Virus record (IMG/VR): IMGVR_UViG_3300035220_000258
Span: 1-49,310 of that record
Reading direction: 5' to 3' (one strand)
Length of the DNA stretch: 49,310 nucleotides
Origin: a virus
The position numbers and the translations under genes are program-made. Below the pieces are notes generated by a model. It was not told the origin of the DNA and searched no databases. It worked only from the letters and a program-made list of their open reading frames with translations. Positions 1 to 49,310 of this stretch are shown here, one piece after another (the stretch's first letter is position 1; the number at the start of each line of letters is the position of its first letter).

Positions 1-311
1 GAACTTTACAGATAATGAATAAGTTCAGTTCAATTCGTTTTAATCGTTATACACCTGGACAGATTATGCGTCAGCACCATGATCATATCCATTCATTGTT
101 TGATGGTAATGAGAAAGGTATTCCTGTTCTTTCATTCATTCTTAACCTGAATGATGACTATGAAGGTGCAGAACTATTCTTCTGGGATGACCATGTTGTC
201 CCATTAGGTAAGGGTGATATTATTATGTTCCCGTCTCTCTTCTTGTTCCCTCACGGTGTGAAGGAAGCAACTAAAGGTAAGCGTTACTCTGCTGTATCTT
301 GGGCTTGGTGA
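1..311 (+). CDS. 2OG-Fe(II) oxygenase, C-terminal part (5' truncated by window edge)
   Basis: This is the C-terminal part of an iron- and 2-oxoglutarate-dependent dioxygenase of the prolyl-4-hydroxylase type. The first in-window ATG is at 15, but the frame is open to base 1, so the real start probably lies outside. Counting from that ATG, the metal ligands are visible as HHD (H21-x-D23) and a distal H80 in FPHGV. R90 in the KGKRYSAVSW segment would bind the 2-oxoglutarate carboxylate. The ligand order and spacing fit the double-stranded beta-helix fold. Such oxygenases are common accessory genes in T4-like cyanophages, and their substrates are mostly unknown. It is the only plus-strand gene here, and its TGA stop touches the stop of the minus-strand array. 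Confidence 0.85.
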   Translation, partial: TLQIMNKFSSIRFNRYTPGQIMRQHHDHIHSLFDGNEKGIPVLSFILNLNDDYEGAELFFWDDHVVPLGKGDIIMFPSLFLFPHGVKEATKGKRYSAVSWAW

Positions 312-1514
312 TTAGAGACCACCGTGACCGTTAGATGCTCCTGCAGACCAACCAGTGGTTTGTACATGCATATCACCAAAATCTACTGCGTCTCCAGTGC
401 TCATAATCTGAATATACTCTATTGTGCTAACCACGGTAGGTTGTGCTCCTCCCATGATTACACATCTTGTAGGAGATGCTGTTGCTGCTGCGTTTCCTCT
501 TACTGCACTAAGATTACCAAAGTCTATTGAGTTTCCAAGAGTTGGAATATTAACATACTCAATTGTATTTACGTAAGCAGGGTGACTATAACCACCCATA
601 ATTATTCCACGAACTGAATTAGAAGTTATCCCATTTCCTGGCGCACTTTTATTAGCAATTAAATCACCAAAGTCTGCAGAGTTACCCTGCGTTGACATTG
701 TTATGTACTCAATATAATTATAATACGCTGGATGTGCTCTACCACCAGAAAATATTCCACGAGTAGAAGAACACATCGCTCCCATATTTGATCTACTGTT
801 TGATAGATTTCCAAAATCCTGTACAGCAACACCTTTTGATTGAATTGTTATGTACTCAATAGTATCTGTTTGTCCTGGATTATATCCACCAGCAAATATT
901 CCTCTAGTACCATTTGATGCTCCTGCTGCACCACCCCTTGTTGTTGATAAGTCTATACCAAAATCTATTGCATCTCCTGTTGATGCTATGGTTACATATT
1001 CTATATGTGCATATCCAGTAGGAGTTCCAACTCCATAACCACCTGCAGAGATTCCTCTAGTTTTGTCAGAAGTTGCTACATTAACATGAGTCCGGTCAGT
1101 TACTATTAACTCACCAAAATATTGTGTATTACCGGTTGTTGCCAAGTTAATATAAAGAATATCATCCAAATACGTATTATTAGGATTATATCCACCAAAA
1201 TTTAAACCACGAGTTCCACCAGTCATCAAATCTGGTGACCAACTATCAACTTCCATCCATATTCCGTTGGGAGTTGTTCCAAATCCAACGGGTCCGAGTA
1301 TATAAACTTCTAATTTCTTGGAGTCAGTATTAAATCTGATTGATCCTGCGGGTGCTTGATTGTAAGAAGGAAGTTCTTGTGCAGAAGAATCACCGAAGGC
1401 ACTTCCACCACCGACTGTGGAATAACCTCCACCACCTCCAGAACCACCTGAACCACCTGAACCGCCGGAGCCACCGCCTCCGCCGCCGCCTCCTCCGCCG
1501 CCACCGTATCCCAT
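312..1514 (-). CDS. Kelch-like six-repeat protein, class B, with polyglycine N-terminus
   Basis: Putative virion adhesin of 400 aa and the last gene of the array. Residues 1-33 are a Gly/Ser tract beginning MGYGGGG, followed by a linker. IRFNTDS is at 59-65, with LEV and W86 completing the class B module. Six repeats run from about residue 101 to the end (TRGLNFGGY, TRGISAGGY, TRGIFAGGY, TRGIFSGGR, VRGIIMGGY, TRCVIMGGA) and the chain closes with SNGHGGL. It is closest to the 3806-4912 protein blade by blade, including YINLATTG against YINMATTG in blade 1 and an insertion in blade 3. Its ATG overlaps the stop of the upstream gene by 1 nt (TAATG), with GGAGG at 1524-1528. The propeller fold and receptor-binding role are inferred. 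Confidence 0.85.
   Translation of the reverse strand: MGYGGGGGGGGGGGGSGGSGGSGGSGGGGGYSTVGGGSAFGDSSAQELPSYNQAPAGSIRFNTDSKKLEVYILGPVGFGTTPNGIWMEVDSWSPDLMTGGTRGLNFGGYNPNNTYLDDILYINLATTGNTQYFGELIVTDRTHVNVATSDKTRGISAGGYGVGTPTGYAHIEYVTIASTGDAIDFGIDLSTTRGGAAGASNGTRGIFAGGYNPGQTDTIEYITIQSKGVAVQDFGNLSNSRSNMGAMCSSTRGIFSGGRAHPAYYNYIEYITMSTQGNSADFGDLIANKSAPGNGITSNSVRGIIMGGYSHPAYVNTIEYVNIPTLGNSIDFGNLSAVRGNAAATASPTRCVIMGGAQPTVVSTIEYIQIMSTGDAVDFGDMHVQTTGWSAGASNGHGGL
1419..1514 (-). repeat. Low-complexity polyglycine coding tract
   Basis: GGN/AGY codon runs encode 12 consecutive glycines and then repeated GGS units. Slippage in such a tract could change its length. A related tract encodes the first 32 residues of the 2608-3774 protein (about 3679-3774). 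Confidence 0.75.
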
Positions 1515-2584
1515 TAGCCTAGACCTCCATGTGAATCACAGACACTTCCATATACTCTTCTACCATGACTTAAATTACCAAAGTCAGATGAATTGCCGGT
1601 GGTTGCTATAGTTATATACTCTATCGTATCTCCAGCAGAAGGTGTTCCTGGAAGAAAAACTCCTCTGGTGGGACTTGATACTGCCGCCCCAGCCTCAGCA
1701 CCAGCACCTGCATCTCCAAAATCAATAGCATCTCCTAATGATGCCATTGTTATAAAATCAATAGTATTATTGTAAGTGCTTGGATTAACACTACCTTGCA
1801 TTACCATTCTTGTTGATGATGTCATACTGCCAGCAGTATTTGACCTTGCTACGGTCATATCACCAAAATCTTGTGTATTACCAGTGGTCATTATGCTTAC
1901 ATATTCAATAGTATTAAGTAAAATGGCGGCAACTCCTGGTGTTCCTCCTAGACAAGAACCCCATATTCCACGAGTTGTGTTTGATCCGGTGTGTGATCTT
2001 CTTCCTTTATTTGCAAGTTCACCAAAATAAGAGGAATCTCCTTTTGTTGCAATGGTATAATATCCCATATTACCCAACCAAAGATTTGGTGTATTACCTG
2101 CGGTTGCATAATCAAAATATCCACCACCATATACTCCTCTAATTTGATTTGATGTTCCAGCAGCAGCAGGATTAAAATGATTGATTAAATCACCAAAATC
2201 AAATGCATTACCTGTTGATGATATGGTAACGTAATCAATTATATTAAAATAGGCTCCCGTTGGTGAAAATCTTCCGTTTATAAAAATTCCTCTTGTAGCA
2301 CTACTTCCACCGCACTTTGCTGATCTTCCTTGAGACAAATCACCAAAGTCATGTGCATCACCTAGTGTTGCAATAGTTATATAGTCCAGGATATTCATCC
2401 CCGGATAGGGAGAACCTGCGTCATATCCACCACCAAAAATACCACGACCTCTACCACCACGATAAGCAGTATCACCTCTTGGTAGTGACATTGCACCATT
2501 AGAGTTCATCTCAACGGTGCCAGAAATTTCAGGACCATTAGTCCCACTCAAACTTTGTATATTGTTTACCTTAATGTCTGACAT
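1514..2584 (-). CDS. Kelch-like six-repeat protein, class A
   Basis: Putative virion adhesin of 356 aa. The short class A N-terminus reads IKVNNIQS, then GPEISG and LPRGDTAYRGG, and lacks the IRFNTDS segment. Six repeats start near residue 46 (GRGIFGGGY, TRGIFINGR, IRGVYGGGY, TRGIWGSCL, TRMVMQGSV, TRGVFLPGT) and end in CDSHGGLG. Several blades have lost the double glycine (GSC, QGS, PGT). Its N-terminus is nearly the same as that of the 4912-5922 protein (shared RGDTAYRGGRGRG or SGDTAYRGGRGRG), so the two are close paralogs. It starts 20 nt after a late promoter octamer and is coupled to the class B gene that follows. Confidence 0.85.
   Translation of the reverse strand: MSDIKVNNIQSLSGTNGPEISGTVEMNSNGAMSLPRGDTAYRGGRGRGIFGGGYDAGSPYPGMNILDYITIATLGDAHDFGDLSQGRSAKCGGSSATRGIFINGRFSPTGAYFNIIDYVTISSTGNAFDFGDLINHFNPAAAGTSNQIRGVYGGGYFDYATAGNTPNLWLGNMGYYTIATKGDSSYFGELANKGRRSHTGSNTTRGIWGSCLGGTPGVAAILLNTIEYVSIMTTGNTQDFGDMTVARSNTAGSMTSSTRMVMQGSVNPSTYNNTIDFITMASLGDAIDFGDAGAGAEAGAAVSSPTRGVFLPGTPSAGDTIEYITIATTGNSSDFGNLSHGRRVYGSVCDSHGGLG
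1524..1528 (-). promoter_or_regulatory. Shine-Dalgarno GGAGG inside HGGL codons
   Basis: The GGA-GG(T) codons for the two glycines of HGGLG in the upstream gene form the ribosome binding site, 9 nt before the next ATG. This supports the overlapping TAATG start of the 312-1514 gene. Confidence 0.75.
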
Positions 2585-2604
2585 CGGTTAATATCTCATA
2601 CTCT

Positions 2605-2612
2605 TATTTATC
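2605..2612 (-). promoter_or_regulatory. Late promoter octamer GATAAATA containing the upstream stop codon
   Basis: The TAA of the 2608-3774 gene (2608-2610) is part of the octamer. The final A-B pair of the array starts 20 nt downstream. The Shine-Dalgarno there is weak. Confidence 0.65.
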
Positions 2613-3774
2613 CAAGACCGCCATGGGAATCAGAAAGACCATCATTTCTTGATCCTCCATCTCTTGCCGCACCAGCAACTAGATCGCCAAAATCAATAGC
2701 ATTTCCTAATGTTGAGATGGTAACATAATCAATTACATTTGATTGTGTTGGGGTATCAGTCCCACCAGCAAATAGTCCTCTAATTTGTGATGCTGCAGCA
2801 CCTCCATCATATCTTGCCGTAGTTAAATCACCAAAATCTTGTGCATTTCCAAATGATGCGATAGTTATGTATTCAATGTTATTAATATGAGCACTTGACC
2901 CAGAACCCAGATCTTGATTGTTACCTAAAGCTTTAAGACCACGGACTGAATTAGAGCATCCAGTTCCCTCATTATTCTTTGATTGAATTTGATCACCAAA
3001 GTCTTGTGAATTTCCTGTTGTTGCAATCGTAATATATTCTATTGTGTTTACAAATGCTGGACCAGGAGTTTTAGCAGAGAAAAATATTCCACGGGTTGAA
3101 CTTGCAAATGATCCGCCATCTCCAGAGGGTTCTATTAAATTACCAAAATTAGTTACATTTCCTGTTGATGCTATTGTCACATATTCCATTATATCTGTGA
3201 TTACTGGAGTAAAACCTCCCATAAAAACACCACGAGTTTCATTGGAACATCCTCCTAGTCCTCTTCTATTTCCAGTCAAATCCCCAAAATCAAATGCATT
3301 TCCTGTTGCAGAAATAGTAAAATATTCTATATGAGTTCCAAGAGATGCATATGTTGATCCTCCAAATATACCACGAGTTGATGATGATAAACCAGCAGCC
3401 CACATACTATTGGTGAGACTACCAAAATTAACTGCATTTCCTGTAGTTGCAATAGTGACATAATCAATGAGTTTTGCTGTTGGTGTATCCCGATATCCAC
3501 CAGTAAAAACAGCACGACCTCTACTACCTCTCTCTGCCGTAGTTCCACTTGGAGGAATGAAGTGTGCTGTAGAATTTACTTTTACAATACCATCAACTTC
3601 TGTCCCACTACTTCCGTCTCTACTGGTTATATTATCTACTTTTATATTTGCGGTTCTATCATCACCTACACGACGATACCCGGATCCACCAGAAGCACCG
3701 GACCCTCCTGATCCACCAGAACCGCCTCCACCACCGGAGCCACCTCCACCGCTTCCACCGCCACCGTATCCCAT
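2608..3774 (-). CDS. Kelch-like six-repeat protein, class A, with polyglycine N-terminus
   Basis: Putative virion adhesin of 388 aa. Residues 1-32 are Gly/Ser-rich, again starting MGYGGGG as in the 312-1514 protein. A class A module follows (ANIKVDNIT at 42-50, EVDGIVKV, FIPPSGTTAERG at 72-83). The six repeats begin at about residue 86 (GRAVFTGGY, TRGIFGGST, TRGVFMGGF, TRGIFFSAK, VRGLKALGN, IRGLFAGGT) and the protein ends SDSHGGLG. It sits alone between two late promoter octamers, so it may be a single-gene unit. The stop TAA at 2608-2610 lies inside the downstream octamer. The same glycine leader on a class A and a class B gene suggests that it is an exchangeable module. Confidence 0.85.
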   Translation of the reverse strand: MGYGGGGSGGGGSGGGGGSGGSGGSGASGGSGYRRVGDDRTANIKVDNITSRDGSSGTEVDGIVKVNSTAHFIPPSGTTAERGSRGRAVFTGGYRDTPTAKLIDYVTIATTGNAVNFGSLTNSMWAAGLSSSTRGIFGGSTYASLGTHIEYFTISATGNAFDFGDLTGNRRGLGGCSNETRGVFMGGFTPVITDIMEYVTIASTGNVTNFGNLIEPSGDGGSFASSTRGIFFSAKTPGPAFVNTIEYITIATTGNSQDFGDQIQSKNNEGTGCSNSVRGLKALGNNQDLGSGSSAHINNIEYITIASFGNAQDFGDLTTARYDGGAAASQIRGLFAGGTDTPTQSNVIDYVTISTLGNAIDFGDLVAGAARDGGSRNDGLSDSHGGLG

Positions 3775-3802
3775 TAGTTACTCCGACTATAGTATCTCAT
3801 AA

Positions 3803-3810
3803 TATTTATC
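3803..3810 (-). promoter_or_regulatory. Late promoter octamer GATAAATA containing the upstream stop codon
   Basis: The TAA of the 3806-4912 gene (3806-3808) is part of the octamer. The 2608-3774 gene begins 28 nt further on, after CGGAG. Confidence 0.65.
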
Positions 3811-4912
3811 CCAGTCCACCGTGACCGTTAGATAATCCTGCAGAGTAACCAGTAGGTTGTGTGTTTATATCACCAAAGTCAACTGAATTTCCTGTGCTCA
3901 TGATTTGAACATATTCTATTGTATTATTATATGCCGGATGACCCTGACCAAATCTCACACATCTTGTAGAAGATGCTGCTGCTGCCGCATGTGCTCCAGC
4001 AGTAGCAGTTAACTCACCAAAATCTTTTGCATTTCCAAGAGTTGCTATTGTAAAATATTCAATGGTATTAGTAGCACCTGGTGTCATACCTCCCATCCTT
4101 ATTCCACGAACACTATTAGAAGATATTGATGATCCATGACCACTATCACCAGCAGCAGACATATCACCAAAATCTGCAGCATTACCCAACGTTGACATTG
4201 TTACAAAATCAACGCTATTTACAACTCCAGGTTCTCCTCCACCAGCAAATAATCCACGAGTGGATGAACTAAATGATGCCATAAAGTATCTTCTTGCTGC
4301 TGTCAAATCACCAAAGTCTTGTGCAGCAACACCTGTTGATTGGATAGTTATATAATCAATATTGGCATTTTGATTGGCAGCAGGACTGTGTCCACCAACT
4401 ATTAATCCTCTAGTGCCATTTGATGCTACCGCTGACGAATATCTAGCACCAGTTAAATTTGCACCAAAATCTACTGCATTTCCTGTGGATGCTATGGTTA
4501 CAAATTCTATATCATCAGTGATAACACCAGGAAATTTAGAACCACCTGCTGAAATACCCCTTGTTCTATCTGATGTACAAGAATGAACGTGATTTCTATC
4601 AGATACCGTTAATTCACCAAAAGAAAGTGAATTTCCAGTTGTTGCCATATTGATATAAACAATTTCATCCAAATATTGGCCGGAAGGATGATATCCACCC
4701 ACAAGTAGACCACGAGTTCCACCAGTCTGAATATCTGGTGAATCAGTTGTGATCTGAACCCATTCTCCTGCTGCAAGATTTCCAATACCAGCATAAGAAC
4801 CTGTATCTCCACCTTCCATTCCAATACGGAAATACTCTAACTTCATAGAGTCCGTGTTGAATCTGATTGCTCCCGGAGTGATATTAAGTGGTGGTAATTC
4901 TTCGTGTGCCAT
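3806..4912 (-). CDS. Kelch-like six-repeat protein, class B
   Basis: Putative virion adhesin of 368 aa. The class B segment is IRFNTDSMKLEY at 16-27, followed by an AGIGNLAAGEW stretch (W51) that is shared almost exactly with the 5922-6974 protein. Six repeats run from about residue 66 (TRGLLVGGY, TRGISAGGS, TRGLIVGGH, TRGLFAGGG, VRGIRMGGM, TRCVRFGQG) and end in SNGHGGLG. Blade 3 carries the longer STGVAAQDFGDL form seen at the same position in its two closest relatives. The ATG overlaps the upstream stop by 1 nt, with GGAGG at 4922-4926. Its own stop falls inside the late promoter for the 2608-3774 gene. Confidence 0.85.
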   Translation of the reverse strand: MAHEELPPLNITPGAIRFNTDSMKLEYFRIGMEGGDTGSYAGIGNLAAGEWVQITTDSPDIQTGGTRGLLVGGYHPSGQYLDEIVYINMATTGNSLSFGELTVSDRNHVHSCTSDRTRGISAGGSKFPGVITDDIEFVTIASTGNAVDFGANLTGARYSSAVASNGTRGLIVGGHSPAANQNANIDYITIQSTGVAAQDFGDLTAARRYFMASFSSSTRGLFAGGGEPGVVNSVDFVTMSTLGNAADFGDMSAAGDSGHGSSISSNSVRGIRMGGMTPGATNTIEYFTIATLGNAKDFGELTATAGAHAAAAASSTRCVRFGQGHPAYNNTIEYVQIMSTGNSVDFGDINTQPTGYSAGLSNGHGGLG

Positions 4913-5922
4913 TATCCTAAACCTCCATGTGAATCAGAACAACCTGCACCATATGATTGACCAACGATTATATCTCCAAAATTAACTGCATTTCCTAAAG
5001 TATCTATGGTAATATAATCTATTACATCTGAAATACCAGAACTTTTGTATCCTCCAGCAAATAAACCACGAGTTGGCGATGATGCAGTTCCTTTCATTGA
5101 AGATCTTGCTTCCGTTAGATTACCAAAGTCAATAGCATCCCCAGTTGATGCCATTGTTACATAATCAATTCTGTCTTGATATGAAGGAGACGTACCTCCT
5201 GCAAGAATTCCTCTTGTTGAATTACTACAGCAATTTAGATGAGTACGAGCAAGAGATAAATCACCAAAGTCAATGGAATTACTCTCGGTTGTAAAATTAA
5301 AATATTCTATAGTTTCGGATGTAGCAAGAGTAAGATCTCCAGAAAATAAACCTCTTGTTGATGACTGAAATCCCCCAGTTAATTGTTTAGGAATATCTAA
5401 ATTTCCAAAACTTGAACTATTTCCTAAAGATGATATTGTTATTTTTTGTACATCTGATAGATCTGTTGTTCCTCCACCAGTAGAACCACCTGCTAAAAGT
5501 CCTGTTACATTATTTGAAGCACCTGAAGATGTTCTTCTTCCCTCGGGAAGATCTCCAAAGTCAAATGCACTGCCAGTAGATGAGATAGTTACATAGTCAA
5601 TTACATTTCTATCTCCCGGTGCTTCATAACCAGAAAACCAAACACCACGAGTAGATGATGCACAGGAACCCATTCTTTTTCTTGATAAAGTTAGGTCACC
5701 AAAATCTTTTGAATCTCCTGTTGTTGCGATAGTTACAAAATCTATTGCTTTATTTGTATCTGTCCCTCCAGCAAACAATCCACGACCTCTACCACCACGA
5801 TAAGCAGTATCACCAGAAGGCATCACAATACCAGAAGTTCCAGTGAAGGTAGTGATACCTGCAATATCTGGTCCTCTGGTTGCATCTTGACTTTTGATTT
5901 GATCAATTCTAAATTCTGACAT
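4912..5922 (-). CDS. Kelch-like six-repeat protein, class A
   Basis: At 336 aa this is the smallest of the 18 paralogs. Its N-terminus is class A: FRIDQIKSQ, GPDIAGITTF, then MPSGDTAYRGGRG, with no IRFNTDS. The six repeats begin at about residue 46 (GRGLFAGGT, TRGVWFSGY, VTGLLAGGS, TRGLFSGDL, TRGILAGGT, TRGLFAGGY) and end in CSDSHGGLG. It lies between two class B genes and overlaps each by 1 nt (TAATG at both ends), with GGAGG at 5929-5933 supplied by the preceding gene. The tight coupling suggests that the three products are made in fixed proportion. Confidence 0.85.
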   Translation of the reverse strand: MSEFRIDQIKSQDATRGPDIAGITTFTGTSGIVMPSGDTAYRGGRGRGLFAGGTDTNKAIDFVTIATTGDSKDFGDLTLSRKRMGSCASSTRGVWFSGYEAPGDRNVIDYVTISSTGSAFDFGDLPEGRRTSSGASNNVTGLLAGGSTGGGTTDLSDVQKITISSLGNSSSFGNLDIPKQLTGGFQSSTRGLFSGDLTLATSETIEYFNFTTESNSIDFGDLSLARTHLNCCSNSTRGILAGGTSPSYQDRIDYVTMASTGDAIDFGNLTEARSSMKGTASSPTRGLFAGGYKSSGISDVIDYITIDTLGNAVNFGDIIVGQSYGAGCSDSHGGLG

Positions 5923-6974
5923 TATAACCCTCCATGACCGTTAGATGTTCCACCACCACCACTTCTACCCGAAGTCAAATCTCCAAAATCAACTGTATTA
6001 CCAGTAGTCATAATTTGAAGATATTGAATTGTATTTACCCTACCATTTCCGGGAGATAGTCTTGTGCCATATGCAATTCTAGTTGGACTTGCACATCCGG
6101 CAAGTTCTCCACTACTATCAGTCAAATCACCAAAATCTTTTGAATTTCCAAGTGTTGCGATAGTTACGTAACTAATATTGTTGTAACTTGTTGCTGATGA
6201 TTTATATCCACCAGCAAATATTCCTCTTATAGCATTTGATGCTCCACCAACACCACCTTGTTGAAGATGAGAATCACCAAAGTCCGCTCCATTTCCAAGA
6301 GTTGATATTGTTACAAACTCCATTTCAGAACTTGCTGGAACATTTGCACGCATAATCACCCCTCTGGTTGGTGATGCACAAGCACCTTGTTGTCCTCCTC
6401 CACCATGTATACAATCACCGAAATCTTGTGCTGTTGTTCCTGATGTTGCAATCGTAAAATAATCAATGGTAGCATTACTGGCACTGTGACCAAGAACATT
6501 ACCACCAGCAGTTATTCCCCTAGTTTGATTGGAAAATTGGGCAGCAAAGACCCTTGCTACAGATAAGTCTCCGTAGTCAAATTGACTTCCGGTTGATGAT
6601 ATTTCAACAGCATCAACTGTATTTACATATGTTGGTTGTGTTTGACCACCAAATAATCCCCTTGTTCTAGACCCACAACCAGCACCAATCATTTGTGCCC
6701 CATTAGTTAAAGTATCAAATGCTATTGCGTTTCCTGTTGATGAAACATTAATATAATCAATTACATCACTGATAGGATATCCACCAGCAAAAATACCACG
6801 AGTTCCACCAGTCTGAACATCTGGTGATGTTGCTTGTATTTCTTCCCATTGACCAGCAGCAAGTGTGCCGATTCCTGCCATTGAAGCAGATCCATTATAG
6901 TTTGCACTACCACGAAAGATCTCCAACTTCATGGAGTCGGTATTAAATCTAAATGCTCCTGGTTTAATCGTCAT
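5922..6974 (-). CDS. Kelch-like six-repeat protein, class B
   Basis: Putative virion adhesin of 350 aa, first gene of a B-A-B unit behind a late promoter octamer at 6997-7004. The class B segment FRFNTDSMKLEIF is at residues 8-20, and AGIGTLAAGQW (W43) matches the 3806-4912 protein. Six repeats start near residue 58 (TRGIFAGGY, TRGLFGGQT, TRGITAGGN, TRGVIMRAN, IRGIFAGGY, TRIAYGTRL) and close with SNGHGGL. Blade 3 has the extended TSGTTAQDFGD form. In blade 2 the usual VTIASTGNA is replaced by VEISSTGSQFDYGDL. The start is supported by GGAGAG a few bases upstream. Confidence 0.85.
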   Translation of the reverse strand: MTIKPGAFRFNTDSMKLEIFRGSANYNGSASMAGIGTLAAGQWEEIQATSPDVQTGGTRGIFAGGYPISDVIDYINVSSTGNAIAFDTLTNGAQMIGAGCGSRTRGLFGGQTQPTYVNTVDAVEISSTGSQFDYGDLSVARVFAAQFSNQTRGITAGGNVLGHSASNATIDYFTIATSGTTAQDFGDCIHGGGGQQGACASPTRGVIMRANVPASSEMEFVTISTLGNGADFGDSHLQQGGVGGASNAIRGIFAGGYKSSATSYNNISYVTIATLGNSKDFGDLTDSSGELAGCASPTRIAYGTRLSPGNGRVNTIQYLQIMTTGNTVDFGDLTSGRSGGGGTSNGHGGL

Positions 6975-6996
6975 CAGATATTACTCTCCATAGTTA

Positions 6997-7004
6997 TATT
7001 TAGA
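6997..7004 (-). promoter_or_regulatory. Late promoter octamer TCTAAATA containing the upstream stop codon
   Basis: The TAA of the 7000-8154 gene (7000-7002) is part of the octamer. The B-A-B unit starts 22 nt downstream. Confidence 0.6.
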
Positions 7005-8154
7005 GTCCTCCGTGACCGTTGGAAAGACCAGCAACACGATCTGCTACATAAGACATATCACCAAAATCTAATGCATTCCCTGTTGTTGGTATAGTTACAA
7101 AATCAATTCTATTAATAAATGCAGGAGTACCATAACCACCAGCCCAAACACCACGGGTAGATGATGCTGCACCACCTCTTCCACCATTATTAACAGTTTG
7201 ATCACCAAAATCTTGTGCATTACCAAGACTTGCAATGGTTATAAATTCCATGGTATTTGTGTATCCAGGATTTCTTATTCCACCAAAAACACATCTGGTG
7301 GAATTTGAGCATCCAGTACTTGTGAGTGTATTACCACTCAAATCTCCAAAGTCTTGTGCATTTCCTGTTGATGATATGGTAATATATTTAATTAATTTTG
7401 ATATGTTGCCTGGTGAAATATATCCACCAGAAAATATACCACGAACAGAACTTGCTCCTCCTCCTGCACCTTCTCTTACACCAACCAAGTTTCCAAAATC
7501 AACTGCATTACCTGTTGATGCGATTGTAATATAATCCATTACATCGCTTCCTGGTCCAGATGGAGCACTGCCACCACCAATAACCCCTCTGGTTGAATTA
7601 GAAAGTGCTCCTCTATATGCTACAGATACCGTAGCATTGCCAAAATCTTGTGCATTTCCAGTGGATGCAATGGTTACAAAATCAATGTCATTCACACGAC
7701 TAGGCAGGGCTGCGTTTGAAAATATACCTCTAGTTCTAGACGAACATCCTGCAGTACCAGTCTTTGGATCAGTTAAATTACCAAAGTCTTGTGAATTTCC
7801 TAATGTTGAAATTGTTATGTATTCAATCTCATTCTTGAGAGCAGGGGCATTACCACCAGCAAATAATCCACGAACTCCTGTCCCTTGTGCAGATCTATCT
7901 GCTGCTAATGTTTGATTACCAAGTTCATTGTTATTAGTAATCACATCAACCCAAAGTTCACCTGTGTAATACTCAAGGTGACCACTATCAGTATTAAACC
8001 TTATCATCCCTTCTCCGGGACTTGAAGGTCTCTGTGTTGTTGAACCTGATGGTGGAACAAAATAGTTTGGTGATGAGAATGTAGAGATACCAGATACTAC
8101 TGGTGCTCCATCTTCGTTCTCGTTAAAAAGATTACCTACATTAAGTCTTGACAT
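7000..8154 (-). CDS. Kelch-like six-repeat protein, class AB
   Basis: Putative virion adhesin of 384 aa with the composite N-terminus: a class A part (RLNVGNLF, PVVSGISTF, YFVPPSGSTTQRP at 31-43) directly followed by a class B part (IRFNTDSGHLEYY at 51-63, W68). A linker NQTLAADRSAQGTG (80-93) is identical in the 9314-10483 protein. Six repeats run from about residue 94 (VRGLFAGGN, TRGIFSNAA, TRGVIGGGS, VRGIFSGGY, TRCVFGGIR, TRGVWAGGY) to SNGHGGL. It is the third of three adjacent AB genes spaced by 2 nt, with GGAGG at 8164-8168. Its stop TAA lies in the TCTAAATA octamer that starts the next unit. Confidence 0.85.
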   Translation of the reverse strand: MSRLNVGNLFNENEDGAPVVSGISTFSSPNYFVPPSGSTTQRPSSPGEGMIRFNTDSGHLEYYTGELWVDVITNNNELGNQTLAADRSAQGTGVRGLFAGGNAPALKNEIEYITISTLGNSQDFGNLTDPKTGTAGCSSRTRGIFSNAALPSRVNDIDFVTIASTGNAQDFGNATVSVAYRGALSNSTRGVIGGGSAPSGPGSDVMDYITIASTGNAVDFGNLVGVREGAGGGASSVRGIFSGGYISPGNISKLIKYITISSTGNAQDFGDLSGNTLTSTGCSNSTRCVFGGIRNPGYTNTMEFITIASLGNAQDFGDQTVNNGGRGGAASSTRGVWAGGYGTPAFINRIDFVTIPTTGNALDFGDMSYVADRVAGLSNGHGGL

Positions 8155-8156
8155 GA

Positions 8157-9311
8157 TTATAAACCTCCGTGACCGTTGGAAAGACCACCAGCAAGTGTTT
8201 TAGTTGAACTGCTTATATCACCAAAATCAACACCGTTTCCTGTTGTTGCAATTTCTACAAAGTCAATTGCACCTTGTAATCCTGGAGTTTCGCCACCACC
8301 AAATAATGCTCTCGTAGATGATGCCATTGAAAAACAACCACCCTTTGCAGCACTTAAATCTCCAAAGTCTTGTGCATTACCTGTAGTGGCAATTGTTACA
8401 AAATCAATTATATTATACATTGTTGGAGCATATCCACCACCAAATAATCCACGAGTTGCATTGGAGCATCCTCTACCACTCCACCTTGCTTGTGTTGTAT
8501 CTCCTCCAAAATCTTGTGCATTTCCTTGACTAGAAATGGTTACATAATCAATGTCATTATGTGCATTGCTTGGATAACTAACTCCATTACCCCAAATTCC
8601 TCTAACAGATGATGAAACTGCGGCGCAACGGGCTCTTGGTACTGTTAGATTTCCAAAGTCAATGGCATCTGCACTGGATGCTATTGTATGAGCATCAATA
8701 TTATCATTGTAACTTGCTGGACTCTTGAACCCGCCGCCAAATAATGCCCTAGTTTGATTGCCACAACCATTCAATGCAGACATATCAGTTGTAAGATTAC
8801 TAAAATCTGTTGAATTGCCAGTTGATGCTATGGTTATAAAATGAATATCTGCAGTTTGGGAAATTCCTCCGGCAAAGATACCACGAGTTCTAGATGCTGC
8901 AGTTCCAGCACGATATCTAGTTCCACTAGAAATATCTCCAAAGTCCTGAGTATTTCCAAGAGTTGAAATAGATAGGTAATCAATGGTAGCTTTTGCTCCT
9001 AGTGGACTTGCACCATATCCACCAACAATTACTCCACGAGTTCCTGTTCCACCAGCAGAGTTTGTTACTAACTGATTACCAAGATTAGGAGACTCACCAA
9101 GTATCGTTGCCCAGTGGTCGTTTCTCCATACTTCAAGTCTTCCAATATCAGTATTAAACCTCAACATTCCTGGTGGAGGACTACTGGGTCTTTCTTCTGT
9201 TGATCCTGATGGTGGAACGAAATAATATGGTGATGTAAATGTTGTAAGTCCTACAATATCTGGACCACCACCAAATTCATCACTAAAACTTGAAGCCTTA
9301 AATTCTGACAT
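8157..9311 (-). CDS. Kelch-like six-repeat protein, class AB
   Basis: Putative virion adhesin of 384 aa, middle gene of an AB trio. The N-terminus joins a class A part (FKASSFSDEF, GPDIVGLTTF, YFVPPSGSTEERP at 30-42) to a class B part (LRFNTDIGRLEVW at 50-62, W67). Six repeats begin at about residue 91 (TRGVIVGGY, TRGIFAGGI, TRALFGGGF, VRGIWGNGV, TRGLFGGGY, TRALFGGGE) and end in SNGHGGL. Blade 3 departs from consensus in IDAHTIASSADAIDFGNL. Stop and start of neighbours are separated by 2 nt on both sides. The Shine-Dalgarno GGAGG for this gene, at 9321-9325, is inside the HGGL codons of the gene before it. Confidence 0.85.
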   Translation of the reverse strand: MSEFKASSFSDEFGGGPDIVGLTTFTSPYYFVPPSGSTEERPSSPPPGMLRFNTDIGRLEVWRNDHWATILGESPNLGNQLVTNSAGGTGTRGVIVGGYGASPLGAKATIDYLSISTLGNTQDFGDISSGTRYRAGTAASRTRGIFAGGISQTADIHFITIASTGNSTDFSNLTTDMSALNGCGNQTRALFGGGFKSPASYNDNIDAHTIASSADAIDFGNLTVPRARCAAVSSSVRGIWGNGVSYPSNAHNDIDYVTISSQGNAQDFGGDTTQARWSGRGCSNATRGLFGGGYAPTMYNIIDFVTIATTGNAQDFGDLSAAKGGCFSMASSTRALFGGGETPGLQGAIDFVEIATTGNGVDFGDISSSTKTLAGGLSNGHGGL

Positions 9312-9313
9312 GA

Positions 9314-10483
9314 TTATAAACCTCCGTGACCATTAGAACAAGATCCATTATTTCCCGCTGCAGCAGTCAAGTTTCCAAAATCAGTTGCATTTCCTGTTGT
9401 TGCGATGGTTACAAACTGTATGGTATCAACATAGGCTGAAACATATCCACCAGAAATAATACCTCTAGTTGAAGATGCAGTTGCGGATCCCTGCAGTTGA
9501 TTAGCTGTTAAATCACCAAAGTCTTGTGCATTACCTGTTGTTGCAATGGTTATGAATTGAATAGTGTTTGTAGGGGTATTTTCATTTCCAGCATATATTC
9601 CACGAGTTGGATTGGATGCAGCTTGACCACTGGAGACTGAGGCAAGTAAATTACCAAAATCTTGTACATTTCCTTGACTAGAAATGGTCACATAGTCAAT
9701 TGTATCATAATAAGTATATGGATCAGTGCCACTTCTTCCCGATAAAAATAATCCACGAGTGCTTGATGCAGTTGCGCTCATGTAATATCTTGCATAAGTT
9801 AAATCACCAAAGTCTTGTGCATTGAAACCTTGAGATGCGATTGTTATATAATCTACATTACTTATTTGAGAACCTGGTGGTTGATATCCTCCAGCAAACA
9901 ATCCGCGAGTTTGATTAGAACATGAACCCAGTCCATATCTTGATGAATCCAAATTACCAAAATCAATTGCATCTCCTGTTGATGCTATTGTGACATAATC
10001 AATTCTATCAGTCTTATTTGGTGAGGTTGGAGAAACTGCACCTCCACCCCATACTCCACGAGTTGATGATGCATGAGAACTTGTCCAATAACGTGCTTCA
10101 GATAAATTACCAAAATCCTGTGCATTTCCAAGAGTTGAGATGGTAAAGTAATCTATTTCTTCTCGTTTGCCTGGATTATAACCACCACCAGTTAATCCAC
10201 GAACACCTGTTCCTTGTGCAGATCTATCTGCTGCTAATGTTTGATTACCAAGTTCTACACTACTTGCCTCAAATTCTAACCATACCAGTCCATTCCAATA
10301 CTCTAAATGTGCAGAGTCGGTATTAAACCGAATGGACCCAGGAGGGCACGCAGAGGGTCTCTGTGCCGTTGTTCCAGTTGGGGGTATAAAATATTGCTGA
10401 CCAGAAAATGTCGTGATTCCAGACAGTACAGGGCCACCAGTATTTGTTTCATTTCCTAAACTGTTGACCCTTATCTCAGACAT
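9314..10483 (-). CDS. Kelch-like six-repeat protein, class AB
   Basis: Putative virion adhesin of 389 aa and the first AB gene after the sulfotransferase cassette. The N-terminus reads IRVNSLGNE, GPVLSGITTF, YFIPPTGTTAQRP (31-43), then IRFNTDSAHLEYWNGLVW (51-68), and the linker at 80-93 is the same as in the 7000-8154 protein. Six repeats follow from about residue 94 (VRGLTGGGY, TRGVWGGGA, TRGLFAGGY, TRGLFLSGR, TRGIYAGNE, TRGIISGGY), closing with SNGHGGL. Blade 3 has an extended ASQGFNAQDFGDL. A GATAAATA octamer 35 nt upstream lies in the 3' end of the sulfotransferase gene. The Shine-Dalgarno sequence is weak. Confidence 0.85.
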   Translation of the reverse strand: MSEIRVNSLGNETNTGGPVLSGITTFSGQQYFIPPTGTTAQRPSACPPGSIRFNTDSAHLEYWNGLVWLEFEASSVELGNQTLAADRSAQGTGVRGLTGGGYNPGKREEIDYFTISTLGNAQDFGNLSEARYWTSSHASSTRGVWGGGAVSPTSPNKTDRIDYVTIASTGDAIDFGNLDSSRYGLGSCSNQTRGLFAGGYQPPGSQISNVDYITIASQGFNAQDFGDLTYARYYMSATASSTRGLFLSGRSGTDPYTYYDTIDYVTISSQGNVQDFGNLLASVSSGQAASNPTRGIYAGNENTPTNTIQFITIATTGNAQDFGDLTANQLQGSATASSTRGIISGGYVSAYVDTIQFVTIATTGNATDFGNLTAAAGNNGSCSNGHGGL

Positions 10484-10486
10484 ACA

Positions 10487-11278
10487 CTATCTGTTCCAGA
10501 AATCCATATTCTTATATTTATTTATCACTGCATCACTTAAGACTTCTGAGTAATGTTTTGAAGTCTTTTTAATACTTGGTCTAACTTCGTGCATTGTCTC
10601 AAGACCATATACTTCTTTATCTTTTTCTCTATCTTTTGCAATTATATTATCAAAGTCATATTCAAATGGTTTCATTCTCAAGAATGAATGAATACCTTGT
10701 AGTGCTTTCTCTGGAGTATTTACCAGGTCATCATACTGCACAAAATAAATGTGTTGAGTTTGATTTTGTCTGAATGCTGTAGCGAGTGCATTCATACTTT
10801 CCCATACAATTCCACCAGGGTTCATCATAAACTCACACCGACTATCATCAGTAATAAACAATCCTTGCTTGAGCATTGCCTTATCAATGAAGTTCAGTCC
10901 ACCATCTTTATGGAAAAGTGTAATAAATGATGCTAATATATCTAATGGATGACGAACAGTGCAGATAATTTTTGGATCATCAGTTACATACTTCTTTAAC
11001 ATATCAATGTGTGCTGGCCATGCACGACACTTATCAATAACTATTGGTTCATCTCTATCTGTATAGTAATTGGTAATACCATCTTTTACCATCTTATGAA
11101 ATACTTCAGGTTTAGGGAATGCTTGTGCCTGTTCTCCTTGAAGTATTTCATCCGTATAATACATAACCTCAAACACAGGGGATAGTGTTCCCGCATGTAT
11201 TTGAGGATTTTGGTTTAATATTGCAGTCAAAAGAGTGGACCCCGAACGAGGGAGTCCACAATCAAAATGAAATTTCAT
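10487..11278 (-). CDS. Sulfotransferase family protein
   Basis: Transfers a sulfuryl group from PAPS to an unknown acceptor, judged by family. The 263 aa chain has the 5'-phosphosulfate loop LPRSGSTLL at residues 9-17 and the 3'-phosphate region VRHPLDILASF at 108-118 with R109 and S117. A VIDKCRAW segment at 80-87 and conserved hydrophobic strands are also present. The length is near that of single-domain sulfotransferases. It is the last gene of a four-gene insertion in the propeller array, behind the Thr-rich protein and the glycosyltransferase, so a role in modifying the virion or host surface glycans is plausible but inferred. No clear Shine-Dalgarno precedes the ATG. Confidence 0.85.
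   Translation of the reverse strand: MKFHFDCGLPRSGSTLLTAILNQNPQIHAGTLSPVFEVMYYTDEILQGEQAQAFPKPEVFHKMVKDGITNYYTDRDEPIVIDKCRAWPAHIDMLKKYVTDDPKIICTVRHPLDILASFITLFHKDGGLNFIDKAMLKQGLFITDDSRCEFMMNPGGIVWESMNALATAFRQNQTQHIYFVQYDDLVNTPEKALQGIHSFLRMKPFEYDFDNIIAKDREKDKEVYGLETMHEVRPSIKKTSKHYSEVLSDAVINKYKNMDFWNR
10519..10526 (-). promoter_or_regulatory. Late promoter octamer GATAAATA inside the sulfotransferase gene end
   Basis: Located in the last codons of the sulfotransferase gene, 35 nt before the ATG of the first gene of the downstream AB trio. Because it overlaps coding sequence, the match is weaker evidence than the intergenic ones. Confidence 0.5.
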
Positions 11279-11284
11279 ATTTTA

Positions 11285-12100
11285 TTAGGAGTTAATCGCT
11301 TGCTTAATATCCCACAACCTTGTCGTTTCTGCAGCATAATCATAATCAGTGACATAGTTTGTCATCTCTGTTGTTGTGACTGTATCAGTTCTAGTAGTTT
11401 CACCATCAGTAGTTGTGCTACTGGTTGATGTTGATGCAATTGTGGTTACATCAGTATAAGTATAAGACTCTGTAGTTGTGGTAGTTACAGTCGTTGTAAC
11501 ACCAACTTCGACAGGACCATTAGAGGTAGTGGTTACGATACCAACAGAGGTTGATACCGCACTCTTTGTAGATGCAGGGTCAACAACAACAGGAGTATCA
11601 GTAGTTTTTGTTGCAACTCCAGATCCATTTGTAGTTTCAACAACAACTCTAATTACTTGAGAAGCATCAAAAGTTTGAATCGTTCCAGTTCCAGTGCTGG
11701 TAACTTTGTCAGAAGTTGTAGTTGTTAAACCAGGACCAGCATACTCTAAACCAGGATTCCATGCTGCGAGATCACCAGTAATTACGGAAGTAGTAACACC
11801 AGTAACAGTAGGAGTTACTACCTTATAATCTGCTGCAGTTCCAACTTCAGTAATATATGTTTCTAAATCTGCTTTACTTCCAATTACTCCAACATAACCA
11901 TCAGGAGTTCCATCGGAGTCAGGATCACCTGCTGCAATTCCCAAATAAATGGTATCCTGTGGAGAACCAAAGCGAGGAAGTTTTCCTGCCTTGTTAGCAG
12001 AAGTTCCGTGCTGTCCCTTGAATGCACGGGAGTCCTTTGACAACCATTCAGGTTGCCTACCCTGCTTTGTAAGCGTATACTTAATGAGTGGTTGTGACAT
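11285..12100 (-). CDS. Thr/Ser-rich protein of unknown function, possible virion component
   Basis: I do not recognise the family. The 271 aa chain starts with a basic segment (about 1-45, with WLSKDSRAFKGQHG). A short region mentions Gly/Asp turns (GDPDSDGTPDGYVG), and a strongly Thr/Val/Ser-rich C-terminal half runs from about 95 to 250 with runs such as TTVTTTTTE and TSTSSTTTDGETT. The last 15 residues are charged again. Such composition suits an extended beta structure or a heavily O-glycosylated stalk. It sits directly between a glycosyltransferase and a sulfotransferase gene, which makes it a candidate substrate. AGGAA upstream of the ATG supports the start. Confidence 0.7.
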   Translation of the reverse strand: MSQPLIKYTLTKQGRQPEWLSKDSRAFKGQHGTSANKAGKLPRFGSPQDTIYLGIAAGDPDSDGTPDGYVGVIGSKADLETYITEVGTAADYKVVTPTVTGVTTSVITGDLAAWNPGLEYAGPGLTTTTSDKVTSTGTGTIQTFDASQVIRVVVETTNGSGVATKTTDTPVVVDPASTKSAVSTSVGIVTTTSNGPVEVGVTTTVTTTTTESYTYTDVTTIASTSTSSTTTDGETTRTDTVTTTEMTNYVTDYDYAAETTRLWDIKQAINS

Positions 12101-12105
12101 TTTTC

Positions 12106-12828
12106 TTAATTGTTCCTAGTGTATTTACCATTAAAGAGATGTGACCCAAAATGTCCGGTCTCTACCCAAGGAGCACACCAGACTTTGCCACCAATCTGCC
12201 TATACGAATGACAGAAGAAATAATCTTCCGATAACAAATGATTTGTATCTTTATTTATCTCTACACGGAAGTAGTCTTTAATTTCTACACCGTCAGGTAA
12301 AGATCTTCCACCATTAGTATATATTGGTGTTTGTGGTTCTAGTGCCTGCAAACAATCACGGCGGATCAACATAAATGCATTGCCACCGTGCTCAATCTCA
12401 AATGGAGTTTCTTCATTCTCCATCTCAATACCAGGAAGTGTATTGATATTAAATACACCACCAGTGCGTCCAATATCATCATCACCGGCAAGAGCTGCCA
12501 TACGAATCTGTTCCCAGTTGTATCCTTTCAGTGCAACAGGTCCAATAATCAGTTCCTTATCTGCCTTAATCATCTTTACAATATCCTCAACACGGAATTT
12601 AATATCCGCATCAATGAATAATAGATGAGTGGCATCAGGTAGATTCATAAAGTGGTGAGCAATAGTATTACGCCCACGCTGAATCAGTGACTCATTACCA
12701 AGAAAGATGGTAGTGAGTTTAACACCAGACTTATTGCAAGACTCAGAGAGTTTAAGTAATGAATCTGTATATTCACTTGTACACATACCCCCGTACATGG
12801 GGGTTCCAATCACAAGATGTAAACTCAT
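12106..12828 (-). CDS. Glycosyltransferase, GT-A fold
   Basis: Probably transfers a sugar from a nucleotide-sugar donor. The 240 aa chain begins with a VIGTPMYGG strand-loop, followed by ESLIQRGRNTIAHHFM. The metal-binding DAD motif (LLFIDADIKF) is at residues 73-75, in the expected place after the second half of the nucleotide-binding domain. LSEDYFFCHSYRQIGGKVWCAP near the C-terminus resembles the acceptor-side ED motif, and TGHFGSH may give the last metal ligand. Acceptor and donor cannot be read from sequence. It follows the coiled-coil gene with a 1-nt gap and precedes the Thr-rich protein and the sulfotransferase in one late unit. Confidence 0.8.
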   Translation of the reverse strand: MSLHLVIGTPMYGGMCTSEYTDSLLKLSESCNKSGVKLTTIFLGNESLIQRGRNTIAHHFMNLPDATHLLFIDADIKFRVEDIVKMIKADKELIIGPVALKGYNWEQIRMAALAGDDDIGRTGGVFNINTLPGIEMENEETPFEIEHGGNAFMLIRRDCLQALEPQTPIYTNGGRSLPDGVEIKDYFRVEINKDTNHLLSEDYFFCHSYRQIGGKVWCAPWVETGHFGSHLFNGKYTRNN

Positions 12829-12829
12829 A

Positions 12830-13759
12830 TCACTCTTCTACAGATGCTTTCAGTTTAGCATACTCTGCATCTACTTTAGATTCTGGAAGAACTGCATAGT
12901 TTGGTATTGCAAGAGACTTCTCATCAAGAATCTTAAATCCACGACTCTCTGCAAAGCGTTCTGAACAATTCTCAAACTTATCTGCACACTTCTCTAACCA
13001 TTCAACAGTCATTTCATGTGAGGGTGCTTGACCATTTGCAATCAGTTCACTCTCCATCTTCAGATAGTTGAAGACTTCTGCTTGTGCATGTGAAACATTG
13101 ACACCAATATCAAACAGATAGATGGAGTTACCTTCATCAATCACACCACCACGAGGACGTGCAGAGTTCAGTGCCTGCTTCAGGCAAGTCATTACATGAT
13201 AACGCTTCTCTTCACGCTCATAATCTTCTTCTGTGATATGGTCTTTGCCAATGTGATCCAGAACAGAACGATATTGAGTCATCAGGAAGGACATCTTACG
13301 GATGGCACCCTTCATTGAGTTCTCAATGTTCATGTTGTTATTCATGAGTTCGATCATCTCAATCTCTTGTTCCTCACGATCTAAATCATCTTGCTCGGCA
13401 TCAATCTCACGTTGCTTCTTACGGATCTTAATATCATTCTTACGACGATTGATTTGTGCCTCTGCAAGGGCACTCTTCGTTCTCTCAATCGCGGCAAGAG
13501 TATGCTTGATGCTACGGATAGGTGTCAGGTCAGTGATATCTAAAGTCACCGTCATCATCTGTGAGTGGGACTTATAGAAGTTGTCACAAGCAAGTTTAGT
13601 TGCAGGTAATGTTTCCTCAATATGAGTCAACATTCCTTTGTATTCCTGCGGCAGAGGACCAGTTGCAAGTTGTGCAAGGTCACTCTTGAGCGTTGTGACA
13701 GAAATCTCTGATCCTGGAGTCAAATCTACCGAAGTAATAGCAGAACTTTGTTCAGTCAT
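12830..13759 (-). CDS. Coiled-coil protein of unknown function
   Basis: No family recognised. The 309 aa chain has a central highly charged helical region (about residues 85-150, RRKNDIKIRKKQREIDAEQDDLDREEQEIEM in part) that should form a coiled coil. Mixed alpha/beta segments flank it on both sides, including IYLFDIGVNVSHAQAEVFNYL. There is no signal peptide or membrane segment. It has none of the Gly/Thr/Ser bias of its neighbours, so it is unlikely to be a fibre repeat protein. A chaperone or assembly factor for the fibres is possible but unproven. It is the first gene behind the AATAAATA octamer at 13791-13798. Confidence 0.75.
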   Translation of the reverse strand: MTEQSSAITSVDLTPGSEISVTTLKSDLAQLATGPLPQEYKGMLTHIEETLPATKLACDNFYKSHSQMMTVTLDITDLTPIRSIKHTLAAIERTKSALAEAQINRRKNDIKIRKKQREIDAEQDDLDREEQEIEMIELMNNNMNIENSMKGAIRKMSFLMTQYRSVLDHIGKDHITEEDYEREEKRYHVMTCLKQALNSARPRGGVIDEGNSIYLFDIGVNVSHAQAEVFNYLKMESELIANGQAPSHEMTVEWLEKCADKFENCSERFAESRGFKILDEKSLAIPNYAVLPESKVDAEYAKLKASVEE

Positions 13760-13790
13760 ATCAGGTCAATTTATATTGTAATTACTACCA

Positions 13791-13798
13791 TATTTATT
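13791..13798 (-). promoter_or_regulatory. Late promoter octamer AATAAATA
   Basis: Lies in the 59-nt gap upstream of the coiled-coil gene, 31 nt before its ATG. It would drive the four-gene insertion (coiled-coil, glycosyltransferase, Thr-rich protein, sulfotransferase). Confidence 0.55.
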
Positions 13799-13818
13799 AT
13801 ACTATGAGAGTGTGGTTT

Positions 13819-14865
13819 TTACAACCCTCCGTGTGCATTAGAGACACCTGATGGCATCAATGTCGGTCCTGTTAAATCACCAAAATCTACCGCATCACCT
13901 AACGATTGAATTTGGACATACTCAATGGTATTAAGATAATTAGGAGCAGCATATCCACCAGCTATAACTCCACGAGTTGGAGATGTACAGTTTCCATTTA
14001 AGTTATATTTTTCTGAAGATAAATCACCAAAAAATACTGCATTACCTTCTGATGTGAGTTCAACATATTCCATTGAAGACGTTACATTTGGTGCTGGTGC
14101 TTGATATCCACCAGCAAATATTCCACGAGTTGAATTTGATAGACAAGCAATATTTGCTCTTTCTTGGGACAAATCACCAAATTGAGTAGAATCTCCTGTT
14201 GTTGCTATGGTGATATTACCTAGAAATATGGATCCTGCATATGGAGATGGTTTTAAACTTTGATGATAGACACCTCTTGTAGGAGTCATACATGCCGATT
14301 GATAGGTTCCAAGATTTGATGGAGTTAAAGTGCCAAATGTTGATACAGTTCCTGTTGATGCCATGGTAATATAATCAACAGTATTACCAAAAGTACCACC
14401 ACCAGCTATTCCACGAGTAGCATTTGAAAGTCCAAAAGGACCTTGTTTTGCAGAAGAAAGATTGCCAAAATCTGTAAAATTCCCTAATGAACCAAAATTT
14501 ACAAATTCAATAATGTCATAGTTTGCTGGTGCATCTCTTCCTCCTACCCAGAACCCCCTTGTAGATGATCCAAGTGAACTGAGTGATGCTCTTGTTTGTT
14601 GAAGATCGCCAAAATCTTGTGCATTTCCTGTTGATGCAATGTTAATATAATCAATACTTTTTATCTCACCAACCGGTGAGGCTTGTTGCCCACCACCAAA
14701 CAATCCACGAGCACCAGGTTGAGTATCAACACTTCTACCAAGATTTGGTGTGCTTAACTGAAACTCTGCCCACTGTGATCCATCCCAGAGTTCTGGTTTA
14801 TTACTATCAGTATTAAATCGTATTGCGCCTCTTGGGATTTCACCTGATGGGGGAAGATTACTCAT
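13819..14865 (-). CDS. Kelch-like six-repeat protein, class B
   Basis: Putative virion adhesin of 348 aa. The class B start SGEIPRGAIRFNTDS (residues 7-21) is followed by PELWDGSQW (W32) and the linker TPNLGRSVDTQPGARG, nearly identical to that of the 17336-18352 protein. Six repeats begin at about residue 52 (ARGLFGGGQ, TRGFWVGGR, TRGIAGGGT, TRGVYHQSL, TRGIFAGGY, TRGVIAGGY) and end in SNAHGGL. It appears to be a single-gene late unit, with octamer CATAAATA at 14885-14892 and AGAGG before the ATG. The next promoter, for the four-gene insertion, lies in the 59-nt gap after it. Confidence 0.85.
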   Translation of the reverse strand: MSNLPPSGEIPRGAIRFNTDSNKPELWDGSQWAEFQLSTPNLGRSVDTQPGARGLFGGGQQASPVGEIKSIDYINIASTGNAQDFGDLQQTRASLSSLGSSTRGFWVGGRDAPANYDIIEFVNFGSLGNFTDFGNLSSAKQGPFGLSNATRGIAGGGTFGNTVDYITMASTGTVSTFGTLTPSNLGTYQSACMTPTRGVYHQSLKPSPYAGSIFLGNITIATTGDSTQFGDLSQERANIACLSNSTRGIFAGGYQAPAPNVTSSMEYVELTSEGNAVFFGDLSSEKYNLNGNCTSPTRGVIAGGYAAPNYLNTIEYVQIQSLGDAVDFGDLTGPTLMPSGVSNAHGGL

Positions 14866-14884
14866 ATTTTTATACCTCTATGCA

Positions 14885-14892
14885 TATTTATG
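14885..14892 (-). promoter_or_regulatory. Late promoter octamer CATAAATA containing the upstream stop codon
   Basis: The TAA of the 814-aa gene (14888-14890) is part of the octamer. The 13819-14865 gene starts 19 nt downstream after AGAGG. Confidence 0.65.
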
Positions 14893-17332
14893 AGAGACCG
14901 CCATGGGAATCTGAAATACCAGATACAAATGAAGATGCGGTAATCAAATCACCAAATTGTTGACCATCTCCCGTTGATGCGATGTTTACATATTCGATAG
15001 CATTTACATTGCTAGGATTTGCTCCACCAGCAAAAACTCCTCTAATAGAATTAGACATACCTGCACTTCCTCCTCTGGAAGATCCAATTAAATCTCCAAA
15101 ATCTTGTGCATTTCCTGTTGATGATATTGTAACGTAGTCTATTTGATTTGTGGCACCAGGTGCATATCCACCAGCAATTATTGCACGAGTTGATGAATTA
15201 TTTCCAGCCGCAGAATATCCTACACGTAACAAATCACCAAAATCTTGTGCATTTCCTAGTGTTGCAATGGTTACATATGATATTATATTGTGATTATTGG
15301 GAGATGAGTCACTATCTCTACCTCCAGCAAAAATACCTCTGGTTGGTGATGATGCACCCGCAGAATATCTAACGCCTTCAGTTAAATCACCAAAGTCTTG
15401 AGCATTTCCAAAGGTTGCAATAGTCACATAATTAATTTGTAATAATGCGGCATCTGCAGCGGGTGATGATGCTTTATATCCACCAGCAAATAATCCACGA
15501 GTTGATGAGGAACATCCACCCATACCATAAACTGCAGTTTGGGGTATATCCCCAAACTCTTGTGCGTTTCCTGTAGTTGCAATGGTTACGGCATCAATTG
15601 TATTATTTCCTGTGTTTGGAGCGACAAAACCACCAGAAATTAATCCACGAGTCGATGAAGAACAAGAAGCTGTGTAACCTCCCACAGAATATGTCATATC
15701 ACCAAAATCAAGTGCATTTCCCATTGAAGAAATTTGAATATACTCCATTGCCTTACTTACACCACCACTAATTCCACGACCACCAGTTCTGTTTCTATCC
15801 GTTGTTGTTCCCTTTGGTAGTGTCAACCAGTTCTGTGAGACAAATCCTGCTCCACCTTGGAATGTTGGGCCAGCAGTAGGATCTACTTCTCTGGTAAGTC
15901 CTGGTGTGACTGTTGTTGATCCTATTGGACTATCAGTTGCTGTGGGTGTTGGAGAACTTAAACGATCACCATATGCTGCAATGATATGTCTTCCAGTCTT
16001 ATCTGCAAAAATATTCTCTCCATCATAACAGCAGAGAAGAACAGTTTCTGGATGAACTTCTAGTTCTGTTGTTGGTGGTGCAAATTTTGAAGTATAAACT
16101 GCATGTCCTTTACAGACACGAACATTAGAAAGATAGCCATTTACTCCTTGTCCAGCAGATGCCTGATTCCATTTACCAATATTAAAAAAATCATTTACAA
16201 CTGCAGCAGTTCCACTCATCGTGGTTGTATTTTCCAGGGCACCATTGATAAACATCTTAAGAGATGTTCCGTCTTTTATTGCAGCAAGGTGATACCAAGT
16301 GCCGACTACTGGTGTTGTTGAGGAGCTAACTGCCTGCCATGAAGAACCGTTATAGATTGTAAATACAAATTTATTACTTGCTCCACCCACACCAGTGTGG
16401 TTGTAACCAACCCAATATGAACTTTCTACTCCAAGAAATAGATTATTTCCTGGTAAGGAATTATAGTTTATCCAACACTCAAATGTATTACTATCAGCAA
16501 TACGAAAATCAGTGCTTGATGCAATATCTAAACGATCATCAGTCCCATCAAAAAATACTGACCCTGTGTTCTCGGTGATGGTTGAAGTTATATTAGTCTT
16601 ACGGAATAATCCTGGGTTTGCATCTGCTGCTGTTGCATTACCATTAGCAGTAAGTATGTGTCTTCCTGTTGCTTCTGCTGTTGCATCAGTAGAAGATTGG
16701 CAAGCTAAGAGAACAGTTCTGTTATCTGCTGCAGGGAATACGACTCCTTTTGGTGGTGCTGTGTGAACTGGTAATTCTCTGGTTGGTACTGTAAAGTTTC
16801 CAGTGTAAACTGCATGTCCTTTACAGATACGGAGGTTGGAGATGTAACCTTTAAATGATTGAGATCCATCAAGAGATCCAACATATAATGGATTTGACGA
16901 ATTATTATATTGTGATGTTAAATCTGTTTTTTGTACCAAAGCAACACCATTTATGTAACCAGTCAATACTGATCCTTCTTTTACCCAGGCATAATGATTC
17001 CATTTATAAGCAGTTATTACTCCATTAGATGTATTTAAAGCTCCATGTGTACTGCCATCTGTAGACCAATAAAAAGCAGCTTTACCTGAACTATTAACAG
17101 TAACAATATATTCTCTTTGATTACTTGCAGAATTATATTTTGTTACTAACCATGCATCTGAATCAGTTAGAGACAAATTTGCCCAAAACTCAATAGTAAA
17201 ATCTCCAGATGCATCAAAGTCTCCATTATCAGGGACACTCAAGTAATCACCAGTCCCATCAAACTGAACTGACCCAGTAAATTCATCCTTGACTATTGGT
17301 GCTGCAATCTTATCTACTCTTAAATTTGCCAT
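14888..17332 (-). CDS. Kelch-like six-repeat protein, class A, with two LamG-type lectin domains
   Basis: Putative carbohydrate-binding adhesin of 814 aa. It starts NLRVDKI, then has two concanavalin A/LamG-like domains at about 20-190 and 255-430. Both show the DGTGDYL or DGTDDRL start, an FTIEFWANL or TFECWINYN strand and the SNLRICKGHAVYT or SNVRVCKGHAVYT end. A linker containing LPKGTTTDRNRTG replaces PPSGTT. Six repeats run from about 525 (GRGISGGV, TRGLISGGF, TRGLFAGGY, TRGIFAGGR, TRAIIAGGY, IRGVFAGGA) to SDSHGGLS. Blades 3 to 5 match the 21234-24002 protein in register. The start is 3 nt after the stop of the class B gene, with GGAGG at 17343-17347. Confidence 0.85.
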   Translation of the reverse strand: MANLRVDKIAAPIVKDEFTGSVQFDGTGDYLSVPDNGDFDASGDFTIEFWANLSLTDSDAWLVTKYNSASNQREYIVTVNSSGKAAFYWSTDGSTHGALNTSNGVITAYKWNHYAWVKEGSVLTGYINGVALVQKTDLTSQYNNSSNPLYVGSLDGSQSFKGYISNLRICKGHAVYTGNFTVPTRELPVHTAPPKGVVFPAADNRTVLLACQSSTDATAEATGRHILTANGNATAADANPGLFRKTNITSTITENTGSVFFDGTDDRLDIASSTDFRIADSNTFECWINYNSLPGNNLFLGVESSYWVGYNHTGVGGASNKFVFTIYNGSSWQAVSSSTTPVVGTWYHLAAIKDGTSLKMFINGALENTTTMSGTAAVVNDFFNIGKWNQASAGQGVNGYLSNVRVCKGHAVYTSKFAPPTTELEVHPETVLLCCYDGENIFADKTGRHIIAAYGDRLSSPTPTATDSPIGSTTVTPGLTREVDPTAGPTFQGGAGFVSQNWLTLPKGTTTDRNRTGGRGISGGVSKAMEYIQISSMGNALDFGDMTYSVGGYTASCSSSTRGLISGGFVAPNTGNNTIDAVTIATTGNAQEFGDIPQTAVYGMGGCSSSTRGLFAGGYKASSPAADAALLQINYVTIATFGNAQDFGDLTEGVRYSAGASSPTRGIFAGGRDSDSSPNNHNIISYVTIATLGNAQDFGDLLRVGYSAAGNNSSTRAIIAGGYAPGATNQIDYVTISSTGNAQDFGDLIGSSRGGSAGMSNSIRGVFAGGANPSNVNAIEYVNIASTGDGQQFGDLITASSFVSGISDSHGGLS

Positions 17333-17335
17333 GAC

Positions 17336-18352
17336 TTATAATCCTCCGTGTGCATTAGAACATCCTGATCCAATATCTCTCGCCTCGGACAAATCTCCAA
17401 AATCAACTGCATTTCCTTCTGTTGCAATTTCAATCATTTCTATGTCATCTTCATTTGTATCGTCTGTGGATATTAAACCTCTAGTCGGAGATGATACTGC
17501 TCCCATCGTAGAAGTCCCCGCTGTAATCAAATCGCCAAATTTATTTCCATTACCGGTAGATGCAATATTTACATATTCTATATCAGTACATGGAGAAGGT
17601 CCAGTACCACCGGAACAAATTCCTCTGGTTGCGTTTGAACATGCCTGTCCTTCCTGTCCATTGGATCTTGCTAAATCTCCAAAATCTTGGGAATCTCCAA
17701 GAGTTGCGATGGTGACAAATTGTATGGTCTTTAAAACTGTTGGAGTATATCCTCCAAAAAATAGTCCCCTAACTTGTCCCGATGTCGCACAAAGACTTGC
17801 TGTTGCTGTTTCTAAATTACCAAAATTTACTGAATCACCAGTGGATGCAATTGTAATATAATCTATTCCAGCTGTTTTACTTGAAGATGCTGCGGGATTT
17901 CCTCCACCAAATACTCCACGAGTTTCATTACAAACAGCACCATAAGTAGCTTTAGAATCAATTTGCTCACCAAAATCAGTTTGACTTCCGGTTGACGCAA
18001 TAGTGACAAAATCTATTGTGCTGTTAATTGCAGGATCAAGTCCGCCTGCCCATACTCCCCTTGTTCTGGATGCTACTGCACCAGATACCCATCTCCTTGC
18101 TTCTGTTAGATTTCCAAAGTCAATTGCATTTCCTGTAGAAGAGATATTTACATAGTCAATGACATCCGATATTGCATTAGGACCAGTGAGTTGTCCACCA
18201 CCAAATAATCCACGAGCACCAGGAGTTGAGTCAACACTCCTTCCAAGATTGGGAGTATCGGTAGACATCACCCACCATTCTCCCTGAGCATAAAACTCTA
18301 GCCTCTGGGAGTCGGTATTAAATCTGATTGCACCTTGTGGGATTTCGGACAT
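17336..18352 (-). CDS. Kelch-like six-repeat protein, class B
   Basis: Putative virion adhesin of 338 aa. The class B N-terminus is very short: SEIPQGAIRFNTDSQRLEF (2-20), EWW (25-27), TPNLGRSVDSTPGARG. Six repeats start near residue 46 (ARGLFGGGQ, TRGVWAGGL, TRGVFGGGN, VRGLFFGGY, TRGICSGGT, TRGLISTDD) and end in SNAHGGL. The last blade has lost the double glycine (STDDTNEDDIEMIEI). It heads a two-gene late unit with the LamG protein, behind octamer GATAAATA at 18372-18379. The leader (AGAGGTATAAAAATATG) is almost the same as that of the 13819-14865 gene. Confidence 0.85.
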   Translation of the reverse strand: MSEIPQGAIRFNTDSQRLEFYAQGEWWVMSTDTPNLGRSVDSTPGARGLFGGGQLTGPNAISDVIDYVNISSTGNAIDFGNLTEARRWVSGAVASRTRGVWAGGLDPAINSTIDFVTIASTGSQTDFGEQIDSKATYGAVCNETRGVFGGGNPAASSSKTAGIDYITIASTGDSVNFGNLETATASLCATSGQVRGLFFGGYTPTVLKTIQFVTIATLGDSQDFGDLARSNGQEGQACSNATRGICSGGTGPSPCTDIEYVNIASTGNGNKFGDLITAGTSTMGAVSSPTRGLISTDDTNEDDIEMIEIATEGNAVDFGDLSEARDIGSGCSNAHGGL

Positions 18353-18371
18353 ATTTTTATACCTCTTTCAT

Positions 18372-18379
18372 TATTTATC
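18372..18379 (-). promoter_or_regulatory. Late promoter octamer GATAAATA containing the upstream stop codon
   Basis: The TAA of the 602-aa gene (18375-18377) is part of the octamer. The 17336-18352 gene starts 19 nt further on. Confidence 0.65.
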
Positions 18380-20183
18380 CGAGACCGCCATGACCACTGG
18401 AAACAGTTCCATTATTCATCTGGAATCTAGCAACTGTTATATCACCAAAATCTGTTGCATTTCCAGTTGATGCGATAGTAAATAGATGAATTTTTGCAAA
18501 TGCAGTATTACTTACTGGTTGATCATTTCCACCACCAGCATAAAGTCCTCTTGTAGGTGATGCTGCAGTTGCACCCAACCTCATTCCATTACTATTATCC
18601 AAATCACCAAAATTTATTGCATTTCCAGTGGTTGCAATTTGAATAAAATCAACGGTATTTGTGAAAGATGGTGATGCTGGCAATTCACCACCTAAGTATA
18701 ACCCTCTTGTTGCACTTGAAAGTGAAACAATTCCAGATCTTGCTATTGTTAAATCACCAAAATCAAATGCATTACCCATTGTCATGATAGTAACATACTG
18801 CATGGTATTAAGTCTTGTGGGAGCTTCACCACCTGCCATCACACATCTTGTGGGAGATGCTGTTCCGGTTACTTGACCCAAACCATCTACCATATCACCA
18901 AAATCTTTTGAGTCTCCTGTTGATGCAATTGTAATATATTCGATCGTATTTGTTAAACCACTGGAACCAAAAGATAATCCTCTTGTAGAATTTGATGATC
19001 CACCTATAGAGTGTTTTGCACTAGTTAAATTGCCAAAGTCTTGTGCATTTCCTGTTGATGCAATGGTTACATAATCAATAACATCAACAGCTGCTGGATC
19101 TGAAAATCCACCCATTCTAACTCCACGAGTTGTAGAAGAACAACTAGATGATATTCTTGTTGCTGCAGTTAAATTGCCAAAATCCACTGCATTACCAGTT
19201 GATGTAATTGTTACGTAGTCCATTACATCTTGGACTGATCCAGGAGCTGAACTAAGTCCACCCATAAAAACACCACGAGCAGCACTAACAGCATTACTGG
19301 CAACATTGACATATTGCTGTTCTGTCGTGCCTGATGGTGGAACAAAATATCCTTGAGTATCAAATACTGTGACACCACTGAACTCTGTGCCACCTGTGAA
19401 GTCTCTGGTGAGTGGTGGAGAAAATGTTGATGCTCTAATGTCGATTCCAGTGATGGTGATAATCTTTCCTGTTGCTTCTGCTTTTGCAGTAGGGTCGAAC
19501 GCATTTCCGGTAGTGTCTGAGTTATTGCAACAGAGTAATACAGTACCTCCAATGACTTCTAGTGCATGAACTGGTGGTGTGAAGTCTGATGTATAAAGTC
19601 TGCGTCCGGCAACAACTCTCAAGTTAGAGATGTAACCATTCATGAAGTTACTATTACCATGTATATTTTTTCCAACAGTAAATGGATATGAACTGTTGGA
19701 AGATGAATAATTTGCAGCAGCAAAAGTTCCACTTACAGTTCCGGCGTCATTATCTACTTCTCTTCCATCAACATACAATGCTAATGTTTTATCACTTGAT
19801 TTAAATACTGCTGCAATATGATGCCATGTATTTACCGCAAGACAATTATTTGCTCCCCAACCGATATAATTTCCTGCTGCACCTCTACCAACTAAAGCAA
19901 ATACTCCTGTAGCATCAGATTGAGCATCAGCTGCAGACATAATCTGAAGATAAAATCCTGTTTGAAGACTACTTCCTGTAGTGCCCCAAACAAATTGTCT
20001 AGTTGCAGTGCCTGTATATGCCCAGAATTCTACAGTCCAATCGGTGGCACCATTGTGAAGAAAATTAAAATCTCCTGCAGAACCAATGGATAAATTATCT
20101 CCATTTCCAGGAAAACTCACAGACCCTGTGACTGGTGTGGGTGTTTCTAACCCTGAGATTTTATCGGTGCGTAATATTCCCAT
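18375..20183 (-). CDS. Kelch-like six-repeat protein, class A, with one LamG-type lectin domain
   Basis: Putative carbohydrate-binding adhesin of 602 aa. It opens ILRTDKISG, then a LamG-like domain occupies about residues 17-215 (GSVSFPGNGDNLS start, WTVEFWAY strand, GYISNLRVVAGRRLYT end). A class A segment GYFVPPSGTTEQQ follows at about 283-295. Six repeats run from about 305 (ARGVFMGGL, TRGVRMGGF, TRGLSFGSS, TRCVMAGGE, TRGLYLGGE, TRGLYAGGG) to the closing SSGHGGLG. The ATG overlaps the stop of the preceding class B gene by 1 nt, with GGAGG at 20190-20194. The stop TAA lies in the GATAAATA octamer of the next unit. Confidence 0.85.
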   Translation of the reverse strand: MGILRTDKISGLETPTPVTGSVSFPGNGDNLSIGSAGDFNFLHNGATDWTVEFWAYTGTATRQFVWGTTGSSLQTGFYLQIMSAADAQSDATGVFALVGRGAAGNYIGWGANNCLAVNTWHHIAAVFKSSDKTLALYVDGREVDNDAGTVSGTFAAANYSSSNSSYPFTVGKNIHGNSNFMNGYISNLRVVAGRRLYTSDFTPPVHALEVIGGTVLLCCNNSDTTGNAFDPTAKAEATGKIITITGIDIRASTFSPPLTRDFTGGTEFSGVTVFDTQGYFVPPSGTTEQQYVNVASNAVSAARGVFMGGLSSAPGSVQDVMDYVTITSTGNAVDFGNLTAATRISSSCSSTTRGVRMGGFSDPAAVDVIDYVTIASTGNAQDFGNLTSAKHSIGGSSNSTRGLSFGSSGLTNTIEYITIASTGDSKDFGDMVDGLGQVTGTASPTRCVMAGGEAPTRLNTMQYVTIMTMGNAFDFGDLTIARSGIVSLSSATRGLYLGGELPASPSFTNTVDFIQIATTGNAINFGDLDNSNGMRLGATAASPTRGLYAGGGNDQPVSNTAFAKIHLFTIASTGNATDFGDITVARFQMNNGTVSSGHGGLG

Positions 20184-21211
20184 TATAGACCTCCGTGGGC
20201 ATTAGAGCAGGCAGCAAGTCCTTTTTTTACTGCATCCAAATTACCAAAATCTACTGCATTACCTTCTGTTGCAATAATAATATAGTCTATTACGTCTGAT
20301 TTGGATGGAGTTATGCCACCACCAAAGACACCGCGAGTACTAGAAGAACAAGCGGAACCGATTGATCTTGTTACTGATAAATCACCAAACTCAACCGCAT
20401 CGCCACCGGATGCAATGGTAACATATTCTATTGTGTTTATTATAGTTGGAGTTTCGCCACTACCCATGATACCACGAGTGCTTGAAGAGCAACTCATTCC
20501 AGAATTTCTTGCTACAGTTAAATTACCAAAGTCTTGTGCATTTCCTAATGTTGCTGTGGTGATAAATTCTATTTTACTTACTTTACTTGGATTTATTCCA
20601 CCAGAAAATAATCCACGAGTTGGTGATGCTGCTATACCACTAAACAAATATCCTTTTACTTCAGTCAAGTTACCAAAATCTTCTGCATGTCCAGTTGACG
20701 CAATGGTAACATAATCCATTGTGTCAACTTTAGATGGAGAAAAACCACCAGCCCAAACACCGCGAGTGGCTGAAGAAGTAGCACCAGTTCCATATCTTCC
20801 CGTGAACAAGTTTCCAAAGTCAATAGCATTTGCACTAGATGCGATTGTAATAAAATCAATAGTGTCTGTCATAGGGTCGCCACCCCCAGTAACACCACGA
20901 GTGCTGGAGGAGACGGATTGTGGATATTGGACTTTTAATGTCCTATCGCCAAAATCTACTGCATTTCCTGTAGATGAAATGTTTATGTATTCTATTACAT
21001 TCAGTCTTGTTGGTGTTTCTCCCCCTTGAAAAATACCACGAGCACCAGGAGTTGGATCACTAGCATTAGGAGCAACAGTAAGCGGCCCGCCAACGTTTGC
21101 AAGATTTGGTGTTGCAGTATGAACCTGAAACCATGCCGAGCCATTCCAATACTCCAACTTCTGTGAGTCGGAGTTAAATCTCATTGCACCTGCTGGAATC
21201 TCTGCTGACAT
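20183..21211 (-). CDS. Kelch-like six-repeat protein, class B
   Basis: Putative virion adhesin of 342 aa. The class B module is EIPAGAMRFNSDSQKLEYWNGSAW (residues 4-27), followed by a slightly longer linker TPNLANVGGPLTV...TPGARG. Six repeats begin at about 58 (ARGIFQGGE, TRGVTGGGD, TRGVWAGGF, TRGLFSGGI, TRGIMGSGE, TRGVFGGGI) and close with SNAHGGL. Most blades carry the short P-[ST]-[KR]-x-[DNS] loop after the double glycine. First gene of a two-gene unit with the single-LamG protein; octamer GATAAATA at 21231-21238 and AGAGG precede the ATG. Confidence 0.85.
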   Translation of the reverse strand: MSAEIPAGAMRFNSDSQKLEYWNGSAWFQVHTATPNLANVGGPLTVAPNASDPTPGARGIFQGGETPTRLNVIEYINISSTGNAVDFGDRTLKVQYPQSVSSSTRGVTGGGDPMTDTIDFITIASSANAIDFGNLFTGRYGTGATSSATRGVWAGGFSPSKVDTMDYVTIASTGHAEDFGNLTEVKGYLFSGIAASPTRGLFSGGINPSKVSKIEFITTATLGNAQDFGNLTVARNSGMSCSSSTRGIMGSGETPTIINTIEYVTIASGGDAVEFGDLSVTRSIGSACSSSTRGVFGGGITPSKSDVIDYIIIATEGNAVDFGNLDAVKKGLAACSNAHGGL

Positions 21212-21230
21212 GTTACACTACCTCTGTCAT

Positions 21231-21238
21231 TATTTATC
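21231..21238 (-). promoter_or_regulatory. Late promoter octamer GATAAATA containing the upstream stop codon
   Basis: The TAA of the 922-aa gene is part of the octamer. The class B gene start is 19 nt downstream with AGAGG between them. Confidence 0.65.
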
Positions 21239-24002
21239 CAAGACCGCCATGGGAGTCTGAACATCCACAAGCTGCAGACATGGTAGACATTAAATCACCA
21301 AAGTTTAATGCATCTCCTGTTGATGCAATTGTAATATAATCGATGTGGTTTGTAGCAGCGGGTATACTGTTGCCACCAGCAAATGTTGCTCTAGTGGAAT
21401 TTGAACTAGCAGCAATGCCTCCCCTTCCTACTGTTAAATTGCCAAAATCCTGTACATTTCCTGTTGATGCTATTGTGACATATTCTATATTATCATATGC
21501 AGCATTTCCGGCTGAATTATAACCACCAGTAAATATTCCACGAGTTGATGAACCAGTTCCCATTGCAGTATATGGTGTATATGAAAGGTCACCAAAATCC
21601 AGTGCATTTCCAAGAGTTGCAATGGTTACATAATGTATATCATTTTGATTATAGACAGGAGCATCAGCACTATCTCTACCTCCAGCAAATAAACCACGAG
21701 TTGGCGATGATGTTGCTGCAGGGTATCTAACACCATTTCCAGTCAAATCACCAAAATCTTGAGAATCACCCAATGATGCGATAATCACATAATTAATTTG
21801 CTTTAATCCAGCAGCTGCGTTTGGTGAAGGTGCTGTGAATCCACCAGCAAATAATCCACGAGTTGATGAGGAACATCCACCCATACCGTAAATAAATGAT
21901 GCGCTTGTTGTTATATCCCCAAAGTCTTGTGCGTTTCCTGTTGTTGCAATGGTTACATAATCAATTGTTTTGTAATAACTTGGATGATCATATCCCTGAG
22001 AAAACAATCCACGAGTTGATGATGCACAGGCAGAGGTGTTTTGTGCAGCAGCTGTCGCATCACCAAAATCTTGTGAGTTTCCTAGAGATGAAATAGTGAT
22101 ATAATTTATAGCATTATCTGCCATTCTAATGAGACCACGACCACTACGACTATCTCTAGTTACCGTATCACCAGTTGGGAGATAGAAATAAGCATCTGTG
22201 TTTATTTTGGTGACACCCTCAAAGGTTATTTGTCTATCATCACCGACTTGTGGTGTGAAGTTTGATGCTGGTGCATCTGCGTCATGAGGAATGGCATATG
22301 CAGAAACATAACCGATTGTTGAATTTGCTCCAGAGGTCTGTAATGATATTGTTGATGTTGTGGATGATGCTGTAAAAATATGTTGCTGTCTACCTATTGA
22401 AGTGACCAAGTAAAAAACATCACCACCTTGTGCCGACCATCCACTGGAGTATACAGCAATACCAGGAGTTCCAGCATCCGATATAATATCAACTATCAAT
22501 GCATATCTTTGTCCAACTACTGTTGCAATTGCTTGGTTCGCAGAACTATACGAGCCAGCATTCGCAGTAATAAGCATATTTCCACTAGACGAAGAAAGTG
22601 TCGCATTTTGTCCAGTCCATCCACTCACATCACTAATAAAAGTTCCACCAGTAACCAGTTCAGGACCATCTGTTCTTTGCAAACTTCCATAACCCGCAAT
22701 AGTCTTCCCAGTTGCTTCTGTGAGTGGATTATCAGGATCTTGGCAAGCTAAAAGAACAGTGCCTGGAACTCTTTTGAGTTCTCTGGTTGGTGGGATGAAG
22801 TCTGCTGTATAGAGTGCAGTGCCTTTGTTTATACGGAAGTTGGAGATGAAACCTTTGTAACGATATAAAGTTGCGGCAAAATTAGTTGCAGGTTGACCAA
22901 CTGTTGCTCCTTGGTCTGTATAGTCAGTAGAACCTGTGTTTATACTTCCAGAAACTTTTACTCCATTAAGAAATACATATCCATTACTTCCATTTCTTAC
23001 AACTGCAAAGTGATGCCATTCTCCGTGCTTAGGAATCCCATAATTTGTAGCTCCGGTTGAACTAGGGAATCCATAAGTGTACAAATTATCATCACTGTTG
23101 ATGCCGATAAAAAGTCCAGTGCTTTGATTATCACTATTTCTACTATCAAAAAGTGTTCTAATTGCTGCAGTATCTGAAACATTAAACCATCCTTCAATCG
23201 TAAAATTACCTGTTCCAAATGCAAAGTCTGTGGACTTAGAAAGAACTAAACCATCTCCAGTCCCATCAAACTCAACAGACCCGGTGATTGCACTACCACC
23301 ACCAGACTTCACAATAGGTGTCAGAATACCAGGAGTGAGTTCACTTGCAACTGCATTTCCGGTGACTGTGATAGTCTTACCAGTCTTTTCAAGTGATGCA
23401 TCAGTCTTTGATTGACAAGCAAGAAGAACAGTCTCTGGTGTAACTTCAAGTTCTCTCATTGGGGGCTTGAAGTTTGATGTATAGAGTGCTTTGCCTTTGA
23501 TTATACGAACATTAGAGATGTGTCCATCAAAATCTGTATTATAACTTGAACCAATTCTCAATCCATCATTAGTATTAGTATAAATGGCACTAGAATCATA
23601 TCGTGACCCTACTTTTTTCCCATCCAAATAAATTGTATATTCTAAATCTTTTCGTATAACTGCATAGTGATGCCAAGTATTTAAAGATATGATGCCATCT
23701 ACACTATCAATTGATACCCCTCCTGTTCCACTAGATGAGAACAAAAATTGCATGGATTCAGTTTGGTCCTTTCTTAATGCAAAAGTTCTTCTGTTATCTC
23801 CAGTATTATAAATTCCTAAAATATCATCCGTTCCTTCATCAAATGCTAATGCCCAACATTCAATGGTAAAATCACCAGACCCAAATTGAAAGTCACTAGA
23901 GACAGCAAGACTTAAATAATCTCCACTACCATCAAACTGAACCGAACCAGTCTTTTCAAAGGTTTCTGTACTTGTAATCTTGTCTACTCTTAAGTTTGCC
24001 AT
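21234..24002 (-). CDS. Kelch-like six-repeat protein, class A, with two LamG-type domains and a CBM-like domain
   Basis: At 922 aa this is the largest propeller paralog. After NLRVDKITS come two LamG-like domains at about 15-190 and 240-415 (GSVQFDGSGDYL and GSVEFDGTGDGL starts; SNVRIIKGKALYT and SNFRINKGTALYT ends). A third beta-rich domain at about 445-565 (ELVTGGTFISDVSGWTG start) looks like a carbohydrate-binding jelly roll. The class A remnant is FYLPTGDTVTRDS. Six repeats start near 625 (GRGLIRMAD, TRGLFSQGY, TRGLFAGGF, TRGLFAGGR, TRGIFTGGY, TRATFAGGN) and end in SDSHGGLG. It starts 1 nt after the stop of an AB gene, with GGAGG at 24011-24015. Confidence 0.85.
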   Translation of the reverse strand: MANLRVDKITSTETFEKTGSVQFDGSGDYLSLAVSSDFQFGSGDFTIECWALAFDEGTDDILGIYNTGDNRRTFALRKDQTESMQFLFSSSGTGGVSIDSVDGIISLNTWHHYAVIRKDLEYTIYLDGKKVGSRYDSSAIYTNTNDGLRIGSSYNTDFDGHISNVRIIKGKALYTSNFKPPMRELEVTPETVLLACQSKTDASLEKTGKTITVTGNAVASELTPGILTPIVKSGGGSAITGSVEFDGTGDGLVLSKSTDFAFGTGNFTIEGWFNVSDTAAIRTLFDSRNSDNQSTGLFIGINSDDNLYTYGFPSSTGATNYGIPKHGEWHHFAVVRNGSNGYVFLNGVKVSGSINTGSTDYTDQGATVGQPATNFAATLYRYKGFISNFRINKGTALYTADFIPPTRELKRVPGTVLLACQDPDNPLTEATGKTIAGYGSLQRTDGPELVTGGTFISDVSGWTGQNATLSSSSGNMLITANAGSYSSANQAIATVVGQRYALIVDIISDAGTPGIAVYSSGWSAQGGDVFYLVTSIGRQQHIFTASSTTSTISLQTSGANSTIGYVSAYAIPHDADAPASNFTPQVGDDRQITFEGVTKINTDAYFYLPTGDTVTRDSRSGRGLIRMADNAINYITISSLGNSQDFGDATAAAQNTSACASSTRGLFSQGYDHPSYYKTIDYVTIATTGNAQDFGDITTSASFIYGMGGCSSSTRGLFAGGFTAPSPNAAAGLKQINYVIIASLGDSQDFGDLTGNGVRYPAATSSPTRGLFAGGRDSADAPVYNQNDIHYVTIATLGNALDFGDLSYTPYTAMGTGSSTRGIFTGGYNSAGNAAYDNIEYVTIASTGNVQDFGNLTVGRGGIAASSNSTRATFAGGNSIPAATNHIDYITIASTGDALNFGDLMSTMSAACGCSDSHGGLG

Positions 24003-24003
24003 C

Positions 24004-25377
24004 TTAGAAACCTCCTAATCCACCGTGTGAGTCTGAACAACCACCTGGTGTGCCAGTTGCCAGATATAAATCTCCAAAGTCCTGTGCATCACCAGTAGAT
24101 GTAATATTTACATACTCAATTGAATTTAGTACGGATGGATTAAGACCTCCTGCCATAACACCTCTTGTATTTGTCGAACTTGAAGCAGGTCTTGCTCTTA
24201 TTGTGGATAACGATCCAAAATCAACAGCATTTCCTTCTGATGCAATAGTAATGTAATCTATTACATTTAAAAGTGCTGGAGTTTGTCCACCAGAAAAACA
24301 TCCACGAACATTGTTAGAAAATGATCCACCAGCACAATTTCTTCTTGCTGTGGTTAAATCACCAAAAAATACTGCATTGCCTTTAGCAGCAATGTTAACA
24401 AAATCAATAACACTTCTATTTGGGGTATTGCCTCCTCCCCAAACTGCTCTTACTCCATTTGAGACAGCACCAGCAGAATATCTACCTACAAATAAATTTC
24501 CAAAATCAAGTGCATTTCCTTTAGTTGACATTTCAATATAATCAATTATGTCTACGGTTGCAGGCGATGGAGATGTAGTGTAACCACCACCAAATATACC
24601 ACGAGTTGATGAGGAAGTTGCTCCCATATATGCTCTATTTGCTGTTGACAACTGACCAAAATCAATTGAATTTCCTGCTGATGCAATAGTTACATATTCG
24701 ATAATGTCACTATAAGATCCAGCTGCTCCGCCAGCCCATATGCCACGAATTGCTGATGAGCAGGATGATATATTACCTTTAGCTAAAGTGAGATCTCCAA
24801 AATATTCAGAATTTCCAAATGTATTAATATTAAAGTATTGAATTACATTAGTATAACCTGGAGTAACTCCACTACCAAGCACCATGCGACCAGCGGCACC
24901 ACCATGATATCTGGCATATGAATTTACTGTCTTCCAATTATTTCCATCAAAGAACTCAAGTGTTCCGAAGTCTTGGTTGAATCTAGTTGTTCCTGCTTCT
25001 GGTGTATTGTCTCTACTATTTGTATCACCAAGAGGAACAGCAAACTTATTAGTAACTGTGAGTGTCTTTGTCTTTCCTACTTCTACTGTTGAACCAGATG
25101 ATACTGTTGTCTCTCCAGTAATTCTAATCTCACCGGATAGAGAACTGAAAGGACCACTAGAACCATTATCAATTAATACATTATTAGCAATATTGCTTTG
25201 TGTTTGGTGAAAACCTTGATACTCTCTGAAGGTTGATACTCCACCACTACCAGCAGTATTGTCCGCAAGAATCTGTCCAGCAACATCTACGCGAGCAGTT
25301 GGATTTGTGGTGCCGATTCCAACCTGCTCACCTACTAAATTAAAATCAGTTGATAGACCAATTCTTATACTTGGCAT
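24004..25377 (-). CDS. Kelch-like six-repeat protein, class AB, with VGIGTTNP virion-type N-terminus
   Basis: Putative virion adhesin of 457 aa. The first 60 residues (SIRIGLSTDF, VGIGTTNPTARVDVAG) resemble the openings of the large fibre proteins upstream. Residues 78-120 (SLSGEIRITGETTV... FAVPLGDTNSRD) form the class A part, and TTRFNQDFGTLEFFDGNNW (130-148) the class B part. Six repeats run from about 163 (AGRMVLGSG, IRGIWAGGA, TRGIFGGGY, VRAVWGGGN, VRGCFSGGQ, TRGVMAGGL) to SDSHGGLGGF. The ATG overlaps the stop of a possible 10-codon mini-ORF that bridges it to the upstream gene. A late octamer lies 18 nt upstream. Confidence 0.85.
   Translation of the reverse strand: MPSIRIGLSTDFNLVGEQVGIGTTNPTARVDVAGQILADNTAGSGGVSTFREYQGFHQTQSNIANNVLIDNGSSGPFSSLSGEIRITGETTVSSGSTVEVGKTKTLTVTNKFAVPLGDTNSRDNTPEAGTTRFNQDFGTLEFFDGNNWKTVNSYARYHGGAAGRMVLGSGVTPGYTNVIQYFNINTFGNSEYFGDLTLAKGNISSCSSAIRGIWAGGAAGSYSDIIEYVTIASAGNSIDFGQLSTANRAYMGATSSSTRGIFGGGYTTSPSPATVDIIDYIEMSTKGNALDFGNLFVGRYSAGAVSNGVRAVWGGGNTPNRSVIDFVNIAAKGNAVFFGDLTTARRNCAGGSFSNNVRGCFSGGQTPALLNVIDYITIASEGNAVDFGSLSTIRARPASSSTNTRGVMAGGLNPSVLNSIEYVNITSTGDAQDFGDLYLATGTPGGCSDSHGGLGGF
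24011..24015 (-). promoter_or_regulatory. Shine-Dalgarno GGAGG inside GGF codons
   Basis: In this gene the HGGL codons read GGT-GGA and give a weaker site. The extra GGF codons (GGA-GGT-TTC) supply GGAGG 8 nt before the ATG of the 922-aa gene. Confidence 0.75.
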
Positions 25378-25409
25378 TATACTACAACTTTCTTATATTT
25401 ATCAAACAT
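25377..25409 (-). other. Possible 10-codon mini-ORF linking two propeller genes
   Basis: On the minus strand ATG (overlapping the upstream TGA as TGATG) opens MFDKYKKVVV and ends in TAA, which overlaps the next ATG as TAATG. GGAGG at 25416-25420 is well placed in front of it. It may serve only as a re-initiation bridge, or be chance. Confidence 0.35.
25396..25403 (-). promoter_or_regulatory. Late promoter octamer GATAAATA
   Basis: Lies 18 nt upstream of the 24004-25377 gene and inside a possible 10-codon mini-ORF. It would start a unit of an AB gene followed by the largest class A gene. Confidence 0.6.
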
Positions 25410-27256
25410 CAGAAACCTCCTAGTCCGCCGTGAGAGTCTGATACTGAACCAGTCATATATCCTTTTTCCCTGTAAAGATCTCCAAAATCTAGACTATCAC
25501 CTAAGGATGCAAAGTTAACATAATCAATTTCTGTATGATGAACCGGATATGAAGATCCGCCTGTCCAGATGCCTCTTGTTGATGTTGAAGAAGCACCAAT
25601 ATAGGTTCTGCTTCCCATCGTTAAGGTGCCAAATTGAATAGCATTACCGGTTGATGCGATTGTAACATATGTCATTGCTCTAGCAGCCTCTCCTCTTTCG
25701 GCCGCAGACCCACCAAGAGTGGGTGCAATATATCCTCCTGCCCAGCACCCTCTTATCCCATTACCACATCCATTTCCAGTTATTCTAGCTACAGAGTCTT
25801 CACCAAAATCAACTGCATTTCCCTTTGATGCAAATGTGGAATAATCAAGTGTTCCGACAGATAGACCTGTCCATGCTGGATGAGAATAATCATCACCAGA
25901 TCCAAATACACCACGAGTTGGAGAACTAATACCACCAGATGCAGATCTCTCATTAGTTAAGTCCCCAAAATCCAGTGCAGCACCAAGAGTTGATATTTGA
26001 ATATAATCTATATCATTGGTAGAATTAACGGCGGGAGTGGGGGTAGCACCACCAGCAAACAAACCACGAGTTGACGATGATGCTGATGCAAAAGCATTTC
26101 TTCCTACGGTCAAATTTCCAAAATCTATTCCATTTCCTTCTGATGCTATTGTAATATAATCCATATCAACCCGTCTTCCAGCATTATATCCACCAGCAAA
26201 TACACCACGAACTTGACTACCTACACCTTGTTTATCTGTAGTTTCATCATTCGCTAGATCTCCAAAGTAAGTTGCATTCCCTCTTGTGTGAATTTGGATA
26301 AGCATCATATCTTTGGTGCGACCATTGCCAGTTATATAACCACCAGCAAATACTGCACGACCACTTCTGGTTGTATTATCTACCTGTCTCCAACCATAAC
26401 CATCAAAGAACTCAATAGTCTTGAAGTCATAGTTATAGTATAACTGTCCTGGTTTTGGTGCATATGGTCTCTCATTTGTTCCACCGTTTGGAGGTGTGAA
26501 AGTATTGAAGACTTTCAGACACTCAATCTCACTTCCACCTGCTCTAGCACCTTTATCTACTAAAGTTGAAAAACCATCAACTAAAATCTCTCCATCAACT
26601 TCAATAGCATTAATAGCACTTAGTGAACCTTGGGTATATTGAACATCAATCGTATTAATTAATCCAGAACCAGTAGCAATTGTCATCCACTGACCAACTG
26701 TTGGAGCACCAATATTAAAAATATATGTGCCACCATTAAGTCTCGCTTTATGTCCCGATGTTCTTAACCAAATGCGAACTCTGTTTTTATATTGTATTGG
26801 AGTTGGTGGTGTAAATGTAAATACTGCTTCATTTACACTTGACATACAATATGTGGTAACGTCACCATCAAAAGCTTTTGATGCCTCATAATTACTTGTG
26901 AAACCACCAGTAGAAACAGTTAAAAAATTACTCCAAACAGTTCCATTATTAGCATTGGCGAATTCATCTTCTACCTTACTAACAGTAACAGTAACACCAG
27001 TTCCTACAATAATCTCACCAGAAAGTGATGAAACCGGACCTTGATCAAAAGTCAGGGTTGTGTTCTCTGTAATCTGGTGGTCTGCTCTCAGGAATCCTTC
27101 ATATGCAGTAAGAGAAGATATTCCAGTAACTTTAAGGTCTTGACCTTTTACAACACCTGCAACATCTAAATTCTGTTGTGGTTCAGTGGTATTAATACCA
27201 ACACCACTATTCTTAATTACAAAATCGTCGGAATAACCTCTTCTTATACTTGCCAT
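25409..27256 (-). CDS. Kelch-like six-repeat protein, class AB, with discoidin-like domain
   Basis: Putative carbohydrate-binding adhesin of 615 aa. It opens SIRRGYSDDF and VGINTTEPQQNLDVAG. A discoidin (F5/8 C)-like domain appears inserted at about residues 100-228, with NYEASKAFDGDVTTYC, RIWLRTSG and IEVDGEILVDG. Then come the class A part (FTPPNGGTNERP at 253-264) and the class B part (LYYNYDFKTIEFFDGYGW at 272-289). Six repeats begin near 298 (GRAVFAGGY, VRGVFAGGY, TRGLFAGGA, TRGVFGSGD, IRGCWAGGY, TRGIWTGGS) and end in SDSHGGLGGF. It starts 1 nt after the upstream stop, with GGAGG at 27265-27269 in the GGF codons of that gene. Confidence 0.85.
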   Translation of the reverse strand: MASIRRGYSDDFVIKNSGVGINTTEPQQNLDVAGVVKGQDLKVTGISSLTAYEGFLRADHQITENTTLTFDQGPVSSLSGEIIVGTGVTVTVSKVEDEFANANNGTVWSNFLTVSTGGFTSNYEASKAFDGDVTTYCMSSVNEAVFTFTPPTPIQYKNRVRIWLRTSGHKARLNGGTYIFNIGAPTVGQWMTIATGSGLINTIDVQYTQGSLSAINAIEVDGEILVDGFSTLVDKGARAGGSEIECLKVFNTFTPPNGGTNERPYAPKPGQLYYNYDFKTIEFFDGYGWRQVDNTTRSGRAVFAGGYITGNGRTKDMMLIQIHTRGNATYFGDLANDETTDKQGVGSQVRGVFAGGYNAGRRVDMDYITIASEGNGIDFGNLTVGRNAFASASSSTRGLFAGGATPTPAVNSTNDIDYIQISTLGAALDFGDLTNERSASGGISSPTRGVFGSGDDYSHPAWTGLSVGTLDYSTFASKGNAVDFGEDSVARITGNGCGNGIRGCWAGGYIAPTLGGSAAERGEAARAMTYVTIASTGNAIQFGTLTMGSRTYIGASSTSTRGIWTGGSSYPVHHTEIDYVNFASLGDSLDFGDLYREKGYMTGSVSDSHGGLGGF

Positions 27257-27257
27257 C

Positions 27258-28754
27258 TTAGAAACCTCCTAGTCCACCGTGTGAGTCTGAAGTGCCCGCA
27301 AAACCCTTTCTTATATTAGATAGATCACCAAAATCTAGTGCATTTCCACCTTCGGATATAAGTATAGTTTCAATACTGGAAAGAATTGTTGGGGTATATC
27401 CACCAGCAAACACACCTCTAATTGAGTTTGATGCTGCGGCGGCCGACATCCTAGCAACTGCCAGATCACCAAAATAAGTTGCATTTCCTTCTGAAGCAAT
27501 ATTTATGTATGAAATCTCGGCTCTCTCCCCACTTGCACTACCATCTTGATTACCTCCAGCAAATATACCCATAATAGGGTTAGAGCATCCTGCTTGCCCA
27601 TAACCTCGAAAACTGAGTTCTCCAAATCTAACTGTATTTCCTTTACTTGCAATAGTTAAAGACTCAATTACTGATTGAGCAACACTACCAAAACCACCCG
27701 CATATATTCCTCTTGTTGGAGAACTACAATCACCACCAGATCTTCTAGTAGTAGTTACATCACCAAAGTCCAGTGCGTTTCCAAGAGTTGGTAATTCAAC
27801 ATAATCTATTGTATTAATATTAGCACTAGTGCTAGTTTTATATCCTCCAAGATTTACTCCTCTAGTGGAAGATGATACTGCATTATAAACAATTCTTCCA
27901 CTATCAGTTAAATTGCCAAAATCTATGGCATTTCCTGTTGATGCTATTGTTATATAATCCATTCTATCAAGTTGACCTGGATTTCTACCACCAGAAAATA
28001 ATCCTCTTGTGGATGAAGAACAACTACCAGGACTTTCTGTTATTCCTACCAAATCACCAAAGTCCAGTGCATTACCAAAAGTTGATATTTGAACATATTC
28101 TATCGTATTTACTATAGCGGGAGTCACTCCACCACCAAATACTGCACGACCACTTTGCTGACTATAAGTGAATTGTTTCCACTCATTTCCATTGAAGAAC
28201 TCAAGTGTGTTCAGGTCAGTATTAAATCTTACGGTTCCTTCTATTGGATTATCTTTTCTATCATTGCTTCCACCATTTGGAACAGAGAAGTGTCCAGTGA
28301 CTGATACTTGTTCCAGTGATCCTGCACAAACATATGATGAGTGACTGTGTGGGTCATACTCACCGATGGTTGTTCTACCAACCATCTCTGTGTTGGTAAT
28401 ATTTAAAATCTGACCCTCATCAATCACCAGATCTTCAGAAAGTGTATTAAATCTTTGATCATCTCCATGATGAACACCACCTAGATCAGTGAATCCTGTC
28501 TCGGTTTCATAGTATTGAGTTAATGTTCCTACACTATTAGTGGTTGCAAAACCAATTGCTGATGGTTTATTGACATGCTGATTCTGTGCAATAAAACCAC
28601 CATAAGATGTTAATGTTGTAACACCAGTGATATTAAAATCTGCTTTGGCAGTTTCCGAAACCTCTAGGAGAGCAGTCGGATTTGCAGTTCCAATTCCAAT
28701 TTTAGAATCTGATACCTTAAAATCAGAACCAAAACCAACTCGTATCGTTGCCAT
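27258..28754 (-). CDS. Kelch-like six-repeat protein, class AB, first gene of the array
   Basis: Putative virion adhesin of 498 aa. The N-terminus has TIRVGFGSDFK and IGIGTANPTALLEV. A region without recognised domain (about 60-150, with a His-rich GGVHHGDDQ and DPHSHSS) follows. The class A part is FSVPNGGSNDRKD (156-168) and the class B part TVRFNTDLNTLEFFNGNEW (174-192). Six repeats start at about 202 (GRAVFGGGV, TRGLFSGGR, TRGVNLGGY, TRGIYAGGF, IMGIFAGGN, IRGVFAGGY) and end in SDSHGGLGGF. It is transcribed first, just after the 1063-aa fibre gene, from octamer TCTAAATA at 28778-28785 with GGAGG before the ATG. Confidence 0.85.
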   Translation of the reverse strand: MATIRVGFGSDFKVSDSKIGIGTANPTALLEVSETAKADFNITGVTTLTSYGGFIAQNQHVNKPSAIGFATTNSVGTLTQYYETETGFTDLGGVHHGDDQRFNTLSEDLVIDEGQILNITNTEMVGRTTIGEYDPHSHSSYVCAGSLEQVSVTGHFSVPNGGSNDRKDNPIEGTVRFNTDLNTLEFFNGNEWKQFTYSQQSGRAVFGGGVTPAIVNTIEYVQISTFGNALDFGDLVGITESPGSCSSSTRGLFSGGRNPGQLDRMDYITIASTGNAIDFGNLTDSGRIVYNAVSSSTRGVNLGGYKTSTSANINTIDYVELPTLGNALDFGDVTTTRRSGGDCSSPTRGIYAGGFGSVAQSVIESLTIASKGNTVRFGELSFRGYGQAGCSNPIMGIFAGGNQDGSASGERAEISYINIASEGNATYFGDLAVARMSAAAASNSIRGVFAGGYTPTILSSIETILISEGGNALDFGDLSNIRKGFAGTSDSHGGLGGF

Positions 28755-28777
28755 TTATTGGTGTGCCTCCATCATAC

Positions 28778-28785
28778 TATTTAGA
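28778..28785 (-). promoter_or_regulatory. Late promoter octamer TCTAAATA
   Basis: Lies 23 nt upstream of the first propeller gene, in the gap after the 1063-aa fibre gene, with GGAGG between it and the ATG. It would start a unit of two class AB genes. Confidence 0.6.
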
Positions 28786-28788
28786 TAA

Positions 28789-31700
28789 TCAAACTGTAAT
28801 CGTATCAACGATCGTTGTGACCGTCGCAGATGATGAACTATTCATCGTAACCTTAATTTCTACGTTAGCTCCGCTAATTGCACCACTTATACTTCCTAAC
28901 ATATCTCCAGTTGCGATTGCTGATTCCTCAACGACCGTCACAGTTGTGCCATTATGTATCAGTAAGTATTTACCTACTTGATATGCAGAACCTTGCGTAA
29001 TCTGCACTCTAAATGAAGCAGAACGATAAGATGCATGTGCGAATGTTGTCAGATTAGTGGCACTTGTGGATGAGACAGATACATCAATCTCAGTACCACC
29101 ACCAAGTCCACCCCATGCACCATTTCCATAACCTTCATAACTGTTAAGAGTGGTATTGTATCTTATATCACCATTAACAGGAGATCCATTTCTCTGTGCA
29201 GTTGTACCTACTGGAAGTTTAATTCCACCTGTTCCACTGAAATCTGCACCATCGGTAGTGGTTTCAAATCTCTTGGAGTTGTTGTGGTAAAGTTCTACTG
29301 CTCCATCATTTGTGGCAACGATCATAGATTCGTTACCTGCTGCATTTCTTACTCGTAATACATTAGTATCAAGTCTTAAATCACCAGTTCCTGAATCCTG
29401 AATATATGAATTACTTCCATCGTGATAAATCTGTAAGTCATCACCAGCACCAGCAGTGAACTTACCATTATCAGGAACTCTGACTTTGCCATCAGAAGTT
29501 ACACGAAGTCTTTCTGTTGGTGTTGCTGCTCCGTCGGCTGTTGTGTAAAATACCAAACGACCTGGCATGTCATCTGCGCCAGGAGTTCCATCAACTTCTC
29601 CTGTGATTTTTGCCCCTTCAACTAGTTGTGATCCATCAGCACCCTGAAAAGAAAGGAATCCAAATTTACCCGAACTGCCAATTATAGTATTACTTCCTGC
29701 TGATGATCCGCCCGTCGCCCCAAGAACTAACAATGGACCACCGCTGCTGTCATTATGGATGAATGAAAGAACACGATTTGCGTTACTTGTCCCTTCAAGA
29801 TTTAGCAGAGGACCGTATGACGTACCATTAAAGTAATTAGTACGAGCACTTGTGTTTCCAAGTATCACCCTTTGACTGGAATCAACACGAAGTGCTTCAC
29901 TACCAGAAGTCTCTACTGTAAATGTATCAGCAGCAGGGAATCTTAATGCAGTGTTAGTATCACCAGAATGAATAATTTTGTCTACAATGGTTAGGTCACT
30001 AGCAAAAAACGCAGCGCCTGCTTGATCGATTGACGCATAAAGATTGCTACTACCATCAAAAGCAGCAAAAGCATAGTCAGTGCCATTTACGTTAGTACTT
30101 AATGCGCCATTTACTGTGAAACGAGTGCTCGTGACGAAACTAGTGAAAGATGCTTCAGAACCACCAACTGTTCCACCACTAATATTACCTGTTACGTTAC
30201 CAGTTAAAGCCCCAACAAATGATGAGGCAGTTAGTGCTCCAGTGCTTGAGTTAAAGGTAAGATTAGTGCCACTCCTAGGTGGAAGACCTCCTGACGCAGC
30301 AGTAACAAACAGTGGGAAGCAAGTAGTATCAGTTGACTCATCAGCAACTGTTACGTTTGTGGATGTAGTAGCAGTATCAGCATTACCAGTTACATCACCA
30401 GTTACGTCACCAGTGATGTCTCCAATGAATGAAGTTGCTTGGATAGACTTGTTAGCAACCCACTTAGTCCCACTATGAGTATAATTAAAGGTAGCACCTG
30501 CACCATCAACAGTTAAACCTGCGCCATCAGCTGCAGCAGAATTTGCAGCACCTTTAGCAACAGTAATGTTGAGATCTGAAACGTCAAGTGTTGTGGTATT
30601 CAGAGTTGTGGTTGTTCCATTAACTGTTAAGTTGCCGGAAAGTGTCAGATTTGTACCACCAATAGTGCCAACTGTAATATTAGGTGTTCCTGTCAGACCT
30701 GATGCAAGAGCAGCAGTTCCTGAAGTATCTTGGTTACCTGCAGCATTTACACCAGGTAAATTAATTGCAGCAGTGCCATTAAATGATACCCCACCGATAG
30801 TTCTAGCGGTTGCCAGAGCAGTCGCTGTAGCAGCATTACCTGAAGTATCTTGATTACCTGAAGCATTTACACCAGGTAAATTAATGGCAGCAGTACCATC
30901 AAAAGATACCCCACCAATAGTTCTAGCGGTTTCTAATGCTGTTGCAGTTGCTGCATTTCCAGTTGTATCCTGGTTACCTGCAGCATTTACACCAGGTAAA
31001 TTAATTGCAGCAGTGCCATTAAATGATACCCCACCAATAGTTCTAGCGGTTTCTAATGCAGTCGCGGTGTCTGCGTTACCCGTTACATCGCCAGTTACGT
31101 TACCAGTGATTCCTGCAGCAACACTTAAGGTTGTTCCATTTAGTAATTCAAGAGTTGTGCTATTCCATCTACCCGTGATTGTCTGAGAACCTGCTTTAAT
31201 ATGAGCAAATTCAATAATGCCATCTTCAGTACTATTACTGGCATCACTAATTTTACCAGTTATCTTTGCATAATTTCTCTCTACACCAGTATCACTCTCT
31301 CCAGCAAACTTAATCTGTCCAAGATAATCTGCATCAGCAGGTGATGCACTATTTCTATAAAGTTTTAGTTCTGGACCAGCAGAACTACCGGTATCAGTAT
31401 CAGTTAATGTAACATCGGTAAAGTCAGCAGTGGCTCCTGGAACGGCTACACCCTTGATACCAGTATATCTTGCGCCGCTTACATATGCACTCTTTCCAGA
31501 GAAACTAACTCCATTTGGTAAATTTGTTCCAACAAAATGAAGTGTGCCTGCCTGGTAGTCAAAGAACCATTCATCACTATTACCAGAACCAGCACCAAAT
31601 ACTTGAGTTCCGCTACCTGCAGCGTTAGAGGCATCACCAGAGGTATGAATATAAACCTTTACTAGGTAAGTTGATCCAATTTCTGGAGGAATCCAGTCTG

Positions 31701-31980
31701 TTAAACCAGTTTTCCAAGTTCTACTAGCAGTTGCAGTTACGTCTGCGGTAGTTTCATCTGGTGCGGATGTTGGATATACAGTGACTACACCAGAAGAAGA
31801 TCCTGGCATCACGCCAGGAATGAGGTCTGCCTGAGACCAAACGTTATTTCCTCTTAAGAGTAGAGGACTTGATATTGATTCGTTGGTTGCCTTCTTGTTT
31901 GCATTGGTGTCGGTCTTGGCACGTCCGTAAGCAAGCTTCTTCCAAAGATAATCAACCTTTTGTGTTTCTGAAATTGCCAT
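28789..31980 (-). CDS. Tail-fibre-like structural protein with 40-residue phage fibre repeats
   Basis: Probable virion fibre of 1063 aa. The N-terminal 190 residues form a unique head (KVDYLWKKLAYGRAKTDTNANK start, DWIPPEIGSTYLVKVYIHT, EWFFDYQAGTLHFVG). Residues about 297-430 hold three tandem 40-aa repeats of the phage tail-fibre type (TARTIGGVSFNGTAAINLPGV), followed by shorter GDVTGNADTAT segments. A distal part contains DIRYNTTLNSYEGYGNGAW near residue 950, the same module as the class B segment of the propeller proteins. The C-terminus is a beta-rich tail (VNSSSSATVTTIVDTITV). It follows the 1191-aa gene with a 13-nt gap and AAGG before the ATG, so the two are probably co-transcribed. 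Confidence 0.8.
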   Translation of the reverse strand: MAISETQKVDYLWKKLAYGRAKTDTNANKKATNESISSPLLLRGNNVWSQADLIPGVMPGSSSGVVTVYPTSAPDETTADVTATASRTWKTGLTDWIPPEIGSTYLVKVYIHTSGDASNAAGSGTQVFGAGSGNSDEWFFDYQAGTLHFVGTNLPNGVSFSGKSAYVSGARYTGIKGVAVPGATADFTDVTLTDTDTGSSAGPELKLYRNSASPADADYLGQIKFAGESDTGVERNYAKITGKISDASNSTEDGIIEFAHIKAGSQTITGRWNSTTLELLNGTTLSVAAGITGNVTGDVTGNADTATALETARTIGGVSFNGTAAINLPGVNAAGNQDTTGNAATATALETARTIGGVSFDGTAAINLPGVNASGNQDTSGNAATATALATARTIGGVSFNGTAAINLPGVNAAGNQDTSGTAALASGLTGTPNITVGTIGGTNLTLSGNLTVNGTTTTLNTTTLDVSDLNITVAKGAANSAAADGAGLTVDGAGATFNYTHSGTKWVANKSIQATSFIGDITGDVTGDVTGNADTATTSTNVTVADESTDTTCFPLFVTAASGGLPPRSGTNLTFNSSTGALTASSFVGALTGNVTGNISGGTVGGSEASFTSFVTSTRFTVNGALSTNVNGTDYAFAAFDGSSNLYASIDQAGAAFFASDLTIVDKIIHSGDTNTALRFPAADTFTVETSGSEALRVDSSQRVILGNTSARTNYFNGTSYGPLLNLEGTSNANRVLSFIHNDSSGGPLLVLGATGGSSAGSNTIIGSSGKFGFLSFQGADGSQLVEGAKITGEVDGTPGADDMPGRLVFYTTADGAATPTERLRVTSDGKVRVPDNGKFTAGAGDDLQIYHDGSNSYIQDSGTGDLRLDTNVLRVRNAAGNESMIVATNDGAVELYHNNSKRFETTTDGADFSGTGGIKLPVGTTAQRNGSPVNGDIRYNTTLNSYEGYGNGAWGGLGGGTEIDVSVSSTSATNLTTFAHASYRSASFRVQITQGSAYQVGKYLLIHNGTTVTVVEESAIATGDMLGSISGAISGANVEIKVTMNSSSSATVTTIVDTITV
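30690..31090 (-). repeat. Tandem 120-bp tail-fibre repeats
   Basis: Three copies with an exact 120-bp period (compare 30721, 30841 and 30961) encode 40-residue units with TARTIGGVSFNGTAAINLPGV. Copies 1 and 3 share long identical stretches, which indicates recent duplication or gene conversion. Confidence 0.85.
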
Positions 31981-31993
31981 TTACTTATTAACC

Positions 31994-34900
31994 TTAGGAG
32001 ATGGAGAGAGATGTTACGGATTGACCGGAGGTCAATGCAATTCGTATCAAAGCAACATTACCAGTAGCATTACTAAGATTTTCCTCACCAAGTGTCATTG
32101 TATAACTTCCACTTAATGATGTGCCTGCAATAATTCTATCACCTGTTGTTTCTGCACAACCATCACTACCGTTTCCACCTGTACCGCTTCCTGGAACACC
32201 AGATCCAGCGAATGCAGTATCCGCTTTTAACCAACCATTGATACCACTACTACTATCTATACCAGTTCCGGGTGCTGCTACCCAGAGACCAGCAATACCA
32301 GAAGAAGCAATGGTAATATTAAAGTTTGCAGTTGTTTGTCGTCGGAAGGCAAAGGTGAAGTATTGCTTTGCCGGAGAAGAACTTCTATCTGGACCTGCTG
32401 GAAGATAACCAGAAGAGAAGTTTGTTTGGTCAAACTTAATGACTCCAAGTCTTATAATCGATTCTTTGATTCCAATTGTGCTTATAGTCAAAGCCTCAGT
32501 GTATGGTTGATTGGTATAGAAGTTTGTGCTTCCACTAAATGCCGGATTATCAGCAGTTTCATCTTTAAAGTTATAGATTCTTAATCCATCATCATCAAAG
32601 GTGGAACCAAGAGAATCAGCAACCGCAATTGCAATCTCACTAATTCCACTTTGTGCTGCGGTATGAACCTGAACATTTGTAGCAATATCAGATCCATAAC
32701 CACTGATACCATTTACATTACGAGCACGAGTCTTAACTCTACTAATAGTTCTTACGCTTGAAGAAGTGATTGGAACCGTAAGATTGCCAATTGCATATGC
32801 AGATGAAGTGCCAATATCTACTTTTGGAACACCACTAGCAAGCATAGTTGTAGAACCATCAATCTGAGCATATGTATAATCGGTATCAGTAATTGCGTTT
32901 GATGATGTTCCCTCCTGATTACTTCCATCATCAACTTCAACAATGTTAGTCTGGTTAGTATGACACTGCCCAACCAAATTAGAGATTGTTACACCAGAAA
33001 GTGTTAAAGTTGGAGAACCAGAATTATAGTAAGGAATACCAGAAATATATCTAAATGTTCCTGCAGTTCCCTGGACAATACTTCCCGTAGCAGAAATGCT
33101 TGGACTTGCTGTTAAGTTATCTTTCACAAATTTGACCGTATTTGTAGAACCTTGAGCACTGTGAACCAGTTGCATACTATTTGCACCGGTTGCTAACGAT
33201 GCAACAGACTTAGATACTCTTGCCTTAAATCCTTTATAAAAACTGGGATAGTAAATACTGCTTGCAAAAGTTGTTGATGAACCTGAAGAATTTAAGAGTT
33301 GATAATCACTTTCAGAATCAATTATAAGGCTTGTGTAAGTTCCTGAATCATCACCAGTTGTAAGTGCCCTACTTCCATCAGTAGATCCAGTTACACTTGC
33401 AGAGAGTGTTCCGCTATTTGCATCATATGCAAAAGTTGTTATAGGACCAGCAACTGCTGTTCCACTTGATACTCTTATTACAGTATCGTCAGCACTTAAT
33501 CCACTAACACCATTTGCAGTAAATCCAGATGCAAGTTTTGGTGAAGTTCCTTGACTAGATGTATTCGCAATTGTTTTAGTGCCTAGATTAGAAGGAGCAG
33601 CAACATCATCTTGATAAACCTTGATTGCTGTAGTTGTGCTCTTTGGAATCTCAGCTGGATCCGTTGTTGTATGATTTGTAATCGTGAGATTAACAGTATC
33701 TGTAGCACCACCACTGCTTGTACCATCTGCCCACTGGTGAGATAATCTTCCAGCAGATCCACCTGGTCCGCCAGCAGCGTTGTCTGTAGTTACATTTAGG
33801 ACTGAAGTTCCATCACCCCAGTTAACAGTAAATGCTGCACTTACGCCAGTTGCATTTGCTGTGGTGTTATCAAGATGCAATGTGTGATAATTGCTAGGTC
33901 CGCCAGCATTATCAATAACATAAAGATCATTTCCAGTCAGTGCTGATCCACCAGAGGATGCTCTGAATAGACTGAACCCCATTACAGGAGCAGGAGTGAA
34001 TACTGTAATAAAGTTACTCTTAGTCAGAGATTGAGAGTGTCCTGCACCTACACCAGAAGCATTTCTTGCTACAACTGTTACATTATAGGTTCCCCCTGCA
34101 ACGTCTGTATATGCGTGTGAAGGTGTTGAATCTGTTGTATCAAGAGTGCTACTTCCATCACCCCAAGTAATGTCAAAACGATTAGCGTTACCTGATGATG
34201 TAATTGTTAAAGTTACATTGAGTGTGGCAGCACCTGCAGCGGTGTTTGCAGTGAATCCAACATCTGTTACGGCAGTATTCTTAATGATATTAAATGATAC
34301 TTCATTCAGATCATCAATACTATTAACAATTGATGATGAAGTTGTGAATGTATTAAGTGCTCCACCAGTGGTTAAACTTCCATCACTCGCAGATCCTAAC
34401 TTGAGATCTCCACCTGTTCCATAATAGTTGAGTGCAGTAACAATACCAACATTTAAAATTGATGTGTTTGAGGGGTATGCATCTACTCCACCAGTTGTTC
34501 CAATACCAACGTTACCACTAGAGTCAATTGAAACTCTAGTAGTGCCTGATGTTAATAACTCAAGCAAGTCTTCATCTGCCCCAGCAGCAGATTCTGCCCT
34601 AATAAATGTATCTCCGTCTACGTCCTTTACTCCACCAAGAGACCCCCATGACTCACCAGCACCAAAACCTTCAAATTGTGAAAGTTGAGTATTATATCTA
34701 ACCTGACCGAACGTTACTGCAATTCCAGAAACAGTTCTTTGAGCAGTAGTTCCTGATGGAACTTTAATAAAACCAGTGCTATTAAAAATTGCTGCACTAC
34801 TAAACGTAGAGATACCAGTAACAGAAAGACTACCAATACCAGCATTACCTGCTAAATGAAGGTCTCTCCACTCTTGGGAAGATGAACCCAAATTAAACAA

Positions 34901-35569
34901 TGATGTAGTATTGGGGACAATATTAGAATTAACATCTGCCTGGAACTCAACATTATCGTTGGCATTATCGCCAAGTTGAATTGTACCGGAAGCACCAGCA
35001 GCAAATGTAACTACTCCTACAAAGTAAGAGTCGCCAATAACATGTAATTGACCGCCAACTGTTACATTTTTATTAACACCAAGACCACCGTCAAGTTGTA
35101 CTGAACCAGTATCTGCATTACCTAGTGTGTTCTGAGTGGTATCTGTAAAGTTCGTAGCACCACTAAGAGATGCGGCCCCATTAATACTGAGGGTATTGAC
35201 AATAGCCTGTCCAGTAACTTGTAAGTCGCCATAGACATACTCAGCAATTGTTCCAGTAGATGCTGGTCCTATAATCTCAAGTGGATATCTTGGATTGGCA
35301 GTATTAATACCAACCGAATTACCAGCACTTACTCTAACAGCAAATGCTTTTCCATCTTCTCCACTACTGTCTGCAACTAAAACGTCGCCAAGGGCAGTAG
35401 TAATTCCTGAAATTCTTGCATTGGTAACTCCAATACCACCAATTACATGAAATGTATGTTCAGGTATTGAGGTATTGACACCAATTTTGTCATTATCTGG
35501 GTTAACAACAAATAAATTGCCATTAACCTCAAAACCATGTTTAATTACAAAATTCTTATTGATTGCCAT
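31994..35569 (-). CDS. Large structural fibre protein with PKD-like domains
   Basis: Probable virion protein of 1191 aa. The N-terminal third has repeated short IGVNTSIPEHTFHVIGG-type and VGINTANPRYPLEI segments typical of phage fibre stalks. A FGQVRYNTQLSQFEGFGAGESW module lies near residue 296. Two PKD-like domains follow at about 455-510 (ITWGDGSS, HAYTDVAGGTYNVTVVA) and 570-640 (VNWGDGTS). The C-terminal part, about 1060-1191, contains FAFRRQTTANFNITI and a Gly/Ser loop (GVPGSGTGGNGSDGC). It starts from the exact T4 late consensus TATAAATA at 35602-35609, with GGGAG before the ATG. Exact position in the virion cannot be told from sequence. Confidence 0.75.
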   Translation of the reverse strand: MAINKNFVIKHGFEVNGNLFVVNPDNDKIGVNTSIPEHTFHVIGGIGVTNARISGITTALGDVLVADSSGEDGKAFAVRVSAGNSVGINTANPRYPLEIIGPASTGTIAEYVYGDLQVTGQAIVNTLSINGAASLSGATNFTDTTQNTLGNADTGSVQLDGGLGVNKNVTVGGQLHVIGDSYFVGVVTFAAGASGTIQLGDNANDNVEFQADVNSNIVPNTTSLFNLGSSSQEWRDLHLAGNAGIGSLSVTGISTFSSAAIFNSTGFIKVPSGTTAQRTVSGIAVTFGQVRYNTQLSQFEGFGAGESWGSLGGVKDVDGDTFIRAESAAGADEDLLELLTSGTTRVSIDSSGNVGIGTTGGVDAYPSNTSILNVGIVTALNYYGTGGDLKLGSASDGSLTTGGALNTFTTSSSIVNSIDDLNEVSFNIIKNTAVTDVGFTANTAAGAATLNVTLTITSSGNANRFDITWGDGSSTLDTTDSTPSHAYTDVAGGTYNVTVVARNASGVGAGHSQSLTKSNFITVFTPAPVMGFSLFRASSGGSALTGNDLYVIDNAGGPSNYHTLHLDNTTANATGVSAAFTVNWGDGTSVLNVTTDNAAGGPGGSAGRLSHQWADGTSSGGATDTVNLTITNHTTTDPAEIPKSTTTAIKVYQDDVAAPSNLGTKTIANTSSQGTSPKLASGFTANGVSGLSADDTVIRVSSGTAVAGPITTFAYDANSGTLSASVTGSTDGSRALTTGDDSGTYTSLIIDSESDYQLLNSSGSSTTFASSIYYPSFYKGFKARVSKSVASLATGANSMQLVHSAQGSTNTVKFVKDNLTASPSISATGSIVQGTAGTFRYISGIPYYNSGSPTLTLSGVTISNLVGQCHTNQTNIVEVDDGSNQEGTSSNAITDTDYTYAQIDGSTTMLASGVPKVDIGTSSAYAIGNLTVPITSSSVRTISRVKTRARNVNGISGYGSDIATNVQVHTAAQSGISEIAIAVADSLGSTFDDDGLRIYNFKDETADNPAFSGSTNFYTNQPYTEALTISTIGIKESIIRLGVIKFDQTNFSSGYLPAGPDRSSSPAKQYFTFAFRRQTTANFNITIASSGIAGLWVAAPGTGIDSSSGINGWLKADTAFAGSGVPGSGTGGNGSDGCAETTGDRIIAGTSLSGSYTMTLGEENLSNATGNVALIRIALTSGQSVTSLSIS

Positions 35570-35578
35570 TCGGGTTCA

Positions 35579-35619
35579 CTCTCCCCCGTGCTACTTTTTA
35601 ATATTTATACAGGGGAGAG
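35579..35619. repeat. Inverted repeat around the TATAAATA promoter
   Basis: Arms CTCTCCCC (35579-35586) and GGGGAGAG (35612-35619) are perfect complements, separated by 25 nt that contain the late promoter. The long loop and the absence of a T-run on either side argue against a simple terminator. Confidence 0.6.
35602..35609 (-). promoter_or_regulatory. T4 late promoter octamer, exact consensus TATAAATA
   Basis: Lies 32 nt upstream of the 1191-aa fibre gene in a 59-nt intergenic gap. It is the only exact match among the candidates tied to gene starts, and it is enclosed by an inverted repeat. Confidence 0.8.
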
Positions 35620-35628
35620 GTTTAATTA

Positions 35629-38600
35629 TTATCTAGTATCATTCCACCACCATGTGCCAGCTGGGTCATCATAAATTCCATTCATAAGATAAAATTTATA
35701 GGTGGTATTCCGGTTAGTTGATAACCATCCCAGCAACCCAGCATTATCACCAACATCCCTTAATTGATATGATTCTCCAATTGTCTTCTCTTTCCATTTC
35801 CTATCACTCTCATAAATATTCATCAATTTTGAACCTACAACATTCGTATTAAAACAATACCAGCCCACCTTGGCATAATCAAACATCGCATTATCCAACT
35901 TACCTTGAATTGAAGTAAAATGAACCGCGCCGGGAGGGACATCACCTTCCAGAAATACTCCACCTAATGCTCCTTGAACTATATATTTTGTTCTATTTCC
36001 GTTAAAAGGTGGGGTTGAATCATGCCCAGGAGTTCCAGGGGGCATCGTTGTTGGTAATGACCTGAAGTCTTGAAAGGTATAACTTGGATTATGTGCGTAT
36101 CTATCCATTTTATTAGAACCTATTCTATAGTATCTCCACAGAGGGTATACACGATACCTCTTAAGAACCGGTGGTGGTGGTGGTGCAACATAATACTCAC
36201 ATGAACCATCGTCCAAAGTTGCACCCGGAGTGGGATTTAGGGGAGCGTCGCCGTTGCCGTTTGGGTTCAAAGTGGACGCCATGCAACCAAGAATATGAGG
36301 TACGTTAACAGTAACAGATGCATTGTCGTTTACAGCCTTTCCTGCTTTATTATATACTGTTGCACTATAGCTATAAACAGTCTTACCTCCTTCGCGAGCA
36401 TTAGAATATGATGTAACCGATACTGATGAATTGCTAGTTAAGTTTGCCGATGTTATATCCCCAATTCCAGGGCCACCAATAATTCTATTATCATTTGTTC
36501 TTTCATCTTTTAGATTATCTTCTGAAACATTACTAACAACCCACTTAACGGTATATAGATCTCCACTATTAACAGATGCAGGATCGCATGTTAGGGTGAT
36601 AGTTGGTGCAGCAGGTGCTGATGATGGAAATATATTTACAGTTACAGTAGCTACTAGATATTCAGTATCCTCTGAACTATCATTATATACATCTATATTA
36701 AATGTTTCTGCACCTTCCGTCACATAATCTTCTTTGGGTTTAATGAATATAAATGCAATACTGCGATCTAAGTTAGTCCCACCCGCGATTAAATTGCCAT
36801 ACTTATCAGATACTCTATCAATTTCTGCGTTTGGAGCAAACGTTTCAAGATCTCCGTACACATAATAGTAACGACTATTACGAATTGGACGATACCCAGT
36901 GGGTGGTCCGGGATGTTGCCCACGGTTACGACCGGTAAACACGTCATCAAAATCCTCCTCATCATCTACTTCCCTACCAGACACTGCATACCATAATCTA
37001 GTACCAGCAACATTAGTAGTTTCAATCCTAAAGGAATATAAAAATCCCTCTGATAGTGATGCAGTTCCACCAGTTGCATTAATACCGCTGGAGTCGCTGG
37101 TGCCATATCCATGTACCGTATTAAATTGATAAATTGGTTTTGAAGTATCTTTTAAGTTAAATTCTAATGCATCGCCTATTCGGCCAAATGTCGATAGTGA
37201 GTCTCTATTAGCACTAGACTTATATAATTTAATTTCAAAATCTTTATCTCCATCATCAAAATAGTCTTCCCTAGGTATTATTTCTTTCGATACTTCCCAG
37301 TATGGAGTAAATTTTGTAGCAGTTGAAGTAGCAACTGCACCAGAAGTATCTCCTTGATTTGTAACATATCCTTTAAAGACTAATCTTAAATCGCCTCGAT
37401 TGATGTCAAAGTCGGGAAAAGTAGTGCGACTAACTGTACCTGCATCAGCAAACGCATTGCTAGAATCCACAACTGCAAAATATATGTCAGCGCCAGTTGA
37501 ATCTGCCAATGATGGATTGAGATGCCATGCTCTAAATCTTACAGTTATCTTCGCATCAGTTTCTGCATATTGAATAGTACCATAGTCATCTGTACGTGTA
37601 TTTCCGTCTCCAAATGCCATGGCATATACAGGAGTACTAAAACTAGTATTAACAACACTAAAAGAATGTGTAGAATGAGTACTGGTTCCAGGAGTGTTAA
37701 GTGCTATAGTACGTGCTTCATCTCTATACAGTTTAACCACAAAATTTTCAGTAGGTTCTGTTACTCCATCCCCTTTTACTCCAATGTCGAAGGTTTCTTG
37801 TCCTAGTCTAACAAAACTAGAGTTTAATGAAGTTGGATTAACTGTAAATGAACCTGTAATAGCAGATAGATCTTCCTTTCTTAGTCGAGTAAAATCATTT
37901 TCATCAACCTCACTATTATCCGATTTAAAAATCTTCCAGTATATGACAGAGTTAGTTGCTATACTATTGGTATCTACCGTTAAAGTAAGAGTTGCCCCCT
38001 CTTCGACACTAGTACTACCACTAATAGTTGCTCCTGGATTTATAGAAGTATCTAGAATTCTAATATGTCTTGGGAGACTATCATCTGGGTTAGTTCCTGC
38101 TGTACTATCAGCAATTATAGTTCCAGAACCAACAGGGTATTCGATTTGTAATCCAAAGAATTGACTACCTTCTGTTGAAGAATCTTCTACTGCTCGAATA
38201 GTAAATGAACCTGTGCCTTGATTTGCTGTGCTGAGTGAACCACTACCATTCCATATAGCATACGCATCAGGATTGTGTAAAGTAAATCTAGAAGTTACTG
38301 TTGCAGTTCCTGAAGTAGCAACAAAGTCTGCATTTTGAGATGTTACATTTTTAATATACCACTTGACTGTAGAACCATTTGGTATATCTGTGGTAGCAAA
38401 ATCAATTTGTCTTGCAGGTTCTCCTTCACTGATAGAATTTTTTGCTCTTGCGTTCAGATTACCACCAGGTCCATCAGCAGTTAAACTAGTAAATTTTGCA
38501 ACTGGAGCAGTAAGAGAAGTATCTAGTGTAGTAATAACACCATTAAAAGTAGCTACTCTATTCTGAGGTATTCCATCAGGATCGGAATATATGTGGAATC

Positions 38601-41600
38601 TCCAATCTTGGTTTCCACCAATAAAATCAGTCTGTGAGTCTTCAGTTGGATTTATATTAAATGAACCAACTGTTAAACTACCAGATTTGAAGGTTCTAAA
38701 AGTACCACTCATAAATTCAAAATCATCCACAGTATACTGACTACCGCCACCATTTGGTAGCAGTCTAGTTATCTTCCAATAAAATGGAGTATTTGCAGGA
38801 ATATCATCTGTTCTAACATTAACATCTAATGAACCACTTTCTAGTACAAAATGTTTTGACTGTCCTGTAATAGTACTGTATGTGATGTCACCGGCATTCC
38901 ATCCTTTAGACACTACATTAGTAATAGACATCCTAGGATTAGGAGGTGTTACTGGTGGAGGAGGAACAATCTCTGGAAGAGGAACAAATACTGGTTCTGG
39001 GACAACATCTTCTTCTACAACAATAAGATCCGTGTCTGCGGGTCTTTCTATAAATTCTGGAAGAAATCTTGATTGTATTTCTGCTAAACTAATTACAACT
39101 TTAGCATTGCCAGTTGAACCACCTAAAAATGAAGAAATTGTATCTTGTCCAGTTCCTTGTAATCCGGAAAGAGTTGTTCCAGATGCAAGTATCTCAGCAT
39201 TACCTTCACTTCTAACAAAAATATCAGTGGTTGCATCAGGAATAATAAATCCAGAACCACCGCCGCCACCAAAGCTGTCATTGCCTTGTCCACCAGTAGC
39301 ACCACTACCGCCCCATCCTCGATTTATGATAGCACCACTACTTCGTCCACCTGTTTTAAGAATATTATATCCTGCTTTAAATCCTCTAGAAATATTTCTT
39401 GTATTTGTTACTTCAACTCCACCAAAATCAAATTTTACACTAGAACCTTTACTTTCACAAGGGTCAGGTTGCCCATTAAATTGGAAAAGATTTCCCTTAG
39501 AACATCTAATCGTTCTACCACCATCAGGTATTAATGCTTTGGTATCTGGAGCAATTGGATTATTGTTTGAGGCAGAACCAATAACACCTGTTAATGTTAA
39601 ACCACCAAATTGAATTGGAGCAGTGCCACCACCTCCACCTTTAAATGCACTACCACCTGACATAGAAACACCACCACCTGAACCACCTGGTCCTGATACA
39701 TTAGCATCTCCACCACCTCCAACACATGCAAGTAGTCTACCACCTTTGAAAAGATATGGTGTGTTAATATATTCATTTAGACCAGCAATTACATACTCTG
39801 TATTTGCTTCCATATTGAGTCTCAAATATGAGAACCCACCTTCACCCCCAGCATTTCCATTAACATCATTTCCCTTTCCACCAAACAGTTTGACATCAAC
39901 TTCAAGATCTTGATTTGAATAGAAAGAGTAATATTCAATCTCTCTGACATTAGTAGAACCAGACCTTTCTATTGTTAGATCACCATTATCCAAATTATTA
40001 CTACTTAGAATAGCAAAGTTATTATTATGACGAATTCCTTCAATAGTAATAGTATTGTCTCTACCATCAAGAACAATAAAATCTACAATATCAGTATATA
40101 CTGTATTTGAGAACGAAGTTCTAGCAAGAGTTCGTGTTACAAAAGAAGTGTCTATAGCACTTATTTGGCAGAGTATTCTTTTGGAAAGGGCATAATCTGC
40201 ACTAATTATTAGATTTGAGGTATATCCAGATTCTTTATAAGGAGTATATGGGTGAGCACCTCTAATACTATAGTTTATATTATATGAGTTACGTACAATT
40301 TCTTCTTCTAAAGTATCATATGGTTGTTCCGTTGTAACGGTCATAGTGATACTACCAGGACCGCCGTTTAAACTATTACTAATTAATTGCAATTCGTCAG
40401 AACTATATTGACTTGCACCACCCTCTCCACCGGTTGCGCTAACCGAATTTCTAACTTCAGCAGGAGTTGTAAATCTAATGATTGCTTTTCCTACAATTTC
40501 ACCATCATCTAATTTTACAGTTTGTGGTGAAATATCAAATGTTCCGTCACTAACAGAGATAATAAAATCTCTGAAATCATTTTCATTTCCTGTTTGAATA
40601 TTCTCACCACCACCATCTAAATTAAATCCAATACTTCTACCAGCAATAATATCACCTTGATTTGCATCTTGAGTAAAGTCTTGAAGAATTCTTAAGGAAT
40701 CTGAGGTTCTACCATCTTCAAAACTACTATAAACATCATAAGTCTTATTAGTTAATAGAGATACTGTTTGTGTTTCTGGAGAATCTCGGTTAAATCTTAC
40801 AACTTGTCCCCTAGATGGTTCAGTGTCAGGATTAACACCATACCAAGGAACTTCTACAAACTCAATATAAGAACTGCCTATACTACGTCTGCTAGCAGTT
40901 TGAGTTACCTTAAAAGTAAGGTCAACGTTTACTGCGGGAATCGGGTCTTTTCCTACACTACCGCCAGTGGTTGGTGCAATTGCTCCACCGCCGCCGCCGC
41001 CTCCTCCACTACCGTCACCGATAGTTTTGTCTGTACCATTAGCACCATCATATGCAATAATACTACCAGATGATGGATTGGTAATCCTATAAACATCAAA
41101 AGAATTTACATAACCACCATCTCCTCTTACACATACTGTATCTACATTACTCTCAACGTTACACCAACCAAGTTGAGAATCTCTATATGTCTGAAGAAAA
41201 TAAGACTGACCACCACCATTAACATATAGTCTATTATCTGCAGTTTTTAAAAGTTTGGTAGATGATTCGTTTACAACAACCGTTTCCCCCCAAATTACAA
41301 CAACTCTATAGCTGTCTGTTGTGTTAAGAAGTTTTTTTCTTACAGTGGGACTCGAAAGGGGAGAAGACGATTTAATATAAAAACCATAATCAATCTTATC
41401 TTGTGGATTTGAACCAGTTCCAGCAATAGGATTATAATTTACTACCGTTGCTTGTTTAGTTTCTGTTAATACACTACCTTGCGAATGCTGAATCCATTCA
41501 TTTGCATTTACTCCACCAAATCCAGATGCGTCTTTAGATCCGCCACCACCACCGCCGCCGCCACCAGCGATAGCTAACCATTTTGGTTCTCCACTTTTGA

Positions 41601-42786
41601 TAATAAAAGAAGACGCTCCTCCACCACCGCCAGTACCAGATATTCCTCCTGGACCAGAGTTACCTCCTTTTCCGCCGTTTGCAGAATCATTTCTATTAGA
41701 AGTGGCGGCGGTATCTAAATCAAACGAGTATCCTCCAGAACCACCATTAGCAGATGTTCCAGTTGTTCCATCACTACCTTTTGTTCCAGCAGCAAGTATA
41801 TATTCAGTAGGTCCTGAGTTATTAATTTCAAAAAGTTCAGAAGAACTGAATTTAAATTCTCCAGTTTTTCCTCTACCACCAGAACCACCTAAAGAGGAAA
41901 TATTTTCATTTCCTCCGTTTCCTCCAGCACCAGATGCTAGGGTAAAAGTTACATCTACTGCTTCTGTAGGAATACCAACTCTTTTAGATTGTCCAGCAGT
42001 AATAGATTCTGTAAGAACTGTTGTTTGAATTCGATTTACTACCGATTCAACCCTTTTTATACCGGTTATTCTTTCCGAATAATCTCCATCAATAAATCTT
42101 ATATCCGCAACTGCACTAACATTTTCTCTATTCTTTTCCCACCATTGAAATTCTAATCTATAATCATCCCAAGGAAATCTAGTATCGGATAAACTTGCTT
42201 TTGTAGAAGTTGTTCCACTATCAGGATTAAGAAATGTAGTAGTAGTAATAGGTTGTGTGTTGATTATAATATATGGTCTTACGTTCAATGTAACAGTGTC
42301 AGATGTTACTGCATCATTGACCGCATTACCAGTGTCAAACTCTCCACCTACTGTGGTTGGAATATAATCAAGAACACAGTAATATTGATTTAAATGACTA
42401 CCTGGAGATAATGTATTATGAACCGTTAATGTATTTGTAGTAACACCACTATAAATGACGCTATTTGTAAGTTTAATAGTCTCACCACTAATTTCATTAA
42501 TCTCATACCATTGATATGAAATATATCCCTGGTCTTTTGCAGTATGAGGAACACCAGGGGTTTGGTTATCTAAACCTGCATCTGTTGGAGCAACAGCATC
42601 TGCTTCCAATACATCAATATCACCAATTTCTGCCTCATCACCAGTTAGGTAATATGTTGAGGCAGCAAGAGTGAAAGTTCCATTTTGATTATGTTCAGAT
42701 GTAATTGATGTAGGTTGAGTATCAATTCGTATATAAGGACCGTTAACATCAAGTGATGTGTATATATCTCTGCTTATTCTACTCAT
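35629..42786 (-). CDS. Giant modular adhesin: glycine-rich domains, Calx-beta-like domains, DDGSC element
   Basis: At 2385 aa this is the largest gene in the window and probably a distal fibre or adhesin. Ig-like segments occupy about 1-190 (IRIDTQPTSIT, IINTQPITTTTF). A glycine-rich domain lies at about 290-425, with a GGGGGGGG run near 595. A second glycine-rich domain runs from about 960 to 1190. Calx-beta-like units follow, with starts near 1283, 1452, 1595, 1749 and 1909 (FYWKITR, VKWYIKN, IYWKIFK strands). An Ig/PKD-like unit is near 2065. GCMASTLNPN...DDGSCEYY at about 2168-2200 matches a short element common in marine secreted proteins. The last 180 residues are unique. It overlaps the upstream gene by 4 nt (ATGA). 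Confidence 0.8.
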   Translation of the reverse strand: MSRISRDIYTSLDVNGPYIRIDTQPTSITSEHNQNGTFTLAASTYYLTGDEAEIGDIDVLEADAVAPTDAGLDNQTPGVPHTAKDQGYISYQWYEINEISGETIKLTNSVIYSGVTTNTLTVHNTLSPGSHLNQYYCVLDYIPTTVGGEFDTGNAVNDAVTSDTVTLNVRPYIIINTQPITTTTFLNPDSGTTSTKASLSDTRFPWDDYRLEFQWWEKNRENVSAVADIRFIDGDYSERITGIKRVESVVNRIQTTVLTESITAGQSKRVGIPTEAVDVTFTLASGAGGNGGNENISSLGGSGGRGKTGEFKFSSSELFEINNSGPTEYILAAGTKGSDGTTGTSANGGSGGYSFDLDTAATSNRNDSANGGKGGNSGPGGISGTGGGGGASSFIIKSGEPKWLAIAGGGGGGGGGSKDASGFGGVNANEWIQHSQGSVLTETKQATVVNYNPIAGTGSNPQDKIDYGFYIKSSSPLSSPTVRKKLLNTTDSYRVVVIWGETVVVNESSTKLLKTADNRLYVNGGGQSYFLQTYRDSQLGWCNVESNVDTVCVRGDGGYVNSFDVYRITNPSSGSIIAYDGANGTDKTIGDGSGGGGGGGGAIAPTTGGSVGKDPIPAVNVDLTFKVTQTASRRSIGSSYIEFVEVPWYGVNPDTEPSRGQVVRFNRDSPETQTVSLLTNKTYDVYSSFEDGRTSDSLRILQDFTQDANQGDIIAGRSIGFNLDGGGENIQTGNENDFRDFIISVSDGTFDISPQTVKLDDGEIVGKAIIRFTTPAEVRNSVSATGGEGGASQYSSDELQLISNSLNGGPGSITMTVTTEQPYDTLEEEIVRNSYNINYSIRGAHPYTPYKESGYTSNLIISADYALSKRILCQISAIDTSFVTRTLARTSFSNTVYTDIVDFIVLDGRDNTITIEGIRHNNNFAILSSNNLDNGDLTIERSGSTNVREIEYYSFYSNQDLEVDVKLFGGKGNDVNGNAGGEGGFSYLRLNMEANTEYVIAGLNEYINTPYLFKGGRLLACVGGGGDANVSGPGGSGGGVSMSGGSAFKGGGGGTAPIQFGGLTLTGVIGSASNNNPIAPDTKALIPDGGRTIRCSKGNLFQFNGQPDPCESKGSSVKFDFGGVEVTNTRNISRGFKAGYNILKTGGRSSGAIINRGWGGSGATGGQGNDSFGGGGGSGFIIPDATTDIFVRSEGNAEILASGTTLSGLQGTGQDTISSFLGGSTGNAKVVISLAEIQSRFLPEFIERPADTDLIVVEEDVVPEPVFVPLPEIVPPPPVTPPNPRMSITNVVSKGWNAGDITYSTITGQSKHFVLESGSLDVNVRTDDIPANTPFYWKITRLLPNGGGSQYTVDDFEFMSGTFRTFKSGSLTVGSFNINPTEDSQTDFIGGNQDWRFHIYSDPDGIPQNRVATFNGVITTLDTSLTAPVAKFTSLTADGPGGNLNARAKNSISEGEPARQIDFATTDIPNGSTVKWYIKNVTSQNADFVATSGTATVTSRFTLHNPDAYAIWNGSGSLSTANQGTGSFTIRAVEDSSTEGSQFFGLQIEYPVGSGTIIADSTAGTNPDDSLPRHIRILDTSINPGATISGSTSVEEGATLTLTVDTNSIATNSVIYWKIFKSDNSEVDENDFTRLRKEDLSAITGSFTVNPTSLNSSFVRLGQETFDIGVKGDGVTEPTENFVVKLYRDEARTIALNTPGTSTHSTHSFSVVNTSFSTPVYAMAFGDGNTRTDDYGTIQYAETDAKITVRFRAWHLNPSLADSTGADIYFAVVDSSNAFADAGTVSRTTFPDFDINRGDLRLVFKGYVTNQGDTSGAVATSTATKFTPYWEVSKEIIPREDYFDDGDKDFEIKLYKSSANRDSLSTFGRIGDALEFNLKDTSKPIYQFNTVHGYGTSDSSGINATGGTASLSEGFLYSFRIETTNVAGTRLWYAVSGREVDDEEDFDDVFTGRNRGQHPGPPTGYRPIRNSRYYYVYGDLETFAPNAEIDRVSDKYGNLIAGGTNLDRSIAFIFIKPKEDYVTEGAETFNIDVYNDSSEDTEYLVATVTVNIFPSSAPAAPTITLTCDPASVNSGDLYTVKWVVSNVSEDNLKDERTNDNRIIGGPGIGDITSANLTSNSSVSVTSYSNAREGGKTVYSYSATVYNKAGKAVNDNASVTVNVPHILGCMASTLNPNGNGDAPLNPTPGATLDDGSCEYYVAPPPPPVLKRYRVYPLWRYYRIGSNKMDRYAHNPSYTFQDFRSLPTTMPPGTPGHDSTPPFNGNRTKYIVQGALGGVFLEGDVPPGAVHFTSIQGKLDNAMFDYAKVGWYCFNTNVVGSKLMNIYESDRKWKEKTIGESYQLRDVGDNAGLLGWLSTNRNTTYKFYLMNGIYDDPAGTWWWNDTR

Positions 42787-45700
42787 CCGAAGTTCTGACC
42801 CCCAATGATGCCATATAACCCTGAAGTATTTAGACTAGACACATCAAACGATTTAAACGAATATATGTCAATAGCATTGACTGCTTGAGACATAACAGGA
42901 ACAACTCCACCTGGCCATTTTACTGAAACTCTATTTTCAACAGCAAAAGGAGTGATGCGGACATCATCAATATCAACAGTATAGAATGCACCAGACGGTT
43001 GAGTGAACTTAACCGTAAGCGACATTGCACTTGCATCCGAAGGTGGATTTATCAAATTTATTTGAGTTACAGTTGCAGATAATGTAACTTCAAAATTCTG
43101 ACCTGTGGAAAGATCCAAGGTCAAAACACCAGCACTTTGAGTAACACTGTTGTTAATCTCAGAGAAACTTCTCAAATAAGTGTGAGAGTTTGATGTAGTA
43201 ATGCCAGAAATGTATACATTATTATTTGTCGATTGTGCTGTTACATTTGTGTTAGTAATTGTTGCCCCAGCACCAACAATATAACCAGCACCAACATTAT
43301 CAATATGATATGGTCCTGAAAGCGTGGAGGTTCCAGAAACTAAAGTATTGGTTTCAACAATCAAACTACCAGTGATGCGGGTATCATCATGAACATGAAG
43401 ACTTGTTCCAGCAAGACCGGCAATTGCTGAACCGACAGTCAATGAATATCCAAGTAGGAAATCACCAGCAGCGCCACCATCTGGGATAGAAGTACCAATA
43501 CCAACAGAACCGTTTAGAACATCCTCATATGAAAGGTTATCTCCTTGTCTAATCCAACCAGTTTGGTTTGCATTAAGATTAACTAGGTTTGAACCATCGC
43601 CATAGTAGAAGAGGGTTTGTCCAGCACCTACAGAGAATACAGATACACCAATTCCAGCAAATTCACCTTCAGTAATAGAATGAATTCCAACTCCAGTTAT
43701 ATTAGAAACTGTTCCGCCAATATTAGTTGGACCAGAAATTACACTAAACTGTCCAGTAACAGTTAATCCTGCTCCAATAACAAAGTCTTCATCAAAGAAT
43801 ACTGGACCTCCAGTTACATTCAGCGCAAATCCATTTGCTGTAGTTCCAATACCAAGATGTCCATCATTATCAACAGAGAATTGATTTACATCACCTAAAA
43901 TCTGAAGTCTATTTTCTCCAGCAGTTGTAGTTTTAATACCAATTCTTTCAAAAATATCTTCTTTAGTATCTGTTTCAAGAGATACAGTTCCAAATGACCT
44001 CCACTCGTTACTTAATGTATAAATCCAACCAGCATTTCCACCATCAATAGGGTTTGCATTGAATACCAAATCTCCAGGGTTACCAGAGAGAGATGGAGTG
44101 CCAAGTCCTACAGTATACTTTCTGGATACGGAAGCATCACCTTGTAAGAATAGGTTATTTGATTCTACACCCTTATCAGACCTTACTGTAAGTTTATTGG
44201 AAACAATAACAGGTCCATTAAATTCAGAAATTGCTTCTTTGTTTAATCCACCATTAACTTTAATTGAACGAGCGAAATTACTTTCAACTGCAGAAACTAC
44301 ATTGATACTTCTGAGTGTTAAAATATCTTCACCTTCAACAGTTTCTACTGGGGTGTCAAAGATTTCCTCACGACCAGTAATAGTACTTAATCTCTTATTA
44401 CCAGAGTATGAAATACCTTTGTCATTCATACCTGTGTAGAAGTTGATACCACCCGATCTCTTTGTAGATTGTGAAATCAATTCTTCTTCAGAAGTAATTT
44501 CTCTATCTTGTTTATCTGGGAAAGCAGTTGAGTAGTTACCGGGACCATAACCAACATATTCAAAGGTATGACCAGAAGCACGAATAATAGAGTGTCTTCT
44601 AAATTCTACAGGTAAGACGTTAATTCTCTTAATTGTAGAGTATAGTGGGTGTTTTGATGCTTTTGTTCCTAATACGCCACGGAAAACAGTAATATTGTCA
44701 TTATCTTGAAGAGCATTTGAATTGGTAGCACCACTTAAACTACTAGTCGCAGTTGTGGTTCTAACTCTCACAATTTCATCATCAATTTGGAAGTAATCGC
44801 CAATATTAATATCGTATTGTGCTGCTCCTGCAATTCTAATGGTAGGAGATGTTAATGTATCAATAGCAACGGAAAGTGTTGTGGTGATGCCAGCGTAACT
44901 TTCAACTTGTCTTCCACCAAAGTTTTCATTATCAGAAGTAATTACACCTTTGTTTGCAGCAAAACCTTCTGGATATGCTATCTGCGTTCCAGTTGCAGTC
45001 GGTGCAGTAGTTCCGACACCAACGTTTAGTTTAAACGCATATGATGGAATGGTCAGATCGTCAGCAATCTCTGTAATGCTAAAATTGCCATTATACAAAG
45101 ATTGATTTGCACCATCCATTCTAATTTTTTGTCCTACCGAGAACCCATGTGGTCCACTAGAAACTACGGTAGCAATACCAGATGTACTATCATAAACATA
45201 AGAACTAACATTCGCAAGATATCCAGTATATTGGAATTGAGAATTTGTAAGTAATGTTGGATCTAAACCTGCAGGTGCTGTTACTGGGTTTAAAACAGAA
45301 GAAGCAGATTCTACTTCAATTAGATTGGTTTGTCCTGTCGCAATTCCTGAAATTCTATACAGATCATTATATCCCTGAAGACTATCAGAAGAAATACCTG
45401 AAATTTTTATAACTTCATTAGTGCATTCTTTAATACTCTGAACTTCAAAAATTGCTGAAGTGTGACTAGCAATTGTAGCAATTCCACTAACAGAAATTGT
45501 ATTACCAATACCATAGGCAGAACCACCATCCATGATTCTAACTTCTGTGATACTTCCTGCAGCACCAACAATAACTTTTGCAGTTGCAAAATTACCAACA
45601 ATTTTACTACCATCAGCATTAGTTAGTTTTGCATTATAAAATATTTCATCTGTTGCAGAACCAGTACCATAATTAGTACCACCATCTATAATGGAAACTT

Positions 45701-48700
45701 TTAAAATTCCATTTAATCCATGATCAACTGAGGTTGTAATAGTATGTGCAATTCCAGTTGAAGATGATACAATATTGGAAATATTATTACCAATACTAGA
45801 ATTTTTTGAATACCCTTCAAATGATTTTCTAGTAATACTATGTCTCTTATCTGAGATGTCAACCTGGCCCATCAATGAAGAACGAACATGTGACTGTGCT
45901 GCTGCAGGGTCAGAAACAGGATCATCTCTTCTCAGTTGAGGGAAGAGTGACTTAACAGGTTGAGAAAACTTTTGTTTTGTAAACGGAGCAACAGTTGGTT
46001 CAACAGAGGCATCAAGTAAAGTTAAATAATAAACACCATCTTGCTCTGCTCTTAAATATTTTTGTCTCTCAGCAATTCTATAGGTAAAGTAAATACCTCC
46101 ATCAAAATCTCTTCTACAGAAAGTTGGAAGATTGGTGTCTCTTTGATGTATGTTGTTCTGGAATATACCAGGATTTTTAATAAGATCGACAGTAAATGAT
46201 TTGGCACTACTGATTCCGGTAACAGTAAAGGAACCATTAAATCCAAGATTATCTAATCCATTAACATTATTAAAACTCTTAACCTTACTAATATCAACAG
46301 TATTACCAATTTGTAGTTTATGGGGGACTTCAGTCTGGAATACTGCATCTAAGTTAAGATTATCCCATTTACTTTCACTAATAAATCGCATATTTCTATG
46401 GTCATTGCTATTACCCAAACTACCTGAACCAAAGAAAGTATTAACTTCAGATTGAGTTACACTCGAACCACAAGTGTCTTGTAAGATAAATCCTTCAACA
46501 GGAGGTCTTGATACCCCAACACTATTTTTGGGGATTACGTAACGAACATGATACAGTTTATCAAAACTGCTTCTTTCATCACGTTTTCTATCAAAGAATG
46601 TTCTTGGAGTAGCATTTCCTAATGCAGTTGAACCAAGACTGACAATTGCTGGGAAAATTGTGTTTTCTGTTGCAGCTGCAGATACATTTACATACCAATG
46701 ATTATTAAAAGTATCATACTGTATAGGATGCCCAAATTGACCAGGAACCTTATCACTTACTCTACTAATAATACGCAGTTCCCCACCTTTTGAGTTGATA
46801 TTAATTGGAATATCATTTATAGCGTCAGTTTCACTCTGAGCAAGTCTAATATTATATGGTCTGCTAGTTGGAATGACAGTAGATTCAGTAATTACAAAAT
46901 AAATTGTATCAGGAACTAAACCATCTGGAAGTTGACCAGTGGTAGAAAGAACTCTTACACTCTCACCGTTAAAGAAGTTATGAGTTTCTTCTAAACTGAT
47001 TACATTAGTAATATTGCCAACACTAGATGAACCAATTTGGTTTATTCCCGAACTGTTTCTAGAAACCTTAAATATCTTTTCTCCACTATCAGTTCTTGCT
47101 GCTCCAACAGGAGAAGGCATCGTAATCTTAGCACTATATTGTTCTAAAGAACCGTTAATAGATGCAAGGAAATTTAATTGATCGTTGGTTTTGGCACCAA
47201 TTCTATATCCTTCAATAATATTTTCTGGAAGGACATCGGGGTTCGTCTCATTATATAAGAATAAGTGACTTGTAGTTCCAACACCAACACTACTATAAGC
47301 TGGTGGTAAAGTTTTTAAGACATCAATAGAAGTAAATTCGATTGAGTTTTCTTCAATTGGAAGTTCTTCGGGAGGAAGAACGTGTGTAATATATCCCTGG
47401 TCATCCTGAATAAATGCTTCTTTTCTATAACCATCAGAAGAAAGTGCTACAGCACCAAAGTTGGAGTTTGAGTTGGTTAGTGAGATATCTCCACCACTCT
47501 CAGCAACAAATTGTTCAGCAAAACCAATAGCAAAACAGGAAACAACCTGAATAATTGATTTATTTGAACATTTAATATGTACGTTTCTCCATTCTGGTTT
47601 ATATCTTGCTCTGGAGTTATTACTTATAGTTGAATTTCCCGCACTGGTAGAATCGTCATAGTTACCAGTTGACGGAGTATCCTCATTAAAAATTACAAAG
47701 GCATTATCATCTTTCTGAAGACCAATTCCAGTAAACTGTGCAACAACCATTGAACGGAATCCAGTTGCCTTGGAACCATCAGCGTGCATACCATTCATAC
47801 CAAAAACAGATCTCAGAGAGACGTTAAAGATATATGGTGATGCTGAAGTTACAGTATCAGAACTTAGAGTTAAAGTTGCACCAGATACATTCGGTAATGG
47901 ATTTGAGGGTATAGTATTTCCTTTAAATGTAATTTCAGTATCATTTGTTTTTTGGAATACTACATATTGACCATCATATCCTGCTGCAGTAATATTTTCG
48001 ATTCTAAATGGAGTATCTACTTCAAGATTATCAAGTTTTTCTGAAGTTTGAACCGTAATTGTTGAAGTGGAGAGAACACCATCACCTGCTTTAATGCTAC
48101 TGATACCTACAGATTCTCCAATAGAACCAACAATGCGATATTCATCAATCTTCTTCTCAATATCAATAGGATCTGGATATTCTGGAGAAATAGTTCTTCC
48201 AGACTGTTCTCCATAAACTAAACTGACTTTTTCATAATACATATCCAAGTCAGTTCTAGTGCTAGAATATGTCTGGAAATCGTCGTTAATATCTACCGGA
48301 TTAACACCATCTGCATACTCAAAACACGTCAGTTTATGGTGTGAATAATTAGGGATAAATGTGTTTGTAGTATAATCTTTAAATACTGGTGCATTTGGAT
48401 TTGCATCAAACATACTGAATTGCCAGAAATATCCAGCACCAGTAATTCTAAAGATAGCAGTGCTTTCAATACTATCATTAAATGGGTCGGGTACATATTT
48501 TGGTCTAATCTTTGTCTTACGGAGATCTAGTCCAACAATAGATGTGCCTCTAGGCACAATAACTCCACCATGAATACTATTCAACTTATAAAGTTCATTA
48601 CTGACACTATTAATGTCAAAATTTGATGTTAAATCAAAGTCAGCCAGGTCATTTGTAACTGTTCCAGTTCTCAATCTATAATTATTTGCACCATCAGGAA

Positions 48701-48959
48701 TAAAACCAGGTCTATTATCTACAACATGATCGCCAGGATATATTAAAATCGTAGTTTTTCCGAACCTATCATTGTTCAGTCCTCTCTGGTAGGAGAATCT
48801 TGCTGACTCAACTAAGGCACGTTGAATTGTCTTGAACGGGCGGGTTAAAGAATTACCCTGATTCTCAATGCTATCCGTAGAATCCAAATCATTTGGATTT
48901 ACATAAAGAATCGTTCCTCTGGAAGACTTTAGAAAATTATCTAATCTGGAAAGACCCAT
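42783..48959 (-). CDS. Giant structural protein with beta-helix-like N-terminus
   Basis: Probable virion protein of 2058 aa and the first gene of the late block. The N-terminus (GLSRLDNFLKSSRGTILYVNP, then SLTRPFKTIQRALVESARFSY at about 37-57) has the arrangement seen at the start of pectate-lyase-like parallel beta-helices. IRPKYVP, GYFWQFSMFD and repeated short turns continue this to roughly residue 600. The middle (600-1600) is beta-rich with IRMDGANQ and FRGVLGTKASKHP. From about 1600 come fibre-type stalk segments including LGIGTTANGFALNVTGGPVFF near 1703. The chain ends in GIIGGQNFG, and the last codons overlap the next start (GGATGAG). Similar giant proteins occur in cyanomyovirus late regions; the role is inferred. 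Confidence 0.75.
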   Translation of the reverse strand: MGLSRLDNFLKSSRGTILYVNPNDLDSTDSIENQGNSLTRPFKTIQRALVESARFSYQRGLNNDRFGKTTILIYPGDHVVDNRPGFIPDGANNYRLRTGTVTNDLADFDLTSNFDINSVSNELYKLNSIHGGVIVPRGTSIVGLDLRKTKIRPKYVPDPFNDSIESTAIFRITGAGYFWQFSMFDANPNAPVFKDYTTNTFIPNYSHHKLTCFEYADGVNPVDINDDFQTYSSTRTDLDMYYEKVSLVYGEQSGRTISPEYPDPIDIEKKIDEYRIVGSIGESVGISSIKAGDGVLSTSTITVQTSEKLDNLEVDTPFRIENITAAGYDGQYVVFQKTNDTEITFKGNTIPSNPLPNVSGATLTLSSDTVTSASPYIFNVSLRSVFGMNGMHADGSKATGFRSMVVAQFTGIGLQKDDNAFVIFNEDTPSTGNYDDSTSAGNSTISNNSRARYKPEWRNVHIKCSNKSIIQVVSCFAIGFAEQFVAESGGDISLTNSNSNFGAVALSSDGYRKEAFIQDDQGYITHVLPPEELPIEENSIEFTSIDVLKTLPPAYSSVGVGTTSHLFLYNETNPDVLPENIIEGYRIGAKTNDQLNFLASINGSLEQYSAKITMPSPVGAARTDSGEKIFKVSRNSSGINQIGSSSVGNITNVISLEETHNFFNGESVRVLSTTGQLPDGLVPDTIYFVITESTVIPTSRPYNIRLAQSETDAINDIPININSKGGELRIISRVSDKVPGQFGHPIQYDTFNNHWYVNVSAAATENTIFPAIVSLGSTALGNATPRTFFDRKRDERSSFDKLYHVRYVIPKNSVGVSRPPVEGFILQDTCGSSVTQSEVNTFFGSGSLGNSNDHRNMRFISESKWDNLNLDAVFQTEVPHKLQIGNTVDISKVKSFNNVNGLDNLGFNGSFTVTGISSAKSFTVDLIKNPGIFQNNIHQRDTNLPTFCRRDFDGGIYFTYRIAERQKYLRAEQDGVYYLTLLDASVEPTVAPFTKQKFSQPVKSLFPQLRRDDPVSDPAAAQSHVRSSLMGQVDISDKRHSITRKSFEGYSKNSSIGNNISNIVSSSTGIAHTITTSVDHGLNGILKVSIIDGGTNYGTGSATDEIFYNAKLTNADGSKIVGNFATAKVIVGAAGSITEVRIMDGGSAYGIGNTISVSGIATIASHTSAIFEVQSIKECTNEVIKISGISSDSLQGYNDLYRISGIATGQTNLIEVESASSVLNPVTAPAGLDPTLLTNSQFQYTGYLANVSSYVYDSTSGIATVVSSGPHGFSVGQKIRMDGANQSLYNGNFSITEIADDLTIPSYAFKLNVGVGTTAPTATGTQIAYPEGFAANKGVITSDNENFGGRQVESYAGITTTLSVAIDTLTSPTIRIAGAAQYDINIGDYFQIDDEIVRVRTTTATSSLSGATNSNALQDNDNITVFRGVLGTKASKHPLYSTIKRINVLPVEFRRHSIIRASGHTFEYVGYGPGNYSTAFPDKQDREITSEEELISQSTKRSGGINFYTGMNDKGISYSGNKRLSTITGREEIFDTPVETVEGEDILTLRSINVVSAVESNFARSIKVNGGLNKEAISEFNGPVIVSNKLTVRSDKGVESNNLFLQGDASVSRKYTVGLGTPSLSGNPGDLVFNANPIDGGNAGWIYTLSNEWRSFGTVSLETDTKEDIFERIGIKTTTAGENRLQILGDVNQFSVDNDGHLGIGTTANGFALNVTGGPVFFDEDFVIGAGLTVTGQFSVISGPTNIGGTVSNITGVGIHSITEGEFAGIGVSVFSVGAGQTLFYYGDGSNLVNLNANQTGWIRQGDNLSYEDVLNGSVGIGTSIPDGGAAGDFLLGYSLTVGSAIAGLAGTSLHVHDDTRITGSLIVETNTLVSGTSTLSGPYHIDNVGAGYIVGAGATITNTNVTAQSTNNNVYISGITTSNSHTYLRSFSEINNSVTQSAGVLTLDLSTGQNFEVTLSATVTQINLINPPSDASAMSLTVKFTQPSGAFYTVDIDDVRITPFAVENRVSVKWPGGVVPVMSQAVNAIDIYSFKSFDVSSLNTSGLYGIIGGQNFG

Positions 48960-48990
48960 CTTATTCGCAACTATAGTTCTTGTTATGGAT

Positions 48991-48998
48991 TATTTAGC
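48991..48998 (-). promoter_or_regulatory. T4-type late promoter octamer GCTAAATA
   Basis: Lies 31 nt upstream of the 2058-aa gene and directly after the terminator, so it is the natural start of the whole late block. It deviates from TATAAATA at the first two positions. Confidence 0.6.
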
Positions 48999-49000
48999 AT

Positions 49001-49032
49001 AAAAAAAGGGGCAACCACTTTCGTAGTTACCC
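49001..49032 (-). terminator. Rho-independent terminator
   Basis: Read on the minus strand, a 10-bp stem (GGGTAACTAC pairing with GTGGTTGCCC, including two G-T/U pairs) encloses a GAAA tetraloop and is followed by C and seven T. It ends transcription coming from right of the window, just before the late promoter of the fibre block. Confidence 0.9.
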
Positions 49033-49077
49033 AGATTAGCACGCAATTTGCGACTTCCTTCACACTATACTATTATA

Positions 49078-49260
49078 CTATTTTTTATCCTTATTGTCAA
49101 GTATATACTCTACAGTAGTAGCAACATCATCCATTGCATCTCTTAAAACGGGTTGTTGCCCTGAATGCTGTTCTAATTTAGTCACACCATTTTTAAATTC
49201 TTCAGATAATGTCCACCTCCAATGTTGCATACTTTTAGAATACCAAAGGTTAATCTTCAT
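49078..49260 (-). CDS. Small protein of unknown function
   Basis: A 60-aa ORF rich in Trp and charged residues (MKINLWYSKSMQHWRWTLSEEF start, DNKDKK end), with no signal peptide or membrane segment. It follows the end of a partial gene within a few bases on the same strand, and a strong terminator comes 45 nt after it. That position is what one expects for the last gene of an operon. I do not recognise the family. The Shine-Dalgarno is weak, so the start is uncertain. Confidence 0.55.
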   Translation of the reverse strand: MKINLWYSKSMQHWRWTLSEEFKNGVTKLEQHSGQQPVLRDAMDDVATTVEYILDNKDKK

Positions 49261-49261
49261 A

Positions 49262-49310
49262 TCAATCTACGGGTAATAATTCAGGGTTTTCTAATTCTAG
49301 GTCAAACACC
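49262..49310 (-). CDS. C-terminal end of an unidentified protein (cut by window edge)
   Basis: The minus-strand frame reads VFDLELENPELLPVD and then TGA (49264-49262), with no stop before the window edge. The stop lies 1 nt before the ATG of the small downstream ORF, the same tight packing as elsewhere on this strand. Fifteen residues are too few for identification. Confidence 0.4.
   Translation of the reverse strand, partial: VFDLELENPELLPVD

Follow-up and report, generated by a model that had tools for sequence, protein, structure and literature searches.

The window analysed here, the whole 49,310-nucleotide stretch at positions 1 to 49,310 of IMG/VR virus record IMGVR_UViG_3300035220_000258, carries on its minus strand, between positions 312 and 28754, 18 open reading frames for repeat proteins of 336–922 aa, each containing exactly six copies of one repeat. 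These genes probably form an array of late-expressed, tail-fibre-associated adhesins in a T4-like cyanophage, with conserved N-terminal sockets bearing exchangeable, Kelch-type heads.

A search with a 48-position HMM of the repeat returned six copies, scoring 20–75 bits each, in 18/18 proteins (108 in total), reproducing the count of a previous sequence-only reading of this DNA. No copy of at least 8 bits was detected in shuffled controls (360 versions), and none of at least 5 bits in the eight remaining large proteins that the window encodes. The RGxFxGGY strand highlighted in that reading is present six times per protein as a degenerate repeat, but as a literal string it occurs only zero to two times per protein. 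Across 1,176 repeats, the double glycine that ends strand B is represented by Gly at positions 6 (86%) and 7 (91%), Tyr occupies position 19 in 63% of cases, and Phe takes the place of the Kelch Trp in 96%, as had been proposed. Among six members scanned against PHROG, K1, K5, K7, K14 and K17 matched phrog_19111 (best E 6.7e-20, for K14), which was absent from the profile matches of the sixth, K11.

The array lies directly behind tail fibre genes on the same strand. The genes ahead of it encode a 2058-aa long tail fibre protein (42783–48959; phrog_529, E 0) that is 53% identical over its full length to the tail fiber of S-SM2, two large proteins of 2385 aa (35629–42786; phrog_24848) and 1191 aa (31994–35569; phrog_8578), and a 1063-aa tail fibre protein immediately upstream of the array (28789–31980; phrog_30742, tail fiber, E 1.9e-62).

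The first part of the array opens with K18 (27258–28754), in which a 202-aa N-terminal part precedes the predicted six-bladed propeller and a C-terminal HGGLGGF, with a late promoter (CTAAATA) 24 bp upstream. The Shine-Dalgarno sequence (GGAGG) of K17 (25409–27256, 615 aa) lies inside the last K18 codons. It is followed by K16 (24004–25377, 457 aa), K14 (20183–21211, 342 aa), K12 (17336–18352, 338 aa) and K10 (13819–14865, 348 aa), each with a late promoter, and, interspersed among them, by three longer genes in which LamG_3 lectin-like domains accompany the propeller: K15 (21234–24002, 922 aa) and K11 (14888–17332, 814 aa), with two such domains each, and K13 (18375–20183, 602 aa), with one.

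On a further point the sequence-only reading has to be corrected: a repeat-free cassette of four minus-strand genes interrupts the array at 10487–13759. These genes encode a phrog_1409-like protein of 309 aa (12830–13759), a 240-aa protein matching phrog_1574 (12106–12828) that is possibly glycosyltransferase-like, a distant homologue being so annotated, a Thr/Ser-rich protein of 271 aa (11285–12100) and a 263-aa sulfotransferase (10487–11278; PF13469, E 5.9e-17). The latter is 42% identical to the sulfotransferase situated between the Kelch arrays of Synechococcus phage S-SKS1.

Beyond the cassette the array resumes with K9 (9314–10483, 389 aa), which has a late promoter motif, followed by K8 (8157–9311) and K7 (7000–8154), both of 384 aa and with Shine-Dalgarno sites inside the last codons of K9 and K8, respectively. 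The late promoter of K6 (5922–6974, 350 aa) overlaps the K7 stop codon. K5 (4912–5922, 336 aa) is followed by K4 (3806–4912, 368 aa), with its Shine-Dalgarno site inside the last K5 codons. The late promoters of K3 (2608–3774, 388 aa) and K2 (1514–2584, 356 aa) overlap the K4 and K3 stop codons, and the Shine-Dalgarno site of K1 (312–1514, 400 aa) lies inside the last K2 codons; K3 and K1 have Gly-rich N-termini.

T4-type late promoters lie ahead of the transcription units in the array: of 17 late motifs, 14 are found no more than 50 bp before a start codon (P about 3e-24), and NATAAATA is the published late motif of cyanophages (PMC2984593). These motifs suggest that the array genes are expressed late. 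The codons of the HGGL tail double as a Shine-Dalgarno site or late promoter for the next gene. The possibility that terminal HGGL is a mere Shine-Dalgarno site was rejected, because HGGL is kept in the protein without GGAGG codons and also occurs inside 12-repeat chains.

The fold was assessed on an AlphaFold2 monomer model of K14, one member of the 18, which was confident (pLDDT 92.1, pTM 0.83) and forms a closed ring of six four-stranded blades. The best Foldseek matches of this model among solved structures were six-bladed Kelch propellers (E down to 8.6e-19), namely KLHL12, KLHL17, KEAP1 and designed SAKe6 propellers, with target-normalised TM values of 0.82–0.90 for most of the Kelch matches. 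The propeller fold advanced in the sequence-only reading accordingly holds, and the model supports the prediction that all 18 heads are closed six-bladed Kelch-type propellers. Two details of that proposal need revision. The DFGDL segment, described as a turn, belongs to a strand in the K14 model; and a C-terminal closing strand is indeed predicted, running to residue 336 of 342, but it ends just before the HGGL tail that had been assigned this role. In the 1,176 repeats the variable positions are 8–16 and 36–42, which in the model map to two loops on one side. At the sequence level, the best Pfam Kelch_1 score was 16.6 bits, under the curated cut-off of 20.1, so we file the family by fold rather than as a Kelch_1 member, and a PDB profile search with the paralogue alignment returned no Kelch matches (best E 0.029, unrelated).

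Repeat number is likewise quantised among homologues. Six repeats were found in 164 of 182 complete open reading frames (window included) and twelve in 16, leaving two exceptions, one of which is half of a split gene; counts of five, seven or eight thus do not occur at similar frequency. The twelve-repeat frames are laid out as six, linker, six, and two further, more distant phage families have 12 and 18 repeats, again in blocks of six. AlphaFold2 modelling of a 12-repeat homologue from an 18-sequence alignment reached a pLDDT of only 37.6; it is because of the repeat spacing and the internal HGGL that the 12-repeat chain is, judged by its sequence, six plus six. A pattern scan of 84,980 cellular genomes detected no relatives with the patterns used.

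Five other contigs share this order of genes, with the four-gene sulfotransferase cassette again in its midst. Between the nearest phages, N-terminal parts in the same slot are mostly 80–100% identical, whereas propellers in the same slot are mostly 40–54% identical, against a random-paralogue background of 45.7 ± 4.8%. In 28 of 29 same-slot pairs the sockets resemble each other more closely at the DNA level than the propellers do, and the fall in identity sits at the socket/propeller domain boundary, within one or two 60-base windows. A conserved N-terminal part with a variable C-terminal head, as seen here, is a feature of phage receptor-binding proteins, as is a place among tail genes with late expression, which the locus and the promoter motifs suggest for the array. 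Socket homologues were found in tail-fibre loci of cyanophage isolates. Propellers 83–87% identical to each other occur on unlike sockets, and in some slots a propeller socket bears a LamG_3 head instead, as in contig G004 for the socket of K5. K16 and its same-slot counterpart in G004 have heads 94% identical on sockets 78% identical. We rejected a recent tandem expansion within this phage as the origin of the array, because other contigs have the same slots in the same order. The propeller tree is largely unresolved, and no conclusion here rests on its deep branches. Assembly chimaeras among these metagenomic contigs could explain single cross-slot heads, but are unlikely as a general cause, since slot order is consistent and genes are intact across six contigs.

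In the interpretation we favour, the 18 genes would constitute a rack of adhesins serving the tail fibres of a T4-like marine cyanophage. Position and conservation suggest that each slot-specific N-terminal socket docks on the fibre or baseplate apparatus, which would place the propeller proteins in the virion. The C-terminal head would be a propeller whose C-terminal strand closes blade 1. In each of the six blades the B-C and D-A loops are hypervariable and are predicted to lie on one and the same face, which is therefore the likely receptor-binding surface, and we infer an adhesin role, with a host surface glycan as the presumed ligand. Sockets would stay in order as whole heads are swapped between phages and between slots, probably through recombination at the socket/propeller boundary, and a LamG lectin head would now and then replace the propeller. 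More tentatively, and on balance with slightly more doubt than conviction, we consider a combinatorial form of this exchange, in which about 18 fixed sockets per virion each accept any propeller or lectin domain, whole heads pass from slot to slot and from phage to phage at the junction with the socket, and the mid-array sulfotransferase/glycosyltransferase-like cassette modifies the heads or their targets.

Alternatively, the proteins might be decorations or whiskers over the tail or head, with a variable face serving defence escape or weak unspecific adhesion. The hairy phage CBB, one of whose Kelch-like proteins was detected in the virion by mass spectrometry (PMC5259590), the lack of obvious sites for eighteen paralogues on a baseplate and the late promoter motifs are all compatible with this reading, but we consider it unlikely given that the array genes come after the long tail fibres, that N-termini similar to the sockets are encoded in tail-fibre loci and that the heads interchange with a lectin-like fold. 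Those same socket homologues, the locus and its late promoters, and the LamG domains within the same chains make it very improbable that these are intracellular proteins targeting host proteins, as poxvirus Kelch proteins do, despite the shared predicted fold.

Divergence of the heads in place, by fast point mutation and diversifying selection rather than whole-cassette exchange, would account for the high propeller divergence seen everywhere and for most same-slot pairs being no closer than random paralogues. It is nonetheless improbable in view of the abrupt drop in identity at the boundary, the near-identical heads on unlike sockets, and K16, whose head is more alike than its socket. Least credible, and largely refuted, is that the six repeats build an open rod, an elongated stalk or solenoid of length set by other constraints: other cyanophage fibres are repetitive rods, and the Kelch profile scores stay under the curated cut-off, but counts of 6, 12 and 18 with a linker after each six, and a confident K14 model resembling closed Kelch propellers, argue against it.

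The predicted propellers share with KLHL12, KLHL17, KEAP1 and SAKe6 the six four-stranded blades, the double glycine and the C-terminal strand closing the ring, but differ in having Phe for Trp, about 10–15% identity, scores under the Pfam Kelch cut-offs and phage N-terminal sockets. The sequence-only reading had considered such an array not to be a described system. Phage structural proteins of Kelch fold were in fact already known: jumbo phage vB_PcaM_CBB and other giant phages have clustered Kelch-fold proteins, although CBB has three Kelch-like proteins against 18 here, and slot-conserved sockets or head exchange are not mentioned in the available part of that report (PMC5259590). We found no earlier description of so large an array with fixed sockets. 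Klebsiella phage phiKp24, with its hyperbranched tail fibres, likewise has a large set of receptor-binding proteins (14 predicted), whose N-terminal docking parts are short or long and whose C-terminal heads differ (PMC9700779). Those heads are beta-helical depolymerases, whereas the array described here has predicted Kelch propellers, or LamG in their place, in 18 slots whose order is conserved. The Kelch repeat proteins of S-SKS1 also have their repeats in sixes, 12 to an array, on either side of a related sulfotransferase; they belong to another repeat subfamily (DRIDFSNET), have broken frames in the record and are annotated only as hypothetical.

To our knowledge, the receptor-binding proteins of most marine cyanophages are unknown, and the way in which these phages keep pace with the variability of host surfaces has yet to be explained. 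If the proposed interpretation is correct, the 18-slot rack would supply concrete, testable candidates for such proteins, together with a means of recognising them by the combination of a late gene, a socket and six repeats, and the multiples-of-six rule makes propeller closure testable from sequence alone. The array would then offer a natural repertoire of binding heads that have undergone exchange.

The window, a virus record of 49,310 bases, has all its long convincing genes on the minus strand, the first transcribed being a 2,058-aa tail fibre gene (42783-48959). Its product hits phrog_529 and aligns along its entire length with the Synechococcus phage S-SM2 tail fibre at 53% identity, so that the phage would, by inference, be a T4-like cyanophage. 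Two large uncharacterised genes and a second tail fibre gene (phrog_30742) follow, and then the propeller genes, running from K18 at the upstream end (27258-28754) to K1 at the downstream end (312-1514) and divided into nine and nine by a cassette of four unrelated genes (10487-13759).

The window contains 17 ATAAATA/CTAAATA motifs, 14 of which precede a start codon on the coding strand by at most 50 bp (P about 3e-24). In published work the cyanophage late promoter is given as NATAAATA (PMC2984593), and we read CTAAATA as a putative variant of it. The motif is present at 9 of the 18 propeller genes; those without it (K17, K15, K13, K11, K8, K7, K5, K4 and K1) each start directly after a propeller gene bearing GGAGG in its final codons. 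Where the motif is present, it overlaps the preceding stop codon in several cases (GGA TAA ATA). Among 170 propeller genes, those with GGAGG within their final 30 bases more often had an ATG close downstream (95/116 vs 16/54, Fisher P 6e-11), and TAAATA across the stop was associated with the absence of such an ATG. The conserved gene ends therefore encode signals for the next gene in addition to protein.

The sequence-only reading had counted six RGxFxGGY-type strands per protein; the literal string is rare, but the count itself stands: an HMM of the repeats detects exactly six in 18 of 18 proteins. No score reached 8 bits among 360 shuffled proteins, and eight further proteins of the window all stayed below 5 bits. 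A scan of related IMG/VR loci and parts of their contigs yielded 182 non-redundant complete ORFs, the window's 18 included. Six repeats are present in 164 of them and twelve in 16; of the remaining two, one has five repeats and the other, half of a split gene, has three. The twelve-repeat proteins comprise two sets of six joined by a linker of ~17-30 residues, frequently with an internal HGGL. In the distant relative Synechococcus phage S-SKS1, whose repeats are worded differently, two arrays of twelve each carry an insert after the sixth (L009 41600-43700 and 44400-46500); these were counted by eye across frames because the reading frames are broken in the record, which also leaves one array unannotated. 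The single-virus genomes AG-345-L05 and AG-345-O18 encode a third repeat type, with two proteins of 18 repeats whose spacing widens past repeats six and twelve, another with 17 detected in similarly spaced blocks, and a fourth with 11 detected flanking a long non-repeat insert that by eye resembles a LamG domain. Multiples of six are predicted by the closed ring proposed at the outset, not by a rod.

In five related propeller genes (L021 9018 and 10084; L053 4238; L054 9723; L055 10249), a stop just past a GG separates two ORFs that divide the repeats 2+4, 3+3 or 1+5; an ATG follows the stop within ~20 bases, and purine-rich GG codons occupy the expected Shine-Dalgarno position. Such genes might encode propellers made of two chains, or the splits might be sequence errors.

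An AlphaFold2 model of K14 (82-sequence alignment; mean pLDDT 92.1, pTM 0.83) bears out the proposed Kelch-like fold. The solved structures that Foldseek lists comprise Kelch domains and designed Kelch-like propellers (KLHL12, E 8.6e-19; KLHL17; KEAP1; SAKe6), and the viral models that match best belong to an uncultured phage, to S-SKS1 and to phage proteins with Kelch in their name. Repeat 1 starts at strand B and an extra strand lies at the chain end, to residue 336, suggesting that the C-terminal strand closes the ring. Closure had been placed at the HGGL tail; the C-terminal strand retains that role in the model, but NAHGGL lies after it. Across 1,176 repeats, STGNAxDFGDL and SSSTRG are conserved, and positions 8-16 past the double glycine (with insertions) and 36-42 past DL are variable. 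These positions correspond to the B-C and D-A loops, which in a four-stranded meander share one face, the layout that a binding surface would be expected to have.

Five other contigs (G003, G004, G006, G009 and G011) follow a common plan of ~7-9 propeller genes, the four-gene cassette and ~7-9 propeller genes, some stopping within the array. Slot-by-slot comparison with G003 and G004 shows short N-terminal sockets (46-101 aa) that are mostly 80-100% identical for K14, K12 and K10-K1, the exception being K5 against G004 because the propeller of that slot is replaced there; same-slot propellers are mostly 40-54% identical, against a random-pair background of 45.7 +/- 4.8. Socket similarity is lower in the more distant G006, G009 and G011. 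At the DNA level, 28 of 29 slot pairs are more similar in the socket than in the propeller; only K16 and its G004 counterpart depart from this, with a 94% head and a 78% socket. The drop in identity, from ~85-100% to ~45-70%, comes no more than one or two 60-base windows from the boundary. Heads 83-87% identical sit on sockets only 44-50% identical in three pairs: K14 and L010:9836-11005, K10 and L014:9992-11023, and L010:5533-6585 and L020:17747-18769. In three contigs, G004 (at the K5 slot), G009 and G011 (at a single slot in each), a LamG_3 lectin-like domain replaces the propeller on an array-type N-terminus (the last read from sequence, the others from a domain scan). Taken together, these comparisons lead us to conclude that heads have probably been swapped as units on fixed sockets, and we infer recombination as the means.

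Long poly-Gly/Ser stretches occur in only two sockets, those of K1 (1514-312) and K3 (3774-2608). The tail-fibre locus of isolate S-RIM2 (L091 10678-14226; SWTG_00012 to SWTG_00014) holds three genes annotated as hypothetical, with a similar type of N-terminal socket and other heads.

The cassette sulfotransferase (10487-11278) is 42% identical to that of S-SKS1, likewise situated between Kelch arrays. In AG-345-L05 and AG-345-O18, related sulfotransferases adjoin propeller-type repeat genes; in S-SRM01 they lie near RCC1-repeat genes. Such a gene thus stands beside Kelch-like or RCC1 genes in several cyanophage loci (L009 43667-44497; L088 14974-15807; L089 4454-5302; L090 14986-15768). As a guess, the cassette might modify the heads or their targets.

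Phage proteins with a Kelch fold are already known, as are phages with many adhesins; in the open-access literature searched, we found no description of an array of 18 slots whose sockets are conserved and whose propeller heads are exchanged. The main rival to an adhesin function is a decoration role, since one Kelch-like protein of phage CBB is a virion component (PMC5259590). Most likely, the 18 proteins are late, tail-associated putative adhesins, in which the socket would dock and the variable face of the propeller would bind a host surface molecule. The same outline of action is seen in phiKp24, whose fourteen depolymerase fibres sit on N-terminal docking parts (PMC9700779).

Follow-up and report, generated by a model that had tools for sequence, protein, structure and literature searches.

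How do marine cyanophages keep pace with hosts that alter their surface? The question is open, and the fiber proteins of these viruses are mostly unannotated. Here, we analyze a locus in which binding-type domains are inserted into an array of propeller genes, and ask which parts of the encoded proteins are constant and which are exchanged. The locus lies in a 49,310-base IMG/VR virus record (the window), whose minus strand carries nearly all of its genes and whose high-coordinate end is occupied by long structural genes. The first 500 residues of the product of the 42783-48959 gene are 74% identical to a fiber gene of Synechococcus phage S-SM2 (Kyanoviridae), and the gene matches 460 phage records, which by name are all cyanophage or marine virus records. 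The window is therefore assigned to a T4-like marine cyanophage. In sister contigs, gene N-termini inspected by eye presumably belong to psbA, psbD, and transaldolase.

Below the long structural genes lie 18 propeller genes (window 312-28754). We numbered their slots in the order of transcription, from S1 (27258) to S18 (312). Four non-propeller genes (10487-13759) break the array after S9. The slots are syntenic across the sister arrays compared, which are a handful and all metagenomic fragments. The proteins start with a socket of type A, B, or AB, and the slots that frame those discussed below are as follows.

27258..28754, minus strand: slot S1, AB socket and propeller, recognized by a propeller profile built from the window
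24004..25377, minus strand: slot S3, AB socket and propeller, recognized by the same window-built profile
20183..21211, minus strand: slot S5, B-type socket and propeller; its propeller shares 87% identity with the S18 propeller of sister G007
17336..18352, minus strand: slot S7, B-type socket and propeller; in L124 and L127, its B half and the S6 A half form one gene
13819..14865, minus strand: slot S9, B-type socket and propeller; in L124 and L127, its B half is joined with an A half in one gene
312..10483, minus strand: distal slots S10-S18, propeller genes without a LamG in the window according to profile searches

The first-pass annotation placed two, one, and two LamG-like domains in the 14888, 18375, and 21234 genes, respectively, and profile searches bear it out. 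Five domains exceed the curated cut-off of Laminin_G_3 (PF13385, 27.6 bits) with scores of 50-73 bits: two in 14888-17332, one in 18375-20183, and two in 21234-24002. The profile search of the window genes found none over the cut-off elsewhere in the window.

23496..23933, minus strand: LamG domain 1 of the 21234 gene (S4), 73.1 bits, AlphaFold2 model mostly at pLDDT 82-97
22830..23267, minus strand: LamG domain 2 of the 21234 gene (S4), 55.7 bits, 85% identity to its counterpart in sister G001
19611..20054, minus strand: single LamG of the 18375 gene (S6), 50.3 bits
16823..17260, minus strand: LamG domain 1 of the 14888 gene (S8), 72.7 bits, replaced relative to sister G002, with DNA ~40% identical between conserved flanks
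16112..16549, minus strand: LamG domain 2 of the 14888 gene (S8), 70 bits, 94% identical to G002

The five LamG domains are only 31-40% identical to one another. The N-terminal part of the 21234 protein, modeled using AlphaFold2, is composed of two LamG β-sandwich folds with pLDDT mostly between 82 and 97. Among the matches listed in a fold search of this model, which LamG-type folds fill, the PAPP-A N-terminal domain scores highest (Z 23). A putative carbohydrate-binding protein of Bacteroides (4dqa, Z 21) and pentraxins (Z ~20) score slightly lower, and laminin and neurexin LG domains and CBM40 (Z 17) are also matched. Judging from the predicted folds, it is plausible that the LamG inserts bind sugars. 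Virion proteins of cyanophages (PHROGs 3545, 24074, 8510, and 13163) contain homologous LamG modules, often in tandem. A LamG-kelch fusion like that of the window genes was not seen in cultured phages.

The 21234 gene additionally encodes a jelly roll that had been called CBM-like. The name is supported indirectly, by homology; the domain itself has no Pfam match in the profile search.

22281..22694, minus strand: CBM_4_9-like jelly roll of the 21234 gene (S4), identified from homology to CBM_4_9-scoring domains and from its presence or absence; model pLDDT ~55-82

The domain aligns with four sister-phage domains, one of which, located in slot S6 of G002, scores over the cut-off as CBM_4_9 (PF02018, 30.9 bits, cut-off 25.9). 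Its nearest match is the insert in slot S2 of G001 (48% over 63 residues), and its identity to the copy in the same slot (S4) of G001 is 28%.

A further insert is present in the 25409 gene.

26576..26971, minus strand: slot S2 insert, a recurrent phage 'AFDG...VDGxILVD' domain, discoidin-like at most, with homologs in S-BM3 and a Krakvirus 'putative lectin'

The insert is characterized by the motif WS...AFDG...VDGxILVD. It follows an N-terminal stretch ending in SGEIIVGTGVTVTV and precedes the AGGSEIECLKVFNTFTPPSGGT segment, just ahead of the AB region. It had been described as discoidin-like; a real, recurrent phage domain is there, but the discoidin name is not confirmed, as the profile search gave no Pfam match for the insert, and F5_F8_type_C (PF00754) was seen for one of its eight homologs, with an E-value of 0.059. 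A locus scan with the insert alone matched only a flank, in G001. For the CBM-like and AFDG domains, searches of Pfam, PHROG, and PDB sequences gave nothing firm, and the matches in an NCBIfam profile search were all far below the cut-off. Proteins of Synechococcus phage S-BM3 and of a Krakvirus (the 'putative lectin') contain tandem repeats related to the AFDG domain (L202:8001-9233, L203:4858-7218).

The propellers of the four genes with inserts are located at the C-termini.

25418..26371, minus strand: kelch-type propeller of S2, six blades in the model, pLDDT mostly >90, Z ~36-38 to kelch domains
21237..22154, minus strand: kelch-type propeller of S4, from the window-built propeller profile
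18378..19289, minus strand: kelch-type propeller of S6, from the window-built propeller profile
14891..15796, minus strand: kelch-type propeller of S8, from the window-built propeller profile

The modeled S2 propeller is formed by six four-stranded blades and resembles Keap1, KLHL, and designed kelch proteins over ~280 residues; among the matches listed for the slot S2 model, all are kelch. The Kelch profiles stay under their cut-offs (Kelch_1 16.6 bits, cut-off 20.1; Kelch_4 15.9 bits, cut-off 21.6), and we therefore speak of a kelch fold outside those Pfam families. In the aligned propellers, variation is strong in loops 2-3 (2.4 bits) and 4-1 (3.1 bits) and slight in loops 1-2 (1.4 bits) and 3-4 (1.3 bits). 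Kelch domains expose loops 2-3 and 4-1 on one face and loops 1-2 and 3-4 on the opposite one. The location of the variable loops on one face suggests that the propeller has a single variable, host-facing side.

The inserts had been thought to sit on a constant propeller scaffold. The comparison of sister arrays reverses this picture, since the propellers are the parts exchanged most. The best match lies in the same slot of a sister for 62 of 63 sockets and for 19 of 63 propellers, with ~7 expected by chance. Sockets are mostly 76-100% identical between sisters, and same-slot propellers have a median identity of ~47%, close to the 44% of propeller paralogs within one genome. The genes between the array halves are 89-98% identical among sisters, with the exception of 11285 (69%). 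Propeller pairs exceeding 60% identity between genomes comprise ten from the same slot and nine from different slots. The latter include, besides window S5 and G007 S18 (87%), the pairs of window S9 and G001 S5 (83%), G004 S17 and G007 S14 (87%), and window S3 and G003 S2 (78%). The main long blastn match of the different-slot pairs is restricted to the propeller. In the sequences compared, the constant parts are the short N-terminal socket and the linkers around each LamG, not the propeller.

The A-type socket follows the pattern M-x-x-LR-x-D-x-ISG... then (T)-x-F-x-G...-LP-x-GTT. The LamG blocks of S4, S6, and S8 split the socket between its two pieces, just ahead of the PPSGTT-like strand.

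23952..24002, minus strand: first half of the S4 A socket, which shares 92-95% identity with G001; L127 has the empty form
22155..22226, minus strand: second half of the S4 A socket (TFEGVTKINTDAYFYLPTGDT); empty form in L127
20130..20183, minus strand: first half of the S6 A socket, from comparison with sisters; empty form in L127
19314..19388, minus strand: second half of the S6 A socket (TEFSGVTVFDTQGYFVPPSGTT); empty form in L127
17276..17332, minus strand: first half of the S8 A socket, from comparison with sisters; empty form in L131
15794..15868, minus strand: second half of the S8 A socket (PTFQGGAGFVSQNWLTLPKGTT); empty form in L131

The filled form of S6 in the 18375 gene, MGILRTDKISGLETPTPV-LamG-TEFSGVTVFDTQGYFVPPSGTT, can be compared with the empty S6 socket of L127, MGILRTNKISGLGTDG/TVFQGVTRFDTQGYFVAPSGTT, where the slash separates the two pieces. 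The empty socket of S4 in L127 reads MANLRADTISGVGSGG/VTFEGVTKINTQNYFYLATGTT, and that of S8 in L131 reads MAILKVDTISGIGTEG/PVFEGDIEFTSQNFLTLPKGDT. The insertion point was proposed to be preserved, and it is: the three genes share one point, and relatives retain its empty forms. A second insertion site, between A and B, is occupied by a LamG in L130.

In L124 and L127, a single gene fuses the A socket of S6 with the B socket of S7 (the best match of B is S7, 70%), and in the following gene an A socket is joined to the B socket of S9 (64%). By this comparison, the A-only and B-only neighbors in the window resemble an AB socket that has been cut in two, with a propeller separating the pieces. 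Seemingly, a propeller and a gene break either entered at the junction of A and B or were lost from it. The splitting of an AB socket into halves would explain the alternation of A and B genes. If true, it predicts that neighboring A and B proteins still assemble jointly.

The slots are filled differently in sister phages. Slot S2 has no insert in G003, G005, G006, L124, and L127, and is filled with a LamG in G002, a CBM-like domain in G001, and the AFDG domain in the window. Slot S4 carries no LamG in L127 and L128, one Pfam LamG in L131 and L124, and two in the window, G001, G002, G004, and G006; its CBM-like domain is present in the window, G001, and G002, and absent from G004 and G006. Slot S6 is without LamG in L124 and L127, has one in the window, G001, G004, G006, and L131, and holds CBM_4_9 together with a LamG in G002. 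Slot S8 has no LamG in L124, L127, and L131, one in G004 and G006, and two in the window and G002. A phylogeny built from the conserved 12830 gene places L124 and L126-L128 as the sister group of the window's clade and L129-L131 outside, with only moderate support for the in-group rooting. The simpler reading of slot S8 would be that LamG was gained in the clade of the window.

The restriction of lectin-type domains to the proximal half, claimed in the first-pass annotation, holds within the window but not in its relatives. A distal LamG is present in slot S14 of G002, in the corresponding slot of L130, and in the slot after S15 of L124 and L126-L128, where it takes the place of the propeller at the C-terminus. 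As far as these arrays go, the rule of the family is that proximal slots accept an insertion ahead of the propeller, and distal slots have the propeller substituted.

The exchange is visible inside single genes at the DNA level. Between S8 of the window and that of G002, the A socket is 95% identical, the interior of LamG 1 ~40%, the linker 78-98%, LamG 2 83-100%, the second half-socket 95-97%, and the propeller mostly 40-70%. Between S4 of the window and that of G001, the corresponding values are 92% for the socket, 40-60% for LamG 1, 78-85% for the linker, 83-97% for LamG 2, 35-63% for the CBM-like domain, 93-75% for the half-socket, and ~37-68% for the propeller. Nearly identical and unrelated blocks alternate within a single gene, and their edges coincide with domain borders. 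The S5 genes of G000 and G004 are 100% identical over 155 nt around the gene start and 91% identical again at the gene end, and blastn gave no long match between them through the propeller. Among all the loci compared, no donor of the replaced LamG cores was identified; the best non-orthologous match there is ~45%. Modular acquisition at a preserved point, as originally suggested, is strongly supported both by these mosaic edges and by the same slots being empty or otherwise filled in independently assembled sisters.

We consider it likely that the region is a host-recognition island of a T4-like marine cyanophage, with 18 fixed-slot, fiber- or baseplate-associated adhesins that combine slot-specific sockets with exchanged kelch heads and binding-type inserts. 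The short N-terminal socket of each slot, whether A, B, or AB, probably anchors the protein to the tail or baseplate of the virion, and the C-terminal six-bladed kelch propeller probably touches the host. LamG, CBM_4_9-like, and other binding-type domains are lodged at one fixed position within the A socket (slots 4, 6, and 8) or at the pre-AB site (slot 2). The mosaic edges suggest that conserved sockets, linkers, and gene ends serve as homology arms for homologous recombination. The exchanged blocks may be drawn from a pool common to co-infecting phages and transferred between phages or slots. Their folds suggest that they bind host-surface glycans or proteins, and their turnover would be driven by selection for new host contacts.

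More tentatively, and with slightly less than even confidence, we propose that the island works as a multi-slot system for exchanging adhesins. Slots and co-infecting cyanophages would trade kelch heads and lectin-type inserts through ~18 constant landing sockets, giving each particle a many-part, rapidly recombining host-contact set. A propeller landing in an AB socket would give rise to an A gene and a B gene, the products of which may still co-assemble.

The inserts may also have no ligand of their own. LamG and CBM domains could be structural spacers or oligomerization units that set the reach of the propeller and turn over neutrally. We regard this as unlikely, though it fits the variation of LamG copy number from 0 to 2 within one slot and the long tandem runs that LamG modules with similar linkers form in other marine phage proteins. 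For a simple spacer, there would be no need to replace whole LamG cores while keeping the flanks. The relationship of the folds to pentraxins, the Bacteroides putative carbohydrate-binding protein, and CBM40 also speaks against a spacer, as does the ability of a LamG to stand as the terminal domain instead of the propeller.

In-place hypermutation, for example by a diversity-generating retroelement, or fast divergence without recombination could place variable positions in the propeller loops, as is seen here. Nevertheless, it is a very improbable source of the mosaic, as the replaced cores differ at ~60% of all bases between conserved flanks, and near-identical propellers occur in other slots. 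Furthermore, no reverse transcriptase (PF00078) was found in the window or in seven sister records, which are fragments, and this argues against a diversity-generating retroelement. There is a similarly slight chance that the mosaic reflects chimeric metagenome assembly, given that all the arrays are metagenomic and such repeats are hard to assemble. However, the open frames are intact, the domain edges are respected, the gene order recurs in independent samples, and the match of slot S3 to G002 runs across the whole gene at 89%. Least probable of all is plain gene duplication, in which the LamG genes of the window would be recent paralogs that brought their LamGs along without any acquisition: the propellers of the 21234 and 14888 genes are indeed the most similar pair in the window (63%), but the five LamGs have diverged to 31-40% mutual identity and the slots predate the split of the sister phages. 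For S4, S6, and S8, duplication was rejected because the same slots are empty in relatives.

The proposed island of fixed sockets and exchangeable parts has counterparts among known systems. Modular phage tailspikes have a conserved N-terminal anchor and an exchangeable receptor-binding domain, and their conserved flanking DNA was proposed to contain recombination hotspots (PMC10408124). The window proteins similarly have a constant anchor and a swapped C-terminal head. Unlike the tailspikes, they are encoded in one array with ~18 sockets, their heads are kelch propellers that move between slots and phages, and a second group of domains within the socket is also exchanged. Virions of lactococcal phages display CBM-type bricks on structural proteins, two of which were shown to bind host cells (PMC6669499). 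The window likewise has CBM-like bricks on putative structural proteins; the proteins and the host are different. The host recognition cluster of pelagimyophages and cyanomyophages is a hypervariable structural island of T4-like marine phages with tail-fiber genes, glycosyltransferases, and concanavalin-type domains in some structural proteins, and its divergence was read as gradual (PMC7029224), whereas the region in the window shows block exchange within fixed slots. Synechococcus phage S-SKS1 resembles the window in having several kelch-type propeller ORFs beside a sulfotransferase gene, but its propellers are ~27% identical, the genes are few, and the LamGs are in separate genes. No description of a kelch-propeller array in a cyanophage was found in the literature, with most subscription papers outside the search. 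Modular receptor-binding proteins are already known; the fixed-socket array, the slot-hopping kelch heads, and the second level of exchange inside the socket were not found described in the papers searched.

Fixed sockets with exchangeable heads provide a concrete, testable scheme, and the exchange of whole blocks looks like a built-in way to keep altering the grip of the virus. The sockets offer a handle to find and sort heads in metagenomes. Should the LamG and CBM inserts prove to bind glycans, one could read from their turnover which sugars on the host surface the phages target.

The number of slots varies among sister lineages, as S7 and S9 are not separate genes in L124 and L127. The A-only and B-only neighbors of the window (17336-20183 and 13819-17332) correspond there to single fused AB genes (L127:7684-9945).

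Inside the array, 10487-11278 and 12106-12828 encode a sulfotransferase (PF13469) and a conserved protein, which are 89-98% identical between sisters. By its sequence, the conserved protein looks like a small glycosyltransferase. The pair might modify the fibers or the host surface. The 12830-13759 gene is conserved and is 79-97% identical in sister arrays. In many other contigs of marine phages, propeller genes also lie close to its distant relatives (~55%), and a scan of bacterial genomes with it gave one locus. Its product is a candidate assembly factor. The distal propeller genes 2608-3774 and 312-1514 start with long glycine/serine-rich stretches (MGYGGGGSGGGG...), as do the genes in the same slots of sister phages.
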